DNA of 64,000 nt from assembly GCF_025502585.1 (NCBI RefSeq), contig NZ_CP106679.1:4309501-4373500 (forward strand). Reading direction: 5' to 3'. The notes beneath the pieces are model-generated. The model saw only the letters and a program-made list of their open reading frames with translations. It did not search any database and was not told the DNA's origin. The DNA is from Reichenbachiella agarivorans. Its GTDB lineage: Bacteria; Bacteroidota; Bacteroidia; Cytophagales; Cyclobacteriaceae. Below, in pieces: positions 1 through 64,000 of this stretch; position 1 is the stretch's first letter, and each line of letters opens with the position of its first letter. Made by a program: the position numbers and the translations under genes.

Positions 1-21
1 ATTCGAACACCCTTTTTACTA

Positions 22-58
22 AAGTATGAGGTTCGTATTCTCATTGAACCTCATACTT
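22..58 (-). terminator. Inverted repeat after the lipoprotein gene
   Basis: A perfect 13-bp stem (AAGTATGAGGTTC at 22-34 against GAACCTCATACTT at 46-58) encloses an 11-base loop, just beyond the stop codon of the leftward operon. No good U-tract follows on the minus strand, so termination is inferred from position and stem strength. Confidence 0.55.
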
Positions 59-73
59 ATTTGTGTTTTCCTA

Positions 74-1174
74 CTACAGTCTGCCTTTATAGCTCAATCT
101 AACCGTCGTTGACCCCTCCGAAGATTTGACTATCTCCAAAATTCTAATTACAGCATATTCATTTGACTTACTAGTAGGCTTTCCTACTTTTATCAAAATA
201 GAAATATCTGATATACCAACCGTCAAATCAGAAATCTTCGAAGAAGGTGTGCCCATAGCATATGCATCTCTGACCGATTGAAAATCAGCTGTCTCAAAAT
301 CAAAATCTTCTGAAATCACATACTCAGTACCTGAAACAGCATTTGATATCAACTCAAGAGTATTAGCATTACTTACCAAAATAACATCCTGATTTTCAGC
401 ATCTATATCATCTTCAGAACCAATCATCATAGATGATAAATTGAAGGAATTGGCTCCATCTAGGGTTAATATTTCCTCTCCAACTGAATTCAATTCTATG
501 GGAATGACAAGCATTTCAATTTCTTGAGCGGCCATTAAACCCGCCTCTGAAACAATCTCTGATCGAAAGTATATTTTAGTATTAAGACCTAAATCACTTT
601 CTTTTGGGACTACAAAAGAATATTCTCCGTCAAAAGTCAAACTGCTCAAAGCCTGACTATAAACTTCTTGAAATGTATCTTCAGTCTCGTATTTTCTAAA
701 TAATTTGATGGATTTAATATTTGTTTGACGAGTAGATGCTTTGATTTGTACTGTTGCAGTCGAATCATTGTGTACCGTAGCAGGTGCTTTAGTAGACATA
801 GGCTCAGCTTTAGTAATAGAATATTTGGTTCTAAATTCATTTCCAGTATTCGCATCCTCAGCAATAACATCTATTCGATTAGCGTCTTTGATCTCCGACC
901 AAGTTGTCTGAATTGTTGCAATACCATTTGAGAAATTTACTGTCCCCAAATTAATTACAGTCCCTTCTAAAATGGCTTCTACATTGGCAGACTGCAAATC
1001 GACAGACTCCACCTCAATCGTCAAATTATCAATAGCCGTCCACTCACCAGATGAATATGGAAATAAAACCTCCGTAAATGGTTCAAAAGCAAAATCCTCT
1101 TCACGGTCATCATAACAGCCAAATGCGAGTACCCCTAACACCATTATTAATATTATTCCTTTATACTTTTTCAT
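74..1174 (-). CDS. SusD-linked outer-membrane lipoprotein of unknown function
   Basis: I do not recognise a named family. The protein (366 residues from the chosen start) opens with MKKYKGIILIMVLGVLAFGC, a lipoprotein signal with Cys20 as the anchor. An upstream in-frame start at 1219 would add 15 residues ahead of the signal peptide and run into the preceding gene, so the start at 1174 is preferred. The mature part looks all-beta (domains near residues 35-125 and 130-230), as in the SusE/SusF-type surface lipoproteins often encoded after SusD. It is the last gene of a three-gene leftward operon (SusC, SusD, this), 26 bases after SusD. A glycan- or ligand-binding role at the cell surface is inference from context. 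Confidence 0.75.
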   Translation of the reverse strand: MKKYKGIILIMVLGVLAFGCYDDREEDFAFEPFTEVLFPYSSGEWTAIDNLTIEVESVDLQSANVEAILEGTVINLGTVNFSNGIATIQTTWSEIKDANRIDVIAEDANTGNEFRTKYSITKAEPMSTKAPATVHNDSTATVQIKASTRQTNIKSIKLFRKYETEDTFQEVYSQALSSLTFDGEYSFVVPKESDLGLNTKIYFRSEIVSEAGLMAAQEIEMLVIPIELNSVGEEILTLDGANSFNLSSMMIGSEDDIDAENQDVILVSNANTLELISNAVSGTEYVISEDFDFETADFQSVRDAYAMGTPSSKISDLTVGISDISILIKVGKPTSKSNEYAVIRILEIVKSSEGSTTVRLSYKGRL

Positions 1175-1200
1175 TTTTATATTTTTTAGAAGTGTATATT

Positions 1201-2751
1201 TTATTTGACATCCCACCACACTTTCGTGTTGAGATTGTCTGGCCCCTGACGAGCGATCACTGCATCGTAATTGTCTTTATTGAGTGCCTGTACATCGGTT
1301 GGATAGATGAATCTCACAGGTACCGTAGGCTGAACTGCTCCAGACCCTGGCGTAATCGTCGGGTAGCCAGTTCTTCTCCAGTCAAACCATGCTTCCATAC
1401 CGCTAAAAAACAATGCGATCCATTTTTGTGTCCCGATTTTCTCCAAAAGCTCTTCTTGTGTGCCAGTATAGGCTACATCTGCTTGTGTGAAATAAGTCGC
1501 GTCTGGCTCTACTGCAGCACTGATTTCAGTATAGCCACCCACATCTAGTCTAGAAATATAGTAGTCAAATGAAGATTGGATACCATTCATATAGTAAGTC
1601 TTAGCATCACCAGTCGAGATAAATCCACGCTCTCTCGCCTCTGCCAATACAAACTGCAACTCAGAATAGCTCATCAAGATCGATTGTCTTGCTATCGGTG
1701 AAGCCAAATCATCACATGCAGAACAAGAGAACATCAAACCCACACGTGAGATGTAATTCGATCCACCTTTGTCAGCCTCTCCAGTAGGAGAATAAGCCAA
1801 TGCTTCTTCATCAGCTAGGCCATTAGGTACTCCTTGATAATCATCCAAAGTACCGACCAATCCTGCTCCAGAATTAGTCGTAGGTTGTGCATACGCATAA
1901 AGTCTGTTATCACCTAGTGACTTCAGGATTGTCTCCATGTTTTCACTCAATCTGTATTCATCATACGAACCAGAACGAGTGGTATAAAGTGGCTGCTGGT
2001 TCGGATTGTCCTGCAAGTACTGCAAAGCAGCATTGTCAACATTTCCTGTCATGATCGGATAAGTCGTAGGATCACTTATGATGGTCTGCATAGCTGTGCT
2101 AGGATCTACTCTATCAGACAACCTCATGTGAATTCTCAACAAAAGTGAATTGGCAAACTTCTTCCACATCATGATCTCCCCATCAAATAAAATGTCACCC
2201 TCTATCCCAGCAGATGATGGATCAAGCAAGGTATTAGCAGTTTCTAAATCTGCAATAATGCCCTTGTAGATATCTTCTTGGGTATCAAAAGTAGGCAGGT
2301 TAACACCTGATTTGGCTGAAGTTGCTTCAGAATATGGCAAATCTCCATAGGTGTCTGTCATAATCGAATACATCCATGATTTCATCACCAAGGCAACACC
2401 CTTGTAGTTATCATTACCTGACTCTTCTGCAATAATGATGATGTTTTGTACATCACGCATAGCTCCAAAATAGGGATTATATGGATCAGATTCTGGTCCC
2501 CAGTTGTATCTATCTTCGTTTGTAAACTGGATTTTAGCAGAATACTGCATCACAACATTACCATATCCCCATGCCAAATCTGCACTTTGAGAAACACCAC
2601 TCCTGATCACTGTCGGCAACAGCAAGTATGCAGGTACTGATTCAGGGCTATTTGGGTTGGTATTTACCTGTTCGAAATCATCGTCACAAGAGGTCACTGT
2701 CAACACGACAGCCAGCACCCATGCTATTAGTTTTATATTAAATATTTTCAT
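1201..2751 (-). CDS. SusD-like outer-membrane lipoprotein (SusD-like family 2)
   Basis: Surface lipoprotein that captures substrate for the partner SusC transporter. The 516-residue protein begins MKIFNIKLIAWVLAVVLTVTSC; Cys22 is the lipidation site and is followed by acidic DDD, a usual surface-export signal in this phylum. The segment NTNPNSPESVPAYLLLP is characteristic of the SusD-like_2 branch, and the length is typical. It lies 38 bases downstream of the SusC gene and 26 upstream of another lipoprotein gene, all leftward. Nothing in the neighbourhood (no glycosidase, no sugar enzymes) shows that the substrate is a glycan; peptides or other oligomers are equally possible. Confidence 0.92.
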   Translation of the reverse strand: MKIFNIKLIAWVLAVVLTVTSCDDDFEQVNTNPNSPESVPAYLLLPTVIRSGVSQSADLAWGYGNVVMQYSAKIQFTNEDRYNWGPESDPYNPYFGAMRDVQNIIIIAEESGNDNYKGVALVMKSWMYSIMTDTYGDLPYSEATSAKSGVNLPTFDTQEDIYKGIIADLETANTLLDPSSAGIEGDILFDGEIMMWKKFANSLLLRIHMRLSDRVDPSTAMQTIISDPTTYPIMTGNVDNAALQYLQDNPNQQPLYTTRSGSYDEYRLSENMETILKSLGDNRLYAYAQPTTNSGAGLVGTLDDYQGVPNGLADEEALAYSPTGEADKGGSNYISRVGLMFSCSACDDLASPIARQSILMSYSELQFVLAEARERGFISTGDAKTYYMNGIQSSFDYYISRLDVGGYTEISAAVEPDATYFTQADVAYTGTQEELLEKIGTQKWIALFFSGMEAWFDWRRTGYPTITPGSGAVQPTVPVRFIYPTDVQALNKDNYDAVIARQGPDNLNTKVWWDVK

Positions 2752-2789
2752 CTTTCTGTTTTTAGAAAATTAAGAAGTATGCTTTCTGC

Positions 2790-5700
2790 TTAAAGATTGA
2801 TATTGATGTTGAATCCATAGCTTCTTGCTGATGGGTAAGCCATGTTTTCGATACCTGGCTGGAGGGTTCCTCCACTCATCGCCATGACATCAGGATCGAA
2901 ATGTGGGTTTTCTGTCCATAGTGCTAGGTTTCTACCTACTATGGATACCTTCACAGATCTTACAGGCAGATCGGTAAACCATTTCTGCGGCATAGCGTAG
3001 CTCAATTTGACCTCTCTCAACTTCACATAAGAAGCATCATATTTGGCTGCCTCCACGTTGTTACGCTCATAGTATCTGTTGTTAAAATTCCTTGCAGAAA
3101 TTACCACATCATTGGGCTCATAAGAATTTTCACCTGTACTAATCACGCCATAGCTAACAAGTCCATTTTCACGACCGTTGAGCGTCTCTTTCAACTGACC
3201 AGAGGTACTTCCAATCGTCTTGGTACGAGACACTACGATACCACCTTGTCTGATATCAAATAGGAATCCTAATGAAAGCCCTTTGAAAGAAAGTGTATTT
3301 TGGATCCCCATCATCCAGTCAGGATTGTAGTTGCCTTGCATTTGCAAATCCGATCCTCTGAGTGGGGTTCCTTCGGCAGAATGAATGATCTGACCATAGT
3401 ATGGACTGTTCACATCCTCCACTCTGGCAAAGCCAACACCGTAGATATTCCCCATTCTTTCACCCTCACGAGCTTGGATGTAAGCACCATTACTTTCTGT
3501 CAAAGTATAGGCATCAAGACCATCTGCCAATTCGATTACTTTTGATCTATTTCTGGTGAAGTTGACATTGATATCCCAATTCAAGCCATTGTTCAATTTA
3601 ATAGGAGTAGCTGTCATCATCAGCTCTATACCATTGTTTTGGATCTCTCCTGCATTGATGATGCGGCTATTATACCCAGTAGAGATATCCATCGCAATCG
3701 GTATGATCTGATCCCTGGTTCTGTTGTCATAGTAGGTAAAATCCATGCCCAATCTTCCTTTGAAAAACCTAAAGTCTGCTCCAAATTCGTATGATGAAGT
3801 TCGCTCTGGTTTCAACTCAGAGTTGGCCAATGTAGAAGACTCACTTTTGGCTTGTGTAGAACCCCATGCTGTGCCTGGCACAAAAACATTTGTCAAGCTA
3901 TATGGATTGGTATCGTTTCCTACCTGAGCAAATGCAGCCCTCACTTTCATGAATGAAAACACAGATGGCAACTGGAACATATCGCTTACCACTGCACTCA
4001 ATGTAGCAGATGGGTAGAAGTAACTATTGTTGTCTGCTGGCAAAGTAGAAGACCAGTCATTTCGTCCTGTGATGTCCAAGAACAACATATTCTTGTAGGC
4101 AAACTGTCCATAACCATAAAAAGAGTTAATCCTCTTCTCTGAATTAGTTTGCTCGGCCTGTAGATTCACCGCTGAGTTGGAGAAGTTATAGATACCTGGG
4201 ATCAATAGCTGTGGAGCAACTGTTTTGTTGTAATTGTTGACCTGCTTCATTTGGTTTCCTCCAGCAGACAGCGTAAAAGCAAAGTTTTGATTCAACGTTT
4301 TGTTGTAAGTCAACAAGAAATCAGAGTTGCGCTCATTGAAGAATATTTTATCCTCTCTGTACATACCCACTGGGAATCTCTGTGTACTGAATGCTCTCTT
4401 TCTGTCTCTCAACTCATTGTAAAAATCTGTCCCTGTTCTGATCATTAAGCTCAACTCATCCGTGAATTTGTAGGTAGCAGACACGTTGCCCAATACTCGG
4501 TCTTTGGACTGACCATTGGTGTTTTCGTATGTTGTGAAATAAGGATTGTCGTGGTAGTTGTAGTTGTAGTTGAACTGCTGCACTCCCTCCATACCTGGCA
4601 TCCAATATTCTCTCAAATTGCTCGTATTGATCTGACGACCATACCAGATCCATAGGTACATCAAACTCTCTGTACCATAGCTAATCGCAGGACGGTTGCC
4701 ACTTTCAGTATTGATGTAGTTGATCGCAGCATTCACTTTCAGCTTATCAGTGATGTTGATACCAGTATTCAATGCCAGCGTATTTCTTTTAAGATCGGTG
4801 TTAGGCACCATTCCTTTTTGATCCAAATTGGTGTATGACAGTCTCACATTTCCAAAATCATTGGCAGACGTTATAGCTATGCTATTGGTCAAAGTCACTC
4901 CTGTTTGAAAGAATTCATCGATGTTGTCAGAGTTTTTGCTCCATGGAGTCGGCGTAATTGTACTACCAGCAGGTGCATTGAGATCCCCACCTCTGTATCC
5001 ATCCACATTTCTTGGTGAATCAAATTGTGCGATCAACTGACCATCCATTTTAGGTCCCCAGCTTTCATCCACACCATCGGCAGTACCAGATCCAGCACCA
5101 TCCACAAATTCAAACTGGCCATTATTACCTTGCCCGTAAGTATTTTGCCAATCTGGCAATCTGAGAGGGTTCTCAAATGTCGTATTAGAGTTGATAGATA
5201 TACCCAATCCTTTCTTTCCCTTTCCAGACTTTGTCGTGATCAAAATTGCACCATTGGCAGCTCTAGAACCGTACAATGCTGCAGCAGCAGGCCCTTTCAG
5301 TACACTCACGGATGCGATATCGTCTGGATTGATCTCCCCTGCAGCATTTCCATAATCGACTTCAAGGTTGTTGTTACCAGATGCACCTTGTACCTGGTTA
5401 CTAATCGGGATACCGTCTACGATGAATAATGGTTGGTTGGCATTGATATTCAATGAGGACTCTCCTCTGATTGTCACCCTTGCTGACCCACCTATCGTAG
5501 ACCCTGAGTTGGTCACTTGCAGACCAGCTACTTTGCCACTCAAGCCACTGACCATGTTGGTTTCTCGTGCTTCGGTCATGTCGTCACCTTGCACTTCTTG
5601 TACAGAGTAGCCAAGAGCTTTGGATTCTCTCTCCACACCCAAGGCAGTCACGACGACTTCATTGAGTTGTTTTACATCTTCTGATAACGTGACATCAATC

Positions 5701-6005
5701 ACAGTTTTGTTTCCAATGGCGATCTCTTGTGTAACATAACCTATGCTAGTTACAATGAGGGTCTGTGCTTCGGTCGGTAGGTTGAGCACATAGCTGCCAT
5801 TGATATCAGTGATACTACCCACTGATGCAATTTCTTTTACGATCACAGTAGCACCAATAATAGAGCTACCTGACTCATCGAGAACCTTACCCTCGATACG
5901 TCTATCCTGTGCCATCACGTTGGATGTACAGCACAAAACTAAAACAAGCATCAAACTACTTAGGAGTAGCTTGATCTTTTCGGGATTAAATAAAGTTGAA
6001 TTCAT
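2790..6005 (-). CDS. SusC/RagA-type TonB-dependent outer-membrane transporter
   Basis: TonB-dependent importer that pairs with the SusD lipoprotein. It has 1071 residues: signal peptide ending near VMAQ (about residue 33), a carboxypeptidase-like regulatory domain (RIEGKVLDESGSSIIGATV, about 36-115), a TonB-box-like stretch (NEVVVTALGVERE), a plug domain with FIVDGIPISNQ and ALYGSRAANGAILITTKSG, then a long beta-barrel ending in an aromatic-containing strand (YGFNININL). These are the hallmarks of the SusC/RagA family. It is the first gene of the leftward operon and faces an XRE-cupin regulator across 248 bases. No anti-sigma/ECF pair is present, so control may fall to that regulator. Substrate unknown. 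Confidence 0.95.
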   Translation of the reverse strand: MNSTLFNPEKIKLLLSSLMLVLVLCCTSNVMAQDRRIEGKVLDESGSSIIGATVIVKEIASVGSITDINGSYVLNLPTEAQTLIVTSIGYVTQEIAIGNKTVIDVTLSEDVKQLNEVVVTALGVERESKALGYSVQEVQGDDMTEARETNMVSGLSGKVAGLQVTNSGSTIGGSARVTIRGESSLNINANQPLFIVDGIPISNQVQGASGNNNLEVDYGNAAGEINPDDIASVSVLKGPAAAALYGSRAANGAILITTKSGKGKKGLGISINSNTTFENPLRLPDWQNTYGQGNNGQFEFVDGAGSGTADGVDESWGPKMDGQLIAQFDSPRNVDGYRGGDLNAPAGSTITPTPWSKNSDNIDEFFQTGVTLTNSIAITSANDFGNVRLSYTNLDQKGMVPNTDLKRNTLALNTGINITDKLKVNAAINYINTESGNRPAISYGTESLMYLWIWYGRQINTSNLREYWMPGMEGVQQFNYNYNYHDNPYFTTYENTNGQSKDRVLGNVSATYKFTDELSLMIRTGTDFYNELRDRKRAFSTQRFPVGMYREDKIFFNERNSDFLLTYNKTLNQNFAFTLSAGGNQMKQVNNYNKTVAPQLLIPGIYNFSNSAVNLQAEQTNSEKRINSFYGYGQFAYKNMLFLDITGRNDWSSTLPADNNSYFYPSATLSAVVSDMFQLPSVFSFMKVRAAFAQVGNDTNPYSLTNVFVPGTAWGSTQAKSESSTLANSELKPERTSSYEFGADFRFFKGRLGMDFTYYDNRTRDQIIPIAMDISTGYNSRIINAGEIQNNGIELMMTATPIKLNNGLNWDINVNFTRNRSKVIELADGLDAYTLTESNGAYIQAREGERMGNIYGVGFARVEDVNSPYYGQIIHSAEGTPLRGSDLQMQGNYNPDWMMGIQNTLSFKGLSLGFLFDIRQGGIVVSRTKTIGSTSGQLKETLNGRENGLVSYGVISTGENSYEPNDVVISARNFNNRYYERNNVEAAKYDASYVKLREVKLSYAMPQKWFTDLPVRSVKVSIVGRNLALWTENPHFDPDVMAMSGGTLQPGIENMAYPSARSYGFNININL

Positions 6006-6131
6006 AGAATTTGGTTTTTGTGATTTATTCTATGCAATATCAAACTCTACTTTAAAGTAGCTGTGTTGAAAATGTTACTGTATCTCTAAGTTAGTTCACG
6101 AAAAACATACGGTTTGTTAACATTAAATTCA

Positions 6132-6163
6132 TTGACTAATATGAAACCCTTTTGGTAACTTTG
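6132..6163 (+). promoter_or_regulatory. Candidate Bacteroidota promoter for the XRE-cupin gene
   Basis: TAACTTTG at 6156-6163 matches the Bacteroidota -7 consensus TAnnTTTG. A TTG lies 21 bases upstream (6132-6134), slightly farther than the usual 19. The start codon is about 90 bases downstream. Confidence 0.45.
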
Positions 6164-6253
6164 TTTCTAAATAAATGCATTAATCGAATGTTAAGTTTAT
6201 ATATATGAAACTTACATGATTAGTAGTTTACAAATAAGAAACCTCTCTAAAAC

Positions 6254-6820
6254 ATGGACAACATCGTAGTAAGCTGGATCGGTAGCAAAATCAAATCAAT
6301 CCGAAACCAAAAAAACCTCTCACTCAAAGAGCTGAGTAATCAATCCAAAATAAGCAAAGGTCTCCTCTCAAAGATCGAAAACTCCAGAACTATTCCCTCA
6401 TTACCTGTTTTCATCAACATACTAGAATCGCTAGAAGTAGCCCCCAAGGACTTCTTTGAAGACATGTACCTGAAGAATGGAAAGAATTTCACAATAGTAA
6501 AAAAAGAAGATAGAAAGGAAATAGAAAAAGAAGACAGACAAGGTTTCAGATACCATTCGATATTGAATCAAAGCATGCTCAATCTCAACGTGGACATAGT
6601 ACACCTCACCGTCGAACCGCATGCAAAGTACGAGCCCACCAGTACGGATGGTTATGAATTCAAGATAGTCTTGTCTGGTAAAATTGAATACATCGTAGGT
6701 GAAGACAGCACACTATTAGAAGAAGGCGATTCCATCTTTTTTGATGCGAGGATACCACATTACCCTAAAGCTGGAAATGAAAAAGTACAACTATTGGTGA
6801 TTTACTTTTTGTTTCCATAA
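6254..6820 (+). CDS. XRE-family transcriptional regulator with C-terminal cupin sensor
   Basis: DNA-binding regulator, 188 residues. Residues about 8-65 form an XRE helix-turn-helix (LSLKELSNQSKISKGLLSKI, then EVAPKDFF). A lysine/glutamate-rich linker (about 78-95) leads to a cupin domain (about 110-186: EPHAKYEPTSTDGYEFKIVL, then EEGDSIFFDARIPHYP) that would bind a small ligand or metal. XRE-cupin proteins commonly control amino-acid, polyamine or other nitrogen-compound genes. It is divergent from the SusC/SusD operon, so it is the obvious candidate to regulate that operon; this is inference from arrangement. The next 340 bases hold the 21-bp repeat array. Confidence 0.88.
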   Translation: MDNIVVSWIGSKIKSIRNQKNLSLKELSNQSKISKGLLSKIENSRTIPSLPVFINILESLEVAPKDFFEDMYLKNGKNFTIVKKEDRKEIEKEDRQGFRYHSILNQSMLNLNVDIVHLTVEPHAKYEPTSTDGYEFKIVLSGKIEYIVGEDSTLLEEGDSIFFDARIPHYPKAGNEKVQLLVIYFLFP

Positions 6821-6836
6821 TCCTACTAGATATTTA

Positions 6837-7109
6837 GCGAGTCACTGTGAAGACCCAGCGAGTATTAGTGGGTGGTTAGCGAATCATAGTGAAAGAAAAA
6901 CGAGTGATCACGAATGATTAACTGGTTTTAGTGAATACCCAGCGAGTCGTAGTGAAAGAAAAACGAGTTTTAGCGGATGGCTGACGAGTCATAGTGAAAG
7001 GAAAACGAGTCCTAGTGAATGGCTGACGAGTCTTAGTGAATGGCTGACGAGTTTTAGCGGATGATTAGCGAGTCATAGTGAAAGGAAAACGAATTATGGT
7101 GAATGCTTA
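6837..7109. repeat. Tandem array of thirteen 21-bp repeats
   Basis: Thirteen head-to-tail units of exactly 21 bases fill the space between two converging genes. Each unit starts (A/G)CGAGT or a one-to-two-base variant, continues with two or three variable bases and TAGTGAA (or TAGCGGA), and ends in one of two main tails: AGRAAA, or TGGCTG/TGATTA. Units 9 and 10 differ by one base. No indel breaks the 21-base register, so unit length is conserved although bases vary. Reading each unit as seven codons gives (A/T)-S-x-S-E-(R-K or W-L), with TGA stops in units 4 and 11. It is not a CRISPR array because there are no spacers. I do not recognise a named family. Confidence 0.95.
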
Positions 7110-7130
7110 TTCCATTCGCTTTCCTTTCAC
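7078..7130. repeat. Terminal inverted copy of the 21-bp repeat, forming a long hairpin
   Basis: The array ends in an inverted partial copy of its own unit. GTGAAAGGAAAACGAAT (7078-7094) pairs with ATTCGCTTTCCTTTCAC (7114-7130) over 17 positions with one mismatch and a 19-base loop. Lying between converging genes, it could act as a two-way transcription stop, although there is no clear U-tract. Confidence 0.85.
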
Positions 7131-7160
7131 ACCAAAACTTTGCTGTTCATTGAGTGAAAT

Positions 7161-7622
7161 TTAGAAAGAATAATCTTCTTCTATATTGACCCCATCGAGT
7201 TCATAGGATACCTTCAGGTATTTGGAAGTCAAGTATAGCACTGACATACGATTGATATCTTGCAAGGCTTCAGTGTTGAATTCTATTTCATTTCCAAAGT
7301 TCTCTTGAAGATCGCCAACTACTTCATACCTGGCTTTATAAACCACCACCACGGGCACATCACTGGCACATCCATCAGTTTGTGAAAACATAATCACACT
7401 ATCTACTTCGGTGGTACGAAGGAAAGCAAGTATGTTGGCATCAAAACAATTTTCCAGCTCAACTTTTCTGCCATTTTCGTAGCGTGAGTTGAGCTCCCAC
7501 AACTTCAAACTGTCCGCAGAAAGTAATCTATTGGCCTGTGTAGTCGAATAATTATCTTCAACATCCCCTAGGCAGGAATAGAAAGCGCTTCCTAACAGAA
7601 GCGCTATCCAAATATTTTTCAT
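7161..7622 (-). CDS. Small lipoprotein of unknown function
   Basis: No family recognised. From the preferred start the protein is 153 residues and begins MKNIWIALLLGSAFYSC, a lipoprotein signal (Cys17). A longer in-frame start at 7679 would add 19 charged residues before the signal and overlap the upstream gene, so it is rejected. The mature domain is acidic with two cysteines (in ENCFDANI and TDGCASD) that could pair. It follows the 616-residue exported protein by 10 bases and is surely co-transcribed with it. The two probably act together in the cell envelope; function unknown. Confidence 0.7.
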   Translation of the reverse strand: MKNIWIALLLGSAFYSCLGDVEDNYSTTQANRLLSADSLKLWELNSRYENGRKVELENCFDANILAFLRTTEVDSVIMFSQTDGCASDVPVVVVYKARYEVVGDLQENFGNEIEFNTEALQDINRMSVLYLTSKYLKVSYELDGVNIEEDYSF

Positions 7623-7632
7623 TCGTGATTTT

Positions 7633-9483
7633 TTATCTGACATTTCCTGTTCTATCGATGACTTTGTAGGCGACTTCACCAGGCCCTATGGTATCCATTT
7701 TATCCTCTGCTACAAAATAAAAGATGGTCTCCTTCACAATGTCGTTGAGCTTGACCTGAACTGGCTGACGGGGAGCATCTATATGATTAATCCATTTCAC
7801 CTTTCCAGAAAAGTCAGTAGACACTGCCAGCATGTTGTGATGTGGCTTTTCAGTGACGCTGTATAGATAGGCTGTCACCATGCCACTTTGCGCAGGTACA
7901 AATGCCCCATAAACCAACAAATCTGATTTGTCATAATTGAATGATTTTAGGGTGATCTTCTCCTTCCACACAATCTGTCTAGCATTGTTGACCTTGGCGA
8001 TGAAACCGTGATCTACTTTGTCTTTAAAATCAATACCTATGACATAGGTATTGGATGAATCGTCCTTCATGGTAGCCACCGTATAGAAATCACTCAGGTA
8101 TCTGGTGGCGTATACACCGTCTTCTCTTGGTGCCAAATACAAGGAATCTTTACCATCCACACTCACGCCCCATTTACTTTTCAAGTCAACGGCTTGGTGT
8201 TTCTTTTCCCATATCTCTTTGTTGGTCTTGACAAAGGTTTCCATTTTTTGTCTCAACTTGATCAAACCAAAATCTCCACCATACTCACCTTCAACTAGAC
8301 TGGCATATTTCTTTTTTCCTACAGTAATGTAAGGCTCTACCAGTGTCGCAGCATTTTTCCCGATTCCATCTAAGATGTGAATTAGGCTGTCTGTGATTTC
8401 CAATTGATAATCAATATCCATTTCATCTTCTATTCTTGGATTTTGCAGTGGTTTGGTGATGAAATCAAACAAGTTCAATCCGATTTGGATATTGAAAAGT
8501 TTCTCTGGCAATGGATTGTTATCCAGATCATGCATCTCTCTAATCAAGCTGTGATCTATTTTGGTATTCAACGTTTCAAAACGCACAGTAGCCAATCCAT
8601 TCATTGATTCGCCTTGTGCTTTCAGTTTCTTATCAAAATCCACCAACTCTTGCTTCAAAGTCAACACGTCTCTTTCTATTGTCTTGAAACTCGATTCTGC
8701 CCATGTGCCATAATCCCATGCTTCTACATCATTGGCATAGAAATTCACCTCCGAAAGACCGTCCTTTCCATAACTACGAATTTGCTTGAGTTCCAACTCT
8801 GGGCTGTAGCCTTTTACTCCAGTCAAACTCACCGCTTCACGGACTTTATTGAAGGCATTTCTCACATCAGACATATAGGTAATCATCAAGTCCAAAGTAT
8901 CCATTTGAGGTTTGTGTGCATGCACCAAAAATTCTTTTTCCTGACTATGGTTCTTGACAATATTTGCGTAACTCGATTTACAAAATGTATAATTAGAGTT
9001 GATTACGTAGAGATTTTTATAAATCTGTCTTGCATTGCTCACAATATTGGAAGTTGCCTTGATTTTGTTATCCAAATCCAACTGTACATCAGAGAGTTTG
9101 ATTCCAAAATCTCCAGTCCTCAAGTCACGGCGGTAGTACATTTGGTAAAACTCATCATTTTTCTTAAGCTCCTTTTCATCTATCAAGGTTTTGGCTATGA
9201 CCAAATACTTGAGTGATGAATCTGCCGCTTCCAAAATGGCTGTCGAATCTTTCACCAAGTGATACCCCGCTACAAGCTCTTCATAATACAATCCCATTCG
9301 CAGGTTGGGGTTGGCCTCTGTTGCCTTCTTTTTATCAGACAAATAACTACGAAGCATAGGAATAGCTGTATCGTAATTTTTGGCCTCTAATAGTGCAAAG
9401 ATGTCTTTGTATTTTTGAGCCTGCACCTGTTGAAACACGGTACAGCATAAAAGGATTAAAATTGATTTTGTAAATTTTGACAT
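7633..9483 (-). CDS. Exported protein of unknown function (helical N-terminal part, beta-rich C-terminal part)
   Basis: No named family recognised. The 616-residue protein starts with a signal peptide (MSKFTKSILILLCCTVFQQV, cleavage near QAQ), so it is periplasmic or surface-located. Residues about 22-90 resemble tetratricopeptide-like helices (YDTAIPMLRSYLSDKK), and the middle is long and helical. The last 170 residues have repeating beta segments (YVIGIDFKDKVDHGFIAKV, AVSTDFSGKVKWINHIDAP) like blades of a small propeller. It is the first gene of a two-gene leftward unit with the 153-residue lipoprotein. An envelope scaffold or sensor role would be speculation. Confidence 0.7.
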   Translation of the reverse strand: MSKFTKSILILLCCTVFQQVQAQKYKDIFALLEAKNYDTAIPMLRSYLSDKKKATEANPNLRMGLYYEELVAGYHLVKDSTAILEAADSSLKYLVIAKTLIDEKELKKNDEFYQMYYRRDLRTGDFGIKLSDVQLDLDNKIKATSNIVSNARQIYKNLYVINSNYTFCKSSYANIVKNHSQEKEFLVHAHKPQMDTLDLMITYMSDVRNAFNKVREAVSLTGVKGYSPELELKQIRSYGKDGLSEVNFYANDVEAWDYGTWAESSFKTIERDVLTLKQELVDFDKKLKAQGESMNGLATVRFETLNTKIDHSLIREMHDLDNNPLPEKLFNIQIGLNLFDFITKPLQNPRIEDEMDIDYQLEITDSLIHILDGIGKNAATLVEPYITVGKKKYASLVEGEYGGDFGLIKLRQKMETFVKTNKEIWEKKHQAVDLKSKWGVSVDGKDSLYLAPREDGVYATRYLSDFYTVATMKDDSSNTYVIGIDFKDKVDHGFIAKVNNARQIVWKEKITLKSFNYDKSDLLVYGAFVPAQSGMVTAYLYSVTEKPHHNMLAVSTDFSGKVKWINHIDAPRQPVQVKLNDIVKETIFYFVAEDKMDTIGPGEVAYKVIDRTGNVR

Positions 9484-9561
9484 ACGTCTATGATTTTTCT
9501 CTATTTAAGAAATTGACTTCTTGTTAGTTAACAAATGCTTTCTGCATTCAAAGCATGAAAT

Positions 9562-9587
9562 TATGGATTTTCCACGCAAAAACCATA
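9562..9587 (-). terminator. Weak hairpin after tex
   Basis: TATGGATTTT (9562-9571) faces AAAAACCATA (9578-9587) with one mismatch, 20-45 bases beyond the tex stop. A second 7-bp stem, ATGCTTT/AAAGCAT, lies at 9535-9556. Termination is plausible but the stems are modest. Confidence 0.35.
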
Positions 9588-9608
9588 GAATGTTGAACTA
9601 ACGAAGGT

Positions 9609-11852
9609 TTAGCCATTAAATTTCCCTTTCAACATGGCTAATTTTGATTGCAAATCTCCTTCCGGTTCATTTTGCTTGGCTTGCTTCTTTTCATTTCGGT
9701 TGGCTGGTGCCTTGCCAAAAGGATCAGATTTGAGTGAAAGAGAGATTCTTTTCTGTGCTGCATTGATTTCTGTGACTGTCACTTGCACTTGCTGTTGGAT
9801 CTTCACAACCTGTGATGGATCACTCACAAAATTGTCAGACAAATGACTCACGTGTACCAACCCATCCTGGTGTACGCCAATATCCACAAATGCTCCAAAC
9901 TTAGTGATGTTGGTTACGATCCCAGGCAGTTTCATCCCGATTTTCAAATCTGAGATCTCATTGACTCCTTCTTGAAAAGAAAACACTTCATATTTCTCTC
10001 TAGGGTCTCTGCCAGGTTTGTCCAATTCGCTCAAGATATCCTCCAAAGTAGGCAGCCCTACTTCTTCGGTGATGTATGCCTTAGGATTGATTTTAGACCT
10101 CAAGGCAGGGTCAGACACCAAGTTCTCCACAGAACTTGACAAGTCTTTAGCCATTTGTTCGACCAAGCGATATCTCTCAGGGTGAACGGCACTTCTATCC
10201 AGTACATTTTGACCATTTCGAATACGGAGAAATCCCGCTGCTTGTTCAAATGCTTTATCCCCCATTCTGGCAACTTTCTTGAGCTCTTCTCGGCTCTGAA
10301 ATGGCCCATTCGCCTCTCTGTGTTTGATGATGTTCTCTGCCAGTTGTGGCCCCAACCCTGAAACATAAGTCAACAGTTGTTTGCTGGCAGTATTCAACTC
10401 TACACCTACACGGTTCACACAGCTACCTACTACTTCGTCCAGTGAGCCTTTCAAAGCTGTCTGATCGACATCATGCTGGTACTGACCTACACCGATAGAT
10501 TTTGCATCGATCTTTACCAGTTCTGCCAAAGGATCCATCATTCTGCGTCCGATTGAAACCGATCCTCTTACCGTCACGTCCTGATCAGGAAACTCGTCTC
10601 TTGCTACCTCAGAGGCAGAATAGATCGAAGCACCACTCTCATTGACCATCGCGATGATGATCTTGCTGTCCAAGCCCAATGAACGAACAAAAGCCTCTGT
10701 CTCCCTACTTGCCGTGCCATTACCAATAGCAATGGCTTCAATGTTGTGCCGCTCTACGAGCATTTTCAATACTGCCCCAGACTCTCTGGTTTTGTTTTGT
10801 GGCTGGTTGGGATAGATGGCTTCAAACTCCAAGAGCTTTCCTTGACTATCCAAGCATACGACCTTGCACCCAGTCCTAAAGCCTGGATCTACCGCCATGA
10901 CGTTTTTTTGACCCAAAGCAGGTGCCAACAACAACTGACGCAGGTTGTCCGAGAAGACATCAATTGCCTCCTGATCAGCTATTTTCTTTGACTCCACACG
11001 TGCCTCTGTCTCCATTGAGGGTTTCAACAATCGCTTGTAGGCATCCTTCAAAGCGATTTCGACTTGTTGACCACAAGCGTTTTGACTGTTCAGTACTTTA
11101 TTTTCGATGGATTTGATCGCCAATGACTCCTCTGGACAGATGTCCAAAGACAAGATCATTTCCTTCTCTCCTCTTCTCATGGCCAACAGCCGGTGCGAAG
11201 GGATTTTTTTGAGTGGCTCATCCCATTCGAAGTAATCTTTGTATTTCTGTCCTTCCTCTTCTTTGCCTTTCATCACGGTGGATTTGACCACACCCTGCTC
11301 CATGAATAGCTTACGTAGCGAGGCTCTGACCTCACTATTTTCATTGATCCACTCTGCAATAATGTCTCGCGCGCCTTGTAGTGCCTGTGCGACATCTGCG
11401 ACATCCTTTTCTTCGCTGATGTATTTCTCAGCAGCCAACTCAGGATCATCCATTCCTTGCTTGAAAATCAATTCTGCCAATGGCTCCAAACCTTTTTCTT
11501 TGGCAATGGATGCTTTGGTTTTTCTCTTAGGCTTGTATGGCAAGTAAATATCCTCTAGCACTGCCATGGTAGCAGCTGCTTCTATTTTCTTCTTTAGCTC
11601 AGGTGTCAATTTGCCTTGCTCCTCGATAGATTTCAAGATCGCCTCTCTTCTTTTGTCCAGATCGCGCAATTGCTGAATCCTATCCTTGACATCTCCAATC
11701 TGCACTTCATCCATGCTACCTGTCATTTCCTTTCGGTATCGAGAGATAAAAGGAACCGTACCTCCTTCGTCCAACAGTGTGATAACAGCTGCCACTTTAC
11801 TATTGGCAAGATTTAATTCCGAAGCGATGATTGCTATGTGTTGTTGACTCAT
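9609..11852 (-). CDS. tex: Tex-family RNA-binding transcription accessory protein
   Basis: Nucleic-acid-binding protein that associates with the transcription machinery. At 747 residues it is close to the usual length. In order: the helical Tex N-terminal region (about 1-310, with the conserved PFISRYRKEMTGSMDEVQI), a YqgF/RNase-H-like domain (VMAVDPGFRTGCKVVCLD, about 318), helix-hairpin-helix motifs (YVSGLGPQLAENIIKHR, about 492), and an S1 RNA-binding domain (GIVTNITKFGAFVDIGVHQD, about 640-705) with a short charged tail. It stands alone, divergent from the TlpA-like gene; its ATG at 11852 lies in a normal 129-base intergenic gap. Confidence 0.97.
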   Translation of the reverse strand: MSQQHIAIIASELNLANSKVAAVITLLDEGGTVPFISRYRKEMTGSMDEVQIGDVKDRIQQLRDLDKRREAILKSIEEQGKLTPELKKKIEAAATMAVLEDIYLPYKPKRKTKASIAKEKGLEPLAELIFKQGMDDPELAAEKYISEEKDVADVAQALQGARDIIAEWINENSEVRASLRKLFMEQGVVKSTVMKGKEEEGQKYKDYFEWDEPLKKIPSHRLLAMRRGEKEMILSLDICPEESLAIKSIENKVLNSQNACGQQVEIALKDAYKRLLKPSMETEARVESKKIADQEAIDVFSDNLRQLLLAPALGQKNVMAVDPGFRTGCKVVCLDSQGKLLEFEAIYPNQPQNKTRESGAVLKMLVERHNIEAIAIGNGTASRETEAFVRSLGLDSKIIIAMVNESGASIYSASEVARDEFPDQDVTVRGSVSIGRRMMDPLAELVKIDAKSIGVGQYQHDVDQTALKGSLDEVVGSCVNRVGVELNTASKQLLTYVSGLGPQLAENIIKHREANGPFQSREELKKVARMGDKAFEQAAGFLRIRNGQNVLDRSAVHPERYRLVEQMAKDLSSSVENLVSDPALRSKINPKAYITEEVGLPTLEDILSELDKPGRDPREKYEVFSFQEGVNEISDLKIGMKLPGIVTNITKFGAFVDIGVHQDGLVHVSHLSDNFVSDPSQVVKIQQQVQVTVTEINAAQKRISLSLKSDPFGKAPANRNEKKQAKQNEPEGDLQSKLAMLKGKFNG

Positions 11853-11981
11853 TGAACTCTATTGATTAACTGAATATTTTTATTTTGGGGAGTCAAAAGT
11901 AAATGGTTAAGGGAATTAATTTGTGTTCTGAATTGTCTTAATTCCGAAATATTTATCCACAATGTGTAATCATCGGTCTAT

Positions 11982-12569
11982 ATGAAAATCAAGAAGGAAA
12001 TTAGAGAATGGGGCATCATGATTACCCTCTTCGGTGCACTCTATTTCACGGGCTACTACAAGGACGTGGCGGGCTTTTTACAGCGTATGATTCTGGAAAC
12101 TCGTTTGCTTCAACCAAATATCATCGATGATGAAAACAAAGTGGCAGACTACCAATTCACCCTCATGGATGAAAGTGGTCAACAGGTGGATTTTAGCAGT
12201 TTTCGGGGCAAAACTGTATTCCTCAACTTTTGGGCGACATGGTGTCCTCCCTGTATCGCCGAGATGCCAGATATCAATGCTTTGCATGATGAGGTCAAGG
12301 GTAAAAACATCGACTTTGTGATGATCAGCCTGGACGATGATTTCAATACCGCCAAGGCATTCAAAACCAAGAAAAATTACACCTTCCCAGTTTACACATT
12401 GGTATCAAAAAGACCTGATGTATTTGCTAATCAGTCGATACCCACTACTTTCGTGATTGCTCCAGATGGTAAAATCATCGCTGAAAAAAGTGGGATGGCC
12501 AAATACAACACTGAGGACTTTAGAAATTTCCTCATTACAACATCCAAAAACGAGACACTAGTTTATTAG
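11982..12569 (+). CDS. TlpA/ResA-like membrane-anchored thiol-disulfide protein
   Basis: Thioredoxin-fold protein facing the periplasm, 195 residues. Residues about 10-28 (WGIMITLFGALYFTGYY) form an uncleaved membrane anchor. The active site is WCPPC (Trp87, Cys88, Cys91), followed by the TlpA-type continuation IAEMP. The cis-proline loop is SIPTTFVI (about 147-154). Proteins of this class reduce disulfides during cytochrome c maturation or redox repair. No cytochrome genes are adjacent, so the partner is unknown. It is read away from tex; the next gene (12632) is 62 bases on and may be co-transcribed. Confidence 0.9.
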   Translation: MKIKKEIREWGIMITLFGALYFTGYYKDVAGFLQRMILETRLLQPNIIDDENKVADYQFTLMDESGQQVDFSSFRGKTVFLNFWATWCPPCIAEMPDINALHDEVKGKNIDFVMISLDDDFNTAKAFKTKKNYTFPVYTLVSKRPDVFANQSIPTTFVIAPDGKIIAEKSGMAKYNTEDFRNFLITTSKNETLVY

Positions 12570-12583
12570 AACCAAGACAAAAG

Positions 12584-12603
12584 GTTGACTGCTGGCAGTC
12601 GAC
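12584..12603. repeat. Short perfect hairpin between two rightward genes
   Basis: GTTGACTGC pairs with GCAGTCGAC (one G-T wobble) around a two-base turn. No U-tract follows directly. It resembles the other GTCAAC/GTCGAC-type inverted repeat at 26617-26640. Confidence 0.5.
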
Positions 12604-12631
12604 TATCAATAATTACTTTTTAACTTTCCCT

Positions 12632-13006
12632 ATGATCGAAACCATTCTACCTGCTATCACTGCCCTCATCGGTACGACCATTGGAGGATTGCTGGCTTTC
12701 TTAGTCCAGAAGAAACAGTTTCAGCATGAGCTGGACAAACTTAAACTTCAAAACAAAACGGAGTTTATGGCCGAAGAAACCGTCAAGCACTTCCTCAACC
12801 ATAAGACCTACACAGACCGCTCATTTGATGTGATCAAAAAACATCTCGGTGGGTTTGATGATGATGAACTCAGAAAAATACTGGTTCGTGCTGGAGCAAT
12901 CAGAGACTACAGAGATGACGGCTCAGAATGGTGGCGTTTGCTCTCCCGCATGGATGAATACATCGAGAAGAAAACAAGTAAGAAACAACTTGAGAGAGTC
13001 AATTAA
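12632..13006 (+). CDS. Small single-pass membrane protein of unknown function
   Basis: The 124-residue protein has one hydrophobic segment at the N-terminus (ILPAITALIGTTIGGLLAFL, residues 5-24), then a basic coiled-coil-like stretch (QKKQFQHELDKLKLQNKTEF) and a compact acidic/basic domain ending in lysines. The C-terminal half (HFLNHKTYTDRSFDVIKKHL to EWWRLLSRMDEYI) resembles a small winged-helix-like fold, but I cannot assign it to a family. It is read in the same direction as the TlpA-like gene, 62 bases downstream across a small hairpin. Coding is supported by its length, the plausible membrane anchor and an ATG start. Confidence 0.65.
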   Translation: MIETILPAITALIGTTIGGLLAFLVQKKQFQHELDKLKLQNKTEFMAEETVKHFLNHKTYTDRSFDVIKKHLGGFDDDELRKILVRAGAIRDYRDDGSEWWRLLSRMDEYIEKKTSKKQLERVN

Positions 13007-13165
13007 TTTCTGAATCTATGCAAAAAACAGCAGGTTCAAAGGTCGAAAAAAGTTTGTAAGGACACAAACCTTGGCGTATCATGGTAGTAATCTGACATAG
13101 TAGGGTTATGCCTAGTCAAAAAATTAACTTATTGATTTTCAGCTTTTCACTTTCAAACCGCTGAC

Positions 13166-13822
13166 TCATTTCTTTTTGATCTGAACCGTCTTTTGACCGA
13201 AAACAGTCGTGACCTTCAAAAAATAAATACCTGCTTGGGCTTTGTGTAGTTCTGCTGAGAGAATCAGTTCGGCTTCTAGGTTGGAACCAGGATTGCCAGA
13301 CACCAAAGTCCCGCCCCTGATGTCTTGTAATTGATAACTCAAGATCTCTTCACTTGAGATATGAATGTTTCCTTTCGTGGGATTGGGATACACGAGAAAA
13401 TCTTTCCCGTGATCGCCTACCACAAATACGGAAGGGCTATGGCTAAAACTGCCATCCTCAGCAATCAACTTTAAGCGATAGCTTCTATTGAGATTGTGGG
13501 TTGACAAAGGGTAATAAAGCTGCTTGTTTTGATAGACACTACTCGTTATCAATTCCAAACTTACAAATTCCTTCTCAGACGCAGATTTTACTTCGATTAC
13601 GTATTCCTTGACTCCTGGGATTTCATTCCAGTGGAGTTGCAGACCATGCACATGATCTGTGATTTCAAAAGCCAAATTGGTCTGATCAATTCGCCCTGCC
13701 AATTGCTCCCAAACAAAATTATCTATCTTCAGATTCCGATTCAGTACAATAACTTTATGAGAATGAGCTTCAAACGAAGCTATCTGAGTCACAAACACCA
13801 ATACCAACAACAATCTCAACAT
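13166..13822 (-). CDS. Secreted protein with T9SS C-terminal sorting domain
   Basis: Exported protein of 218 residues. A short signal peptide (MLRLLLVLVFVTQIASFEA) is followed by a fibronectin-III-like region (about 40-130: LQLHWNEIPGVKEYVIEVKS). The last 85 residues are a type A sorting domain: DFLVYPNPTKGNIHIS starts it, and GIYFLKVTTVFGQKTVQIKK ends it. Such domains direct proteins through the type IX secretion system, after which they are cut off. The cargo portion is small, so it may be an adhesin or a remnant of a larger protein. It lies 154 bases to the left of another T9SS gene in the same direction. Confidence 0.82.
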   Translation of the reverse strand: MLRLLLVLVFVTQIASFEAHSHKVIVLNRNLKIDNFVWEQLAGRIDQTNLAFEITDHVHGLQLHWNEIPGVKEYVIEVKSASEKEFVSLELITSSVYQNKQLYYPLSTHNLNRSYRLKLIAEDGSFSHSPSVFVVGDHGKDFLVYPNPTKGNIHISSEEILSYQLQDIRGGTLVSGNPGSNLEAELILSAELHKAQAGIYFLKVTTVFGQKTVQIKKK

Positions 13823-13976
13823 ATCTATCTCTAAAAAACTAATTATTCACTGTTAAGCAAGCAACATACATACGGCAAAAACATTGCCAAGAGCTAAGTA
13901 AAACACTAATGCATTCTCTTAATTTTATTTTTAAGCAAAACGGCTATTATTGCGTAAAATCCCAAAAAGAGAAAAT

Positions 13977-15146
13977 CTATTCCTTTACTAGATTGATTGT
14001 TACCATACCACTTGGCGTGTACAAGGACAACATGTATCTACCTGACTGAGCTGACATCAAATAGAGAGACACATGTTGCTCTAGGGTATGACTATCCAAA
14101 ACTGTTTCGCTGAGGACTGCTTTTCCAGACAAATTATAGAGTTCGAAAGCATTGACATCACCACCATTGAGATATATCTGTCCATTAGTTGGATTGGGAT
14201 ACACCGAGTAGACATTGCTCGCTCTCATTCCTGTTTGCACAACTGCACTGTACTCAAACCCTCCATCAAAATCGATTTGTTTCAAACGATACATAACAGT
14301 CTCATGGCTGACTGGTATTGCATAACTATATTGCTGCATTGTATTGCTTGTACCATTGCCCTCTACAAAACCTATGGTATAAAAATCATCGTCAGATGAC
14401 TCCTTCCTTTGGATTTCAAAACCCTCATTGTTGATTTCAGAAGCTGTCTCCCAAACCAGCATTTGTTCATCATCACTTTCTAGACATTTGAAATAAGTAA
14501 ACTCTACAGGCAATGGGCTTCCTGCCATTTCTGTATTCAAATTAACCTCTTCACCATCGTAGGTTACAATACCTCCATCGTCCACATATCCTCCATTGGC
14601 CACCACTGTTCCTCCGTCCTCAATGTCCAGTGTAGAGCCCTCTTCTGCTATCATTTGACCCTCTATCCATAAACCGCCTTCACCCTCTATGGTCATGTGC
14701 CCATATTCTTCATTGACAAAATCACCTCCAACTGTTATAGATCCATTATTCGTATCTGGTTGATTAAAAATAAACCACCCTCCATTGTTAAAATTTTGCC
14801 CTACATCCAGTGAAGCACCTGTATTGACGGTCAGTTCCCCCGTAGCATCAATATTCAATTCTCCCGTTACAGTAAGGTTACCATTAATTATCAAAGTACC
14901 ATACACTGCAAAATCACCATTAATCGTTACGTCACCATTGATAGTGAATGTGTACAACCATCTTACACTATGATTACCCACGTAACTACATACATCTCCG
15001 AGAACATTATTTTGATTCGTAAATCTTCTAGAACCATCTGGATTTGGACAGGCTGCACTGAGATGCATCATGTTGAGAAAAAATACAAAACTTAGAGATA
15101 TTAGAATTTTAACAACTGGAGGTATTGATAGATAGCTAGTTTTCAT
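13977..15146 (-). CDS. Secreted beta-solenoid-like protein with T9SS sorting domain
   Basis: Exported protein of 389 residues. After the signal peptide (cleavage near LSAA, about residue 32) comes a repeating segment with short Gly/Asn/Thr-rich beta rungs (about 65-180: TINGDVTINGDFAVYGTLII, then NGNLTVTGELNIDATGELTV), expected to form a parallel beta-solenoid. Residues about 205-300 are a domain common in T9SS cargo (PVEFTYFKCLESDDEQMLVW, NEGFEIQRK, YRLKQIDFDG). The end is a type A sorting domain (VYSVYPNPTNGQIYLNG to the C-terminus). It probably acts as a surface adhesin or matrix protein. It is transcribed leftward from a promoter region shared with the divergent tetR gene. Confidence 0.85.
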   Translation of the reverse strand: MKTSYLSIPPVVKILISLSFVFFLNMMHLSAACPNPDGSRRFTNQNNVLGDVCSYVGNHSVRWLYTFTINGDVTINGDFAVYGTLIINGNLTVTGELNIDATGELTVNTGASLDVGQNFNNGGWFIFNQPDTNNGSITVGGDFVNEEYGHMTIEGEGGLWIEGQMIAEEGSTLDIEDGGTVVANGGYVDDGGIVTYDGEEVNLNTEMAGSPLPVEFTYFKCLESDDEQMLVWETASEINNEGFEIQRKESSDDDFYTIGFVEGNGTSNTMQQYSYAIPVSHETVMYRLKQIDFDGGFEYSAVVQTGMRASNVYSVYPNPTNGQIYLNGGDVNAFELYNLSGKAVLSETVLDSHTLEQHVSLYLMSAQSGRYMLSLYTPSGMVTINLVKE

Positions 15147-15253
15147 GTTGATTGTATGATAATCGATTGTTGCAATTGACTTAAACCAAAATTAAACCGT
15201 CCATTCAGTCCAAAAAATAAGGCATTCACCTAAAGTTACTTTTAAGAAAATTC

Positions 15254-15271
15254 TTGGTATACCAATTGGTA
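15254..15271. promoter_or_regulatory. Probable TetR operator: three alternating TTGGTA half-sites
   Basis: TTGGTA, TACCAA and TTGGTA follow each other without spacing, giving a perfect 12-bp palindrome TACCAATTGGTA (15260-15271) that overlaps a second palindrome GGTATACC (15256-15263). It ends 30 bases before the tetR start, which fits autoregulation. Confidence 0.65.
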
Positions 15272-15301
15272 CAATATTGAAAATTGACTAACATTACAGA
15301 C

Positions 15302-15901
15302 ATGACATTGACCAAAGCCGCCAAAACAACCCAATACATCATAGAGACAGTAGCTCCCTACTTCAACAAGCACGGCTACACAGGCACGAGTCTATCAGAT
15401 ATCACCAAGGCTACTGGTCTGACAAAAGGCGCCATTTATGGCAATTTTGAAAACAAAGAGGACTTAGCTATCCAAGCATTTAACTATACGGTTAAGACTC
15501 GATTGTGGCCTGTCATCGAAACCATCAATGCTCAAAACACAGGTTTAAAAAAATTAAAAGCATTGACTAATTTCTATAGGAATTACTACGATCATGTATC
15601 AGAGTATGGTGGTTGCCCGGTACTCAATGTGGGTGTGGACTCCCTCAACCACAACAATGCCCTCTACAACCGAGTGGTCTCGGTCATTCAAAAAATGACT
15701 CAAGGCATTATAGATGTCATCGAACAGGCTCAGCAGGAAGGCAGCATCAAAAGCAACCTAGATGCTAGCTCCTACGCCAAGAAAATATATGCTCAAATAC
15801 AAGGAAGTGTTTTCCTTGCCATCATCAGCAAATCCAATGAAAATATGCAATCCATGATGGATCACATTGATCAGATGATCGATCAAGAAATGAGAATCTA
15901 A
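15302..15901 (+). CDS. TetR/AcrR-family transcriptional regulator
   Basis: Repressor of 199 residues. The N-terminal helix-turn-helix is clear (GYTGTSLSDITKATGLTKGA followed by IYGNFENKEDL, about residues 25-60), the standard TetR DNA-binding domain. The C-terminal ligand domain carries GGCPVLNVGVDS, typical of the LmrA/YxaF-like branch. A TTG codon at 15284 would extend it by six residues; the ATG at 15302 is preferred. It is followed 40 bases later by an alpha/beta hydrolase gene in the same direction, the usual arrangement of a repressor with its target enzyme. A palindromic operator lies just upstream. Confidence 0.92.
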   Translation: MTLTKAAKTTQYIIETVAPYFNKHGYTGTSLSDITKATGLTKGAIYGNFENKEDLAIQAFNYTVKTRLWPVIETINAQNTGLKKLKALTNFYRNYYDHVSEYGGCPVLNVGVDSLNHNNALYNRVVSVIQKMTQGIIDVIEQAQQEGSIKSNLDASSYAKKIYAQIQGSVFLAIISKSNENMQSMMDHIDQMIDQEMRI

Positions 15902-15941
15902 AAAAATTTACTTTAAAATATACCTATCAGTATATAATATT

Positions 15942-16811
15942 ATGAAAAAATTGATCAAACTCTATTTCCAAACACTATCTTTTATCTCCCCTTCATTGGC
16001 TGCTGGACAGGCATTCAACCTGTTTCAAATCCCAATAAACAAAAAAATAAGAACCAAAGAGCAAGCTTTTTTCGACTCAGTTGATTCGTTTGACATCAAC
16101 TGGGAGATAGAGAATATCCAATGTTACGAACTAGGCCCAAAGGACGGCTCACTTGTCATCATGGTACATGGCTGGGAGTCCAATGCCGCCAGCATGTCAG
16201 GTATCGCCAAGGAATTGGCCGTCGCAGGACATAGAACTGTCCTGTTCAACCTGCCTGCACATGGGTTTTCAAAATTGAAACGCACCAACCTCAAAATGTG
16301 CCAAGAGGCGCTACTGACAGTATTGCAGCATCTCGACCCTCAGATGCCCTTTTCGGTGGTGTCTCATTCGTTTGGTTCTGCGGTCACCTCCTATGCCCTC
16401 GCCAAATCTTCCTACCAAGTAGATCATCTGGTCTTCTTAACCACACCCAATAAAATTGAAGATGTATTCTTAGAATTCGCAAACTTCATCGGACTCAGCA
16501 CCAAGGCACACCACAAAACACTCCACATGGCAGAAGCCATCCTCCAAGAGCCCATCTCCAACCTCACTGTAGCTCACTTGGGACAATTCATCAATTCAAA
16601 AAATCTACTAATCATCCACGACAAGACAGACAAAGTCATCAGCCAAGAAAAATCAATCGCAGTATCACAAGCTTGGCTAGACTCAAAACTGGATCTAATC
16701 GACAAAACAGGGCACTACCGTATGCTCTGGGATAAAAATGTGATACAAAAAGTCAGTAATCAATTGACTGCCAGCCAGACAATCAATACCCAAAAGGAAC
16801 TAATCCCCTGA
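15942..16811 (+). CDS. Alpha/beta hydrolase
   Basis: Soluble hydrolase of 289 residues, probably an esterase. The oxyanion-hole region is VHGWES (about 75-80). The nucleophile elbow is SHSFG with Ser143 as the expected catalytic serine. The acid is Asp227 or Asp230 in IIHDKTDKVI, and the base is His258 in TGHYRML, giving a complete triad in the expected order. There is no convincing cleavable signal peptide. It lies 40 bases after a TetR regulator and is probably controlled by it, so the substrate may be related to the regulator's inducer (a xenobiotic or fatty ester is possible). Substrate unknown. Confidence 0.88.
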   Translation: MKKLIKLYFQTLSFISPSLAAGQAFNLFQIPINKKIRTKEQAFFDSVDSFDINWEIENIQCYELGPKDGSLVIMVHGWESNAASMSGIAKELAVAGHRTVLFNLPAHGFSKLKRTNLKMCQEALLTVLQHLDPQMPFSVVSHSFGSAVTSYALAKSSYQVDHLVFLTTPNKIEDVFLEFANFIGLSTKAHHKTLHMAEAILQEPISNLTVAHLGQFINSKNLLIIHDKTDKVISQEKSIAVSQAWLDSKLDLIDKTGHYRMLWDKNVIQKVSNQLTASQTINTQKELIP

Positions 16812-16931
16812 CCCCCTCGTCAGAAACATAATGTCAAGCTTGGTCATTTGATCCAAAATCATAAACTGACATACACTATTATTATCGGCTAACGGTTATA
16901 ATAGAGTTATGTAAATAAAAATGTTAGTGTT

Positions 16932-17375
16932 ATGAAAAAGTTAGTATCAATTGCTATCGGGTTGCTCGCTGCAGCAACTGCCATAGCTCAAGATTTAAGC
17001 CCCTACGCGGCTTATCAGATCAAGGAAAATGTCAAGGTTGAAATCCTAGAGATCAAACGAGTGGAAAAGTACGGATGGGACAATCTGGAAGTCAGCTATC
17101 GACTAATCAACGAGAGCAACTATGACCTACAGAAAGTTGATTTTCTGGTGCACTTGATTGATGTAAATCAAAATGAAATAGGAACTGTAGAATTATTTGC
17201 TTTCGACATCCCCAAAAAGTCCGATGATCAGTACAAAAGCATTGAAGTACTATCTCCCTACGCCAATGAGAATGTCACCAAACATTATGTAGAGACCAAA
17301 GCAATGGATGTGATGATAGGCCAACAAAATCAAACTGTATCGATTCAGTCTACCCAGTCTGTAAGATTCAAATAA
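16932..17375 (+). CDS. Small exported protein of unknown function
   Basis: The 147-residue protein has a clear signal peptide (MKKLVSIAIGLLAAATAIAQ, cleavage after AIAQ) and a mature beta-rich domain (VEILEIKRVEKYGWDNLEV, YRLINESNYDLQKVDFLVHL) that looks like an immunoglobulin-like sandwich similar to FxLYD-type domains. No catalytic motif is visible. It is monocistronic: 120 bases after the hydrolase gene and closed by a strong terminator 7 bases past its stop. Envelope location is predicted; function unknown. Confidence 0.72.
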   Translation: MKKLVSIAIGLLAAATAIAQDLSPYAAYQIKENVKVEILEIKRVEKYGWDNLEVSYRLINESNYDLQKVDFLVHLIDVNQNEIGTVELFAFDIPKKSDDQYKSIEVLSPYANENVTKHYVETKAMDVMIGQQNQTVSIQSTQSVRFK

Positions 17376-17381
17376 TCTTTA

Positions 17382-17417
17382 AGTAGCCAGATAAGTGAAC
17401 TATCTGGCTACTCTTTT
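17382..17417 (+). terminator. Rho-independent terminator
   Basis: A perfect 12-bp stem (AGTAGCCAGATA/TATCTGGCTACT) with a 7-base loop is followed by CTTTT, directly after the exported-protein gene. Confidence 0.9.
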
Positions 17418-17480
17418 AATGCAGCAGGCTCTACACCTTTCGGATGACCTCCAAAAACTAGTCTCCTACCCACCAACTTG

Positions 17481-17699
17481 TTATTTCCTTCGGATCAATT
17501 TCCAAACACCAAACACTGCAGCAACTGCCCCTACGAATAGCGTCAGGTAATAACTGTTGGAACTCATGGTGTATGATCCCCCCAATTCATTCTTTACGAT
17601 TGTTCCCAAGCTGGCATTGGGAGAGTGTGTCATAGCCCAATAGATAAAGAAGGCGCCAATGAGGATATAAATCAATGCGAGTTTCATGTAGTTCTTCAT
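17481..17699 (-). CDS. Small two-helix membrane protein
   Basis: The 72-residue protein has two hydrophobic segments: LALIYILIGAFFIYWAMT (about 7-24) and YLTLFVGAVAAVFGVWKLI (about 51-69), separated by a polar loop containing Gly-Ser-Tyr, and a basic RRK end. The topology resembles the small DUF3185-like membrane proteins, but I cannot confirm the family. An internal ATG at residue 5 is an alternative start. It is leftward, downstream of trxA, but separated from it by a terminator. No function can be assigned. Confidence 0.6.
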   Translation of the reverse strand: MKNYMKLALIYILIGAFFIYWAMTHSPNASLGTIVKNELGGSYTMSSNSYYLTLFVGAVAAVFGVWKLIRRK

Positions 17700-17740
17700 A
17701 TTGCTTGTTTTTACGGAAAAGATACAGAAAGTATCTATAA

Positions 17741-17773
17741 AGAAAAACCCTGACCATTTGCATGATCAGGGTT
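17741..17773 (-). terminator. Rho-independent terminator for trxA
   Basis: AACCCTGA (17746-17753) pairs with TCAGGGTT (17766-17773), extended by three more pairs across one mismatch. On the minus strand the stem is followed by TTTTTCT. It lies about 25 bases past the trxA stop. Confidence 0.88.
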
Positions 17774-17795
17774 CTTCAATAATTTCAAATCTATA

Positions 17796-18122
17796 TTATG
17801 CAAGTTGCGCATCCAGTTTACCAGCCAATACCCCTTTAGGTACAGCTCCTACTTGTTTGTCAACTACTTCTCCATTTTTGAAAACCAAAAGTGTTGGTAT
17901 GCTTCTTACTCCGTACTTGGCAGATACTTCTGGATTAGAATCCACATCTACCTTACCTACGATCGCTTTGCCTTCATAATCACCGGCAAGCTCTTCGACA
18001 ACTGGTCCGATCATCTTACATGGTCCACACCATTCAGCCCAAAAATCCACTAATACTGGCTGATCAGATTGTAAAACTTCGTTGAAGTTGCTGTCTGTAA
18101 TTTCAATTGCTTTGTTACCCAT
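17796..18122 (-). CDS. trxA: Thioredoxin
   Basis: Cytosolic disulfide reductase of 108 residues, standard for the family. The active site is WCGPC (Trp31, Cys32, Cys35) within [16 protein letters not shown], and the cis-proline loop is RSIPTLLVF. Upstream in-frame sequence to 18173 would add 17 basic residues without family support, so the ATG at 18122 ([13 protein letters not shown]) is taken as the start. It is monocistronic, ends in a strong terminator, and has a TATATTTG -7 element about 50 bases upstream. Confidence 0.96.
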
Positions 18123-18170
18123 GATTATAAATTTTAATAAATATCTTTTTTTAACTGTGCTTTGAAAACG

Positions 18171-18178
18171 CAAATATA
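18171..18178 (-). promoter_or_regulatory. Candidate -7 element for trxA
   Basis: The minus strand reads TATATTTG, a match to TAnnTTTG, about 50 bases before the trxA ATG. No good -33 TTTG is visible at the expected spacing. Confidence 0.45.
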
Positions 18179-18297
18179 AAGCAAATTGTTCATGAGAGAT
18201 TATCGTTTTTGTGAATGATCACATAGAGAAAAACAATTAATTGCTATTTACACATACTTAGACCCATTCAAAAACTCACTTCAAATCTCAGAAAACA

Positions 18298-18876
18298 TTA
18301 TTTCTGAACCAATTTGCCGTTTTCGTATTCGTATTGGATTGTCACATTTCCATTTTGATCATACCACAGTGCAGTGCCATGTATGAGTCCATCTTTGTAC
18401 ATGCTCTCTTCCATCACCTTTCCACTCGTGTAATATTTTGTCTTTACTCCGTTGAGTTTCCCCAAAAGATAAACTCTAGACTCTGCCTTTTTACCTTTGT
18501 TGTATAAAATATACTCCCCGTCCTCAAGACCGTTGACATAATTAGCTACCAAGGACAACTCTCCACGAGTATCCATTTCGATATGAATACCTTGTTTCAA
18601 TCCATTGACATAGGTAGTGATGGTTTTAGGCAACCCATTTGCATGGTATACCGTCCAACTCCCATTTCGCTTGCCATCAAAATACTCTCCCTGCTCGTCT
18701 ATGCGATTGCTGAACTTGACTGTAGCACGGGATACTCCTGGCAAGCCTTCGAACTCTGTAATCTCAGCATACTCTGGCAATGCTTCTAAACCTACACTGC
18801 TGGACTCTACGTTGGATTTCTCACATGAAAACACCAACAAACTGAACATAGAAATTAAAAATAAGTACTTCATCAT
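18298..18876 (-). CDS. MORN-repeat lipoprotein
   Basis: Lipoprotein of 192 residues. The start used (MMKYLFLISMFSLLVFSC) gives a lipobox with the anchoring Cys at residue 18; a longer in-frame start at 18972 would put 32 extra residues ahead of the signal and overlap pxpC. The mature part has about five consecutive repeats of the MORN-variant type, each with a G-x-W/Y core (FDGKRNGSWTVYHANG, VNGLKQGIHIEMDTRGE, VNGLEDGEYILYNKGK, LLGKLNGVKTKYYTSGK, KDGLIHGTALWYDQNG). Such repeats form beta-hairpin stacks in Bacteroidota envelope proteins; no enzymatic function is implied. It lies 67 bases downstream of pxpC. Confidence 0.85.
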   Translation of the reverse strand: MMKYLFLISMFSLLVFSCEKSNVESSSVGLEALPEYAEITEFEGLPGVSRATVKFSNRIDEQGEYFDGKRNGSWTVYHANGLPKTITTYVNGLKQGIHIEMDTRGELSLVANYVNGLEDGEYILYNKGKKAESRVYLLGKLNGVKTKYYTSGKVMEESMYKDGLIHGTALWYDQNGNVTIQYEYENGKLVQK

Positions 18877-18943
18877 TGATCTATAGTTTTCAAAATTTGA
18901 AATTAGAAATAAGAATAAACTTTGGCAAGTTCCATGGCAAACT

Positions 18944-19798
18944 TCACTTCCATTTGAACCAAATCGAATCATTTGGCTTCAATTGTGCCAGCAGGTTCAA
19001 GTCATTAGAATCTACGACTGCTATCCTAGGATAGCCTCCAGTGGTCTGTGCATCAGCCATGAGGACAATCGGCTGTCCAGCATGTGTGAGCTGAATCACA
19101 CCTGGAAATACTCCTGAGGAAATAATCTCAATCTTTTTTTCGATGAGAAAAACATGATCCAGCCGAATACCCATCCGATTGGACAAATTGGAAATCAACA
19201 AAGGCCGACCTACCCATTCGTCTTGTTGTTTACGAGTCAATACAGACAGCTCTGGCCCAGGATAAATCCCAATTTCAATTTCCTCAGGCGTCTTAGTAGG
19301 TGTAAAAAGATTAGGAAATACTCGCTCCAATGTTAAAACCTCTACAATCTGATGCTTGACGATGATCGTCTCATCAAATACCGAATGAGCCACTGGACTG
19401 ACACTGCCTAGCCACTGATTTTGCTCCCATATACCTCTCACGCCCAAATATGTGCGACACCCATCTGTATTTTTACCAAAGGTCAATCTGTCTCCATCAT
19501 ATATATCGATGGTTTCGTTGAGAGCCACCTGTTCTCCATTGATCATAGGAGAGGTATCAGCACCTGTCATCGCTATTTGTCCGATTCCTTCGAATAAAAT
19601 AACTGGCCCCATTAGCGTGATTTCCAACACAGGGGTATTGAGATCATTGTTAACCAAACGATTGGCCATCTCATAGGATTCCAAATCCATGGCTCCCCCC
19701 ACTGGGATTCCTCTATGCTGTTGCCCGACCCTCCCTCGATCTTGGATCGTAGTGTATAATCCTGGCTTTTCAAATATCAATTTTAACTTACCAGACAT
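18944..19798 (-). CDS. pxpC: 5-oxoprolinase subunit C (biotin-dependent carboxyltransferase-like)
   Basis: Subunit of the ATP-dependent 5-oxoprolinase PxpABC, which opens 5-oxoproline to glutamate. The 284-residue protein has the family features in order: PGLYTTIQDRGRVGQQHRGI near the N-terminus, GAMDLESYEMANRLV, and the C-terminal GGYPRIAVVDSNDLNLLAQL. The length is normal for the KipA/PxpC family. Its start overlaps the end of pxpB by 11 bases, so the subunits are translationally coupled in the order A-B-C. An older reading of this family as allophanate hydrolase is less likely because pxpA is adjacent. Confidence 0.93.
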   Translation of the reverse strand: MSGKLKLIFEKPGLYTTIQDRGRVGQQHRGIPVGGAMDLESYEMANRLVNNDLNTPVLEITLMGPVILFEGIGQIAMTGADTSPMINGEQVALNETIDIYDGDRLTFGKNTDGCRTYLGVRGIWEQNQWLGSVSPVAHSVFDETIIVKHQIVEVLTLERVFPNLFTPTKTPEEIEIGIYPGPELSVLTRKQQDEWVGRPLLISNLSNRMGIRLDHVFLIEKKIEIISSGVFPGVIQLTHAGQPIVLMADAQTTGGYPRIAVVDSNDLNLLAQLKPNDSIWFKWK

Positions 19799-20507
19799 GG
19801 AGCGACTTATTGTTAAAATGTCCCAATCTCACATCCTTTTGGATCAATTCAAAATCTCTGCTCGTCACAGCAAAAAACTGCACCTGATCACCTGCCCGCA
19901 ACAAAGCGGACGCTGATTCCACCGACATCATCGGGATAGGTGTTCGTCCTATGATTTGCCAACCTCCAGGTGCCTTACTCGGATAGACTCCAGTTTGCTC
20001 ACCTGCCAAACCTACAGATCCTGAAGCCACACTGGTACGAGGGTGCTGACGTCTTGGTACTTGGATTTTGGCATCCAATTTTCCCAAATAAGGAAATCCA
20101 GGCAAGAAACCGATCATAAAAGTATGATAGATGCTTTGACCATGTATGTCAACGATCTCTGAGAAACTCAATCCTGTCAACTGCGACACTTCTGACATAT
20201 CCTGACCAAAGTCACCTCCATAACATACAGGCAACCTATACAGCTTGCGTTGGGTATCAAATCCAGTTTCGTTCCATTCATACGAATTAACAATCGCTTT
20301 CAATTTCTCAAATGAGAGCAAGTCTGGATTGTAACGCAACGTCAATGAGCAATAGGCAGGAATACTATCAACAACCCCTACGATACTTTGATTCAATAAC
20401 CAATGATTGAGCGCATGCACAGAACGATTGATCTCTACATCAATCCGCTGCTCAAATTGAATCAGGACAGCTTGGTCTCCATATGGAAGTATCACTAGTG
20501 ACTCCAT
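19788..20507 (-). CDS. pxpB: 5-oxoprolinase subunit B (KipI-like)
   Basis: Second subunit of the PxpABC complex, 239 residues. It shows the KipI/PxpB signatures: YGDQAVLIQFEQRID at the N-terminus, VDSIPAYCSLTLRYNP, FMIGFLPGFPYLGKLDAKI, the basic PRRQHPRTSVASGSVGLAG, and GWQIIGRTPIPM. It overlaps pxpA by 13 bases upstream and pxpC by 11 bases downstream, a tight operon. In some bacteria the homologue was described as a sporulation-kinase inhibitor; here the neighbours support the metabolic role. Confidence 0.94.
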   Translation of the reverse strand: MESLVILPYGDQAVLIQFEQRIDVEINRSVHALNHWLLNQSIVGVVDSIPAYCSLTLRYNPDLLSFEKLKAIVNSYEWNETGFDTQRKLYRLPVCYGGDFGQDMSEVSQLTGLSFSEIVDIHGQSIYHTFMIGFLPGFPYLGKLDAKIQVPRRQHPRTSVASGSVGLAGEQTGVYPSKAPGGWQIIGRTPIPMMSVESASALLRAGDQVQFFAVTSRDFELIQKDVRLGHFNNKSLHVW

Positions 20508-21262
20508 CGCTTCAGTTCTAGGTTCATATTGCTCATCTCCATGTGGATACTTTTGATAATTTCATAGGCTACAGGATTGTCTCCATGCAGGCAAAAGGAA
20601 TCTGCTTGTATCGACAAGAGACTTCCATCTCTAGTCACAACCTCTCCCTTTACCAAACCTACGAACTGCCTTGTTGCTTGTTTCACATTAGTCAAGACTG
20701 CTCCCTCTAGTTTCCTGTTGACCAAAGTCCCATCAGACTCATATAGTCGGTCGATAAAAGCCTCTCTGATGTACCGAATCCGTTGTTGCGCTGCGAGTTG
20801 CTCCAACAGACTATTGGGTAATCCCATCAGTGCCAGCTGTGGGTCCAACTCTTGGATCGCTTGGATGATAGCGCGTCCTACTTCTTCGTCTTTGGCTGCT
20901 TCATTGTACAATGCACCATGAGGCTTGATATAGGACAGCTTCGCTCCTTTGCGTGCTGTGTTTTCTTTGATGATTTCTATTTGATGCTTGACTGTATCAA
21001 TCAATTGTTGATATGGCATTTCCATTCTACGCCTCCCAAACCCCTCCAAATCTGGATATGAAGGGTGAGCAGCTATTCTTACGCTGTATTTAATTGCGAG
21101 ATCAATGGTATCCTCGATCACTTGAGGGTCTCCTCCATGAAAACCACAGGCGATATTGGAAGAACTAATCCAAGGCATGATCGCCACATCATTGCCTACA
21201 ATCGACTCAGCATAACTCTCCCCCATGTCACAATTAATATCTATGTATATTGGGTCGATCAT
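20495..21262 (-). CDS. pxpA: 5-oxoprolinase subunit A (LamB/YcsF family)
   Basis: Subunit A of ATP-dependent 5-oxoprolinase, 255 residues. Conserved LamB/YcsF blocks are complete: DINCDMGES (residues 8-16), ISSSNIACGFHGGDP, RIAAHPSYPDLEGFGRR, YIKPHGALYNEA and FCLHGDNP. It is the first gene of pxpABC; a TAGCTTTG promoter element lies 22 bases before its ATG. The pathway recycles 5-oxoproline formed spontaneously from glutamine or glutamyl peptides. Confidence 0.95.
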   Translation of the reverse strand: MIDPIYIDINCDMGESYAESIVGNDVAIMPWISSSNIACGFHGGDPQVIEDTIDLAIKYSVRIAAHPSYPDLEGFGRRRMEMPYQQLIDTVKHQIEIIKENTARKGAKLSYIKPHGALYNEAAKDEEVGRAIIQAIQELDPQLALMGLPNSLLEQLAAQQRIRYIREAFIDRLYESDGTLVNRKLEGAVLTNVKQATRQFVGLVKGEVVTRDGSLLSIQADSFCLHGDNPVAYEIIKSIHMEMSNMNLELKRWSH

Positions 21263-21283
21263 CGTATTAACTAAACTTCAATC

Positions 21284-21291
21284 CAAAGCTA
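21284..21291 (-). promoter_or_regulatory. Candidate -7 element for pxpABC
   Basis: The minus strand reads TAGCTTTG, a TAnnTTTG match, ending 22 bases before the pxpA ATG. The -33 box is not convincing. Confidence 0.45.
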
Positions 21292-21406
21292 ACAAAATAT
21301 GAACAGACTAGAATTAGCACATATGGAAGAGTGTTTATCACTTTTTACTGATTAATTATCTCCATGCATCAATCCATAATTGAAGTTTATTCCATAAAAT
21401 TGCACT

Positions 21407-23359
21407 TTGAAATCAATCGCCTCCGAATTGTTTAACTTTTATAAAAAATCATCGCCCAACAACCTAGATAGTATTTTTGCGAAAGCAGAAAAAGTGACCT
21501 ATACCAAAGGTCAACACCTAGCTGTACAATTCGAAAGAACCAATTATTACTTCATGCTCCAAGAAGGTGAGGTAAGTGTGTATTCCTATCTGGATGGTAG
21601 AAACAAGAAAATAGAACTAGGCAGATATTCTAGTTTCAATTCCCCGCTAGGTCTTGATATGATGAATGAGCCGTATCGCTATGACTCTCATATTGAAGCC
21701 TATTCTGATACTGTTACTGTTTTGCGTTGGGACAGAAAGCAACTCAACTTATTTCTTGATAAAAATATTGATCTAGCGATTTTGTTCTTTGAGCATATCA
21801 ATAGACATGCTTTGGATTTGATCAGAGAGTCAAGTTACCTCTTTGCGAATACCGCAATGATCACCAAGCAACCAGAAATTGCATTAAAAGCGGCCAAAGG
21901 TTACGATTCTCCTTTAGGATTCAATGAAGATGATCTCGTTGTCTTTTTGCTCCAGTCCCCTTTCTTCGAAATCTTCGAAGAGGAAGATTTGAGAGTATTG
22001 TCCAAACATATCGTAAGAAAGCAATACAAAGTCGGCAACATCATTGACCTACAAGATGAAGTCAGCAAGGGGATCAGCATCTTGAGAGTAGGCGACATTC
22101 GATTTTCACGTTTCAATAGTGAAGGAGAGGAAAAATACAAGGTTTCTCTTCGTGCCATTTCTACGCCAGGCTACCTACTGGGTCCCTCTGGTTTTTTGGG
22201 CGCTGAAAATGTGATGACCACCAAGGCGAAAAAGGACTCTGTGATCCTACATATCCCATATGATGCGGTCAAGGCGCTCAGCAAGAAGAATCCTGCCTTT
22301 GCACTAAAACTGCAAATCAGAATCTCATGGCTGCTCAACAACCAGTTGAGAGGATTGAGAGCACGATTGATTTCTGCTCAGTTCAACGAGGAAGTGACTG
22401 TATCGACCAATTTGATAGAAAGCAATCGGGCAAGTTTATCATTGAGTTCGCCACTGCACAAAGTCCCTCATTTGCTGAGTTTTAAGCACACGATCACAGA
22501 CGGATTGAGTATTTTGCACCATGTTGAGTTGAATGGATCAGGTATCGAAAAGAACATTGCCTCTCTCTGTCTGGACAATTTGCACGACACACAACGGGAG
22601 GTGACTTTCTATGAAAACCTCCAGAAAATGTACAACACTGTGGTGTCAGCTCCTGCCATCATGATGGCAGATCGTGTACATAAAGAATGCATCAAACTCT
22701 CCAAAGAGACTTTTGATCAAATATCGACTTTCGTCAAAGGCAAAGAACTGATTCCAGAGCAACCTGGTAACCTATTTATTTACAATCATTTGCTCAATCC
22801 ACCCTACTATGCATTGCCCAATCAGTTCCAAATCAATTTGGATTGTCATTTTTTGAGCACCATCATCAGTGAAGCATACAACGAAGAGGTGGGGATGAAA
22901 ATCGTACGTAGTGGTAGAGAAATCGAACACGGTCATCAATCCTACTACGAACGACTGGGGTATATCAACGCCTATTCGGAAGACACGAGCAGCAGCGAAA
23001 ATTTCGAAAAGAACGAACGCGTATCCGATCAGATAGAGGAGTTCCTCACGGAATACAACAACGTGATCATCGCACCAGAGCACACATCCTACACCACAGA
23101 GCAATCTCCTGGATTGTTCAATGCAGACGTGTTCGAAAGGGTATTGGAGATGGAAAGAGAGCCTCTTATCGTACCTGTGGTGATGGCCAATTTTGATCAG
23201 CGAATCAGGAACAACAAGTTTGCCTGTGAGATCAAAGAGCCCTTCCTATTGAGCGAAAAAATGAAGTCATACAACACGGACAATGTTCGGGATTTTCTTC
23301 AAATGTACCGAGGAGAGTTTAAGCATCACGTCAAGCTCCTAAGAGAAGAGATACAATAA
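21407..23359 (+). CDS. Two cyclic-nucleotide-binding-like domains fused to an acyltransferase-like domain
   Basis: The 650-residue protein has no signal peptide. Residues about 20-145 form a cNMP-binding-like beta roll (YFMLQEGEVSVYSYLDG). Residues about 180-320 are a second one (QYKVGNIIDLQDEVSKGISI, GYLLGPSGFLGAENVMTTK). Residues about 400-650 resemble a PlsC/GPAT acyltransferase: NHLL at 460-463 stands for the NH-x4-D motif, APEHTSYTTEQSPGLF (Glu558) for FPEGTRS, and LIVPVVMANF for the last block. The NH-x4-D aspartate is missing and Gly of EGT is His, so activity is uncertain. No in-frame ATG lies between the upstream stop at 21395 and residue 48, so a TTG start at 21407 is likely. It stands alone, divergent from pxpA. 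Confidence 0.75.
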   Translation: MKSIASELFNFYKKSSPNNLDSIFAKAEKVTYTKGQHLAVQFERTNYYFMLQEGEVSVYSYLDGRNKKIELGRYSSFNSPLGLDMMNEPYRYDSHIEAYSDTVTVLRWDRKQLNLFLDKNIDLAILFFEHINRHALDLIRESSYLFANTAMITKQPEIALKAAKGYDSPLGFNEDDLVVFLLQSPFFEIFEEEDLRVLSKHIVRKQYKVGNIIDLQDEVSKGISILRVGDIRFSRFNSEGEEKYKVSLRAISTPGYLLGPSGFLGAENVMTTKAKKDSVILHIPYDAVKALSKKNPAFALKLQIRISWLLNNQLRGLRARLISAQFNEEVTVSTNLIESNRASLSLSSPLHKVPHLLSFKHTITDGLSILHHVELNGSGIEKNIASLCLDNLHDTQREVTFYENLQKMYNTVVSAPAIMMADRVHKECIKLSKETFDQISTFVKGKELIPEQPGNLFIYNHLLNPPYYALPNQFQINLDCHFLSTIISEAYNEEVGMKIVRSGREIEHGHQSYYERLGYINAYSEDTSSSENFEKNERVSDQIEEFLTEYNNVIIAPEHTSYTTEQSPGLFNADVFERVLEMEREPLIVPVVMANFDQRIRNNKFACEIKEPFLLSEKMKSYNTDNVRDFLQMYRGEFKHHVKLLREEIQ

Positions 23360-23753
23360 TCTTTTGCTAGACTTTAGATTATTAGAAGTTAGATTTTAGA
23401 CACTTGTATGGTCTAAAATCTATAACAATATAAAACGGCACGGGTCTGAAAAATATATCTTGAAGTCAAAGAGATACACTAAATCACTCTGTATCAAACC
23501 TATGACAAAGCATCCAAATCAAGCCTGCCATATCACAGGATTTCACATCGGAAAAAAGCCTTTCTACCTTGTTGATACCCATAGTTATGTTCTCAAACGG
23601 CTACTACATTTGTATCATAAGGTTTTGAAGAAAGCCTTTCTTATTTACAAGTTTACTGAAGATAGAATTTGAGTGAGTGAGTAGGTTAATTTCTACAGAA
23701 ACGATCATTCTTTTTTAAAGTATTTCTGTGTATTTGATGTTTTCAAGTCTATA
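23360..23753 (+). other. Intergenic stretch that may encode a small RNA or small protein
   Basis: It holds a perfect 11-bp inverted repeat (AGATTTTAGAC at 23391-23401 against GTCTAAAATCT at 23411-23421) without a U-tract. A basic open frame runs from a TTG at 23460 (or ATG at 23502) to 23672: up to 70 residues, Lys/His-rich, with no recognisable motif. A strong terminator follows at 23754. Either this is a long 3' untranslated region of the acyltransferase-like gene, or a separate short transcript ends here. I see no clear promoter. Confidence 0.35.
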
Positions 23754-23790
23754 GGCTCTACTGGTTGTCGGACGGTAGAGCCATTTTTTT
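23754..23790 (+). terminator. Rho-independent terminator
   Basis: GGCTCTACTG pairs with CGGTAGAGCC (10 bp, one wobble) around a 9-base loop, followed by A and seven T. It is about 395 bases past the nearest rightward stop codon. Confidence 0.88.
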
Positions 23791-23847
23791 GTCCTTTTTT
23801 CAATCTTCTATAACGACCTCTAAATTTTCATATAGCTGTCAATACTC

Positions 23848-24216
23848 CTAATCCTCTGGATAGGGAACAAATACGAAATTGGTAAAATCTTTGTCTATCA
23901 CGAACAAGCAGCAAAACTCATCCGCGTCTTTATATGCTTCTTTGAACATTTCAATTTTATCCTCTTCGACCACTTTCCTCTGAACGAATTCATCCAAAAA
24001 AGATGCTGAGTAGTTCCAATCATTGTCCAGCTCACCCGCTTTGTACAGTATCTGTCCTATAGACACTTCTTGCTTGGAAATTGGAAAAATTGGGTAATCA
24101 GAAAAACCACGAGCTCTAATTTGATAAGAAGCTTCCTTGATGTTTTCACAAACTTTTACAAAATCTTGGGTAATAGTCCCCAAGTATTTTCCATTCAATT
24201 CTGGATCGTTATTCAT
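23848..24216 (-). CDS. Small conserved-looking cytosolic protein of unknown function
   Basis: The 122-residue acidic protein has no signal peptide or membrane segment. Visible features are FVKVCENIKEASYQIRARGF near the N-terminus, a central EVSIGQILYKAGELDNDW, and a C-terminus rich in aromatic residues (DEFCCLFVIDKDFTNFVFVP). I do not recognise the family. Its start is two bases after the stop of rlmD, so the two are translationally linked; a role tied to RNA modification is possible but only from position. Confidence 0.75.
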   Translation of the reverse strand: MNNDPELNGKYLGTITQDFVKVCENIKEASYQIRARGFSDYPIFPISKQEVSIGQILYKAGELDNDWNYSASFLDEFVQRKVVEEDKIEMFKEAYKDADEFCCLFVIDKDFTNFVFVPYPED

Positions 24217-24218
24217 TT

Positions 24219-25622
24219 CTATCGCTTGGTTAATAATACTATATTCTCCACATGGTGTGTATGTGGGAACATGTCCACAGGTTGTATTTTCGTGACTTGA
24301 TAATTTGCATCCATCATCGCAATATCTCTAGCCTGAGTCGCAGGATTGCAACTCACATAGACGACTTTCTGAGGTGAGAGTTTGAGAATCATCTCGACGA
24401 CATTTTCATGCATACCCGCACGTGGTGGATCAGTGATGATCACATCAGGCCTTCCATGTTTAGCTACAAATTTATCATTGAGGACATCTTTCATGTCCCC
24501 AGCAAAAAAATCTACATTGGTGATCCCATTGACTTCTGCATTGACGAAGGCATCTTGGATCGCATCCTCTACATATTCTATCCCTATGACCTTCTTAGCC
24601 TTTTTCGCACAGTAGTTTGCAATCGTACCGGTCCCCGTGTACAAATCATAGACCAGTTCATCGCCTTGCAGATCGGCAAACTCGATCGTTTTGTCATAGA
24701 GTATTTTGGCTTGTGCTGAATTCGTTTGATAAAAAGACTTGGGTCCAATTTTGAATCTCAAATCTCCCATTACTTCTTCAATATGATCTTTGCCCGCAAA
24801 CAACACCACCTCTTGATCATAAATGGTATCATTGCCCTTTTGATTGATCACATAAAGCAAAGAAGTAATCTCAGGAAATTGCTCTTTGATGTGATTCATC
24901 AACCCATCAATTGCCTCCTGATCAGGCTCAAAGAACTGAATCAGCACCATCACCTCCCCACTATCCGTCAATCGAATCATCAAGTTGCGCAACAGACCGT
25001 GTTGGTCTCTGATATCAAAAAAGGTCAGACTGTTGGCAAGGGCATATCTTCTGATTTCATTCTTGATGGCATTGGTAGGCTCTTCCATCAAATGACAAGT
25101 CTCTACATCGACTACTTTGTCAAACAAACCTGGGATATGAAAACCGAGACCATTTCTCTCAATTTTGTCAGAGGTATCGATTTGTTCTTTGGTAAGCCAC
25201 TTCTTGTTGGAGAATGTAAATTCCAACTTGTTGCGGTACCGCAAGGTCTTTTCTGATCCCAAGATCGTAGCAACCTCTGGCAACTCCACTTTGCCAATTC
25301 GCTGCAAACTGTCCTCTACCTGCTGTTGTTTGAACTCGATCTGAGAAGCATAATTGAGGTTCTGCCATTTGCAGCCACCACAAGTACCAAAGTACTCACA
25401 GGTCGGCTCTACCCGCAAATCAGAGTACTGATGAAAATGCACAGGGCTACCTTCCATGAAAGCCTTTTTCTTTTTGGTAATATTCACATCCACCACATCT
25501 CCAGGGACAGCTCCTTTGACAAATATCACCTGACCATCCAATCTGGCGATGCTTTTACCCTCTGCCGCTACTGCCTCAATTTTGAGGTTGTCCAACCTAA
25601 TTTGCTTTTTTCTTCTTGCCAT
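24219..25622 (-). CDS. rlmD: 23S rRNA (uracil-5-)-methyltransferase, RlmD/RumA type
   Basis: S-adenosylmethionine-dependent enzyme that makes 5-methyluridine in 23S rRNA. The 467-residue protein has an N-terminal TRAM domain (about 5-60), an iron-sulfur cluster motif (Cys75, Cys81, Cys84 in CEYFGTCGGCKW), the SAM-binding block YDLYTGTGTIANYCAKKA, the catalytic-region block DPPRAGMHENVVEMILKL, and VVYVSCNPATQARD with the nucleophilic cysteine. The ATG at 25622 (MARRKKQIRLDNLKIE) is preferred over an upstream in-frame TTG. The family also contains tRNA U54 enzymes, so the exact base is inferred. It forms an operon with the 122-residue gene. Confidence 0.93.
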   Translation of the reverse strand: MARRKKQIRLDNLKIEAVAAEGKSIARLDGQVIFVKGAVPGDVVDVNITKKKKAFMEGSPVHFHQYSDLRVEPTCEYFGTCGGCKWQNLNYASQIEFKQQQVEDSLQRIGKVELPEVATILGSEKTLRYRNKLEFTFSNKKWLTKEQIDTSDKIERNGLGFHIPGLFDKVVDVETCHLMEEPTNAIKNEIRRYALANSLTFFDIRDQHGLLRNLMIRLTDSGEVMVLIQFFEPDQEAIDGLMNHIKEQFPEITSLLYVINQKGNDTIYDQEVVLFAGKDHIEEVMGDLRFKIGPKSFYQTNSAQAKILYDKTIEFADLQGDELVYDLYTGTGTIANYCAKKAKKVIGIEYVEDAIQDAFVNAEVNGITNVDFFAGDMKDVLNDKFVAKHGRPDVIITDPPRAGMHENVVEMILKLSPQKVVYVSCNPATQARDIAMMDANYQVTKIQPVDMFPHTHHVENIVLLTKR

Positions 25623-25777
25623 TGGGCGCAAAATTAGCTGAAAATAGCACCGATTAAAAGCTTAGTTTCATTTCAAGTCTTACTAAATTCGACCATTCAA
25701 ATTTTTGACTTCATATTCATCAACACAATCAGCAAGCATACGTACCTAGTACGAAGATTTTCTACATAACTGACTCC

Positions 25778-26584
25778 ATGCAAAAGACACTTATCATCAC
25801 TGGCGGTACCTCAGGCATCGGCAAAGCCTGCATCCTCCGTTATGGCAAAGAAGGTTATCAAATCGTCTATACAGGTAGGGAACAAAGCAAAATAGACCGT
25901 GTCCAAAAGGAGTTTGAATCAGCTGGCATCCAATGCGTCGGCATCTGTGCACCTGTAGAAAGTGAAAAGGATGCTCAAAACGTGATAGAGGTAGCCATAG
26001 AAAAATTCGGGAGAATCGACGTGTTGATTTGCAACGCTGGCGTATCAATGAAGGCACTTTTTGAAGATGTGGATCTCAAGGTATTCGAGCGGGTCATGCA
26101 GATCAATTTTATGGGAACGATCAACTATGTCAAGCATGCTCTGCCTCACATCATCCAATCCAAAGGCTCTATTGTTGGCATATCGTCCATCAATGGTCAC
26201 CGCGGTACGCCTGGACGTACTGCCTACTCAGCCTCCAAGTTTGCCATGGAAGGGTTCTTTGAGGCACTCAGAATAGAGGTGATGAAACGAGGCGTTCACA
26301 TCATGACTCTGAGTCCTGGATACACCCAATCCAACATCCGAACCAATGCATTGGGTCCTAACGGAGCAATTCAAAATGAGTCTCACAAGAATGAAGAAAA
26401 ACTCATGGATGCTGATACAGTAGCCAACCACATCTATCAAGCACAAATCCGCAAAAAACGGGGTGTGATCCTAACACTCCTCGGCAAAGCATTGATTTTC
26501 CTCAACAAGAGATTTCCAAAATGGATGGACAGAACTGTCTACAATGTCATGACCAAGGAAGACCCATCGTTGATTAGAGAGTAG
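25778..26584 (+). CDS. Short-chain dehydrogenase/reductase
   Basis: NAD(P)-dependent oxidoreductase of 268 residues. The cofactor motif is TGGTSGIG (residues 8-15), NAG appears in ICNAGVSM, Ser is in GISSINGHRG, and the catalytic pair is Tyr150 and Lys154 in YSASK. The C-terminus (TVANHIYQAQIRKKRGVI) is basic and hydrophobic, as in the DHRS7/YqjQ-like branch that acts on lipid-like substrates, possibly at the membrane. It is monocistronic, divergent from rlmD. Substrate unknown. Confidence 0.92.
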   Translation: MQKTLIITGGTSGIGKACILRYGKEGYQIVYTGREQSKIDRVQKEFESAGIQCVGICAPVESEKDAQNVIEVAIEKFGRIDVLICNAGVSMKALFEDVDLKVFERVMQINFMGTINYVKHALPHIIQSKGSIVGISSINGHRGTPGRTAYSASKFAMEGFFEALRIEVMKRGVHIMTLSPGYTQSNIRTNALGPNGAIQNESHKNEEKLMDADTVANHIYQAQIRKKRGVILTLLGKALIFLNKRFPKWMDRTVYNVMTKEDPSLIRE

Positions 26585-26616
26585 TCGATGGTCAAAGGCT
26601 GAGACATAAAAGACAA

Positions 26617-26640
26617 CGGTCAACAGTTAACTGTCGACCG
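26617..26640. repeat. Near-perfect 24-bp intergenic palindrome
   Basis: The 24 bases are symmetric except for one pair, with a perfect core ACAGTTAACTGT (26624-26634 region). Related GTCAAC/GTGGAC/GTCGAC words recur in the next 70 bases and at 12584, which suggests decayed copies of one intergenic repeat family. It lies between converging genes; seven T occur about 20 bases downstream. Confidence 0.6.
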
Positions 26641-26710
26641 TAAGCATTCACAATACTTTTTTTGATCAGAATCGTCACACATCAACTGTGGACAGTCGTC
26701 CATTGACTAT

Positions 26711-27457
26711 CTATATAACCTTCTCTACCATTGACTGCTTGACATAGACCTCTGTGTCTCTCCACATGACTTTGCACCAGACATCGTCCTCAGTCACCAC
26801 TGTGAGCCTGTGCCCCTTCTGAATCACCTCCACCAAATCAGATCCTGACGAAGGTCCGTCCATCAGGTAGGCATGGTCATGCGTGACAATGACTTGCTCA
26901 GGGCTCAATTGAAAATTGGACACAAAAAAGAAAACGATCAACAGCACACACATACTGATCGCATAGGGGTAGGCATTGGTTTTGCTCCAAAACTTGCGAT
27001 AAACTACGACCACAAAAAGCAACAATGCAATCGCCAAGATTGAAATATTGACCAAGAAATAATTCCTATTGACCAGGCCTTTGAAAAAATCCGTGTCGGT
27101 CACTTCATACCCCTCCAATGTATGCTCCTCAGCAATATCCTGCATTTTGGTGCGGGCATTTTTGTTAGATGTGAGCAAATAATATTTGTTGAGATACAAA
27201 AGTGCTTGGCTATAATTCCCCAACCCTTCCTTGATGTATGCCATTTTCATCAGCATCTGTGGGCTGGCTTGACCTTCATTTTCGAGGATTTGGTGATAAA
27301 TCTCAAATGATTCGGTGTATTTTCTCTCCTTGAATAGCGAGTCAGCCTGACTCAAGGAGGATTTATTCTCTAAGTCTTGCGCTGTTAATGAAGGAGTTAT
27401 AAAAAGTCCTGAAACTATCAGAATAAAATTGAATAATATGTTTTGTTTTTTCGTCAT
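26711..27457 (-). CDS. Membrane protein with TPR and SH3-like domains
   Basis: The 248-residue protein has a signal peptide (cleavage near LTAQ, about residue 26), two tetratricopeptide units (about 35-110: ADSLFKERKYTESFEIYHQI, MAYIKEGLGNYSQALLYLNK), two membrane helices (YFLVNISILAIALLLFVVVV and AYPYAISMCVLLIVFFFVSN), and a C-terminal SH3-like domain (about 190-248: VTHDHAYLMDGPSSGSDLVE, WCKVMWRDTEVYVKQ). This arrangement matches the TPR/SH3 proteins found beside BatA-BatE aerotolerance genes in Bacteroidota, but no such genes are adjacent. It is monocistronic; function is unknown. Confidence 0.8.
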   Translation of the reverse strand: MTKKQNILFNFILIVSGLFITPSLTAQDLENKSSLSQADSLFKERKYTESFEIYHQILENEGQASPQMLMKMAYIKEGLGNYSQALLYLNKYYLLTSNKNARTKMQDIAEEHTLEGYEVTDTDFFKGLVNRNYFLVNISILAIALLLFVVVVYRKFWSKTNAYPYAISMCVLLIVFFFVSNFQLSPEQVIVTHDHAYLMDGPSSGSDLVEVIQKGHRLTVVTEDDVWCKVMWRDTEVYVKQSMVEKVI

Positions 27458-27536
27458 TGCCTACCTAGATTTGCAACCGCAAAATAAGGGAATGGCTTAG
27501 AAATAAGAAAATTCTTTTAGAAGATTTGCAAAAAAC

Positions 27537-27609
27537 GATTGGTTAGCTCAGCTGGTAGAGCAACGCCCTTTTAAGGCGTGGGTCCTGGGTTCGAGCCCCA
27601 GACCAATCA
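27537..27609 (+). tRNA. tRNA-Lys (anticodon UUU)
   Basis: The 73-base sequence folds as a full cloverleaf: acceptor GATTGGT/ACCAATC, D arm GCTC/GAGC, anticodon stem ACGCC/GGCGT with loop CTTTTAA (anticodon TTT), five-base variable loop and T arm CTGGG/CCCAG with TTCGAGC. Discriminator A is followed by CAA, so CCA is not encoded. Confidence 0.97.
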
Positions 27610-27616
27610 CAACAAG

Positions 27617-27642
27617 ACCCTGACAGCAATGTCGGGGTTTTT
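27617..27642 (+). terminator. Rho-independent terminator after the first tRNA-Lys
   Basis: ACCCTGACA pairs with TGTCGGGGT (one wobble) around GCAA, followed by five T in a row including the stem's last base. Confidence 0.85.
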
Positions 27643-27655
27643 ATTCACACCAGAC

Positions 27656-27731
27656 GACTGGTTAGCTCAGCTGGTAGAGCAACGCCCTTTTAAGGCGTGG
27701 GTCCTGGGTTCGAGCCCCAGACCAGTCACCA
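27656..27731 (+). tRNA. tRNA-Lys (anticodon UUU), second copy with encoded CCA
   Basis: The body is identical to the first copy; only one acceptor pair differs (GACTGGT/ACCAGTC against GATTGGT/ACCAATC). Here the discriminator A at 27728 is followed by a genomic CCA (27729-27731). It lies 46 bases after the first copy and has its own terminator. Confidence 0.97.
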
Positions 27732-27759
27732 AAGCCTCTTCAAACGAAGAGGCTTTTTT
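27732..27759 (+). terminator. Rho-independent terminator after the second tRNA-Lys
   Basis: AAGCCTCTTC pairs perfectly with GAAGAGGCTT around AAAC and runs into TTTT. Confidence 0.93.
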
Positions 27760-27852
27760 GTCCCGCAGCTTTACTGACTGATCCCTATTCAGGTCTATTC
27801 AGTGAGCTGTGTCATTATTAATCAATATCTAATCTGTCTTGATAAATAATAG

Positions 27853-29817
27853 CTAATTGAGAACCTGCTGCTGGATATGTGATACTTTAGGTGATGTCAA
27901 GCATATAGAGGCAGGCTGATACGACCTCAACAGATCCTTTAGGTCATCAATCCTTTCGGTGATCACTTCTCCCTCAGGGCAGTCCTTTACTTTGTGCAAT
28001 TTTTTATGCCGACTGAGGTCTTCCTTTTTGAATTTGTTTAAGTATCCGCTTTGTGCTACAATTTCTTCCTTATGAGACAAATGGGTAAACAACTGACGAC
28101 CCCATGCATCATGGATCAAAGTAAATCCTGCAATCCCTGTTTGTGCCTGATATGCTTTGGAAAACCCTCCGTCAATAACCATGAGCTTGCCATTTCCTTT
28201 TTTAGGGTTCTCTCCTCTCCTGACAGACACAGGAATGTGGCCATTTATGATGATGGCATCTGTGGAATTAAGACCAAATTCTCCTAACAACTTGATGCAA
28301 AACGCTTCATTTTCTCTCAATGAGAAATAGGTATTTTTCTTTTCTGTATGCAACAATTGATCACTTGTGAAATATCTTTCAAAGGTTGCCATCTTATCTT
28401 TCCCGAAAACGGGTGATAGCGGCCCTGTCCATAAATACCACAACAAGTCTTTAGAATATTCGGCATTTTCTCCAACTTTAATTGGCCATGCGTTTTTTAT
28501 AGTTTGATTCAGAAAATCAAAAAGAGATTTACCTTGATATTGTCCACGGCCTAAATCCACTGGGATAAAGTCTCCATCTTGATCGACTGGGACACAACCG
28601 TGAAAGAACAAGTTGTTATTAGAAACCTTGTACATTCCTCCCTTTTCAAAAAGGAAGTTTGCGTGAGCTTGAAGTCTGTAGCTTTCAAGAAAGCATTTTT
28701 TCAATCTAAAAATCAGCTCATCTTCATCGTGAGTAAGCGAGTAAGGGTCTTCGGGATCTATCGTAGGAAAAAATGAGCTACTGAGTTTATGAATTTCACC
28801 GTTGATTTTAATCGTATTCTGATCAAAGTCTATTTTGTCAAGTAAAAGACGAGAATCCATGTTAAATTTTGGTCTACGGGCAATTAATTGTCCCTCCAAC
28901 TTGAACTGTATAATTGCGACAGCCTTGTGCATGATTTTATTCAGGTCCTTCTCAGCGTCGCTCATAGCCTCGTCATCATCGGTTTTCGGCTCAAAACCAA
29001 TCGCAGGGTCATCTCCATAATATTTCAATGCGAAGGTGGCCAAAGGGATAAGGTGTATTCCATATCGGATGAGTGTACCAATATTGCCATACCTGAGCGA
29101 AACTCTCAAGACATTGGCAATACACGCTTCGGATCCATATGCTGCACCCATCCATACTACGTCATGGTTGCCCCACTGGACATCACACTCCTGATGATCA
29201 ATCAATTGATCGACGATAAGATCTGCCCCAGATCCTCTGTCATATATATCCCCTATGACGTGTAGTTTTTGTATGCTCAACTTCCGAATGAGGATGGCCA
29301 TATCAGAGATGATGTTATTTTCTAAGTGTAACGCAAACAAATTGTCAATTACACTGAGTACATATCCTTGGTTGGTAGCATTTCTATTGACCAAATCCCA
29401 GATCACAGCATCAAATTTAGAAGTCATGACCTCATTGAAACGCCCCATTGAATACGTCCCAAGGAGAGTATTCATCACCTTGAGCATGTTTGAAACAACC
29501 CTTGTCAAGGACTCTTTTCTATCAACTCTATGCTCATAAAGCTCAAACGTATCTTGCGGATAGTAAATCATTGACAAAAGCTCACGTTTCTCCTGCGCAG
29601 ACGTATCTACCGAGACAGTGCTATCGACAATTTGCTCAATCGTCCCAAAACCAATTCTAATTAGGTTTTCAAAAGTTTCGTGTGACCCATGCAAATCGCT
29701 TACAAACACCTCCGTGCCTTTGGTCAATTCAAGTATCGATGTTAGCCTGAGGAGTTCGGTAGAAGCACTTTCATAATCAGGGAATCTTTCAGACAATAGT
29801 CTAAGCGCCTTATTCAT
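27853..29817 (-). CDS. fbp: Fructose-1,6-bisphosphatase, class III
   Basis: Gluconeogenic phosphatase that converts fructose 1,6-bisphosphate to fructose 6-phosphate. The 654-residue length and the calcineurin-like metal motifs are those of class III: VFVSDLHGSHETFEN (about 37-51), VIGDIYDRGSGADLIVDQLI, WGNHDVVWMGAAYGSEACIA, and a distant INGHIPV followed by GENPKKGNGKLMVIDGG. It is monocistronic. In the context of the window it would recycle triose phosphates, including those from the tagatose route encoded to the right, into hexose phosphates. Confidence 0.96.
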   Translation of the reverse strand: MNKALRLLSERFPDYESASTELLRLTSILELTKGTEVFVSDLHGSHETFENLIRIGFGTIEQIVDSTVSVDTSAQEKRELLSMIYYPQDTFELYEHRVDRKESLTRVVSNMLKVMNTLLGTYSMGRFNEVMTSKFDAVIWDLVNRNATNQGYVLSVIDNLFALHLENNIISDMAILIRKLSIQKLHVIGDIYDRGSGADLIVDQLIDHQECDVQWGNHDVVWMGAAYGSEACIANVLRVSLRYGNIGTLIRYGIHLIPLATFALKYYGDDPAIGFEPKTDDDEAMSDAEKDLNKIMHKAVAIIQFKLEGQLIARRPKFNMDSRLLLDKIDFDQNTIKINGEIHKLSSSFFPTIDPEDPYSLTHDEDELIFRLKKCFLESYRLQAHANFLFEKGGMYKVSNNNLFFHGCVPVDQDGDFIPVDLGRGQYQGKSLFDFLNQTIKNAWPIKVGENAEYSKDLLWYLWTGPLSPVFGKDKMATFERYFTSDQLLHTEKKNTYFSLRENEAFCIKLLGEFGLNSTDAIIINGHIPVSVRRGENPKKGNGKLMVIDGGFSKAYQAQTGIAGFTLIHDAWGRQLFTHLSHKEEIVAQSGYLNKFKKEDLSRHKKLHKVKDCPEGEVITERIDDLKDLLRSYQPASICLTSPKVSHIQQQVLN

Positions 29818-29841
29818 AATTGCAAGACATGTAATAAGAGA

Positions 29842-29891
29842 AACAAAAAGAATAAAAAAAGAAGGGAATCGCTGTTTAACAGGCGACTCCC
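29842..29891 (-). terminator. Rho-independent terminator of the second SusC/SusD operon
   Basis: On the minus strand GGGAGTCGCCTGT pairs with ACAGCGATTCCC (one bulged C, one G-T) around TAA, followed by CTTCTTTTTTTATTC. It lies about 30 bases past the SusD stop. Confidence 0.88.
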
Positions 29892-29921
29892 CAATTCCAT
29901 TTTCAAGATGGATAATTGCAC

Positions 29922-31397
29922 TTATGGATTTTGCTTTGCCTCAGTATTATTGGTAACCTCATTGAGAGGAATGAAATAAATATTGCGTAGATCATCCCAA
30001 GGTATAATTTGAGTAGTTTCTCCATTTGGTAAATGGACACCTGGATAACTTCTATCAATATTCATTTTGTTTCTTACTAAATCGTGGGTTCTGAAGCCTT
30101 CCCAGGCCAATTCTAGTCTTCTTTCATTCAGCACCACCTCTAGGATATTAGCCAGTCCTTTAAAATCACCTGCCGAGTACAACTCAGTACCAGAAAGACC
30201 CGCACGCTCGCGAATTTTATTGACATCTGCCAGTGCTTCACTTTCATTGTTCAAATGTGCATAGGCCTCTGATCGGTTGAGATACACCTCTGCCAAACGA
30301 ATCATTTGAGGAGAGTTTAAGGTCACGACATCATCCTGATATGAAAACTTGGTAATGAAATATTTGGGATAGCCGTTTCTCTGTTTGACGGTCACTCCAT
30401 CGACATCATAATCTGGTTTGATAAAATCATTTCTCACATCGTTGGGATTGGCTCCCAAGAGGTCTCTCAACGTCTTGGAAGGATAAATCTCTCCCCACCC
30501 CAAGCCTTGATCTGTCAAGTACATGGATCCAACAGCTGCAAGTGTTTTATCATCTTGAAGCAATTGAGCAACATACCAGATCGCCTCAGAAGAAGAAGCG
30601 CTATTCCATAACGAATTGACATAATTGTCTCTAGGCTCCAATTCATATGGGCCATTTGTGATTACCTCATCAGCATAATCAATGGCGTCTTGCCATCTTT
30701 CCATGTGTAAATACACTCTACTCAACAGAGCCTGCGCCGCGCCCTTGGAGGCAAACGCACGGCCTCTTCCTGTCCCCATCAACTCCTCTGCTAGCAATAA
30801 ATCTTCTTCGATTTGATCATAGCATTGACCTACAGTTGATCTAGCTTTCAATGGCGAATCTTCTATTGACAACTTTAGAATCACACCATCATTGTCGACA
30901 CCATGAGAATAAGGTAAGGCAAAAAGTTTCAGTAACTCCAAATGCATGAATGCGCGAAGAAAATAGCTCTCACCCAACAACTGTCTCGAGTTCTCGTCCT
31001 GAGTATCGCCTAGGACTGCTATTATCTGATTGGCTCCATTGATTATTCTATAAGAAGAAAACCATAGATAACTTGTATTGTTCATCGCCGCAAAATGCTC
31101 GCGAGTAAAAGAGTAAAACAACGGATCTGTAGTTGATCCACTTAGCATTACATTGTCACTGGCATATTCAGCCAAATGGTGATAATGGCGTATCCAATAA
31201 TTGGCTGTGTTGTTCGCTCCATAGTAGGTGATGACATCTTTCATCATGGCATAGTTGCCATTAGTGGCTGCCAGCAATCCTTCATAGTTTGTCGACAAAG
31301 ATTCCGCCACGATGCCTTCACTTGGCAATTGATCCAACTCACACGCTGTAGTTATCATTATCAAGCAGGCAAAACTTATTATTAATATTCTTTTCAT
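29922..31397 (-). CDS. RagB/SusD-family outer-membrane lipoprotein
   Basis: Surface glycan-capture lipoprotein, 491 residues. MKRILIISFACLIMITTAC is a lipoprotein signal (Cys19). TPR-like helices typical of SusD are visible: YFLRAFMHLELLKLFALPYS, AAQALLSRVYLHMERWQDAI, then RLAEVYLNRSEAYAHLNNES and LEVVLNERRLELAWEGFR near the C-terminus, the last a family hallmark. It lies 11 bases after its SusC partner and ends with a terminator. It is at the left end of the inferred GalNAc locus. Confidence 0.95.
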   Translation of the reverse strand: MKRILIISFACLIMITTACELDQLPSEGIVAESLSTNYEGLLAATNGNYAMMKDVITYYGANNTANYWIRHYHHLAEYASDNVMLSGSTTDPLFYSFTREHFAAMNNTSYLWFSSYRIINGANQIIAVLGDTQDENSRQLLGESYFLRAFMHLELLKLFALPYSHGVDNDGVILKLSIEDSPLKARSTVGQCYDQIEEDLLLAEELMGTGRGRAFASKGAAQALLSRVYLHMERWQDAIDYADEVITNGPYELEPRDNYVNSLWNSASSSEAIWYVAQLLQDDKTLAAVGSMYLTDQGLGWGEIYPSKTLRDLLGANPNDVRNDFIKPDYDVDGVTVKQRNGYPKYFITKFSYQDDVVTLNSPQMIRLAEVYLNRSEAYAHLNNESEALADVNKIRERAGLSGTELYSAGDFKGLANILEVVLNERRLELAWEGFRTHDLVRNKMNIDRSYPGVHLPNGETTQIIPWDDLRNIYFIPLNEVTNNTEAKQNP

Positions 31398-31408
31398 CTC
31401 TCTTCTGA

Positions 31409-34387
31409 TTAAAATTTAGCGGTGAGTTTTATCAAATACTGCTTACTGATAGGATATTTAAAATCCTGAAAGCCTGGCAGTTCATACTCTGATGCAGAAA
31501 TTCGTGTTTCAGGATCCAACCCCGAAAATTTCGTCCAAGTAATCAAATTGTCTGCGCTCAAGGAAAGATTCAGAGATTGCAAACCAATTGCAGAAATCAT
31601 GTCTCTTGGAAATGCATAACCTAAAGAAACATTTCTCAAACGTATGTAATCACCATCCTCTAGATACCTAGAAGAGACCGCATTTGATTGCTGGTTACCT
31701 CCTCTTACAGGCAATGGGTGAGTTGCCTCGTCCCCTGGTTTTTCCCATCTACTCCATCCATCTTGGAGATTCATCAAATTATACTCAGGATATGCTCCAT
31801 CACTGTCAAAAAGCTGACGTGCACTGTGATACACCTTGTTACCAAATTGATATGACAACAAGACATTGAGCGATATGCCTTTGTAAGCAAAGCTATTGGT
31901 CCATCCACCGTAAAACTTTGGAAGTACATCTCCCACGGCCTGATACTCTGCTTGAGAATATACACTTGTCGCTTCTCTCGATATCACATTCCCATCCGCA
32001 TCACGATTCACCTTCTCCCAAAGAGGGCTACCGTCATCTGGATTCACTCCCAGCCACTTGGGCAAATACCATTGTCTCAGAGATCCTCCTACCTCAGAGA
32101 TCTGCTGTGCCCCTGTCCCAAAGTACAATTCATCGTCATCACCTAAACTCACTATTTCACTTTTATTCCATGAAATATTAAAACCTGAGTTCCAAGAAAA
32201 TTTACTAGTTGATTTTAGAATGTCAGCATTTACGGCAAGTTCTACTCCTTGATTTTTCACTTCTCCAGCGTTCCTCAACTGTTCTTCATATCCAATAGAC
32301 AATGGTAGCTGAACTCTCAGTAGCATATCCTTGGTTGAGTTTTGATAATAATCAAGAGTAACATTGATTCGATCAAACAATGACATGTCCACCCCTACAT
32401 TCCTAGAGACGACTGTCTCCCAAGTAATCTGTCTATCTGCCAACAAGGGAATTGTACCAGCAGGACTGCCATTATAATTGGTAGAAAGGTCATAATATGA
32501 TAAATAAGGAAAGTAAGTACTACCTACATTGTCATTGCCAACCTCTCCGTAACTAGCTCGAGCCTTCATGAAAGTAATCGGTCCCTCGCCAAAAAAGTCC
32601 TCTTCACTAATCAACCATGAGGCGGACACACCAGGGAAGTACCCCCATCTATTGTTAGGGCTAAATTTGGAAGACCCATCTGTTCTGAAAACTCCTGTCA
32701 AGAAATACTTTCCTGCATAGGAATAATTTAGCTCCGAAAGGAAAGACATCCGGGTACTGGTCACATTTGATCCTCCCACACTCACTGGCTCTGCTGCCGC
32801 ATCCAGTACATTCAATCCGATGGGGATGTTTCGTGCCGAAGCATTCAAATATTCCGCATAATAACTAGCCCCCTCTACACCTACAAAAGCACCAACAGAA
32901 TGCTTGCCGATATTCTTGCTTCCTCTAAGAATTAAAGTGGAAATCGCATCTCTCGAACTATTGTCCGAGCTAGTAAGTGTCCCATTACTGGCCTTACCAT
33001 CTTTGGTTCTAGGATCATAAAAAGTTTCATATCCCGAATCAAACAAAGACACCATGGTACGAGACTCAAGACTCAGCCACTCTGTCATATCAATGGTCAA
33101 AAAGACGTTGCCCGTCATGGCCAAAGATTTGTTTTTGTTGTAATTGTACTGAGCCGTATGCAACACATTTCTTTTATCCCTACCATACCATTCGAGAGAT
33201 GTGGTATTGTCGATGTATTTTACCGAACCATCATCCGCATAAGGATTATCCCAAGGTAAATTTAGAAATGGGTCATATCTCCAATCCCAAAAATCTTGGT
33301 TGCTGTCACTTTGAACTACCGAAAAATTTGTTTTAAGATTTATGTTATCCTTGATCTGAAAACCCAAATTCGTACGAAAGCTGATTCGTTCATAGCCTGT
33401 ATTCACAAGTGTTCCATCCTCATTATAGTAGTCCAGAGACACAGCATAGGTTGAGTTTTCACTACCTCCTCTCGCTGCTACATAATAATTTTGAAGCATG
33501 CCTGGCTGATACACTTCATCGACCCAGTTAAAATTTTGATCCTCCAAATTACTCGGTCTTTGATTAAGAAAACCCACAGTATTGGTGCCCCACATTACCT
33601 TTTGAACTTCATAAAGATCAGCTCCGTTCATTACCGAAAAATTTCCCGTCGTAATTCGCTTTTGCCCTAAGGTAGCCGAAAACTCTATTTCTGAATTTTT
33701 CTTCGTCCCTACCTTGGTAGTCACCACCATCACTCCACCAGAAGCTAACGAACCATAAAGTGCCGTAGCAGCGGCATCTTTCAATATCGTCACAGATTCT
33801 ACATCATTGGGTTGATAAGTCCCCCCAATCATACCATCCACTACTACTAGTGGTGCTCGATCTGCCGTGAGAGAATTGACTCCTCTAATTCTTATTTCAG
33901 CAGCGGACCCAGGAGCACCTGTCGATGTAGTGACACTCACACCCGCAACCTTACCCTGAAGCATGCTTTCGACATTGGAGGAAGTCACGTTCTGTAAATC
34001 ATCACTACCCAAAGTACTGGCAGAAGCCGAAATCTCTTGCCTTGATTTGATTGAGTACCCCATCACCACTACTTCTGAAAGCTCAGATGCATCTGGCTCC
34101 AAGGTAACGTCAACAACGGACCTACCTCCTATTGCCTCTCTAGTACTGGCAAAACCCACAAATGAAAAGACTAAAACATCGTCTCCCTTTGCCTCAATAG
34201 AATAATTACCCTCGAGATCAGTAACGGTTCCTACTGATGAACCTACAACAACAATTGTCGCTCCCGGCAACCCTTCTCCATCCTCACTTGATATCACTCG
34301 CCCATTAACCAAAGACTGAGCCTTCAAATTTGGAGCAATTATAACCAATAGCAGGATTAACACTCTTCTTATAAATGTTTGTATCAT
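31409..34387 (-). CDS. SusC/RagA-type TonB-dependent outer-membrane transporter
   Basis: Oligosaccharide importer paired with the following SusD, 992 residues. Signal peptide ending near LKAQS (about residue 24); carboxypeptidase-like domain (VNGRVISSEDGEGLPGATIV, about 27-100); TonB-box region (LSEVVVMGYSIKSR); plug domain with LVVVDGMIGGTYQ and ALYGSLASGGVMVVTTK; then a barrel ending QYLIKLTAKF. It is the first gene of the leftward pair, and two TTTC-rich operator-like sites lie in the 147 bases shared with the divergent EamA gene. Its substrate is inferred to be a GalNAc-containing glycan from the genes to the right. Confidence 0.95.
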   Translation of the reverse strand: MIQTFIRRVLILLLVIIAPNLKAQSLVNGRVISSEDGEGLPGATIVVVGSSVGTVTDLEGNYSIEAKGDDVLVFSFVGFASTREAIGGRSVVDVTLEPDASELSEVVVMGYSIKSRQEISASASTLGSDDLQNVTSSNVESMLQGKVAGVSVTTSTGAPGSAAEIRIRGVNSLTADRAPLVVVDGMIGGTYQPNDVESVTILKDAAATALYGSLASGGVMVVTTKVGTKKNSEIEFSATLGQKRITTGNFSVMNGADLYEVQKVMWGTNTVGFLNQRPSNLEDQNFNWVDEVYQPGMLQNYYVAARGGSENSTYAVSLDYYNEDGTLVNTGYERISFRTNLGFQIKDNINLKTNFSVVQSDSNQDFWDWRYDPFLNLPWDNPYADDGSVKYIDNTTSLEWYGRDKRNVLHTAQYNYNKNKSLAMTGNVFLTIDMTEWLSLESRTMVSLFDSGYETFYDPRTKDGKASNGTLTSSDNSSRDAISTLILRGSKNIGKHSVGAFVGVEGASYYAEYLNASARNIPIGLNVLDAAAEPVSVGGSNVTSTRMSFLSELNYSYAGKYFLTGVFRTDGSSKFSPNNRWGYFPGVSASWLISEEDFFGEGPITFMKARASYGEVGNDNVGSTYFPYLSYYDLSTNYNGSPAGTIPLLADRQITWETVVSRNVGVDMSLFDRINVTLDYYQNSTKDMLLRVQLPLSIGYEEQLRNAGEVKNQGVELAVNADILKSTSKFSWNSGFNISWNKSEIVSLGDDDELYFGTGAQQISEVGGSLRQWYLPKWLGVNPDDGSPLWEKVNRDADGNVISREATSVYSQAEYQAVGDVLPKFYGGWTNSFAYKGISLNVLLSYQFGNKVYHSARQLFDSDGAYPEYNLMNLQDGWSRWEKPGDEATHPLPVRGGNQQSNAVSSRYLEDGDYIRLRNVSLGYAFPRDMISAIGLQSLNLSLSADNLITWTKFSGLDPETRISASEYELPGFQDFKYPISKQYLIKLTAKF

Positions 34388-34402
34388 ATAATTATCTGCT
34401 TT

Positions 34403-34477
34403 AAACTTTCATTTCCTTTTATTTAAGAATAGCCAAATTAAATAATATTTATTTAACTTTCAATTTCTTTCTTTAAT
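34403..34477. promoter_or_regulatory. Two TTTC-rich operator-like sites between SusC and the EamA gene
   Basis: Site 1 at 34403-34424 contains CTTTCATTTCCTTTT; site 2 at 34455-34477 contains CTTTCAATTTCTTTCTTT. Both follow the pattern TTTC-nTTT-nCTTT seen at other promoters of this locus and resemble the TTTC-repeat operators reported for AgaR of E. coli. Binding by the DeoR-family protein at 39301-40083 is inference. Confidence 0.55.
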
Positions 34478-34534
34478 AAAATAAAATTTTCTTTATCTTA
34501 TTTATTATTCTTTCAATTTATCAGCACATATAAC

Positions 34535-35410
34535 ATGATTTTATTCAAACCATCATCCAAATGGCTCATATTCACTTTTGCAACAACCATATCGTGGGGC
34601 ATATGGGGAGCACTTATAGAATTACCCGAAAAAAATGGCTTTCCTGCTACCATGGGATACATTGCATGGGCACTCACCATGGTACCTTGCGCAATCATAG
34701 CACTCAAAATAGCAAATTGGAAGCTTGACAAAAAGCCTAAATCCATCTTACTAGGTATGGCAGCAGGCTTAACAGGTGCTGGTGGTCAAATCATACTGTT
34801 CCAAGCATTGCGCGAAGGACCTGCGTATATTATTTTTCCTATTATATCCCTCTACCCAATCATAACCATCTTGCTTTCCGTCTCAATTTTAAAGGAATCA
34901 GCAAGCAAAAGACAAGTTTTTGGAATTCTATTTGCCCTTGCGGGAATTTTTCTTCTCTCTTATAGTAAAGGAGACAATTCTATCACACAAGGATACACTT
35001 GGCTCATCCTCTCTGGACTCGTATTTCTATCATGGGGCACTCAAGCCTATGTAATGAAATTCTCCAATGAATCAATGAGCGCTGAAAGTATCTTCTTTTA
35101 TATGACAATCTCCAGCCTTATATTGACACCTATAGCATACGTGATGACAGACTTATCCATAGATATCAATTACGGATGGGATGGAGCATACAGCGCACTA
35201 CTGATTCACTTCCTCAATTCTATCGGCGCACTAACCTTGGTATATGCACTTAGATACGGAAAAGCAATCATAGTCGTACCCTTGACAGGCCTATCTCCAT
35301 TGATCACAATCACACTATCCCTAATCCTGTATAACGTGTGGCCTAGCCCCTCACTATTTACCGGAATGGTGCTAGCCATAGTTGCGATATGCCTATTCTT
35401 CGAAGAATAA
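34535..35410 (+). CDS. EamA/DMT-family permease
   Basis: Inner-membrane transporter of 291 residues with about ten hydrophobic helices arranged as two EamA repeats (about 12-145 and 150-290). Recognisable family features are GGQIILFQALREGPAYIIFP (the GPA(Y) end of helix 4), LKESASKRQVFGILFALAGI and, in the second repeat, ALRYGKAIIVVPLTGLSPLI. It is divergent from SusC and within the catabolic locus, sharing operator-like sites, so it may import or export a sugar or amino sugar; the glucose/rhamnose-type branch of this superfamily is known to carry sugars. The substrate is not visible in the sequence. Confidence 0.9.
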   Translation: MILFKPSSKWLIFTFATTISWGIWGALIELPEKNGFPATMGYIAWALTMVPCAIIALKIANWKLDKKPKSILLGMAAGLTGAGGQIILFQALREGPAYIIFPIISLYPIITILLSVSILKESASKRQVFGILFALAGIFLLSYSKGDNSITQGYTWLILSGLVFLSWGTQAYVMKFSNESMSAESIFFYMTISSLILTPIAYVMTDLSIDINYGWDGAYSALLIHFLNSIGALTLVYALRYGKAIIVVPLTGLSPLITITLSLILYNVWPSPSLFTGMVLAIVAICLFFEE

Positions 35411-35474
35411 CTGCTGATCCGCAGATATCTATATGTTATTTAAACTACGACACAAACAATATTAATATTTTATT

Positions 35475-35513
35475 AAATTTCGTTTGCTTTCTTTTTAAAA
35501 CTTTATAACTTTC
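35475..35513 (+). promoter_or_regulatory. Promoter with overlapping operator-like site, for the PKD lipoprotein
   Basis: TTTG at 35483-35486, exactly 19 bases, then TAACTTTC at 35506-35513 (one mismatch to TAnnTTTG). A TTTC-rich site (35475-35498, core TTTCGTTTGCTTTCTTT) covers the -33 box, so a bound repressor would block RNA polymerase. Confidence 0.65.
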
Positions 35514-35580
35514 GAAATCTAATTATAAAGGTTACGAAAAGTGTCGGAACCTAGTCTCTAAAAAAAATAAATTAAACTAT

Positions 35581-36546
35581 ATGAAAAATCTCAACTTTAA
35601 AAATTTGCTAACGCTGGGCTTATTAGTAAGTGCCACTGTGTTTTTCTCATGTGAGGACAAAGAAGACAAACTACTTGCTCCTGAAGCTGGATTTACTTCT
35701 GAAATAGACGGCAAGACCATCACACTTACCAACACGACAGAAGGAGAAGAAGTAACCTATTCTTGGGATTTTGGTGACGGAAACACTTCAGTGGAAGTAT
35801 CTCCATCACATACTTATGAAGTAAATGGTAGCTATGTAATTACCTTGATAGCAACCAACGAAAGCGGTACAGACGACACGCAAGCTGCTGTAGAAATCAT
35901 CAACATAAAAATCGATGGTGACTTAAGTGATTGGGATGACATTCCTGCTTTGGATTTCGAAGGAGACGGATCTTTTGTACAAGTGAAAATGGAAAATCTA
36001 GGAAACCAAAAGCTTTACGTCTATATTGAAGGAAATCAAGATGCGACTTCATTTATTGATTTTTGGTTAGATCTTGATCATGAAGCAACAGCTTTGGGAG
36101 AAAGCGACACCACTGGATACACCAATCCCGCCCTATACCCTGCAACCAATTTAGGTCTTGACGTCCTGTTTGAAGGTATATTTGGCAGCCCATCAGGAAG
36201 AGAACTCAGCGGAATGTTCTTCGGTATATTTTATACAGATGACGATGACGATCTATTCACCAACAACACCGATTTCTCAAAAAGAATAGAACCAGGATTC
36301 AGTAATCAAGTAATCTTTTCTGACTTTGTCAAAACAGAAGGAAGTGTCGCTTACGAATTCTCGATTGACCTCCAAGCATTCCCAGAACATTTAATCCCAG
36401 AACAAGGCAATAAAATTAGCTTTTTCATAGACGAATGGGCTAATTCACCTGAATCAACTGATGGTTGGTGGGCAAGTTTTTCTGGCCACTACCCAGGCAA
36501 CCAAGGTGCCGATGGAGCTGAGGCAGCTACCTACATTTTGAAATAA
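35581..36546 (+). CDS. Lipoprotein with PKD and DOMON/CBM9-like domains
   Basis: Surface lipoprotein of 321 residues. The signal (NLLTLGLLVSATVFFSC, Cys24) is followed by acidic EDKEDK, which favours surface exposure. Residues about 36-110 are a PKD domain (VTYSWDFGDGNTSVEVSPSH). Residues about 112-321 start IDGDLSDWDDIPALDF and form a DOMON/CBM9-like beta-sandwich, likely to bind carbohydrate. It is monocistronic, with its own promoter/operator and terminator. It probably helps bind the target glycan outside the cell, in the manner of a SusE/SusF lipoprotein. Confidence 0.82.
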   Translation: MKNLNFKNLLTLGLLVSATVFFSCEDKEDKLLAPEAGFTSEIDGKTITLTNTTEGEEVTYSWDFGDGNTSVEVSPSHTYEVNGSYVITLIATNESGTDDTQAAVEIINIKIDGDLSDWDDIPALDFEGDGSFVQVKMENLGNQKLYVYIEGNQDATSFIDFWLDLDHEATALGESDTTGYTNPALYPATNLGLDVLFEGIFGSPSGRELSGMFFGIFYTDDDDDLFTNNTDFSKRIEPGFSNQVIFSDFVKTEGSVAYEFSIDLQAFPEHLIPEQGNKISFFIDEWANSPESTDGWWASFSGHYPGNQGADGAEAATYILK

Positions 36547-36562
36547 TCTATCTTTTCATTTT

Positions 36563-36608
36563 AAGGACGCAATGTTATGGACAAAACCACAACATTGCGT
36601 CCTTTTAT
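36563..36608 (+). terminator. Rho-independent terminator
   Basis: A perfect 14-bp stem (AAGGACGCAATGTT/AACATTGCGTCCTT) with a 14-base loop runs into TTTTATT, 17 bases after the lipoprotein stop. Confidence 0.93.
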
Positions 36609-36623
36609 TAACAGATTTTAGTC

Positions 36624-39311
36624 ATGCAAAAAAGTCTAATAGTTGTCATCTTCTTCATCCTTACAAGTCCCCTAAGGTCCAACTGTCAATCAGTCACATA
36701 CCAAAGCCACAGCGATATCATATCCAATCCAGAAAGAGGGTTTTATCACCACACGGAAACACACTCAGCCAACTATAACTTACTCTCTGAATCAACACTT
36801 GCTTCTTACCAGCAATCAGAATCTATTACCCAAATATTACGCGTGTTTTACCTAGAAGACTTTAGAACATCTCCAATCTCAGAAGAATACCTCAACAATA
36901 TAAGAAAAGACTTTAGTGTAGCCAGAAACGCAGGTATCAAATGCATCATTAGGTTTGCCTATACGACTAAAAGCACCTCTCCATACAATGATGCTAAACC
37001 GGAAATTGTTCAAACACATATTGCCCAATTGAAACCTATTTTTCAAGCGAACGCAGATGTAATTGCAGTCATGCAAGCTGGATTCATAGGTGCTTGGGGA
37101 GAATGGTATTACACGGACCATTTCTCTAGCAACCTCAGCGTCACCGAAAAAGATTGGGAAAACAGAAGACAAGTAGTTTTCAACCTATTAGACGCACTAA
37201 GCAGCGACAGATTTCTACAAATAAGAACTCCCGGTTACAAGATGAAAATTTTTGATTCACAAGAACCCCTAGATGAATCCACCGCCCTTTCAAACACATA
37301 CAATAGTCGACTTGGGCATCACAACGACTGTTTCGTTGCCTCCTCTTCTGACTTTGGCACTTATGTTAATCCAGATGTGGAGAAACCTTACCTCAATCAA
37401 GAGACGCTATATACCCCAATGGGCGGTGAAACTTGCGCGCTCGCCTCGCCCTATTCCGACTGTGACAATAGTTCCAACGAACTGGCACGTTTTCATTGGT
37501 CTTACCTAAACAGAGACTACAATACTCAAGTACTTAACGAATGGGACAGCCAAGGTTGTTTTGATGAGATCACGCTAAAGCTTGGATACAGATACGAGTT
37601 GATATCTGGTACATTTACAGAAATGGTTCAACCTAGTGGTACGTTTTCATTCAATCTAAACCTGCAAAATATCGGCTATGCCAACCCATACAACCCCAGA
37701 GAAATAGAAATAATACTCAGAAATCAAGACACTTCGGAAGAATATTTGATCAAACCTGAGGCAAACATCAGACTTTGGCCACTAGGAGAAAATATCAATC
37801 TTTCGTTTACCGCTGGCATCCCTGCAGAGGCAATAGAAGGCAGCTATGACTTATTGCTAAACTTGCCAGATTCATACGAAACCTTACACGACGATCCTAG
37901 ATACTCTATACAAATGGCTAACACTGGTGTATGGGAGTCAAATACCGGGTATAATAATTTAGCACAAACTATTTCGATTTCATCTGCTGGCACCCAACCT
38001 TTATACACAGGAGATATGGAGTTCAAGCTGATAGGAGCAACCTCAGACAATCTAGAAATCGAGGGTAGTTCTGAAATCTTTGGCACGACAAGTACTACTG
38101 GGATACTAGTCTATTGGGGCAGACAAAATACAGAGCTGAAACGCATCATACAGCGCTCAGAAAACGCAGGCGAATTCACCACTATAGCAGCCACACAAGC
38201 AAGTGAAGACTACTACTTAGACGCAAATGTTGAATCACAAAACCAATATACATACAGATACTACCTGGTACAGAACGATCAAAAGACGGCATATTCAGAC
38301 GAAATCACACTAGAAACCAGCGACATAACCACACCGTCAATATCTATTGATGGACAGAAAGCTGACTGGGGAATTTCACCCCTACTAAATTCAGCAACAC
38401 ATGCAGGTCAAGCTTTCAGTATGCGGGTGTTTTTCGATGTTCAGAACCTAAACATACTCATGGAGGGACCAATTACTCAATATGAAGTCTACATCAATTC
38501 AGACCTTGACGGCAACACTGGATACCAAGAGGAAAACAATCCCATCCAAGGGGCAGATTACTTTATATCAAATCAAACCCTCTATAGATTCATCAATTCA
38601 CAGTGGTCAGAAACCGAAGCAGTTATTACCACAGCAACAACAAGTAATATCACCGAGATTTCACTCAATCAAAAGGAACTTGAAAACTTAGGTTTACAGA
38701 CTTCAGTTTCGTTTTACTCCTTGGTAAACAATGGTGAAATCCAGCTTTCCTCTACAAGCAACAAACCATCCATCGCATTCAGAGCACTACCCCCAGACCT
38801 ACCTTCAAACATAACGGTTAAGAAATCGGAACTAATGCCAAAATCAAGGTTATTAATAACTTGGGAGGCATGTACGTACTGTACAGGGTACACATTAGAG
38901 AGATCCCTAGATCAAAGCAACTACATCGAAATAGGAAGATACAACGCTAATACGATAGAAACTCTAGATGACAACCTAGAAAATGAGACCACCTATTTTT
39001 ATAGAATGACTTCCTTTAACAACATGGGAAGTTCTACCTACAGCGAACCAGTAAGCGGCACCACAGGAGAGACAATTTTAAAAACCCAGTTCGAAAAAAA
39101 CGATTTCAATGTCTACCCAAACCCTACCACTGGCATCATCAATCTATCCAAAGCATACAATAAAATCTTCCTTTACTCTATATCAGGAACAATGCTCAGG
39201 TCAGCAGAGCAAACCTCTAGCGTAGACTTGAGTCAACTCCAAAAGGGTGTTTACATATTAGTAGCAGAAGACATTCAAACTAAATCCACAACAAAGGTGA
39301 TCAAGCTATGA
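36624..39311 (+). CDS. T9SS-secreted putative glycoside hydrolase (DUF4874/DUF4832-like) with carbohydrate-binding modules
   Basis: Secreted protein of 895 residues. A signal peptide (about 1-23) precedes a region beginning NPERGFYHHTETHSANY and containing AGIKCIIRFAYTTKS and VMQAGFIGAWGEWYYTDHF (about residues 36-170), typical of DUF4874 followed by DUF4832 (to about 450), predicted TIM-barrel glycosidases. Then come a module starting ISIDGQKADWGISPL (DOMON/CBM9-like, about 573-720), a fibronectin-III-like domain (about 730-810) and a T9SS sorting domain (FNVYPNPTTGIINLSKAYNK to the end). It probably attacks or binds the glycan that this locus targets. Its 3' end overlaps the convergent deoR-like gene by 11 bases. 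Catalytic residues cannot be named with confidence. Confidence 0.8.
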   Translation: MQKSLIVVIFFILTSPLRSNCQSVTYQSHSDIISNPERGFYHHTETHSANYNLLSESTLASYQQSESITQILRVFYLEDFRTSPISEEYLNNIRKDFSVARNAGIKCIIRFAYTTKSTSPYNDAKPEIVQTHIAQLKPIFQANADVIAVMQAGFIGAWGEWYYTDHFSSNLSVTEKDWENRRQVVFNLLDALSSDRFLQIRTPGYKMKIFDSQEPLDESTALSNTYNSRLGHHNDCFVASSSDFGTYVNPDVEKPYLNQETLYTPMGGETCALASPYSDCDNSSNELARFHWSYLNRDYNTQVLNEWDSQGCFDEITLKLGYRYELISGTFTEMVQPSGTFSFNLNLQNIGYANPYNPREIEIILRNQDTSEEYLIKPEANIRLWPLGENINLSFTAGIPAEAIEGSYDLLLNLPDSYETLHDDPRYSIQMANTGVWESNTGYNNLAQTISISSAGTQPLYTGDMEFKLIGATSDNLEIEGSSEIFGTTSTTGILVYWGRQNTELKRIIQRSENAGEFTTIAATQASEDYYLDANVESQNQYTYRYYLVQNDQKTAYSDEITLETSDITTPSISIDGQKADWGISPLLNSATHAGQAFSMRVFFDVQNLNILMEGPITQYEVYINSDLDGNTGYQEENNPIQGADYFISNQTLYRFINSQWSETEAVITTATTSNITEISLNQKELENLGLQTSVSFYSLVNNGEIQLSSTSNKPSIAFRALPPDLPSNITVKKSELMPKSRLLITWEACTYCTGYTLERSLDQSNYIEIGRYNANTIETLDDNLENETTYFYRMTSFNNMGSSTYSEPVSGTTGETILKTQFEKNDFNVYPNPTTGIINLSKAYNKIFLYSISGTMLRSAEQTSSVDLSQLQKGVYILVAEDIQTKSTTKVIKL

Positions 39312-40083
39312 TCACCTTTACTCCCGCATCTTCTAACCTCCTGCGATCCTCGTTATCTATCTTATCATCCGTCACTACCACATCAATTCTATCAACAGGA
39401 CAGATATAGGCAAAGCTTTTCTTTTTGAATTTACTAGAGTCAGTCAAGAGAATTACTTCGTTAGCTATCTCAATCATTAATTCATTGAGATGGGCTTCCT
39501 CAATATTTGGTGTATACAGCCCCGTTTTGGTATCAAAACCATCCACTCCTAAAAAAGCCTTGTCTACATAGAAATTTTTGAGACCCCGCTCTGCCATTGG
39601 CCCTACCAACGACTGAGAATTTTTCCGAAGATACCCTCCAGGAATGGTCAAGCTTACATTTGGATTATTAATCAACTCACCTGCTATATTGAGAGCATTT
39701 GTAATCACAGTCAAATCCTTTATACCATTTAGGTTTTTAACCATCTCTGCAGTAGTAGTACCCGAGTCAATCAAGATAATCTCCGAATCACTAATTAAAT
39801 TGGCAGCTGCCCTACCAATTTTAACCTTTTCATTGTAATTAAGTTTATCTTTTTCAGATAGGTTATAATCGACCCCTACCCTTCCTTCAATTTTCATCGC
39901 ACCTCCACGTGCACGAATCAAAAGATTCTTCTGCTCTAGTTGATCCAGATCATTACGAATCGTAACTTCACTTACACCAAATCTAGAACTCAATTCTTCT
40001 ACAAAGACCTTACCATCAGCATGAATAGCAGTAAGGATATCATTTCGTCTAGAGACAGTGGAACTTCTAGTATTTATAGGCAT
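39301..40083 (-). CDS. DeoR/AgaR-like transcriptional repressor
   Basis: Regulator of 260 residues. The N-terminal DeoR helix-turn-helix is clear (RRNDILTAIHADGKVFVEEL, then FGVSEVTIRNDLDQLEQKNL, about 12-60), followed by RARGGAMKIEG. The sensor domain resembles sugar-phosphate isomerases (LIDSGTTTAEMVKNLNG, TIPGGYLRKNSQSLVGP, VDKAFLGVDGFD) and would bind a phosphorylated sugar. It is divergent from agaS, the standard position of AgaR. A TATTTTTG promoter element is just upstream, and TTTC-rich sites lie in the shared 173-base gap and at four other places in the locus, so it is likely the master repressor of GalNAc genes and of itself. The inducer (tagatose- or galactosamine-phosphate) is inferred. 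Confidence 0.92.
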   Translation of the reverse strand: MPINTRSSTVSRRNDILTAIHADGKVFVEELSSRFGVSEVTIRNDLDQLEQKNLLIRARGGAMKIEGRVGVDYNLSEKDKLNYNEKVKIGRAAANLISDSEIILIDSGTTTAEMVKNLNGIKDLTVITNALNIAGELINNPNVSLTIPGGYLRKNSQSLVGPMAERGLKNFYVDKAFLGVDGFDTKTGLYTPNIEEAHLNELMIEIANEVILLTDSSKFKKKSFAYICPVDRIDVVVTDDKIDNEDRRRLEDAGVKVIIA

Positions 40084-40099
40084 GGTTATGTGTTTATTG

Positions 40100-40107
40100 C
40101 AAAAATA
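40100..40107 (-). promoter_or_regulatory. Candidate -7 element for the deoR-like gene
   Basis: The minus strand reads TATTTTTG (TAnnTTTG), 16 bases before the ATG, with only a weak CTTG near the -33 position. Transcription would begin about ten bases before the start codon. Confidence 0.45.
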
Positions 40108-40146
40108 GAAAAGTTTGGGACTTTAAAACAAGCGTTAATTATTAAT

Positions 40147-40215
40147 GAAACTTTTCAAAAGTAAAAAAAGTAGTTACGAAAGTTTTTGAAAGCTTGAAGT
40201 TTATATTTAAATTTG
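40147..40215 (+). promoter_or_regulatory. agaS operon promoter with overlapping TTTC-type operator
   Basis: TTTG at 40185-40188, exactly 19 bases, then TAAATTTG at 40208-40215: a full match to the Bacteroidota consensus. On the minus strand 40147-40192 reads as repeated CTTTC/CTTTT words at about 10-base steps (CTTTCAAAAACTTTCGTAAC first), covering the -33 box. Confidence 0.75.
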
Positions 40216-40256
40216 AATCGACTCAATAAAACAAGCTTACACAAGATAAAACATAT

Positions 40257-41429
40257 ATGCACTTTTTAAATATCGATATTAAAACTCTAGAATCTTTGGG
40301 TGGTATACACACTGCCAGAGAGATTGCCCAACAACCAGCAGTTTGGAGAAAAATATGGAGTATAATACAGGAACAAAAGGATGAACTTAGTGAATTTCTA
40401 AGTAAAGCTGATTTTCATAAAATTATCTTAACAGGTGCTGGTACAAGCGCATACATCGGAGAATCCCTCACAGGAACTTTCTTTAGACACCAAAAAGGTT
40501 GTACAACAGCCATTCCCACGACCAATTTAGTTTCACATCCTTATGATTACTTCTCTAGCGAGGAGTCCTTACTTATGATTTCATTTGCTCGCTCAGGCAA
40601 CAGTCCTGAGAGCAAAGCAGCAGTCGAGCTTGCCGATAAAATAAGTAAAAAATGTTACCATTTGATCATCACATGCAATCCAGTCGGTGAACTAGCTACA
40701 TACCATACTAAAGGTGATAAGTATATCTTAAAGCTACCAGAAGAAACAAATGACAAGAGCTTAGCCATGACGAGCAGTTATACTGGTATGCTTTTAGCAG
40801 GTCTGCTTGTGGGCCGCTTAAATGAAATAGAAGCACTCAAATCACAGGTTGAGCAAGCTAGTAAGTACGCCGAAAGAATTTTAGAGTCATACCTAGATAC
40901 TATCAAAGAAATTTCATCTCTACCATTCAAAAGAGCTGTATTTTTAGGTTCTGGGCCATTATTAGGTACTGCTACCGAATCACAACTCAAGCTCCAAGAA
41001 CTTACTGATGGTGCGATTATCTGCAAAGAAGAATCCTTTCTAGGGTTTAGACATGGCCCTAAAGCCGTTGTTGATGAAGATACACTCATCGTGTACTTGC
41101 TATCAAATAACAAATATGTATGTCAATATGAACTTGATTTAATATTTGCCATGGAAAAAGGAAAAAAGGCACTCTCTCAAGTGGTTATTGCAGAACATTT
41201 TGATTTTGATTTGGATGTCAATTTTAGCATCCAATACACTGACAATGGAAATAGTCTTGACGAAGATTTCCTTTCATTGCCATCGATACTCCCTGGTCAA
41301 CTCTTAGGCTTCTTCAAATCACTGGATCAGGGGCTCCAGCCTGATGAACCCTCTTCAAGCGGTGCGATTTCACGTGTAGTCCAAGGTGTTAACATTTATA
41401 TTTTGCCTCAACCAACTCAAAACAGATAG
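40257..41429 (+). CDS. agaS: AgaS-type SIS-domain sugar-phosphate isomerase/deaminase
   Basis: Cytosolic enzyme that converts galactosamine 6-phosphate to tagatose 6-phosphate with release of ammonia. The 390-residue protein has two SIS domains (about 40-190 and 220-380). Signatures are LTGAGTSAYIGESLTGTFFR, SFARSGNSPESKAAVELADK, ITCNPVGELA and LQELTDGAIICKEESFLGFR followed by HGPKAVV, all typical of AgaS and unlike GlmS (no glutaminase domain). It is first in an operon of six genes and has a near-ideal promoter. The phosphosugar specificity is inferred from the family and the neighbouring kinase and aldolase. Confidence 0.9.
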   Translation: MHFLNIDIKTLESLGGIHTAREIAQQPAVWRKIWSIIQEQKDELSEFLSKADFHKIILTGAGTSAYIGESLTGTFFRHQKGCTTAIPTTNLVSHPYDYFSSEESLLMISFARSGNSPESKAAVELADKISKKCYHLIITCNPVGELATYHTKGDKYILKLPEETNDKSLAMTSSYTGMLLAGLLVGRLNEIEALKSQVEQASKYAERILESYLDTIKEISSLPFKRAVFLGSGPLLGTATESQLKLQELTDGAIICKEESFLGFRHGPKAVVDEDTLIVYLLSNNKYVCQYELDLIFAMEKGKKALSQVVIAEHFDFDLDVNFSIQYTDNGNSLDEDFLSLPSILPGQLLGFFKSLDQGLQPDEPSSSGAISRVVQGVNIYILPQPTQNR

Positions 41430-41433
41430 CACA

Positions 41434-42372
41434 ATGAAGAAAGTACTAGTTGTTGGAGAACTGAATGTCGATATCATCTTAAATAACATAGATGGTTTCC
41501 CTGAAATTGGCAAAGAAATTCTTGCTGAACAAATGACCGTAACTCTAGGAAGTAGCTCTGCCATTTTTGCAAGTAATCTTTGCTCATTAGGTGCTGATGT
41601 AACCTTTTTAGGGAAAATAGGGCAAGATCAATTTGGTGAGCTGATTGAAGATACTCTCCAAAAAAAGGGGGTAAAAACAGACTCTTTGATTAAGTCTAAA
41701 GCATACGCTACTGGATCAACCATAGTCCTCAATTATGACCTTGACAGAGCCAACATTACCTTTCCTGGAGCAATGGAACATCTCAATGCCCAAGAAGTTG
41801 AAGACGGTATCTTTGCAGAAGTAGAACATCTTCATGTGAGTAGCATTTTTATGCAGCCGGCACTCAAATCTGGAATTTTAGATCTTTTCAAAAGAGCCAA
41901 GTCGTGTGGGCTAACTACGTCACTCGATCCTCAATGGGATCCATCCGAGCAATGGGATTTGAACCTTCAAGAGGTACTCCCTTACATAGATATTTTCCTT
42001 CCCAACAGGGCTGAACTCTTGAATTTGACCAAAACTAGTACCATAGAAGATGGGATAGATAGTATCACAGATGTTGCCAATATCATTGCTGTAAAAGACG
42101 GTGCTGAAGGATCATACCTCATCAATAAAGGAAAAACCGAATGGCTACCAGCTTTCTTAAACAAAAATGTAGCAGATGCCATAGGTGCTGGAGACAGCTT
42201 CGATGCAGGTTTCATTTTTCAATACATTCAGGACAAACCGCTCATCGAGTGTCTAAAATTTGCAAACCTTACTGGAGCTATTAACACCACAGAATCTGGT
42301 GGCACCAAGGCATTTGAAAATAAAGATAGAATCATGGAAATAGCACAAACGCGATTTTCTTACAGTATATAA
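41434..42372 (+). CDS. PfkB/ribokinase-family sugar kinase
   Basis: Cytosolic sugar or sugar-phosphate kinase, 312 residues from ATG 41434 (MKKVLVVGELNVDIILN). A longer in-frame start at 41386 would overlap agaS by 44 bases and adds no family sequence. The PfkB signatures are present: GSSSAIFASNLCSLGADVTF near residue 45 and GAGDSFDAGF (251-260) with catalytic Asp254. Placed between agaS and a KbaY/GatY-type aldolase, it would phosphorylate tagatose 6-phosphate to the 1,6-bisphosphate. Because a second PfkB gene (57275) looks more like LacC, this one might instead phosphorylate GalNAc or galactosamine on entry. Confidence 0.88.
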   Translation: MKKVLVVGELNVDIILNNIDGFPEIGKEILAEQMTVTLGSSSAIFASNLCSLGADVTFLGKIGQDQFGELIEDTLQKKGVKTDSLIKSKAYATGSTIVLNYDLDRANITFPGAMEHLNAQEVEDGIFAEVEHLHVSSIFMQPALKSGILDLFKRAKSCGLTTSLDPQWDPSEQWDLNLQEVLPYIDIFLPNRAELLNLTKTSTIEDGIDSITDVANIIAVKDGAEGSYLINKGKTEWLPAFLNKNVADAIGAGDSFDAGFIFQYIQDKPLIECLKFANLTGAINTTESGGTKAFENKDRIMEIAQTRFSYSI

Positions 42373-42411
42373 ATATTAAACAGGAGCTAATAGCTCAAAA
42401 AATTTCACACG

Positions 42412-42433
42412 CTTAGAAACACAGGTTTCTAAG
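42412..42433 (+). other. Intra-operon hairpin
   Basis: A perfect 9-bp stem CTTAGAAAC/GTTTCTAAG with loop ACAG lies in the 88-base gap between the kinase and aldolase genes, without a U-tract. It may be an mRNA processing or stability element. Confidence 0.45.
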
Positions 42434-42460
42434 TAACCTATTTGGATTAAGCTAACAAAC

Positions 42461-43282
42461 ATGAAATTACAAGAACAACTCGCTCTTAACAAAAAAGAGG
42501 GAAAAGCTTTACTGGCTACTAACTTCTATAATTTTGAGACTCTATCTGCGGTATTGACAGCTGCGAAGGAGACCAATTCATCCATTATCCTCCAGCTTTC
42601 AGAAAGCTCCATTGCCTACATGGGACTAGAAGTAGCTACCCAATTGGCAAGAGCTGGAATAAAGCAGTATGGCATAAATGCTTGGCTTCACCTTGATCAC
42701 GGAAATGATGTAGACTTGGTCAAAAAATGCCTAGATGCTGGTTTTGACTCAGTGATGATTGACGCAAGTGAAAGACCCTTTGAAGAAAATATCAAAATCA
42801 CCAAAGAAATCGTAGATTATGCTAAGCCGTTAGGTGCTAATGTAGAAGCGGAACTAGGATACATATCTAAACTGGGACAAGAACAAAAGATGATCTACAC
42901 CCGGCCAGAAGAAGCCAAGAAATTTGTAGAAGAGACAGGAGTTAATGCTCTTGCAATTGCGGTAGGGTCTGCTCATGGTTTTTATAAGGAAACCCCAAAG
43001 CTTCAACTAGATCTCATTGCAGAAATCAACGAAGCAACAACCGCAGCCTTGGTACTCCATGGAAGTTCTGGAATCCCACATGACCAACTACAGGAGTCTA
43101 TCAAACGAGGGATCACCAAGATTAATCTAGCTACAGAAATCAAGAATATTTTCATGAAGAAACTACAGCTAACGCTGTCCGAGTCTGATGAGATTGACCT
43201 GAGAAAAGTTTTTCCATTGGCAACTCAATCGGCCATTGATTTGGTAAGGGACAAGCTCAATACTGTCAACTTTAGAGCATAA
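42461..43282 (+). CDS. Class II tagatose-bisphosphate/fructose-bisphosphate aldolase (KbaY/GatY type)
   Basis: Zinc-dependent aldolase of 273 residues that splits tagatose 1,6-bisphosphate (or fructose 1,6-bisphosphate) into dihydroxyacetone phosphate and glyceraldehyde 3-phosphate. Family motifs are in order: LLATNFYNFETLSAVLTAAK, WLHLDHGNDVDLVKKCLDAG with the metal-binding His, DSVMIDASERPFEENI, VEAELGYISKLGQE, LAIAVGSAHGFYK and LVLHGSSGIPHDQLQESI. The short length and the agaS-kinase-aldolase order favour the tagatose-specific KbaY/GatY type. The next gene starts two bases after its stop. Confidence 0.92.
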   Translation: MKLQEQLALNKKEGKALLATNFYNFETLSAVLTAAKETNSSIILQLSESSIAYMGLEVATQLARAGIKQYGINAWLHLDHGNDVDLVKKCLDAGFDSVMIDASERPFEENIKITKEIVDYAKPLGANVEAELGYISKLGQEQKMIYTRPEEAKKFVEETGVNALAIAVGSAHGFYKETPKLQLDLIAEINEATTAALVLHGSSGIPHDQLQESIKRGITKINLATEIKNIFMKKLQLTLSESDEIDLRKVFPLATQSAIDLVRDKLNTVNFRA

Positions 43283-43284
43283 TA

Positions 43285-44352
43285 ATGAAGAGTATATATT
43301 GCGTCATAGCGTTATTTATATATCAGCAGAGTCTGGCCCAATCGCCAGACTCTCTTCTACTTAAAGATTACCAGCCTTACTCCATCTACAATATCCAAAA
43401 AACGACGATTCATCAAGCTCAATGGCCCGTCATTGACATGCACTCACACCCGTATGCTACTTCTCAAAAAGAGCTCGATGAATGGGTAACAGTCATGGAT
43501 CAATTTGGAATAAAAAAAACCATAATCCTTACAATGACTACTGGACAGGAATTTGACAGTCTAGTTGACGTTTACTCAAAATACCCAGATCATTTCGAGC
43601 TATGGTGCGGAATAGACTATACTGGATATGAAAAAGAGGGCTGGACAAACCATGCCATTACTGAGTTAGAACGCTGCTATTCCAAAGGAGCGAAAGGAGT
43701 TGGAGAATTAGGCGACAAAGGGCATGGTTTGATCTATTCCAAACCAACACCTGCTTACAATTTACACATCAATGACATACGATTACAACCACTCATTAGA
43801 CGTTGTGGAGAATTGGGCATGCCAATCAATATTCATGTCGCAGAACCCAAATGGATGTATGAGGCGATGGACAGTCATAACGATGGCCTTATGAATGGAT
43901 ATAAGTGGCGAATCGACACCACACAGACATCATTAAATCACTCTCAACTTATCCAATCTCTAGAAGAGGCCATCTCTAAAAATCCCAAAACAACTTTTAT
44001 CGCCTGTCACTTTGCAAACTGTAGTTACGATCTCAGCATCTTATCCAAGATACTCGATAATCACCGCAATTTATACGCAGACATTTCTGCACGATTTGGT
44101 GAGACCGCCAGCATTCCAAGACATATGCTTGCTTTCTATAACAAATATCAAAACAGACTCCTGTTCGGTACGGACATGGGTTCAGAAAAAGAGATGTACG
44201 AACTAGTATTCAGGATTTTAGAATCTGATGATGAACACTTTTACAACCCATACTATTTCAACTACCATTGGCCATTGCATGGTTTTGGCCTATCGAAAAA
44301 AGTACTCAAGAAACTCTACTATGAAAATGCTCAAAAACTTCTTTCGCACTAG
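43285..44352 (+). CDS. Exported amidohydrolase-family TIM-barrel protein
   Basis: Metal-dependent hydrolase of 355 residues with a signal peptide (MKSIYCVIALFIYQQSLAQS, cleavage after LAQ), so it acts in the periplasm or outside. The metal motif HxH is His53-x-His55 in VIDMHSHPY; further ligands are expected in PINIHVAEP, FIACHFANCSYD and the C-terminal LLFGTDMGSE. This is the amidohydrolase_2 superfamily (PF04909-like). Its place between the aldolase and the GH36-type gene suggests that it processes the same glycan; deacetylation of released GalNAc is one possibility, lactone or ester cleavage another. Substrate unproven. It overlaps the next gene by 32 bases. Confidence 0.82.
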   Translation: MKSIYCVIALFIYQQSLAQSPDSLLLKDYQPYSIYNIQKTTIHQAQWPVIDMHSHPYATSQKELDEWVTVMDQFGIKKTIILTMTTGQEFDSLVDVYSKYPDHFELWCGIDYTGYEKEGWTNHAITELERCYSKGAKGVGELGDKGHGLIYSKPTPAYNLHINDIRLQPLIRRCGELGMPINIHVAEPKWMYEAMDSHNDGLMNGYKWRIDTTQTSLNHSQLIQSLEEAISKNPKTTFIACHFANCSYDLSILSKILDNHRNLYADISARFGETASIPRHMLAFYNKYQNRLLFGTDMGSEKEMYELVFRILESDDEHFYNPYYFNYHWPLHGFGLSKKVLKKLYYENAQKLLSH

Positions 44353-46372
44353 TATAGGACTCACTGCTTTCCTGTTTTTTTTTGGATGTAATAATTCAAA
44401 TTTTGTGGTCATCACAAACGGTGACTTGCAAATGAGTATATCCAACCAATTATTCACAAAACTCTCCGACACCTCAAAACGACAAGACTTAACGTCACTT
44501 GGAGCGACCGAATACCTTGAAATAGATAATCGACGACTTGAGTCATTCGAAGTGACCGAAAGAAAAGTCAATGAAACAAAAGAATTAGGCGGTGCTAAAA
44601 TTTATACCATTTCTGGAATCAATAAGGAGACTAAAATCTCCAAAACAATAACAATTACCGCATATACACTACATCCAGACCTACTCACTACTCAAGTGAC
44701 CTATATCAATCTCTCAGATCGAGACATAGCTATCAAAGCTTGGATCAACCAAGCCTATACAATCTCATCACAACGTGAAGAAACTCCCTTTTGGGCATTC
44801 CAAGGATCATCGTCCAGCGAACGTGCAGATTGGATCAAACCAGTCACTCCAGGCTACTATCAAAAAAACTACATGGGAATGAACAACTCGGACTATGGTG
44901 GTGGAATCCCGTTGACTGACATTTGGAATCCTGAAATAGGTATTACCATTGGACACGCCGAACTAAACCCTAAGTTAATTTCTCTACCCACAGAGATGAA
45001 AAAATACGACAATGAAGTTTCAGTATCCATTCGACAAGATTTTTCATACCCACAATATTTGGCGGCTGGTGACACATTAAAGACTTTAGAGACATTTGTA
45101 TCCATTCATTCGGGAGATTACTACAACGGATTGACCAAGTACTCCAAACTCATGCAAGCCAAAGGTATCCAAATGCCAGAGCCAGAACCTTTTGCATTTG
45201 AACCTATCTGGTGTGCTTGGGGCTATGAAAGGAACTTCACAGCAGACGAGGTAGTAGGTACCTTACCAAAAGTAAAAGAGCTCGGAATCAAATGGGCAGT
45301 TTTAGATGACGGTTTTCAACTAGCAGAAGGTGACTGGCATGTAAATCAAGATAAATTCAGCAAAGGAGATAGCCAAATGCGCGAATTGGTAGATGAAATT
45401 CATGCACAAGGACTAAAGGCCAAGCTTTGGTGGGCACCTCTAGCCGCAGACCCTGGCAGTGATTTACTCAAAGAGAATCCAGACATGAGACTATATCTTA
45501 GTGATTGGGCTCCTCAGTACATTACCTGGTGGGATGCATACTACCTCTCCCCTTCACACCCGCAAACAATCCAACACACCCAAGAAATCGTAAATTTATT
45601 CCTCAACCAATGGGATTTTGATGGACTAAAAATGGACGGTCAACACATGAATGCCATAGCACCAGATTACAATCCCAAAGCTGGGCTCGAATATCCTGAG
45701 CAAGGATCAGAAAAACTTCCAGCTTTTTTTAAATTAATCTACGAACAGGCACACACAATCAAACCCCACGCTGTAATCGAGAATTGCCCCTGTGGCACAT
45801 GCATGTCGTACTTCAATATGCCTTATATGAATCAATCCGTTTCCTCTGACCCCACAAGTTCTTGGCAAATCCGACTAAAAGGCAAAACTTACAAAGCACT
45901 CATACCAAATACTGCATATTATGGCGACCATGTAGAACTGAGTGACAATGGAGACGATTTTGCTAGTTCATTTGGAGTTGGAGCTGTACTTGGTACCAAA
46001 TTTACTTGGCCAAAAGACAACCCAGATGCCTCTGGCAGTTATCTATTGACAAAAGAGAAAGAGGTAAAATGGAAAAAATGGTTTTCTCTTTATGATCAAA
46101 AAATGTTATCCAGAGAGATCTATAGGGGTGATTTATATGATATTGCATATGACCGTCCAGAAACTCACCTCATACAAAAAGGAGATACCTTACATTATGC
46201 CTTTTACTCAGACTCTTGGGATGGAAAAGTAGAACTGAGAGGTTTATCCAAAGGACAATATATAGTCCGAGACTATGTCAATCATCGAGAGATTGCTGAG
46301 ATTTCTGATCAAACCAACAAACTAAACATTCAGTTTAAAGATTTTATTTTATTAGAAGTTTATCCAAAATAA
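44321..46372 (+). CDS. GH36-like alpha-galactosidase / alpha-N-acetylgalactosaminidase, lipoprotein
   Basis: Glycosidase of 683 residues anchored by a lipoprotein signal (FFRTSIGLTAFLFFFGC). ATG 44321 is chosen because a longer frame from 44228 would place 31 unrelated residues before the signal; even so it overlaps the upstream gene by 32 bases. The N-terminal half is a beta-sandwich; the (beta/alpha)8 barrel starts near FEPIWCAWGYERNFTADEV. Expected catalytic residues are Asp439 in GLKMDGQ (nucleophile) and Asp510 in SSDPTSSWQ (acid/base), with KWAVLDDGFQLAEGDW and ENCPCGTCMSYFN as supporting motifs. The family cleaves terminal alpha-galactosides or alpha-GalNAc; the second fits the downstream pathway. 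Confidence 0.85.
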   Translation: MKMLKNFFRTSIGLTAFLFFFGCNNSNFVVITNGDLQMSISNQLFTKLSDTSKRQDLTSLGATEYLEIDNRRLESFEVTERKVNETKELGGAKIYTISGINKETKISKTITITAYTLHPDLLTTQVTYINLSDRDIAIKAWINQAYTISSQREETPFWAFQGSSSSERADWIKPVTPGYYQKNYMGMNNSDYGGGIPLTDIWNPEIGITIGHAELNPKLISLPTEMKKYDNEVSVSIRQDFSYPQYLAAGDTLKTLETFVSIHSGDYYNGLTKYSKLMQAKGIQMPEPEPFAFEPIWCAWGYERNFTADEVVGTLPKVKELGIKWAVLDDGFQLAEGDWHVNQDKFSKGDSQMRELVDEIHAQGLKAKLWWAPLAADPGSDLLKENPDMRLYLSDWAPQYITWWDAYYLSPSHPQTIQHTQEIVNLFLNQWDFDGLKMDGQHMNAIAPDYNPKAGLEYPEQGSEKLPAFFKLIYEQAHTIKPHAVIENCPCGTCMSYFNMPYMNQSVSSDPTSSWQIRLKGKTYKALIPNTAYYGDHVELSDNGDDFASSFGVGAVLGTKFTWPKDNPDASGSYLLTKEKEVKWKKWFSLYDQKMLSREIYRGDLYDIAYDRPETHLIQKGDTLHYAFYSDSWDGKVELRGLSKGQYIVRDYVNHREIAEISDQTNKLNIQFKDFILLEVYPK

Positions 46373-46373
46373 T

Positions 46374-47828
46374 ATGAGCATCATTTTTCCAAGACCCTTT
46401 GCCATAGCTATAGATGACTTAGGCTGGCTAAAAGGATACGACGAGGGCGAAGAAGGTTATGGACCTTATAGGCTAGGTATCGATCGTCTCACCACCATCG
46501 CTGACTATGAGGCGGTCATCGACCTAGCAAAAAAAGCTGGCGTAAGATTACAAGGCCTATTTATATTAGGCGAAATGGACAGAGAAAATTTTCTTGGAGA
46601 CTATCCTACCACGACACATTTTAGAGAAAATTGGGACAACAGCGAAAATATCTCTGACTTGCAGCTTGAAATGATGGAATATGTAAAACATCATGGAGCT
46701 CACCTCGAATTTGGTTTACACGGTATAGGTCATGAGTTTTGGCCAAAAGAAGGAACAAGAAGAAGAGCTGAATGGTACAATACGGATGACGACCACCCTT
46801 GGCCAGAAGAAGAAATTCGCAAACACGTGGAATGCTTCGTCAGAATCATGAAACAGTATGGAATAAGCAAAGAAGAAGGTCATTCCTTTCCAGAAAGCTT
46901 CGTCCCATGCGCTTACAGCTACTACTGGAATCCCAATGGAACATATAGCTTAGGCAGTGTACTAGGAGAATACGGTATTAGATTCGCTAATACCGACTTC
47001 ACTCAGATACCCGAATGTAATCCTCCAAAAGAAGACAATGGAGGAGGTTTTGACCACAAGGTTCACGTAATGAATCGCTACAACTATGGGAATTTATGGT
47101 GCGCTGAAGCCAAGCTCCCAGATACTCCACTAGCCGACCAACCTACAGATTACATAGAAACTCATTGGCCTAACCTACTATATAGTAAAGAAGAATCACA
47201 ACAAGACGTAACAGCTAAATGGGTGGACTACTATCAATCTGTACAAAAAGATAGTAGTCGGTACTGTGCAAAAAACACAGAACAGATGCACTCTCAATGG
47301 CTATATAAAAAATACACGAAAATCACAGAAAAAAAACCTAATACAGTCCATATCGACAACACTGAAATGCCAGATGAAGTGTACGCCAATTTATCTCCTA
47401 GCAACATGGTTTTAAAAATCCAATTGAGCGAGGGACAACACATTTCTTCTGCAACACTAGATGGAAAATGCATTCCTGCATATTTTGAAGATCAAGGATA
47501 CGCCTTCCTATACCTACCTCCACTCCTTCAGAAAAAATATGAGTTGAAGTATGAATTAGGAGTTACCCAAATCTCTCAGATAGTATGGCATGACAATACT
47601 TCCAACATACTTGACACTTCTTGTACCAAGGAAGAGACCCGTGTCAAACTGAGGTGGTATGGTAGACAAACATTAAGAATACTGAACGTAAAAACTCCAG
47701 TAGAAATCTCTTCCAACAATCAAAAATTAAAAATACTTGACTGGAAAGTAGAGGGTGAATATCTGAATATCGATCTGGAAGCACACGATATCCAAGGTGA
47801 AACAGGAACGATTCAAATCAAATACTAA
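46374..47828 (+). CDS. Polysaccharide-deacetylase-like protein
   Basis: The 484-residue protein has no signal peptide, so it is probably cytosolic. The NodB-like metal site appears as IAIDDLGW (Asp14, Asp15) and HGIGHEFW (His116, His120), in the order and spacing of the carbohydrate esterase 4-type fold. A long insertion (about 125-290) and a C-terminal beta-sandwich of about 130 residues (VLKIQLSEGQHISSATLDGK onward) complete it. It starts one base after the GH36-like gene and is the last gene before the operon terminator. It is a candidate for the GalNAc or GalNAc-6-phosphate deacetylation step that AgaS requires, because no NagA/AgaA gene is present in the window. Glycosidase-like activity is an alternative. 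Confidence 0.72.
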   Translation: MSIIFPRPFAIAIDDLGWLKGYDEGEEGYGPYRLGIDRLTTIADYEAVIDLAKKAGVRLQGLFILGEMDRENFLGDYPTTTHFRENWDNSENISDLQLEMMEYVKHHGAHLEFGLHGIGHEFWPKEGTRRRAEWYNTDDDHPWPEEEIRKHVECFVRIMKQYGISKEEGHSFPESFVPCAYSYYWNPNGTYSLGSVLGEYGIRFANTDFTQIPECNPPKEDNGGGFDHKVHVMNRYNYGNLWCAEAKLPDTPLADQPTDYIETHWPNLLYSKEESQQDVTAKWVDYYQSVQKDSSRYCAKNTEQMHSQWLYKKYTKITEKKPNTVHIDNTEMPDEVYANLSPSNMVLKIQLSEGQHISSATLDGKCIPAYFEDQGYAFLYLPPLLQKKYELKYELGVTQISQIVWHDNTSNILDTSCTKEETRVKLRWYGRQTLRILNVKTPVEISSNNQKLKILDWKVEGEYLNIDLEAHDIQGETGTIQIKY

Positions 47829-47871
47829 AAGCCTCTACTAGGTTTAGTGAGTTTCAATTAGAGTTGAAAAT

Positions 47872-47904
47872 GAGGTTGTCTTAATAGACAGCCTCTTATT
47901 TTTT
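47872..47904 (+). terminator. Rho-independent terminator of the agaS operon
   Basis: GAGGTTGTC pairs with GACAGCCTC (one wobble) around TTAATA and is followed by TTATTTTTT. Confidence 0.9.
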
Positions 47905-47983
47905 CTGTTGATTTCCCACGCTGTTTCCGAGTAATACGTTTGCTTGCGCTTTTATCGGGAACCACCGACAGGTTATATAAAAA

Positions 47984-48023
47984 GAAGGGGACAGAAACTC
48001 AAAACTTATTCCTATCCCCTCTT
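47984..48023 (-). terminator. Probable terminator of the beta-helix gene
   Basis: On the minus strand AGGGGATAG faces CTGTCCCCT with one mismatch around a 16-base loop, then CTTTTTATA. It lies about 30 bases past the stop codon. Confidence 0.5.
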
Positions 48024-48051
48024 TCCTTTCAAATAAATGGCTATGTCTAGT

Positions 48052-50241
48052 TTAGTTGATTATTTTCACCAACCTGCTATAAGTTTTGTCTCCAACAGAA
48101 ACCTTTGCCATATACAACCCAGCGTTCAAATATTCCGAAATATTAAGTGACAAAATTTGATTACCAACATGTATCCGATCACTGTAAGTCGGCATGACTT
48201 GTTTTCCACTCAAATCATAAAACCTCACATCAACCAGAGATTGCTCTGGCAATGACAAGGATATATTTATTTCCCTACTCGATGGGTTTGGATAGAGACT
48301 AAAACCAACTACTCGTGTCTCCTCAAGCTCAGAAACCCTTACTCTGCTACCCGCAGAACCCATTACATAAGGAGAAGCCGCACCACCTGTAGTAGGGATG
48401 TATCCAGATGGAGACCACCCAGAATTCATCATTTTGGCAGCCAGACGAATTGTAGAGGATAGACTGCCTAGTGAAGACTTGCTGATCGCCATTTCTATCA
48501 CCGATCCGCTTTTAGATACGGTGACCGCACCCAGGCTGGTCCATGACCACCCAGAACCTTGACCATTGTGAGCAAACAAAGTCCCGTTTTCTACCATATA
48601 GTCAAATCCAGTTGACGGCCAATCAGTATAGAGATATTCATTACTTCCAGCCGAAGTGCTGTTGTCCGTATCGATGAATATTTCATAGTTGGTGTCTATA
48701 GTGCCAGTGACTAATAAATACAGATATTGAGAATTATCAGCAACCTTTAGACTCGTCGGTCCACCAGAACCACTCGTGGAAATACTCGAGATAGATGACC
48801 AATCACTGGTGCTGCCATCTACGGTGATACTGAGAGAACCACCCCCGCCGCCACCGCCTGATACGTTGGTTTCATACGCGCCAATGTCTACTCTAGAACC
48901 TTGGACTCTTGTGTTGCCATCTAGATCCAACTGTCCTGATCCACTATACGATGGATCACCAGCGTTGACAGCTGGGGACGATGTGCCTATGGTGAAGTCA
49001 TTGCTACCTGTATTGGTGAAAAGCGGGTTTTGCGTTACAGCATTGGCATCTCCTGATACGTTGTAAAACAAACTAGAGGTAGTGCCGTTGTCTCTCCAGT
49101 ACAAATTGTAAGACTGAGTCTTGCTGCTACTACTGGTCCCACCCATCTGCACGATGGCATATCGGCCATTCGTAGGATAGAGGATGTTGTTTTTAATTAT
49201 ACTTCCAGCGTTGTTTTGAAGCGCTATTTGACCATTATCATATGTGCCAGTCCCACATTTGTAAAAGGTGTTGTTGTAGATTTCAGAGTTGTTGACGGTA
49301 CTGGTGGTGTTCGATCCTAGGAATAGACCTGACAGGCTACAATCGTAAGCTAAGTTGCTCCTCAGGATGTTCCCGTTGGCAGACTTTCCAGCCACTTCAC
49401 ACCCAATTGAAAATCCGACTTTATAATTGTATACAATGTTGTTTTCGATCAAATTGTAACTACCTCCATCGGTATAGATACCTCCTGCAGCGTCCAAACC
49501 AGCAGGACCCGCATAGTTACTAACGGTATTACCACGAATGGTTCCACTTCTCGCATAATTCACATTGGCAGGAGCTCCAGTCCAGGTAAAATGACCTGCA
49601 GCATCAATCCCTATGTTGGTATTGCTATTGAGGGTATTGCCTTCTACCAAAAAGTATTCAACATTACCTGCGAGGGTTAGACTTTCACTATATCCAGTGA
49701 TACAATCGTGTATGTAGTTGTCACCGATGTAAACATTTTTAATAGAGGTGGCGGTGGAACCTACTATAGCTATGGCGTGTGACGACTTGGTAGGGTCTGG
49801 CATTGTCGTTTTTCCAGTGGTCCATCCAATGTTATAAAATTCACAACCCGTGATACTCGTACCATCTCCGTATCCATGAACTTTGATTCCATCTGCATAA
49901 TTACCCCAGTTGTTTCTGAAAACTAAATTCTGAACAGAAATGTTATTAGAATTATAAATTTCCAAGGCAATGACACCATTGGTAGCCTCTGATGAACTCC
50001 CATGCATGTAGACAGTCCCGTTGTAGCTTTTCAATGTGATATTAGATTTACCACTCAAGACGAACGGTCCAGTGTAGGTCCCGGCCGAAATAAAGATAAC
50101 ATCCCCAGAAGATGCGCTTGTACACGCACTAGCCAGTGCCGCGGTGTTTGAAACGTAAACATTGGCTGCCTGAGTACGCATAGCCATGGTACTGATTATC
50201 AGCAATAACCCAATACTAAAGTGATGTAATTTTAGATTCAT
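48052..50241 (-). CDS. Secreted right-handed beta-helix protein with DOMON-like module and T9SS sorting domain
   Basis: Exported protein of 729 residues. Signal peptide to about QAA (residue 26). Residues about 27-400 are a right-handed parallel beta-helix (ISVQNLVFRNNWGNYADGIK, TIRGNTVSNY, YNLIENNIVYNYKVGFSIG), followed by a choice-of-anchor-Q-type block (SPAVNAGDPSYSG to VDIGAYETN, about 405-460). A glycine linker leads to a DOMON/CBM9-like module (ITVDGSTSDWSSISSIS, about 475-630) and a type A sorting domain (VGFSLYPNPSSREINISL to the end). Beta-helix enzymes include lyases and the GH110 alpha-galactosidases; no catalytic motif is identifiable here. A partial decayed copy of its 3' half lies immediately upstream. 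Confidence 0.83.
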   Translation of the reverse strand: MNLKLHHFSIGLLLIISTMAMRTQAANVYVSNTAALASACTSASSGDVIFISAGTYTGPFVLSGKSNITLKSYNGTVYMHGSSSEATNGVIALEIYNSNNISVQNLVFRNNWGNYADGIKVHGYGDGTSITGCEFYNIGWTTGKTTMPDPTKSSHAIAIVGSTATSIKNVYIGDNYIHDCITGYSESLTLAGNVEYFLVEGNTLNSNTNIGIDAAGHFTWTGAPANVNYARSGTIRGNTVSNYAGPAGLDAAGGIYTDGGSYNLIENNIVYNYKVGFSIGCEVAGKSANGNILRSNLAYDCSLSGLFLGSNTTSTVNNSEIYNNTFYKCGTGTYDNGQIALQNNAGSIIKNNILYPTNGRYAIVQMGGTSSSSKTQSYNLYWRDNGTTSSLFYNVSGDANAVTQNPLFTNTGSNDFTIGTSSPAVNAGDPSYSGSGQLDLDGNTRVQGSRVDIGAYETNVSGGGGGGGSLSITVDGSTSDWSSISSISTSGSGGPTSLKVADNSQYLYLLVTGTIDTNYEIFIDTDNSTSAGSNEYLYTDWPSTGFDYMVENGTLFAHNGQGSGWSWTSLGAVTVSKSGSVIEMAISKSSLGSLSSTIRLAAKMMNSGWSPSGYIPTTGGAASPYVMGSAGSRVRVSELEETRVVGFSLYPNPSSREINISLSLPEQSLVDVRFYDLSGKQVMPTYSDRIHVGNQILSLNISEYLNAGLYMAKVSVGDKTYSRLVKIIN

Positions 50242-50331
50242 AGTTTATTATTTTAGTTAAAAATGGAGAGAAAGATCGTTTGATCCTTCTCTAATAGATA
50301 TGATTGAAATAGTTGTTATATTCTTACTCGG

Positions 50332-50970
50332 TTAGCTACCTGAATTGTTTCTATGTAGCAAATCGAAGAATGCTACAAAGGCATCACACTTATACCATTT
50401 CTGCATAAAGATGCCTTGGTTAAGCGCACTGATGCCCATAGACACATTTTCGCTAGAAATGTTCGTGTTGGCTATCAGTACCTTATCCGTCAGGTCAATG
50501 ACTTCTATTCGAGAATGGAAGTCGGACTGAGCCAATTCTTCCTGCCTTAGAAGCATGTTATCCAGTGAAAATTTGCTTACCCCTAATTCGATAACAGACC
50601 CACTCTTATATACGCTGGCAATTCCTAGGTTCGTTCGTACAACTTCATCCGTTGCTTGCCCTACCATACGCATAAAACGTCCTATTCTCAGCCAAAAGTC
50701 AAAGCCCGTGGATAACCGTCTGTATCTAAATTTTCATTACTGCCAGCAGAGTGCTGTTGTTTTATCTATGAATATTCCATAACTGGCTTCAAATATCCCC
50801 TAACAAGCACATAGGATAATCTACTTTGGGTGGTGATTTCAAAACCGTAGGGACTTTACCACACTCTACTCAAAGGTAAATCCTTCATTTTGGTCAAATC
50901 CAGATACCTTTCCATAAAACGAACTTTTGCACTGGATAAATTGGTCATGACCAGCAGTACCAGCCTTAAT
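50332..50970 (-). pseudogene. Decayed duplicate of the beta-helix gene's DOMON/T9SS end
   Basis: The minus strand carries broken sequence homologous to 48052-50241. The open part (50332-50673) reads LGIASVYKSGSVIELGVSKF, matching LGAVTVSKSGSVIEMAISKS of the intact gene, then RIEVIDLTDKVLIANTNISS and GIFMQKW, resembling a sorting domain. The DNA at 50725-50790 also matches the intact gene at 48640-48690 (shared GAGTGCTGTTGT or AAGTGCTGTTGT and ATCTATGAATATT or ATCGATGAATATT words) but is frameshifted. Farther upstream only short fragments such as YGKVSGFDQNEGFTFE remain, ended by a stop. The signal peptide and beta-helix are gone. Confidence 0.75.
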
Positions 50971-51189
50971 AATAGTTCTCGTCTGCTGGAGGAGATTTTG
51001 ATTGGTTAAGTAGTGATTTAATCATACTTCTTATGTTTTAGTTTAAATTTTATTTCAAAAGCTTTCTTTTTACCGATAAACCCTTCTACACGTATCATTT
51101 GTACTTAATAATAAATATAAGTAAAATATTTACCCTTCATAACATTTTCTTAATTTATATTTTATTTACAAAATCTTTATATATGGGCT
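50971..51189. other. AT-rich spacer
   Basis: No gene or convincing site is visible between the pseudogene and the terminator of the chemoreceptor gene. The stretch is strongly AT-rich, with T runs around 51045-51075. Confidence 0.5.
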
Positions 51190-51226
51190 TAAAAAAAAGC
51201 CCAAACACTTTTTCATGTTTGGGCTT
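51190..51226 (-). terminator. Rho-independent terminator of the GH109-chemoreceptor operon
   Basis: On the minus strand AAGCCCAAACA pairs perfectly with TGTTTGGGCTT around an 8-base loop, then TTTTTT. A further GGGCTT at 51185-51190 could pair with the same AAGCCC, giving an alternative small hairpin. It is 148 bases past the stop codon at 51374. Confidence 0.9.
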
Positions 51227-51373
51227 TGAACACTCAATTATTAGACAAGCCATTACTGAGCCCTCAATTATAAGGTCAACATTGCGTTAAAATCTACACT
51301 CTTTTTTATTTTACATACAACGGTGCAATTCTTTACGTTTAGATTCCATGAGAACCGTCTATGACCCTACTTC

Positions 51374-53956
51374 TTATATATCCAATTTTATCCCAGGATA
51401 ATTAGACCTTAACTCTCTTATATATTCTTCTGACTTAACCTCATTGGCTTTCACTTCACGCTGAATACCTAATATCCCCCAATCCCTATGTTCTGGAATC
51501 AGAAGAGGTATCTTTCTGATAAACCAATATTTGTCTCTACCATTTACACTTACTTTTTCCAAACTATATACTGGAATTCTACTTTTGATAATTTTCATCT
51601 CTTCCTCCCAATATTTAACTGCTACATCCTCTGAGAAAAATGCAGAATCATCCTTCCCAAGAATATCTTCTACCCCTACTCCATAATCTTTGGCAACAGA
51701 TTTATTCACTAAATAAAAGGTGCCTGTTGGATCTTTTACTTCTACCTTATCCTGTAGCTCATTGAGGATATTCACAAAAAGCTGGTTTTGTTCCTTAGCT
51801 GAAAGAAGAGCTGCTTCAGAGGCAGCTCTTTGATTTTCAACCAACATTTTCTCCTGCTCTCTATTCAATCTCTCACTTTCCTTCATATCAGTTATATCTC
51901 TGGAAATTCCGAAAATACCTACAACTTTTTCATCGGCTCCATACAATGGCAGTTTATTAACCAGAAAATAACGATCCCCACTCTTTTGCACATGATTGAG
52001 CAGAGGTTCTTTAGAATAAATAATCTTCTGTTCTTCGTCCAAAGCTTCTTGAGCCATATGACCCAACAATTCAACATCAGATTTACCTAATAACTCTTCA
52101 GAATCTTTGACCTCATACAATTCTTTCATAGATCTACTCACCCTCGTGAAACGGCTTTTCAGATCCTTGAAATAAATAAAATCAGGCATATTCTCAAGCA
52201 AGGCATCTAATAAGCCTTTTTCCTTCTCATAGGCATCCTTCATTTTGAATATAACCTTATTATCCACATTTTCATCAGACAGTTTTAGCATACTTACTCC
52301 ATCCTTGAAATTCTCTGCTATCTCTGATAAACCTTGAACTTTACGCTCATTAAGTCTCATCCCTCTAGACAGCTCTACTGCTGAAGCTGCTACTTGTTCA
52401 GAACCCGCAGCAGTCTGCTCAGCGATAACTACTATCTCTTCTGTCAGAGATAGTACACTTCTCACATCCAATTCCTGCCCATTTGTAGCTTTCAATATTC
52501 CTTCAGAAAAGCTCAGCGTCCTCATAGAAGCTTCCTGAATCTCCTTGAATGCACCAGAAGTAGTTTGAGCTACACTCTGTCCCATGGTCACACTCTCATT
52601 CATTTGTTGTACAGCAACTGAAGCAGACGAAGTGTCGTCTTGCACCTCATCTACCAAAGTCTCAATTTCTTTTAAAGAGTTTTTGGTATCATCGGCCAGC
52701 TTTCGTATTTCTTCTGCTACTACCGCAAACCCACGCCCAGCCTCACCAGCCTGAGCAGCTTCTATTGCAGCATTCAAAGCAAGTAAATTGGTCTGACTTG
52801 CTACATCTTTGATCAATTTGATAACTGTCAACATTTGCAATACCCTCTTCTGAAGCACCTGAATTGAGTCATTGGCCTTAAGAGTAGACTCTGATATTCT
52901 ATCCATGCCAGATAGCACTTCACTGACCATCACCAAACCTTGTTCACTTCTCTCTACACCTTGCTTGGCTGCATTGTATATACCCTCCGAACTCTTTCCC
53001 ATTGCTTGAGCCGAAGACAAGATGTTTCCGATCAATCTAGAAGCTTCATCAATTTTATCTACTTGCGCCTGTGCCCCATGACTCATTTGATTAATGGATG
53101 AAGCTATTTCCGTTGTATTCACAGACATTTCTTGGGTCGAACACTTCATTTCTAAAGCCGACTCATCAATACTGTGGGCATTTATAGCTACCTGAGTCAA
53201 CAAACCATCCATGTTGTTCAATGCCAAATTCAGGTTTTTTGACAAATCACTCATCTCACCATCCGTTTCAAATGTTAAACGCCTAGTCAAGTCACCTTGT
53301 GCCATGGCATTCATGATTTCATTCAACGATTGAATTGGACGCATATAGGAATTTAATCGGAGATATATAGATTGATATAGCTCGAACCAGCGTCCTTTCA
53401 ATATCATCTCTTGATCCAACTCTTTCTTAACTCCAGATTGTATCAATTCATCAAGATCATTTATGAAAGAGGTGATCTTAGTTTGTAATAACTCAAAAGA
53501 GGTTTTTGATGGATTCGAGTCTGGTAAAGAAAAATTGAGATCTCCTGTACTTATTTCATTAACACAGGTTTCAATCTCTCGCAACTGTGTGTGTTGTAGC
53601 TCAAGTTTTTTCCATACCTGAAACATTGATGGACTTAACACCTCCTCAGGGTCTTCAATCAGCTCACTCTCTTCACTCCCAAATTTTTGGAGCAAAGTTA
53701 GTTGCTTGTCATACTGCCTTTTTTGACTATAAATTATCAACAACAGACAGCCTAAAGAAATAGGAATACAGAGAGCCTCACTAAGAAACCCTCTGAATGA
53801 AGCCCATAATACTAAAACATTAAATGCACCAAGAATTATAACATACCCATGAGTGTATAAATTGAGGGAAAAAATATTTCGAAAAATTATGATCCCTAGA
53901 AACACTCCAAATGAGACCAATCCCAAAATCACATCCCAGTTGACTAATTCATCCAT
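51374..53956 (-). CDS. Methyl-accepting chemotaxis-like receptor with C-terminal PAS domains
   Basis: Membrane signal transducer of 860 residues. The N-terminus has four hydrophobic segments (about 8-90: [49 protein letters not shown]) with no room for a periplasmic ligand domain. HAMP-like segments follow ([17 protein letters not shown] region, about 205-260). The chemoreceptor signalling hairpin is canonical at its tip ([20 protein letters not shown], about 385). After it come two PAS domains (about 565-690 and 725-840: [34 protein letters not shown]), the reverse of the common order. It begins 18 bases after the GH109-type gene, so the two are co-transcribed. Whether it couples to CheA or another output is not visible. 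Confidence 0.9.
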
Positions 53957-53974
53957 AGCTAATAATAAACTCTA

Positions 53975-55330
53975 CTAGTACCTGTCATCAAAGCCAAAAA
54001 TTGGCTTACGACTGATCCACTTTCCTCTCGTAAAATCTGGAAAAGCTACAGGCTCGCTTCCATCTGCAATTGACTGCTCTGACAGACATGTAACTGCCGC
54101 CCAAGAAACAGCATCATACACATCCATAGGCATAGGCTCATTTCTTTTCAGTGCCTCGACAAAAGCATGAATCACAAAGAAATCCATCCCTCCGTGTCCT
54201 GCATCTTTGGAGTCTGACTCAAATTTTTTCCAAAGCGGATGATCATACTTCTTCATATACTCCTCGTCGCTCTCCCACTCATGCGCAGGACTTTTACCCT
54301 CCACATAGATACCATTGTTTATATCCATCCATAAACCCTTGGTGCCCTGAATTCTGAACCCTAAAGAGTAAGGTCTCGGCAAGTTGGTGTCATGAGTGAG
54401 TACAATAGACTCTCCATTGGCACATTTAATCACTGTTGTTACTATATCTCCAAGTTTGAATTTCACATCTGCATTTGGATGATTTTCTCCTCCGTTAGGA
54501 TGGTTGACTATATACTCGTGTAATCCTCTTGATTTTGTAGCTGTAGATGTCAAATACTCAAATCTATTTCCTCTGTTGTTGTTAATGCAGTGAGCGACAG
54601 GCCCCAAACCATGCGTAGGATACAAATCTCCATTTCTTTTTACCGAGTGGTCTGTTCTCCATTTGGCTTCACTATACCCTTTTTCTCCAAACTCAACTCC
54701 TCCATCATAAAGCTGTTTACCATCATTAAACTTAACATGGCGAAGATCGTGCTCATACCCTCCTTGAAGATGAATAATCTCTCCAAATAGATTCTGACGT
54801 ACCATATTTAGCACAGCCATTACATCTCTTCTATAAGCCACATTTTCGAGAATCATAAAAGGCGTACCTGTCTTTTCATAAGTATCAACCAATGCCCAAC
54901 ATTCTCTGATATCAAAAGCTCCAGCTACCTCTAGGCCTACGGCCTTCTTAGCTTCCATAGCATCAATAGCCATAGGCGTGTGCCAAATCCATGGTGTAGA
55001 TATGATGACAGCATCCACATCGTCCCTTTTGAGTAGGTCACGATAAGAATAAGAATTATCACTAAAAACCGCTGGTTTTTTCATTCCCGCGTCTTGTATC
55101 ATTTTAGATGCACCAGCTACACGATCTTTATCTACATCACAGATGGCTGTCACTACGATATCAGACCTACGCAGAGTCAAGGCCAACTGACCTGTCCCTC
55201 GTGCTCCTACACCTATGAAACCCAACCTAATTTTATCAGTCCCTTTACCAATTCCAAAAGCAAAAGATGGACTTACTAGCGCTAGTGCTGCACTAGCCGC
55301 TGTTTTCATCACAAAATCTCTTCTATCCAT
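53975..55330 (-). CDS. GH109-type alpha-N-acetylgalactosaminidase (Gfo/Idh/MocA fold)
   Basis: NAD-dependent glycosidase that removes terminal alpha-GalNAc, 451 residues. A Tat signal is evident (MDRRDFVMKTAASAALAL, Arg3-Arg4), so the folded, cofactor-loaded enzyme is exported. The Rossmann motif is GFIGVGARGTG (about 37-47). The blocks GGYEHDLRHVKFND, FGEKGYSEAKWRTDHSVKRN and GDLYPTHGLGPVAHCIN (His240) are those of the GH109 family known from Elizabethkingia rather than of ordinary sugar dehydrogenases. It is first in a leftward operon with the chemoreceptor-like gene, and a TTTC-rich operator-like site lies upstream. It is the strongest single clue that this locus uses GalNAc-terminated glycans. 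Confidence 0.92.
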   Translation of the reverse strand: MDRRDFVMKTAASAALALVSPSFAFGIGKGTDKIRLGFIGVGARGTGQLALTLRRSDIVVTAICDVDKDRVAGASKMIQDAGMKKPAVFSDNSYSYRDLLKRDDVDAVIISTPWIWHTPMAIDAMEAKKAVGLEVAGAFDIRECWALVDTYEKTGTPFMILENVAYRRDVMAVLNMVRQNLFGEIIHLQGGYEHDLRHVKFNDGKQLYDGGVEFGEKGYSEAKWRTDHSVKRNGDLYPTHGLGPVAHCINNNRGNRFEYLTSTATKSRGLHEYIVNHPNGGENHPNADVKFKLGDIVTTVIKCANGESIVLTHDTNLPRPYSLGFRIQGTKGLWMDINNGIYVEGKSPAHEWESDEEYMKKYDHPLWKKFESDSKDAGHGGMDFFVIHAFVEALKRNEPMPMDVYDAVSWAAVTCLSEQSIADGSEPVAFPDFTRGKWISRKPIFGFDDRY

Positions 55331-55344
55331 AATATTAAATTATA

Positions 55345-55356
55345 TACCAACCGGTT
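55345..55356. promoter_or_regulatory. Palindrome upstream of the GH109-type gene
   Basis: TACCAACCGGTT contains the perfect 8-bp palindrome AACCGGTT and one TACCAA half-site like that at the tetR operator (15260). It is 15 bases before the GH109 start codon. Binding protein unknown. Confidence 0.35.
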
Positions 55357-55390
55357 CTTATAAATCAGCCACAATATAACAAACATTCAT

Positions 55391-55450
55391 TCAAAGAAAG
55401 GAAAAGAAACTAATTTTTTATTTAAATATAACCTTTCGAATGTTTTTTAA
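55391..55450. promoter_or_regulatory. Two TTTC-rich operator-like sites between the GH109 and symporter genes
   Basis: On the minus strand 55391-55412 reads with core TTTCTTTTCCTTTCTTT, nearly the same as the 35475 site. On the plus strand AACCTTTCGAATGTTTTTT begins at 55430. They face the GH109 and the symporter gene respectively, as expected for control by the DeoR-like protein. Confidence 0.55.
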
Positions 55451-55488
55451 TATGTTTGAGCTAATTATACTTTCGAAAACTTATTAAT

Positions 55489-57270
55489 ATGATATTATCG
55501 ACATTAGACTGGTCATTTGTTATCGGTTTTTTCATCATTTCACTCGGTATTGGTATATGGTCTGCCAAGTGGGGAAACAACAACGCAGATGACTATTTCA
55601 ATGCAGGGGGAAAAATGCCATGGTGGCTTCTTGGCGTATCAATGGTAGCTACGACCTTCTCCACTGACACACCCAATCTAGTAACTGACATAGTCAGGCG
55701 ACACGGAGTATCTGGCAACTGGACCTGGTGGGCATTCTTGCTCACAGGCATGCTGACTGTTTTTGTCTATGCGCGACTTTGGAAAAAATCAGGAGTTGTC
55801 ACGGATGTAGAATTTTATGAATTACGATATAGTGGTAAAATCGCCAGATTCCTGAGAGGTTTCCGAGCTATATACTTGGGGTTTATCTTTAATGTGATGA
55901 TCATGGCTACCGTATCATTGGCCGCCATTAAAATTGGCGGTGTATTGCTCGGGCTTACCCCAGTTCAGACTGTATTGATAGCTGGTACAGTTACTGTGAT
56001 TTACAGTTCACTCGGTGGATTAAAAGGTGTATTAATCACTGACTTCATTCAGTTCTTTCTATCTATTGGCGGAGCATTTATTGCCGCCTTCGTAGCACTA
56101 CAACATCCTAAAGTCAACGGATTGACCAACCTTCTTGCTCATGAAAATGTAGTGGACAAATTAGACCTCTTCCCGTCCCCTTCTAATCCTGAAGTTTTCA
56201 TTATGATTTTCCTAATACCACTTCTAGTTCAGTGGTGGTCGGTGTGGTACCCAGGAGCAGAACCTGGAGGTGGAGGATACATTGCTCAGCGCATGTTTGC
56301 TGCCAAAAACGAAGACCATTCTATCAAAGCTGTTTTATTTTTTAATGTTGCCCACTACGCCCTGAGACCTTGGCCATGGATTATCGTGGCACTTTGCTCA
56401 TTGGTAGTATTCCCAGATTTGGACAGTTTCCTTGTGGCATTCCCGCATGCAAAAGACATTATAAACAATGACCTAGGCTATCCAGCCATGCTCACTTTTA
56501 TTCCCTCTGGATTACTCGGCATAGTTGTCACCTCACTGATAGCTGCCTACATGTCTACAATCTCTACTCACCTCAATTGGGGAGCATCCTATATTGTCAA
56601 TGACTACTACAAGCGTTTTATGCGCCCCAACGCGAGTCAAAAAGAAATGTTAAACACAGGCCGAATCATTACAGTCATATTGATGGTTTTCACCATGATT
56701 TTTGCTCTTTTATTAGACAATGCCTTGAGTGCCTTTCAGATATTACTCCAGATTGGAGCTGGTACTGGCTTAATCTTTATCTTGAGGTGGTTTTGGTGGA
56801 GAATTAATGCTGCCAGCGAACTATCCGCTATGATCAGTAGCTTTTTTGTTGCAATCTATTTCAATCTCATTCATGAAGCCATAGGTTTTAACCCATTACC
56901 AGATTGGCTGGAACTATTGCTTGGTGTTGGTATTACCACACTGGTTTGGATCACTGTCAGTTTGGTTTCTTCTCCTACCAGCACCACTGTCTTAGTCAAC
57001 TTTATCAATCAAGTCAATCCAGGTGGACCAGGTTGGAAAAGAATAGTGGAGAAAGCCAAAAACGAAGGTTTCGAGCTCACTGCAAAACCTGAAAAATGGA
57101 AAATACCAGTAGGCATCCTATCAATGATAGCTGGCACAATTGGTATTTACTCATTCCTCATGGGAACTGGCCTTTTTATTTATGGACGTCACCTTAGCGC
57201 AACCATATTGATGGCCATCTCGGTAGGCTGTGTATTTGTTTTGAAAAAACTTTGGGTAAAATTGAAATAA
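55489..57270 (+). CDS. Sodium:solute symporter (SSS family)
   Basis: Inner-membrane Na+-coupled importer, 593 residues, with about 14 hydrophobic segments. Family features are NADDYFNAGGKMPWWLLGVS (about 32-51), the FSTDTPNLVTD helix, YSSLGGLKGVLITDFIQFFL (about 170-190), and LLGIVVTSLIAAYMSTISTH with NWGASYIVNDYYKRF, the usual Na+-site region. It begins the rightward operon with the LacC-like kinase four bases downstream. In this locus the likely cargo is GalNAc, galactosamine or galactose released by the glycosidases; the family alone does not fix the substrate. Confidence 0.93.
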   Translation: MILSTLDWSFVIGFFIISLGIGIWSAKWGNNNADDYFNAGGKMPWWLLGVSMVATTFSTDTPNLVTDIVRRHGVSGNWTWWAFLLTGMLTVFVYARLWKKSGVVTDVEFYELRYSGKIARFLRGFRAIYLGFIFNVMIMATVSLAAIKIGGVLLGLTPVQTVLIAGTVTVIYSSLGGLKGVLITDFIQFFLSIGGAFIAAFVALQHPKVNGLTNLLAHENVVDKLDLFPSPSNPEVFIMIFLIPLLVQWWSVWYPGAEPGGGGYIAQRMFAAKNEDHSIKAVLFFNVAHYALRPWPWIIVALCSLVVFPDLDSFLVAFPHAKDIINNDLGYPAMLTFIPSGLLGIVVTSLIAAYMSTISTHLNWGASYIVNDYYKRFMRPNASQKEMLNTGRIITVILMVFTMIFALLLDNALSAFQILLQIGAGTGLIFILRWFWWRINAASELSAMISSFFVAIYFNLIHEAIGFNPLPDWLELLLGVGITTLVWITVSLVSSPTSTTVLVNFINQVNPGGPGWKRIVEKAKNEGFELTAKPEKWKIPVGILSMIAGTIGIYSFLMGTGLFIYGRHLSATILMAISVGCVFVLKKLWVKLK

Positions 57271-57274
57271 CAAC

Positions 57275-58186
57275 ATGAAAAAACGCGTTTTAGTCGTCTG
57301 TCCTAATCCTGCTATTGATATATATGCCTACATTGATCATTTCAATGTAGGCATTCCTAACAGGATAACAAAAGAAAAAAAATATCCTGGAGGAAAAGGC
57401 TTACATGTAGGCATGGCTCTTTCTGAATTAGGCATAGAAGTAACAATCGCAGGCTTCTGGGGCGGTGAAAGTGGACAATGGATCAAAAAGTCTTGTAATG
57501 AATATTATCCCAACATTCAATTCATTGGGACAGAACTAGAGCAATGGTCTAGGAGCTGCTACACTTTTAAGTCCGAGGGGAATTTTGATGATACAGAAAT
57601 CTTAGGAACAGGTCCTGAAATTCAGAAACAAGATTTTCAAGCGTTTATTGAAAGTATAGAGTCTCATTTGCCCTCTACGGTAATGGTGGTATTATCGGGC
57701 TCATGGCCCAAAGGTAGTCCAGAAAATGGCTATGCTGAAATCATCCGTATTGCCCAACAAGCTAACATTAAGAGCATGTTGGACTGTACGGGCAAACAAC
57801 TAGAAAATGCACTTATGAATCGACCCTATGCCGTACACCTCAATCGAAAGGAAATTACAGATTTTTATCAGTGTGATTTCGATAAAGCAAAGCAACAAAT
57901 ACTCCAATCTTGTGAATTGGCTGCTATCACCGATGGAGCCAAAGGATTATCTCTACTTACCTCACAAGGCACGTACCACAGTTTGGCAAAAATAGACAAA
58001 GTCCTAAGTACCATAGGTGCAGGTGACTGCTTGACCGCTGGGGTAGTCGCCGGGATCGTAGAAAAATTAGACCCACAAAGTATAGCAAATTTAGGTGCTG
58101 CATGTGGAGCTGCCAATTGCAAGAGAGAAGATTTAGGGATGCTATATATCTCAGAAGTAAAAGCACTTTTGTATATGATGGTTTAG
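57275..58186 (+). CDS. PfkB-family kinase, LacC/FruK-like (probable tagatose-6-phosphate kinase)
   Basis: Cytosolic kinase of 303 residues. The N-terminal VVCPNPAIDIYAYIDHF and the motif KKYPGGKGLHVGMALSELGI are those of the 1-phosphofructokinase/tagatose-6-phosphate kinase branch. The C-terminal signature is STIGAGDCLTAGVVAGI with catalytic Asp251. It starts four bases after the symporter stop, a translationally coupled pair. It would make tagatose 1,6-bisphosphate for the KbaY/GatY-type aldolase at 42461. The other PfkB gene (41434) would then be free for a different phosphorylation. Confidence 0.88.
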   Translation: MKKRVLVVCPNPAIDIYAYIDHFNVGIPNRITKEKKYPGGKGLHVGMALSELGIEVTIAGFWGGESGQWIKKSCNEYYPNIQFIGTELEQWSRSCYTFKSEGNFDDTEILGTGPEIQKQDFQAFIESIESHLPSTVMVVLSGSWPKGSPENGYAEIIRIAQQANIKSMLDCTGKQLENALMNRPYAVHLNRKEITDFYQCDFDKAKQQILQSCELAAITDGAKGLSLLTSQGTYHSLAKIDKVLSTIGAGDCLTAGVVAGIVEKLDPQSIANLGAACGAANCKREDLGMLYISEVKALLYMMV

Positions 58187-58667
58187 TATTTCATCGAGAC
58201 CTTTGACAAAAAGATATACCAAACTCTGACCCAAATAGACCATACTTTTTCTCAAAAAAACGCGGTCTGTTTATTATAGTAGACCTGTTGTTTCACGTAT
58301 TTTTTCACTTGAAACCATACGTGATCAATAGCGCCTCCGACACGGTTTGTCTAGCAAAATTTTTCTGCCATCATACTAATGTCTGCTTATAAATTCACGG
58401 GTAGTTGATAAACCAGCAGCATATCTGTATGGTAGTGCAAGAGATTATGCAGGTCGGAAAGGTTTGCTGTCAATAGAGATGATCGAGTAGCCGATCCGTT
58501 CGGAGACACTGTTTTTATAGAATTGGTTTTCAGTCGCCCTGCGGAAGACTGAAAACAACAGGCAGAAGCACCTTTAATGAAAAACGAATTTGAAAAACGC
58601 TGCTTTCTACCATCCATAAGTAGAGCGTCCGCTCAATTACAAGTACAACTGATATCCAGTTTCCCTA
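58187..58667. other. Intergenic stretch with several inverted repeats
   Basis: Three stems are visible: AAATAGACC/GGTCTGTTT (58233-58272, one wobble, 22-base loop, perhaps the kinase terminator); TCACGTAT/ATACGTGA (58293-58324); and GTTTTCAGTC/GACTGAAAAC (58526-58556, perfect, 11-base loop). A 76-codon minus-strand frame (58387-58617) has no signal, motif or usual composition, and I do not call it a gene. Some of the DNA is less AT-rich than the neighbouring gaps and could be a remnant of something lost. Confidence 0.5.
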
Positions 58668-59555
58668 TCACCCCTTTCTCGCATAAAACAGCAGACCTAC
58701 AGAACATAAAATGATGCCCAATATTTCGGTAATGCTGAGACTCTCATGCAGGATAGGCCAAGCGAGTAGAGCTGTCACAAATGGTACAAATGAAAAGTAG
58801 ATAGACAATGTCATCGCACCGATATGCTTGATCGCATAAAAGGTGATCAACAGCGTGACGATACTTACCAATATCCCTTGGTAAGATGCCTGTAACAAAA
58901 TAGTGCTAACAGGAGTCTCGGGAATCCCGCTATCGGACATCCACCAGATTGGCAGGAATAGCACCGCATTGATGAGTGGCAGAAATGCCAATGCATCACG
59001 AGATGTAAAACCATAGCGCTTAGCCAAAAACATATAGATTGAAAATACAAGTGATGCACCAATCAGCATCAGCCACCCAAACCAATTGTCCTGTATCGCT
59101 TGTGGTTGTCCCATCATAATCAGGTTGGCAAGCAGAATCAACCCAATAGCAAACAAGCGTCTGATGGTTGTGCGCTCACCCAATACTAGAAATGCCAAGA
59201 TCACACCAAACACTGGCAAGAGGCCATTGACGATCACACCTGCATTGGCAGCCTTGATACTGAGCAAGCCATAAAACGAAAACATGGTATATGGAAATCC
59301 ACACCCTAGTGACACGATCACTGCCTTCCAAAGCGTGACCTTGGCCCAGTCATAGCGCAGCGCAAAGGGCAAGGCAAATACTGCTGCCGTACCAAAACGT
59401 ATCATTGTCAAGTCTGCAGGTGTCAAACTAGACTGTACTCCTGCCCTAGATAGAATAATCCATCCAGACCACACAAACACCATGAATACTGCCCCCAAAG
59501 AAGCCATCACCACTGGGTTGGCTTGAAGTTTTGCTAATCTTACACTATTTCCCAT
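58668..59555 (-). CDS. EamA/DMT-family permease
   Basis: Inner-membrane transporter of 295 residues with ten predicted helices in two EamA repeats. Family marks are VFMVFVWSGWIILSRAGVQS near the N-terminus, RFGTAAVFALPFAL, LLSIKAANAGVIVNGLLPVF (end of repeat 1), and YFSFVPFVTALLAWPILHES in repeat 2. It most resembles the drug/metabolite exporters of the RhaT/EamA group. It is monocistronic and lies outside the GalNAc operons, without the TTTC-type operator, so I do not link it to that pathway. Cargo unknown. Confidence 0.9.
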   Translation of the reverse strand: MGNSVRLAKLQANPVVMASLGAVFMVFVWSGWIILSRAGVQSSLTPADLTMIRFGTAAVFALPFALRYDWAKVTLWKAVIVSLGCGFPYTMFSFYGLLSIKAANAGVIVNGLLPVFGVILAFLVLGERTTIRRLFAIGLILLANLIMMGQPQAIQDNWFGWLMLIGASLVFSIYMFLAKRYGFTSRDALAFLPLINAVLFLPIWWMSDSGIPETPVSTILLQASYQGILVSIVTLLITFYAIKHIGAMTLSIYFSFVPFVTALLAWPILHESLSITEILGIILCSVGLLFYARKG

Positions 59556-59785
59556 TGCTGATGCAATGATATTTGTAATCCATCACTATTTGATCAGAAA
59601 ATCTATAAACCTGAATTCGATTCTTAAAGAAGGCTCATGCTCCACAATCGAGTAAAACTAAAATGACCTTTGATAAAAAGAGCAGAAAAACCCTGCAAGA
59701 GGTCTCTTTCCAGACCATAGACAAAACGATTGATAAACTAAGCACTTGAGGAGATATTCAAAATCGAACTCAGGTTATAATCTAT

Positions 59786-60469
59786 TTATTGAATCCCCGT
59801 CACTCTCACGTTAAACTTACCATACGACCAATGGTTTTGTGCCAACCAGGCACCAGATTCTATCTGCTGATAATCATCCCAAGTAAACTCAATACCTCCT
59901 ATAGGAATAGACGATACCCACAACTTGACAGATTTAGGCCTGTAATTTTCATCCAGCAACCAAACATAGGTATCCCCCTGATAACTACCTGACTCATAAG
60001 TCACCTTGAGCCCTACTCTACCATCTTTGAGTTGCACAAGACTACGCTCAGTACCATACTCCAGCACTTTGAAAGGACCACACAGCCAGAAGCTATCGCT
60101 ATCAAAATGTTCTTGAGCTTCTGCTACCAATTGATCCACCTCATCCTGAGCGTAATTATCTCCGTCAATGACCTGACCTGTTCCTTTGTTGTGATCAAAA
60201 AGCACCTCATGCCCATCCCACTTGAGCAACACCTGATGATCCATGATATTCCAATCATAAGAGCGACTGCCTTGGATTGTCCACGAGATAGAATCTGTAC
60301 CGACCCAATCTGCCATATTCAGCGATTCCATCATATAGATAGCTATTTGATCAGCCTCTGGACTAGGATACCCTGTGGGTATGGGTTCACTCAGGAATTT
60401 CAACAAGGCATAAGTAAGGACTCCCAGTGTCAACAGAATCCCAAAGGTGATCTTCATCGCTTTTATCAT
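59786..60469 (-). CDS. Membrane-anchored protein of unknown function
   Basis: The 227-residue protein has one N-terminal membrane helix (MKITFGILLTLGVLTYALLK), then an aspartate/tryptophan-rich beta-sheet domain (SISWTIQGSRSYDWNIMDHQ, WDGHEVLFDHNKGTGQVIDG, YVWLLDENYRPKSVKLW, HWSYGKFNVRVTGIQ). The strand pattern suggests an open beta-sheet like those of lipoprotein-localisation or lipid-binding proteins, but I cannot assign a family. A second ATG four codons in is an alternative start. It stands alone; 230 bases to its left and 233 to its right hold no clear gene. Confidence 0.7.
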   Translation of the reverse strand: MIKAMKITFGILLTLGVLTYALLKFLSEPIPTGYPSPEADQIAIYMMESLNMADWVGTDSISWTIQGSRSYDWNIMDHQVLLKWDGHEVLFDHNKGTGQVIDGDNYAQDEVDQLVAEAQEHFDSDSFWLCGPFKVLEYGTERSLVQLKDGRVGLKVTYESGSYQGDTYVWLLDENYRPKSVKLWVSSIPIGGIEFTWDDYQQIESGAWLAQNHWSYGKFNVRVTGIQ

Positions 60470-60642
60470 GTGGGAAAGGTAATGCTTTCCCCAAAAGAGA
60501 AGAAATCAACGCACGACAGATTCTGTTTGACTCCCCCATTTTTTGATTCAAAAACCAAACATCCACCACTCCCATAAAACAAACTGTAAAAGATCATGTC
60601 TTTGCCCACTGATGTTGTATTTCATCAAACAAGCATTTTGTC

Positions 60643-60650
60643 TACATTTG
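60643..60650 (+). promoter_or_regulatory. Candidate -7 element for the K+ channel gene
   Basis: TACATTTG matches TAnnTTTG, 52 bases before the ATG; at the -33 position only TTTC is present. Confidence 0.4.
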
Positions 60651-60702
60651 ACTTCCCATTACTCTGACTGCCTAAATATAGATTTCTTTGAAGATAAATT
60701 AC

Positions 60703-61713
60703 ATGAACAGACAACTCGAAAGCCTCATCACCGCTTTCATTCTATTTCTCTTTAGTCTAGGGATTGGGTTGTCAGGCTTCATCTTGATCGAAGACCTCAA
60801 CTTTGTCAACGCACTCTACATGACCATCATTACGATCGGGACGGTAGGATTTACAGAGGTCAAAGAGCTCAGTCAGGCAGGACGGGTATTTACCTCTATC
60901 TACATTTTGCTCAATCTTGGACTGTTTGCCTACGTGGTGTCGGTGGTATCCAGTTATTTTTTCGAAGGAAAGCTAAAATCAATTTTTAAAAACTACAGAT
61001 CTGGTATGGAAATCAGTAAACTAAGCAACCACATCATTGTCTGTGGTTTTGGTCGCAATGGCCGTAGAGCCTGTGAGGAGCTACAAAAAAGTGGAGAAAA
61101 ATTCGTCATCATTGACTCTCAACCAGAAATAGCAGATTTGATTCCTGACACCATGAGATGGTATATAGGTGATGCCACCAAAGACGACAATCTCAAGACC
61201 ATCGGAATCGAAAAGGCCTCAACAATCATTATCACTACTCCCTCCGATGCAGCCAATGTCTTCATTACTCTGACGGCAAGATACCTCAACGAAAAAATCA
61301 AAATCATCGTCCGTGCCTCCAACCTCGAAACAGAGGACAAACTCTACCGAGCTGGTGCAGACAAAGTCATCATGCCTGATATTTTGGGAGGAATGTTCAT
61401 GGCACAGCTGGTAACTAAACCCATCGTGATCGAATTTCTGGATTTGCTCAATGGGGTCTCAGGTACCAATTATCACCTGGAAGAAGTGGCCTACGACCAA
61501 CTCAAGTCACAATACCAAGACAAAACCCTCCGCGAATTGAATATCCCTGCCACGACAGGAGTCATCGTACTGGGCGTAAAAGACAACGTCAAGGGTCTCA
61601 TCCCTAGCCCATCTGCAGATACGTTCATTGGCCCAGACGACCACTTGATTGTATTGGGATCTCAAGACACCCTCAATTCCTTTATGAAGGAATTTACCTT
61701 GATCAAAAAGTAA
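60703..61713 (+). CDS. Potassium channel with cytosolic RCK (TrkA-N) domain
   Basis: Two-helix K+ channel subunit, 336 residues. Helices lie at about 8-30 and 64-84, with the pore loop between; the selectivity filter is TIGTVGF (44-50), a conservative version of TVGYG. The RCK domain starts IIVCGFGRNGRRA (about 111-123), a Rossmann motif for nucleotide binding, followed by FVIIDSQPE and IGDATKDDNL, and ends with a TrkA-C domain (about 255-336). A TTG at 60688 would add five residues; the ATG at 60703 is preferred. It probably sets K+ flux or membrane potential. It is monocistronic. Confidence 0.93.
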   Translation: MNRQLESLITAFILFLFSLGIGLSGFILIEDLNFVNALYMTIITIGTVGFTEVKELSQAGRVFTSIYILLNLGLFAYVVSVVSSYFFEGKLKSIFKNYRSGMEISKLSNHIIVCGFGRNGRRACEELQKSGEKFVIIDSQPEIADLIPDTMRWYIGDATKDDNLKTIGIEKASTIIITTPSDAANVFITLTARYLNEKIKIIVRASNLETEDKLYRAGADKVIMPDILGGMFMAQLVTKPIVIEFLDLLNGVSGTNYHLEEVAYDQLKSQYQDKTLRELNIPATTGVIVLGVKDNVKGLIPSPSADTFIGPDDHLIVLGSQDTLNSFMKEFTLIKK

Positions 61714-61879
61714 TTTAGATGCCAAATTGCTAGACACTCGATAGATAAAACCATAGAGACAATGCCAAAAAAACCCTCAGAAGAGGTTTTAGGTCGCCTT
61801 GGTGATTTTGGGTTAGAAATGATAAAAATCACATTCATCACTTCGCCAATGATGGTTATCTTTGTACCAGTTTCGGTTC

Positions 61880-61910
61880 TTGATACAAGAATGTTAAAAT
61901 ATTAAATTTG
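61880..61910 (+). promoter_or_regulatory. Promoter directly in front of the desaturase start codon
   Basis: TTG at 61880-61882, 20 bases, then TAAATTTG at 61903-61910. The ATG begins at 61915, so transcription would start at or next to the start codon and yield an almost leaderless mRNA. Confidence 0.5.
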
Positions 61911-61914
61911 TGTT

Positions 61915-62835
61915 ATGCCTACAGCTTCTACATCCCCTAGGGTTTTAAATAAAGCAAAACTTAAAACGGAAATCAGTTTCGCAGTTGTTCATTTGATGCC
62001 TTTGGCAGCAATCTATACTGGGGCAACAGCATTTGACTGGATTGTTTGTGCTTTCCTATACTTCTTTCGTATGTTCTGGGTGACAGGTGGATACCATCGC
62101 TATTTCGCACATAGATCGTACAAGACCTCTCGCTTTTTCCAGTTCATCATTGCCTTTATGGCGCAGACTTCTGCTCAAAAAGGAGCACTGTGGTGGGCAG
62201 GGCATCACAGGGTGCATCATAGAACCAGTGACACCTATGATGATCCGCATTCAATGAAGCATTACGGATTTTGGTATTCACATGTGGGCTGGATCGTAGG
62301 ACCAGATTACAAAGAAACTGATTACAAAATCATCGCAGATTACTCCAAGTATCCAGAATTAGTTTGGCTCAACAAGTATTACCTGGTTCCTCCTTTTATT
62401 CTGGCACTCCTAGTCATGGCACTAGGCGGTATTGTCAACGGAGGCAGTATCATGACCATGTTTACCACAGCTGGATTTTCTTGTTTGTTTATCGGATTTT
62501 TCCTCAGCACAGTTTTGTTGTACCACGGGACTTTTAGCATCAACTCTATTATGCATAAATTCGGCAAGCAACGCTATGAATCTAATGATGAGTCCAAAAA
62601 CAACCTGATTCTGGCTTTGATCACACTAGGTGAAGGCTGGCACAACAACCATCATTATTATGAAGTAGCGGCTCGTCAAGGTTTCTTTTGGTGGGAGATT
62701 GATATCACCTACTACATCCTACGGACGCTCGCTTTCTTTGGCATCATATGGGATTTGAGAGGTGTACCTGATCACATCAAATATTCTAAAAACAAAGAAG
62801 AGGCACGCCATCTTGCCCAACAAGCCAAAGCTTAA
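61915..62835 (+). CDS. Fatty-acid (acyl-CoA) desaturase
   Basis: Membrane-bound di-iron enzyme that introduces a double bond, usually delta-9, into fatty acyl chains. The 306-residue protein has the three histidine boxes of the stearoyl-CoA desaturase family: HRYFAH (61-66), HHRVHH (97-102) and HNNHH (243-247), separated by hydrophobic segments as expected. It is monocistronic, with a near-leaderless promoter, and ends at a strong shared hairpin. A role in adapting membrane fluidity is likely; the electron donor is not encoded nearby. Confidence 0.95.
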   Translation: MPTASTSPRVLNKAKLKTEISFAVVHLMPLAAIYTGATAFDWIVCAFLYFFRMFWVTGGYHRYFAHRSYKTSRFFQFIIAFMAQTSAQKGALWWAGHHRVHHRTSDTYDDPHSMKHYGFWYSHVGWIVGPDYKETDYKIIADYSKYPELVWLNKYYLVPPFILALLVMALGGIVNGGSIMTMFTTAGFSCLFIGFFLSTVLLYHGTFSINSIMHKFGKQRYESNDESKNNLILALITLGEGWHNNHHYYEVAARQGFFWWEIDITYYILRTLAFFGIIWDLRGVPDHIKYSKNKEEARHLAQQAKA

Positions 62836-62854
62836 ATCTTAGAGCCAAGACAAA

Positions 62855-62896
62855 AGAGCCAAGAGTCAAGATTCTACAATCTTGACTCTTGGCTCT
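62855..62896. terminator. Strong bidirectional hairpin between converging genes
   Basis: A perfect 19-bp stem (AGAGCCAAGAGTCAAGATT and its complement, loop CTAC). An extra AGAGCCAAGA word occurs just upstream (62841-62850), so this may be a member of an intergenic repeat family. There is no T run on either strand. Confidence 0.75.
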
Positions 62897-62925
62897 AAAC
62901 TACTGCTGTATTCATCAATACGCTA

Positions 62926-63273
62926 CTAAGCACTGATCTCAACAGGCTCGCTTTTATATTGAGAATGTCTCTCGCTTCTTTTGTCTTGTAGAGATGCCAT
63001 CCAGCCTTTTACTTCTTTGTGCACTGCTTTACCCAACTCCTTCACTTCCTTAGTAGCCTTCTTAGCTCCTTTATCTATGGCCTTACCTGTTTTCTTGACC
63101 ACAGGCTTCACTTCCTTCTCTACTTTTTTGTAACCCTTTTTGGTCCCCTCTGCGACTTTCTTACTTACCTTCTTTATGTCACTCTTGACTGAACTATCGT
63201 CCTGAGCAAAAGCCGAATTGACACCCACTGACAACCCAAATACTAACAAACTAAAAAACAAACACTTACGCAT
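62926..63273 (-). CDS. Small exported lysine-rich protein
   Basis: The 115-residue protein has a signal peptide (CLFFSLLVFGLSVGVNSAFA, cleavage after AFAQ). The mature chain is a run of lysine-rich helix with repeated KK-x(2-3)-K patterns (KKVSKKVAEGTKKGYKKVEK, VKKTGKAIDKGAKKATKEVK), likely one long amphipathic or coiled helix that could bind acidic polymers such as DNA, LPS or teichoic-like glycans. No enzyme motif is present. It is downstream of a VOC gene by 34 bases and may be co-transcribed. Function unknown. Confidence 0.65.
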   Translation of the reverse strand: MRKCLFFSLLVFGLSVGVNSAFAQDDSSVKSDIKKVSKKVAEGTKKGYKKVEKEVKPVVKKTGKAIDKGAKKATKEVKELGKAVHKEVKGWMASLQDKRSERHSQYKSEPVEISA

Positions 63274-63307
63274 AACTTAAAAACATAAATTTGAACAAAC
63301 AATCGAA

Positions 63308-63694
63308 CTAGAACTCATACAGCTCAATGGGCAGGCCATCTGGATCACTAAAAAACACAAACCGCTTACCCGTGTATTCGTCGGTTCTGATCTTTTCAAC
63401 AACCACGCCACAGTTGCTCAAGCGCTCCACTTCTTCCTCGATATTTTCCACTTCGAAAGCCAAATGTCTCAGACCACAAGCTTCAGGCTGAGACACACGA
63501 GCAGGAGGATTAGGAAAGGAAAACAACTCAACGACATACTGACCTCCCAATGCCAAATCCAACTTGTAAGAATCCCGCTCACTTCGATATACCTCACGAA
63601 CAACGTCTAAGCCTAACACATCTGTATAAAACCATTTAGACCGCTGATAATCAGCACAAATAATCGCAATATGATGAATACATTTCAGACCCAT
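63308..63694 (-). CDS. VOC-family (glyoxalase-like) protein, GloA2/YaeR type
   Basis: Metal-dependent VOC-fold protein of 128 residues with two beta-alpha-beta-beta-beta units. Expected metal ligands are His8 in CIHHIAIICADY, Glu in YVVELFSFP, His in GLRHLAFEVEN and Glu in DPDGLPIELYEF. The segment SKWFYTDVLGLDVVREVYR and the length match the GloA2/YaeR branch of glyoxalase-like proteins rather than classical glyoxalase I. The substrate is not known for this branch. It is divergent from the SET-domain gene; a CRP-type palindrome lies in the 187-base gap. Confidence 0.88.
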   Translation of the reverse strand: MGLKCIHHIAIICADYQRSKWFYTDVLGLDVVREVYRSERDSYKLDLALGGQYVVELFSFPNPPARVSQPEACGLRHLAFEVENIEEEVERLSNCGVVVEKIRTDEYTGKRFVFFSDPDGLPIELYEF

Positions 63695-63787
63695 TTTTCA
63701 ACAATCATTACTTTTCTCTTACACATTTACCTTTCAAAATGAAGCTTAAAACATCTACAAACGCAGCTCAGTAAAGATACTGGCTAC

Positions 63788-63807
63788 AATGTGAAAAAAT
63801 TCACATT
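63788..63807. promoter_or_regulatory. CRP/FNR-type palindrome
   Basis: AATGTGAAAAAATTCACATT is a perfect 20-bp inverted repeat and contains TGTGA, six bases, TCACA exactly, the consensus of CRP-family operators. It is 94 bases upstream of the VOC start and 75 bases upstream of the SET gene. A following ATTTTTTCT makes a terminator an alternative reading for the plus strand, but no plus-strand gene precedes it. Confidence 0.5.
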
Positions 63808-63881
63808 ATTTTTCTGGCAAAACACAACCATAATTGAGACTTTTCGATAAATTCATCCAATTTATTTTGAATGATTTTTCA

Positions 63882-64000
63882 ATGATTCATCCTAAAACAG
63901 AACTCAAATATATAAACGATGTGGTCGGGTACGGGGTATTCGCCACTCAGATGATTCCAGAAGGAACCATCATCTATGTCAAAGACAGTTTGGAGCATGT
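63882..64000 (+). CDS. SET-domain protein (partial, cut by the window end)
   Basis: An open frame runs from ATG 63882 to the window edge (39 full codons). It reads MIHPKTELKYINDVVGYGVF then ATQMIPEGTIIYVKDSLEHV, the first strand pair of a SET domain, where the pattern GxGVFAxxxIPxGTII forms part of the S-adenosylmethionine site. SET proteins methylate lysines; bacterial members are sporadic and their targets largely unknown. The catalytic NHxC and tyrosine motifs lie beyond the window. An ATG at 63871 is out of frame and stops at once. Confidence 0.72.
   Translation, partial: MIHPKTELKYINDVVGYGVFATQMIPEGTIIYVKDSLEH

Follow-up and report, generated by a model that had tools for sequence, protein, structure and literature searches.

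A gene cluster of Reichenbachiella agarivorans appears, from its sequence, to be a polysaccharide utilization locus (PUL) for a partly de-N-acetylated α-1,4-galactosamine polymer, most likely a Pel-type biofilm matrix or fungal galactosaminogalactan, a reading to which we give somewhat better than even odds (roughly 0.55). We infer both the identity of the polymer and the activity of one of the encoded enzymes, a NodB-like protein. The cluster lies at positions 29922–58186 of the window, the 64,000-nt stretch of DNA that we analysed (assembly GCF_025502585.1, contig NZ_CP106679.1, positions 4,309,501–4,373,500), and 20 proteins were run through HMM family models.

In the proposed mechanism, the polymer would be cut at the cell surface by a DUF4874/DUF4832 protein, and the oligosaccharides would be captured and imported by a SusC/SusD pair and a PKD-domain lipoprotein, these last assigned at family level. 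In the periplasm, a GH36 lipoprotein would release α-linked GalN and a GH109 enzyme α-linked GalNAc, both on well-supported family assignments, so that the two enzymes would fit the polymer's two residues. The sugars may then enter through a Na+ symporter or an EamA permease, and the NodB-like protein may remove the acetyl group of GalNAc in place of the missing AgaA/NagA. Judged again by family, PfkB1 would phosphorylate GalN, AgaS would deaminate and isomerise the product to tagatose 6-phosphate, PfkB2 would form the bisphosphate and the aldolase would split it, with AgaR as the presumed repressor of the operons.

Organization of the locus

The adjacent genes for a SusD-like glycan-binding surface lipoprotein (29922–31397, minus strand; PF07980 88 bits, PF14322 68 bits) and a SusC/RagA TonB-dependent importer (31409–34387, minus strand; TIGR04056 758 bits, cut-off 368), accompanied by GH36 and GH109 CAZymes, identify the region as a SusC/SusD utilization locus. 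Next come an EamA-family permease (34535–35410, plus strand; PF00892 107 bits), found in 9 of 14 related neighbourhoods, and a PKD-domain surface lipoprotein proposed to bind glycans (35581–36546, plus strand; PF18911 58 bits), found in 9 of the 14 at ≥60 bits. In pairwise comparison this lipoprotein did not significantly match either of two further secreted proteins (lowest E 0.16), which have a module in common (E 1.8e-5): the DUF4832 protein and a secreted, accessory β-helix T9SS protein (48052–50241, minus strand; PF13229 38 bits, PF18962 40 bits). The proposed GalN/GalNAc importer is a Na+/solute symporter (55489–57270, plus strand; PF00474 106 bits; 4 of 14 neighbourhoods at ≥200 bits). 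All signal peptides, lipoboxes (including that of the PKD protein) and the Tat leader mentioned here were called by eye.

An initial annotation of this DNA had listed the SusC/SusD pair, GH109, GH36, the symporter, the EamA permease, AgaS, two PfkB kinases, an aldolase, AgaR and a receptor, all of which were recovered by HMM; it had left out the DUF4874/DUF4832 protein, a secreted amidohydrolase and the 484-aa NodB-like protein. Its view of the embedded receptor (MCP/PAS; 51374–53956, minus strand; HMM) as part of the system had to be dropped, as only one of the 14 neighbourhoods contains it. The β-helix protein was likewise rejected as a core component (3 of 14 neighbourhoods, two at 28–31% identity); it may be one of the 'secreted' proteins to which the annotation had given no name.

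Two putative exo-acting glycosidases

The GH36/melibiase lipoprotein (about 44321–46372, plus strand; PF02065 63 bits; lipobox by eye) has, like PfkB1 at 41434, a start codon that we chose. Among solved structures it is closest to three FpGalNase entries (9awt, 9ayu and 8x1b; 230–234 bits over ∼590 residues, from residue 119 or 120 to 710), and the next α-galactosidase in the search of solved structures reached 46 bits. One of the three, 8x1b, is filed as an α-galactosidase yet carries the P566L difference reported in PMC11762096. Seven of the nine active-site residues of FpGalNase named there, including C513 and D532, are identical in the window enzyme and in 15 of 15 GH36 orthologues. The unmatched residues are D463 and Y464, aligned with Q472 and H473, and D470 of the K-x-D motif sits two residues off. 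Its family assignment as a relative of the galactosaminidase FpGalNase is well supported; its nearest relative being a GalN-specific enzyme and not an α-GalNAcase, the earlier proposal of two α-GalNAc-capable glycosidases is not supported.

The GH109 enzyme (53975–55330, minus strand; PF21252 298 bits; Tat-like leader by eye) matched the α-GalNAcase 2ixa with 490 bits over residues 19–451 and has both the GH109 C-terminal domain and the GHGG acid-base loop, at residue 378 and aligned with that of 2ixa. We take 2ixa to come from Elizabethkingia and to act on the A antigen. The predicted family assignment, close to the founding α-GalNAcase, is well supported; α/β activity is possible in GH109 enzymes (PMC12269599).

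The DUF4874/DUF4832 protein and its possible link to Pel

The putative endo-acting glycoside hydrolase (36624–39311, plus strand; PF16173 178 bits, PF16116 227 bits) is a secreted T9SS protein (PF18962 41 bits). Across nine aligned sequences Glu160 (in GxWGEWYY) and Glu269 (in GGET) are invariant, in full-length numbering (E138 and E247 in the fragment alignment). A sequence search of solved structures returned nothing usable. The structure model (pTM 0.73) gave TIM-barrel fold matches that were led by β-amylase and consisted mostly of β-glycosidases, and a β-amylase-like TIM barrel is also what the authors reported for SIR_1591 of Streptococcus intermedius, a protein with a TIM barrel and a DUF4832 domain that disperses Pel aggregates (PMC12345266). 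The window protein combines the same two parts, the barrel in a model with a pTM of only 0.73, and its predicted tie to SIR_1591 runs through the Pfam domain alone; no catalytic mutant of SIR_1591 was found in the available text of that paper. Pel consists predominantly of α-1,4-linked GalN–GalNAc dimers (PMC9135694), and in streptococci and clostridia DUF4832 genes directly adjoin pel clusters (PMC7112168). As a substrate, this protein favours a Pel-like α-1,4 GalN/GalNAc polymer over mucin-type O-glycans.

The domain itself occurs more widely: DUF4832 homologues sit on many glycoside hydrolases and resemble carbohydrate-binding domains according to the SIR_1591 authors (PMC12345266), a rumen cellulosome producer has a DUF4874-DUF4832-dockerin protein (PMC7480376), a Klebsiella polysaccharide cluster also contains a DUF4832 protein (PMC6258164), and in the family genomes 6 of 27 strong DUF4832 matches lie away from AgaS. 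The HMM scan of the window proteins found no PelA-type hydrolase family in the locus.

A putative deacetylase in place of AgaA

No AgaA/NagA (TIGR00221) passed the cut-off anywhere in the genome (best 31.8 bits, cut-off 225.65), which led us to reject such an enzyme encoded elsewhere as the deacetylase, and NagA over cut-off is absent from 11 of 16 locus-bearing genomes, this one included. Since AgaS without AgaA has been taken to indicate that a bacterium uses GalN and not GalNAc (PMC5583593), the absence shifts the likely substrate toward GalN. The substrate proposed in the initial annotation therefore has to be revised: the FpGalNase-like GH36, the lack of AgaA/NagA over cut-off and the Pel link of DUF4832 speak for a different one.

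The 484-aa NodB-like protein (46374–47828, plus strand), a proposed GalNAc de-N-acetylase with a possible metal site, had no match in Pfam or NCBIfam at a threshold of E 0.001. Its orthologues share invariant D14, D15, H116, H120 and H264, and we take D14 D15 and H116/H120 (HxxxH) to be CE4/NodB metal motifs. The best fold match of its model (pTM 0.90) was a GH57 enzyme (9e-5, weak), with weak matches to CE4 enzymes at E 4e-3 to 6e-3; searches of solved structures listed only staphylococcal adherence proteins and not the deacetylase of Flavonifractor plautii, and the profile search gave no deacetylase. By eye the window copy lacks a signal peptide, which some of the related copies appear to carry. 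This protein probably stands in for AgaA. The neighbouring, putatively secreted Amidohydro_2 protein (43285–44352, plus strand; PF04909 56 bits; signal peptide by eye) has invariant H53xH55, H184, H242 and D297 in an alignment of seven sequences and no solved relative at E 0.001 (best profile match 3cjp, E 0.28).

The same enzymes could instead serve the α-GalNAc of mucin-type O-glycans or blood-group-like glycans, in which case either the NodB-like protein or the amidohydrolase would deacetylate terminal GalNAc, GH36 would then release the GalN, and GH109 would provide a direct route. The F. plautii enzymes FpGalNAcDeAc and FpGalNase work as such a two-step pair on the A antigen (PMC11762096). 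In addition, the GH36 and NodB-like genes are mostly adjacent, and the GH109 relative 2ixa is an α-GalNAcase. We nevertheless consider this substrate unlikely: the 20 scanned proteins include no sialidase, fucosidase, β-galactosidase, sulfatase or GH101/129 family match, the conserved DUF4832 partner has its link to Pel, the NodB-like protein without a signal peptide could not reach glycans outside the cell, and the named relatives are mostly what we take to be environmental bacteria.

A proposed tagatose-phosphate pathway

AgaR (DeoR family; 39301–40083, minus strand) exceeded the equivalog cut-off (NF040755 278.5 bits, cut-off 260). The AgaS-family galactosamine-6-phosphate deaminase/isomerase (40257–41429, plus strand) matched nearly the whole of TIGR02815 at 367 bits, below the cut-off of 529; its best solved relative is 3odp (281 bits), and the three best are all named tagatose-6-phosphate ketose/aldose isomerases. 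It is followed by PfkB1, the proposed GalN (or GalNAc) 6-kinase (41434–42372, plus strand; PF00294 162 bits; nearest solved chain YdjH 3h49, 101 bits), and by a class II aldolase proposed to act on tagatose 1,6-bisphosphate (42461–43282, plus strand; TIGR00167 240 bits, cut-off 216), for which the tagatose- and fructose-specific models both stayed below their cut-offs. PfkB2, the proposed tagatose-6-phosphate kinase (57275–58186, plus strand; TIGR03168 205 bits, cut-off 216), scored 146 and 124 bits against tagatose-6-phosphate kinase models, below cut-off, and is present in 3 of the 14 neighbourhoods.

The locus genes of the window include no GatZ. In six related genomes, a GatZ/KbaZ-like gene lies between AgaS and PfkB1; it passes the Pfam cut-off (PF08013 114 bits, cut-off 27) though not those of NCBIfam, and its place in the same operon strengthens the tagatose step. 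The earlier outline of capture, cleavage, import and a tagatose-phosphate route is upheld at family level. Sulfoglycolysis was considered because it also uses an isomerase, a PfkB kinase and a class II aldolase, and was set aside given AgaR, GH109 and the type of GH36.

Conservation and linkage in related genomes

We examined 14 related neighbourhoods, each picked because it holds the NodB-like gene. AgaS, PfkB1 and the aldolase were present in 13, AgaR in 12, GH109 in 11, DUF4832 in 10 and GH36 in 8, a repeated co-occurrence that argues for an association beyond chance. GH36 is next to the NodB-like gene in seven of these eight (in the exception, G042, they are ∼16 kb apart) and, in a set of 19 loci, in all 11 of the named ones where both genes are seen. 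Five of the 13 AgaS-bearing neighbourhoods lack GH36, and one (G161) has the NodB-like gene and the symporter without the rest. Within 295 family genomes there are 14 GH36 genes of ≥55% identity (the window's own included); a strong DUF4832 gene lies within 25 kb of 11 of the 14, and AgaS lies that close to 12. The genome-level overlap of GH36 and DUF4832 has a P of 1.4e-13, without correction for kinship. AgaS also occurs outside the locus (48 stronger matches in 46 of the 295 genomes, versus 14 genomes with GH36). A search of a plasmid collection gave nothing usable.

Another α-galactosamine-containing bacterial or algal capsule or lipopolysaccharide, with GalN as one of several residues, is similarly improbable as a substrate: in some relatives the block has an additional neighbour (GH31, an MFS permease or a SASA esterase), and the β-helix protein, known by fold class only, could act on another linkage, but none of the scanned window proteins was recognised as an enzyme for a different sugar and the catabolic genes fit a single one. 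That the GH36, DUF4832 and AgaS blocks are mere neighbours serving unrelated sugars is very improbable, since their linkage is repeated across genera and orders, even though our knowledge is limited to family assignments and, in a single genus, three neighbourhoods (G136, G163, G182) contain the AgaS block but neither GH36 nor DUF4832 close to it.

Much of the gene set also occurs in other Cytophagales, Bacteroidales and Saprospiraceae; cultured relatives with GH36 together with AgaS include Parachryseolinea silvisoli, Dawidia soli, Cesiribacter sp. SM1 and Alkaliflexus imshenetskii. More tentatively, and with odds that we put below even, at least three Bacteroidota orders may have a dedicated system to catabolise the cationic Pel-type polymer from biofilms that other microbes make. 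It would comprise two exo-glycosidases (one per residue of the GalN–GalNAc repeat), secreted DUF4874/DUF4832 endo-hydrolases of a new class, and a new NodB-like family of GalNAc de-N-acetylases that replaces AgaA and has changed sides of the membrane between lineages. Of the pel genes we searched for PelG only; none of the 16 locus-bearing genomes has one over cut-off, so they look like consumers rather than makers of the polymer, and we rejected digestion of the bacterium's own Pel on this basis.

Relation to known systems

Like Bacteroidota SusC/SusD loci, the cluster combines a SusC/SusD pair, a surface lipoprotein, secreted and periplasmic hydrolases and a local regulator, which here is the DeoR-family AgaR, whereas such loci usually have other sensors. 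With the Aga/Gam pathway (PMC5583593) it shares four families, those of AgaR, AgaS, the PfkB kinases and the GatY/KbaY-type aldolase, joined in the six relatives by GatZ/KbaZ-like genes; it differs in that no AgaA/NagA passes the cut-off genome-wide and none of the scanned proteins matched a PTS family, and in adding a polymer-degrading front end of SusC/SusD and T9SS proteins. With the F. plautii pair (PMC11762096) it has in common a GH36 of galactosaminidase type, sharing seven of nine named residues, and a neighbouring gene for a putative deacetylase; it differs in that the set lies in a Bacteroidota utilization locus and the NodB-like searches did not return the F. plautii deacetylase. Hydrolases described from Pel clusters are the PelA hydrolase domain, PelAH of B. 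cereus and SIR_1591 (PMC7112168, PMC12345266); similar to SIR_1591 in combining a TIM barrel with DUF4832 and in its predicted extracellular location, the window protein differs from this group in being encoded in a catabolic locus, in genomes where no PelG passes the cut-off, and in having DUF4874 and a T9SS tail.

Full-text searches of open-licence papers turned up no such utilization locus and no organism described as living on such a polymer. Pel operons are described as widespread (PMC9135694). If true, our reading would reveal a new kind of food source and an ecological sink for Pel-type polymer, an enzyme set expected to degrade such biofilms to monomers and a possible supply of biofilm-dissolving enzymes, an environmental α-galactosaminidase family, a probable function for two domains, DUF4832 and DUF4874, and a new family of deacetylases filling the AgaA gap.

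A candidate shared operator

The motif CTTTCRAW was chosen by eye from promoter regions, which makes its test post hoc, and the counts suggest a shared operator only weakly. The window contains 27 sites versus 16.6 expected, a number reached in 1 of 100 shuffles; a stricter form was no commoner than chance (4 versus 2.6). Six of the 27 lie in four locus promoter regions (SusC/EamA 2, EamA–PKD 1, AgaR/AgaS 1, GH109/SSS 2). In the relatives, no sites were found before GH109 (0 of 7) or SSS (0 of 4). Their upstream regions contained 2.6 sites/kb overall, with divergent regions counted twice, compared to 0.29 neighbourhood-wide, and the density was high upstream of SusC/EamA, where 8 regions contained 8 sites.

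Composition of the locus

The locus spans 29.9–58.2 kb of the window, in a genome of 4.47 Mb (single contig, 98% complete), and our analysis of it is based on sequence only. HMM scans of 20 proteins bore out the genes named in the initial annotation, which contained no mention of a T9SS-secreted DUF4874-DUF4832 protein (36624–39311), a secreted Amidohydro_2 protein (43285–44352) or a 484-aa protein without Pfam or NCBIfam match (46374–47828, plus strand), and did not name a T9SS beta-helix protein (48052–50241). The genes from AgaS through the 484-aa gene form a single same-strand block, with intergenic gaps of −125 to 88 bases between the ORFs as listed. A 90-aa module common to the DUF4832 and beta-helix proteins (30% identity, pairwise E 1.8e-5) looks by eye like a CBM9-type binding domain. 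Positions 50554–50799 resemble part of a 1699-aa beta-helix protein of the family genome G068 (36% over 83 aa), whose gene lies at the corresponding place, between the MCP and beta-helix genes; this stretch is possibly a decayed gene. A tandem pair of tRNA-Lys (TTT) genes (27537–27731) lies beside the locus. The candidate operator CTTTCRAW was picked post hoc, and in relatives the regions before GH109 and before the symporter lack it.

Glycosidases and the predicted polymer

The initial annotation had proposed two alpha-GalNAc-capable glycosidases, a claim that changes for GH36. The three best solved relatives of this enzyme are Flavonifractor plautii galactosaminidase entries (230–234 bits, residues 119/120–710), the next solved alpha-galactosidase reaching 46 bits; one of the three, 8x1b, is filed as alpha-galactosidase, but its residue at the P566L site is not that of 9awt. 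Active-site residues named in PMC11762096 are W317, D346, D347, W387, K461 and D463, together with the non-conserved Y464, C513 and D532, a numbering that we recovered with an offset of 26 (9/9 residues matching). W317, D346, D347, W387, K461, C513 and D532 were identical throughout an alignment with 15 orthologues. D463 and Y464 were not matched, as Q472 and H473 occupy these positions in the window; D470, an invariant residue within K-x-D-G, is probably the nucleophile, shifted by an alignment gap. Because of its best solved relatives and the shared active-site residues, GH36 is most likely an alpha-galactosaminidase.

GH109 matched the alpha-N-acetylgalactosaminidase 2ixa with 490 bits over residues 19–451 and keeps the GHGG loop, the type of loop in which a title cited in PMC12269599 places the acid-base. 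The anomer it cleaves is not certain, since the same paper heads one GH109 as alpha/beta-N-acetylgalactosaminidase.

One predicted alpha-GalN enzyme and one predicted alpha-GalNAc enzyme fit well with a Pel-type polymer, Pel having been shown to consist predominantly of alpha-1,4 GalN-GalNAc dimers and likened to fungal galactosaminogalactan (PMC9135694). DUF4832 genes adjoin the pel clusters of streptococci and clostridia (PMC7112168). A role restricted to Pel is made less likely by two other settings: a rumen Ruminococcus has DUF4874-DUF4832 joined to a dockerin (PMC7480376), and DUF4832 occurs in a Klebsiella polysaccharide cluster (PMC6258164). In nine sequences including that of the window, GxWGEWYY and GGET contain invariant glutamates (Glu160 and Glu269 of the full-length protein), and a model built from these nine (pTM 0.73) matched TIM-barrel hydrolases, with beta-amylase on top. 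The identity of the polymer rests on the domain-level link of DUF4832 to one tested protein, SIR_1591 of Streptococcus intermedius, which disperses Pel aggregates (PMC12345266), and on the GH36 specificity type; sequence does not distinguish Pel from galactosaminogalactan or from a polymer of this sugar composition that has yet to be described. None of the 16 locus-bearing genomes has PelG over cut-off (a single match, of 20 bits, is weak), and the source of the polymer would therefore be other organisms. Judged by titles and the start of abstracts, no paper listed by full-text searches reports a utilization locus of this kind; PMC12269599, one of those listed, deals with a chondroitin locus.

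Secreted proteins weakly resembling DUF4832 were also seen near relatives' locus genes (L031:673-2214, L053:12313-13860, L062:6240-7763, L064:8123-9637 and L068:6123-7829). Among the four scanned (all except L068), two had a sub-cut-off DUF4832 match and two had none; they are possibly a second endo-hydrolase family.

Proposed deacetylation and sugar catabolism

The 484-aa protein is NodB-like, with D14-D15, H116, H120, R131, W134 and H264 invariant in 18 sequences, the window included. Its AlphaFold model is of good quality (pLDDT 87.7, pTM 0.90). The fold matches of this model are weak: a GH57 branching enzyme scores best (E 9e-5), and the others are hydrolases of unrelated kinds, chitin(-oligosaccharide) deacetylases from Vibrio and a CE4 esterase (4ny2_A, probability 0.92, E 3.9e-3; 2c71, probability 0.93, E 6.3e-3). 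In PMC5583593, AgaS accompanied by AgaA is taken to indicate that GalNAc is used, and AgaS in the absence of AgaA to indicate GalN use. Profile searches found no NagA over cut-off in the genome itself or in 11 of the 16 locus-bearing genomes tested, this one included; the other five carry six genes, none near AgaS. The sequence and fold features, together with the missing AgaA, suggest that the NodB-like protein de-N-acetylates GalNAc or short oligosaccharides rather than a phosphorylated sugar. By eye, copies in the window's family have no signal-peptide-like start, and those of L053, L059, L062, L064, L066 and L068 do.

AgaR exceeded the cut-off of its equivalog model. For AgaS, PfkB2 and the aldolase, the families matched were the right ones, with scores under the specific cut-offs. 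In six related genomes (G273 = L054, G030, G101 = L060, L053, L057 and L066), a GatZ/KbaZ-like gene, scoring under NCBIfam cut-offs, lies between AgaS and PfkB1, which favours tagatose bisphosphate over fructose bisphosphate as the intermediate.

Conservation among relatives

Of the 295 family genomes, 21 have a match to the NodB-like protein: 15, counting the window's own genome, at ≥49% identity and six at 30–34%. We compared the window proteins with 14 related neighbourhoods (28.7–40 kb) chosen for this gene, counting matches of ≥200 bits. AgaS, PfkB1 and the aldolase were each present in 13, AgaR in 12 and PfkB2 in 3; GH109 in 11, DUF4832 in 10, and GH36 and the amidohydrolase in 8 each; SusC in 11, SusD and EamA in 9 each and the symporter in 4. 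The PKD lipoprotein, counted at ≥60 bits, was found in nine, and the beta-helix protein in one (three with weaker matches). In the G161 neighbourhood, the NodB-like gene is accompanied by the symporter alone. Scanning named genomes turned up 19 loci, 10 in genomes already in the family set and nine new, the latter assigned to Bacteroidales, Saprospiraceae, Cyclobacteriaceae, Draconibacterium, Alkaliflexus and other Bacteroidota. AgaS occurred in 13 of the 19, GH36 in 11 and DUF4832 in nine (one a fragment); many of these loci end early at a contig edge or flank.

GH36 adjoins the NodB-like gene in all 11 named-genome loci showing it and in 7/8 GH36-bearing family neighbourhoods, the exception being G042 (∼16 kb apart). 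Within 25 kb of the 14 family GH36 genes of ≥55% identity (own included), a strong DUF4832 gene was present in 11 cases and AgaS in 12; where either was lacking, the contig carries none. Co-occurrence of GH36 and DUF4832 at the genome level had a hypergeometric P of 1.4e-13, kinship ignored. Of 27 strong DUF4832 matches in the family, 21 were near AgaS and six elsewhere. AgaS extends beyond the locus, with 48 stronger matches in 46 of the 295 genomes.

Distant GH36 relatives (32–38% identity) lie within ∼11 kb of AgaS in three of the five genomes having them (G044, G103 and G032), hinting that the entire subgroup may serve galactosamine. AgaS blocks with an amidohydrolase and a NodB-like gene, and no GH36 nearby, were seen at L036-L037 and L040-L043 (G136, G182 and G163), possibly for a different galactosamine substrate; at L037 (G136), a SASA esterase and a PQQ dehydrogenase gene follow the block.

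The embedded receptor of the initial annotation is indeed inside the locus, as an MCP (51374–53956) whose N-terminus contains membrane helices (by eye) and which also has HAMP and, at the C-terminus, PAS domains, but it is not a conserved part, being present in one of the 14 neighbourhoods. Given six CheW-domain matches elsewhere in the genome, the receptor may signal into a functional pathway.
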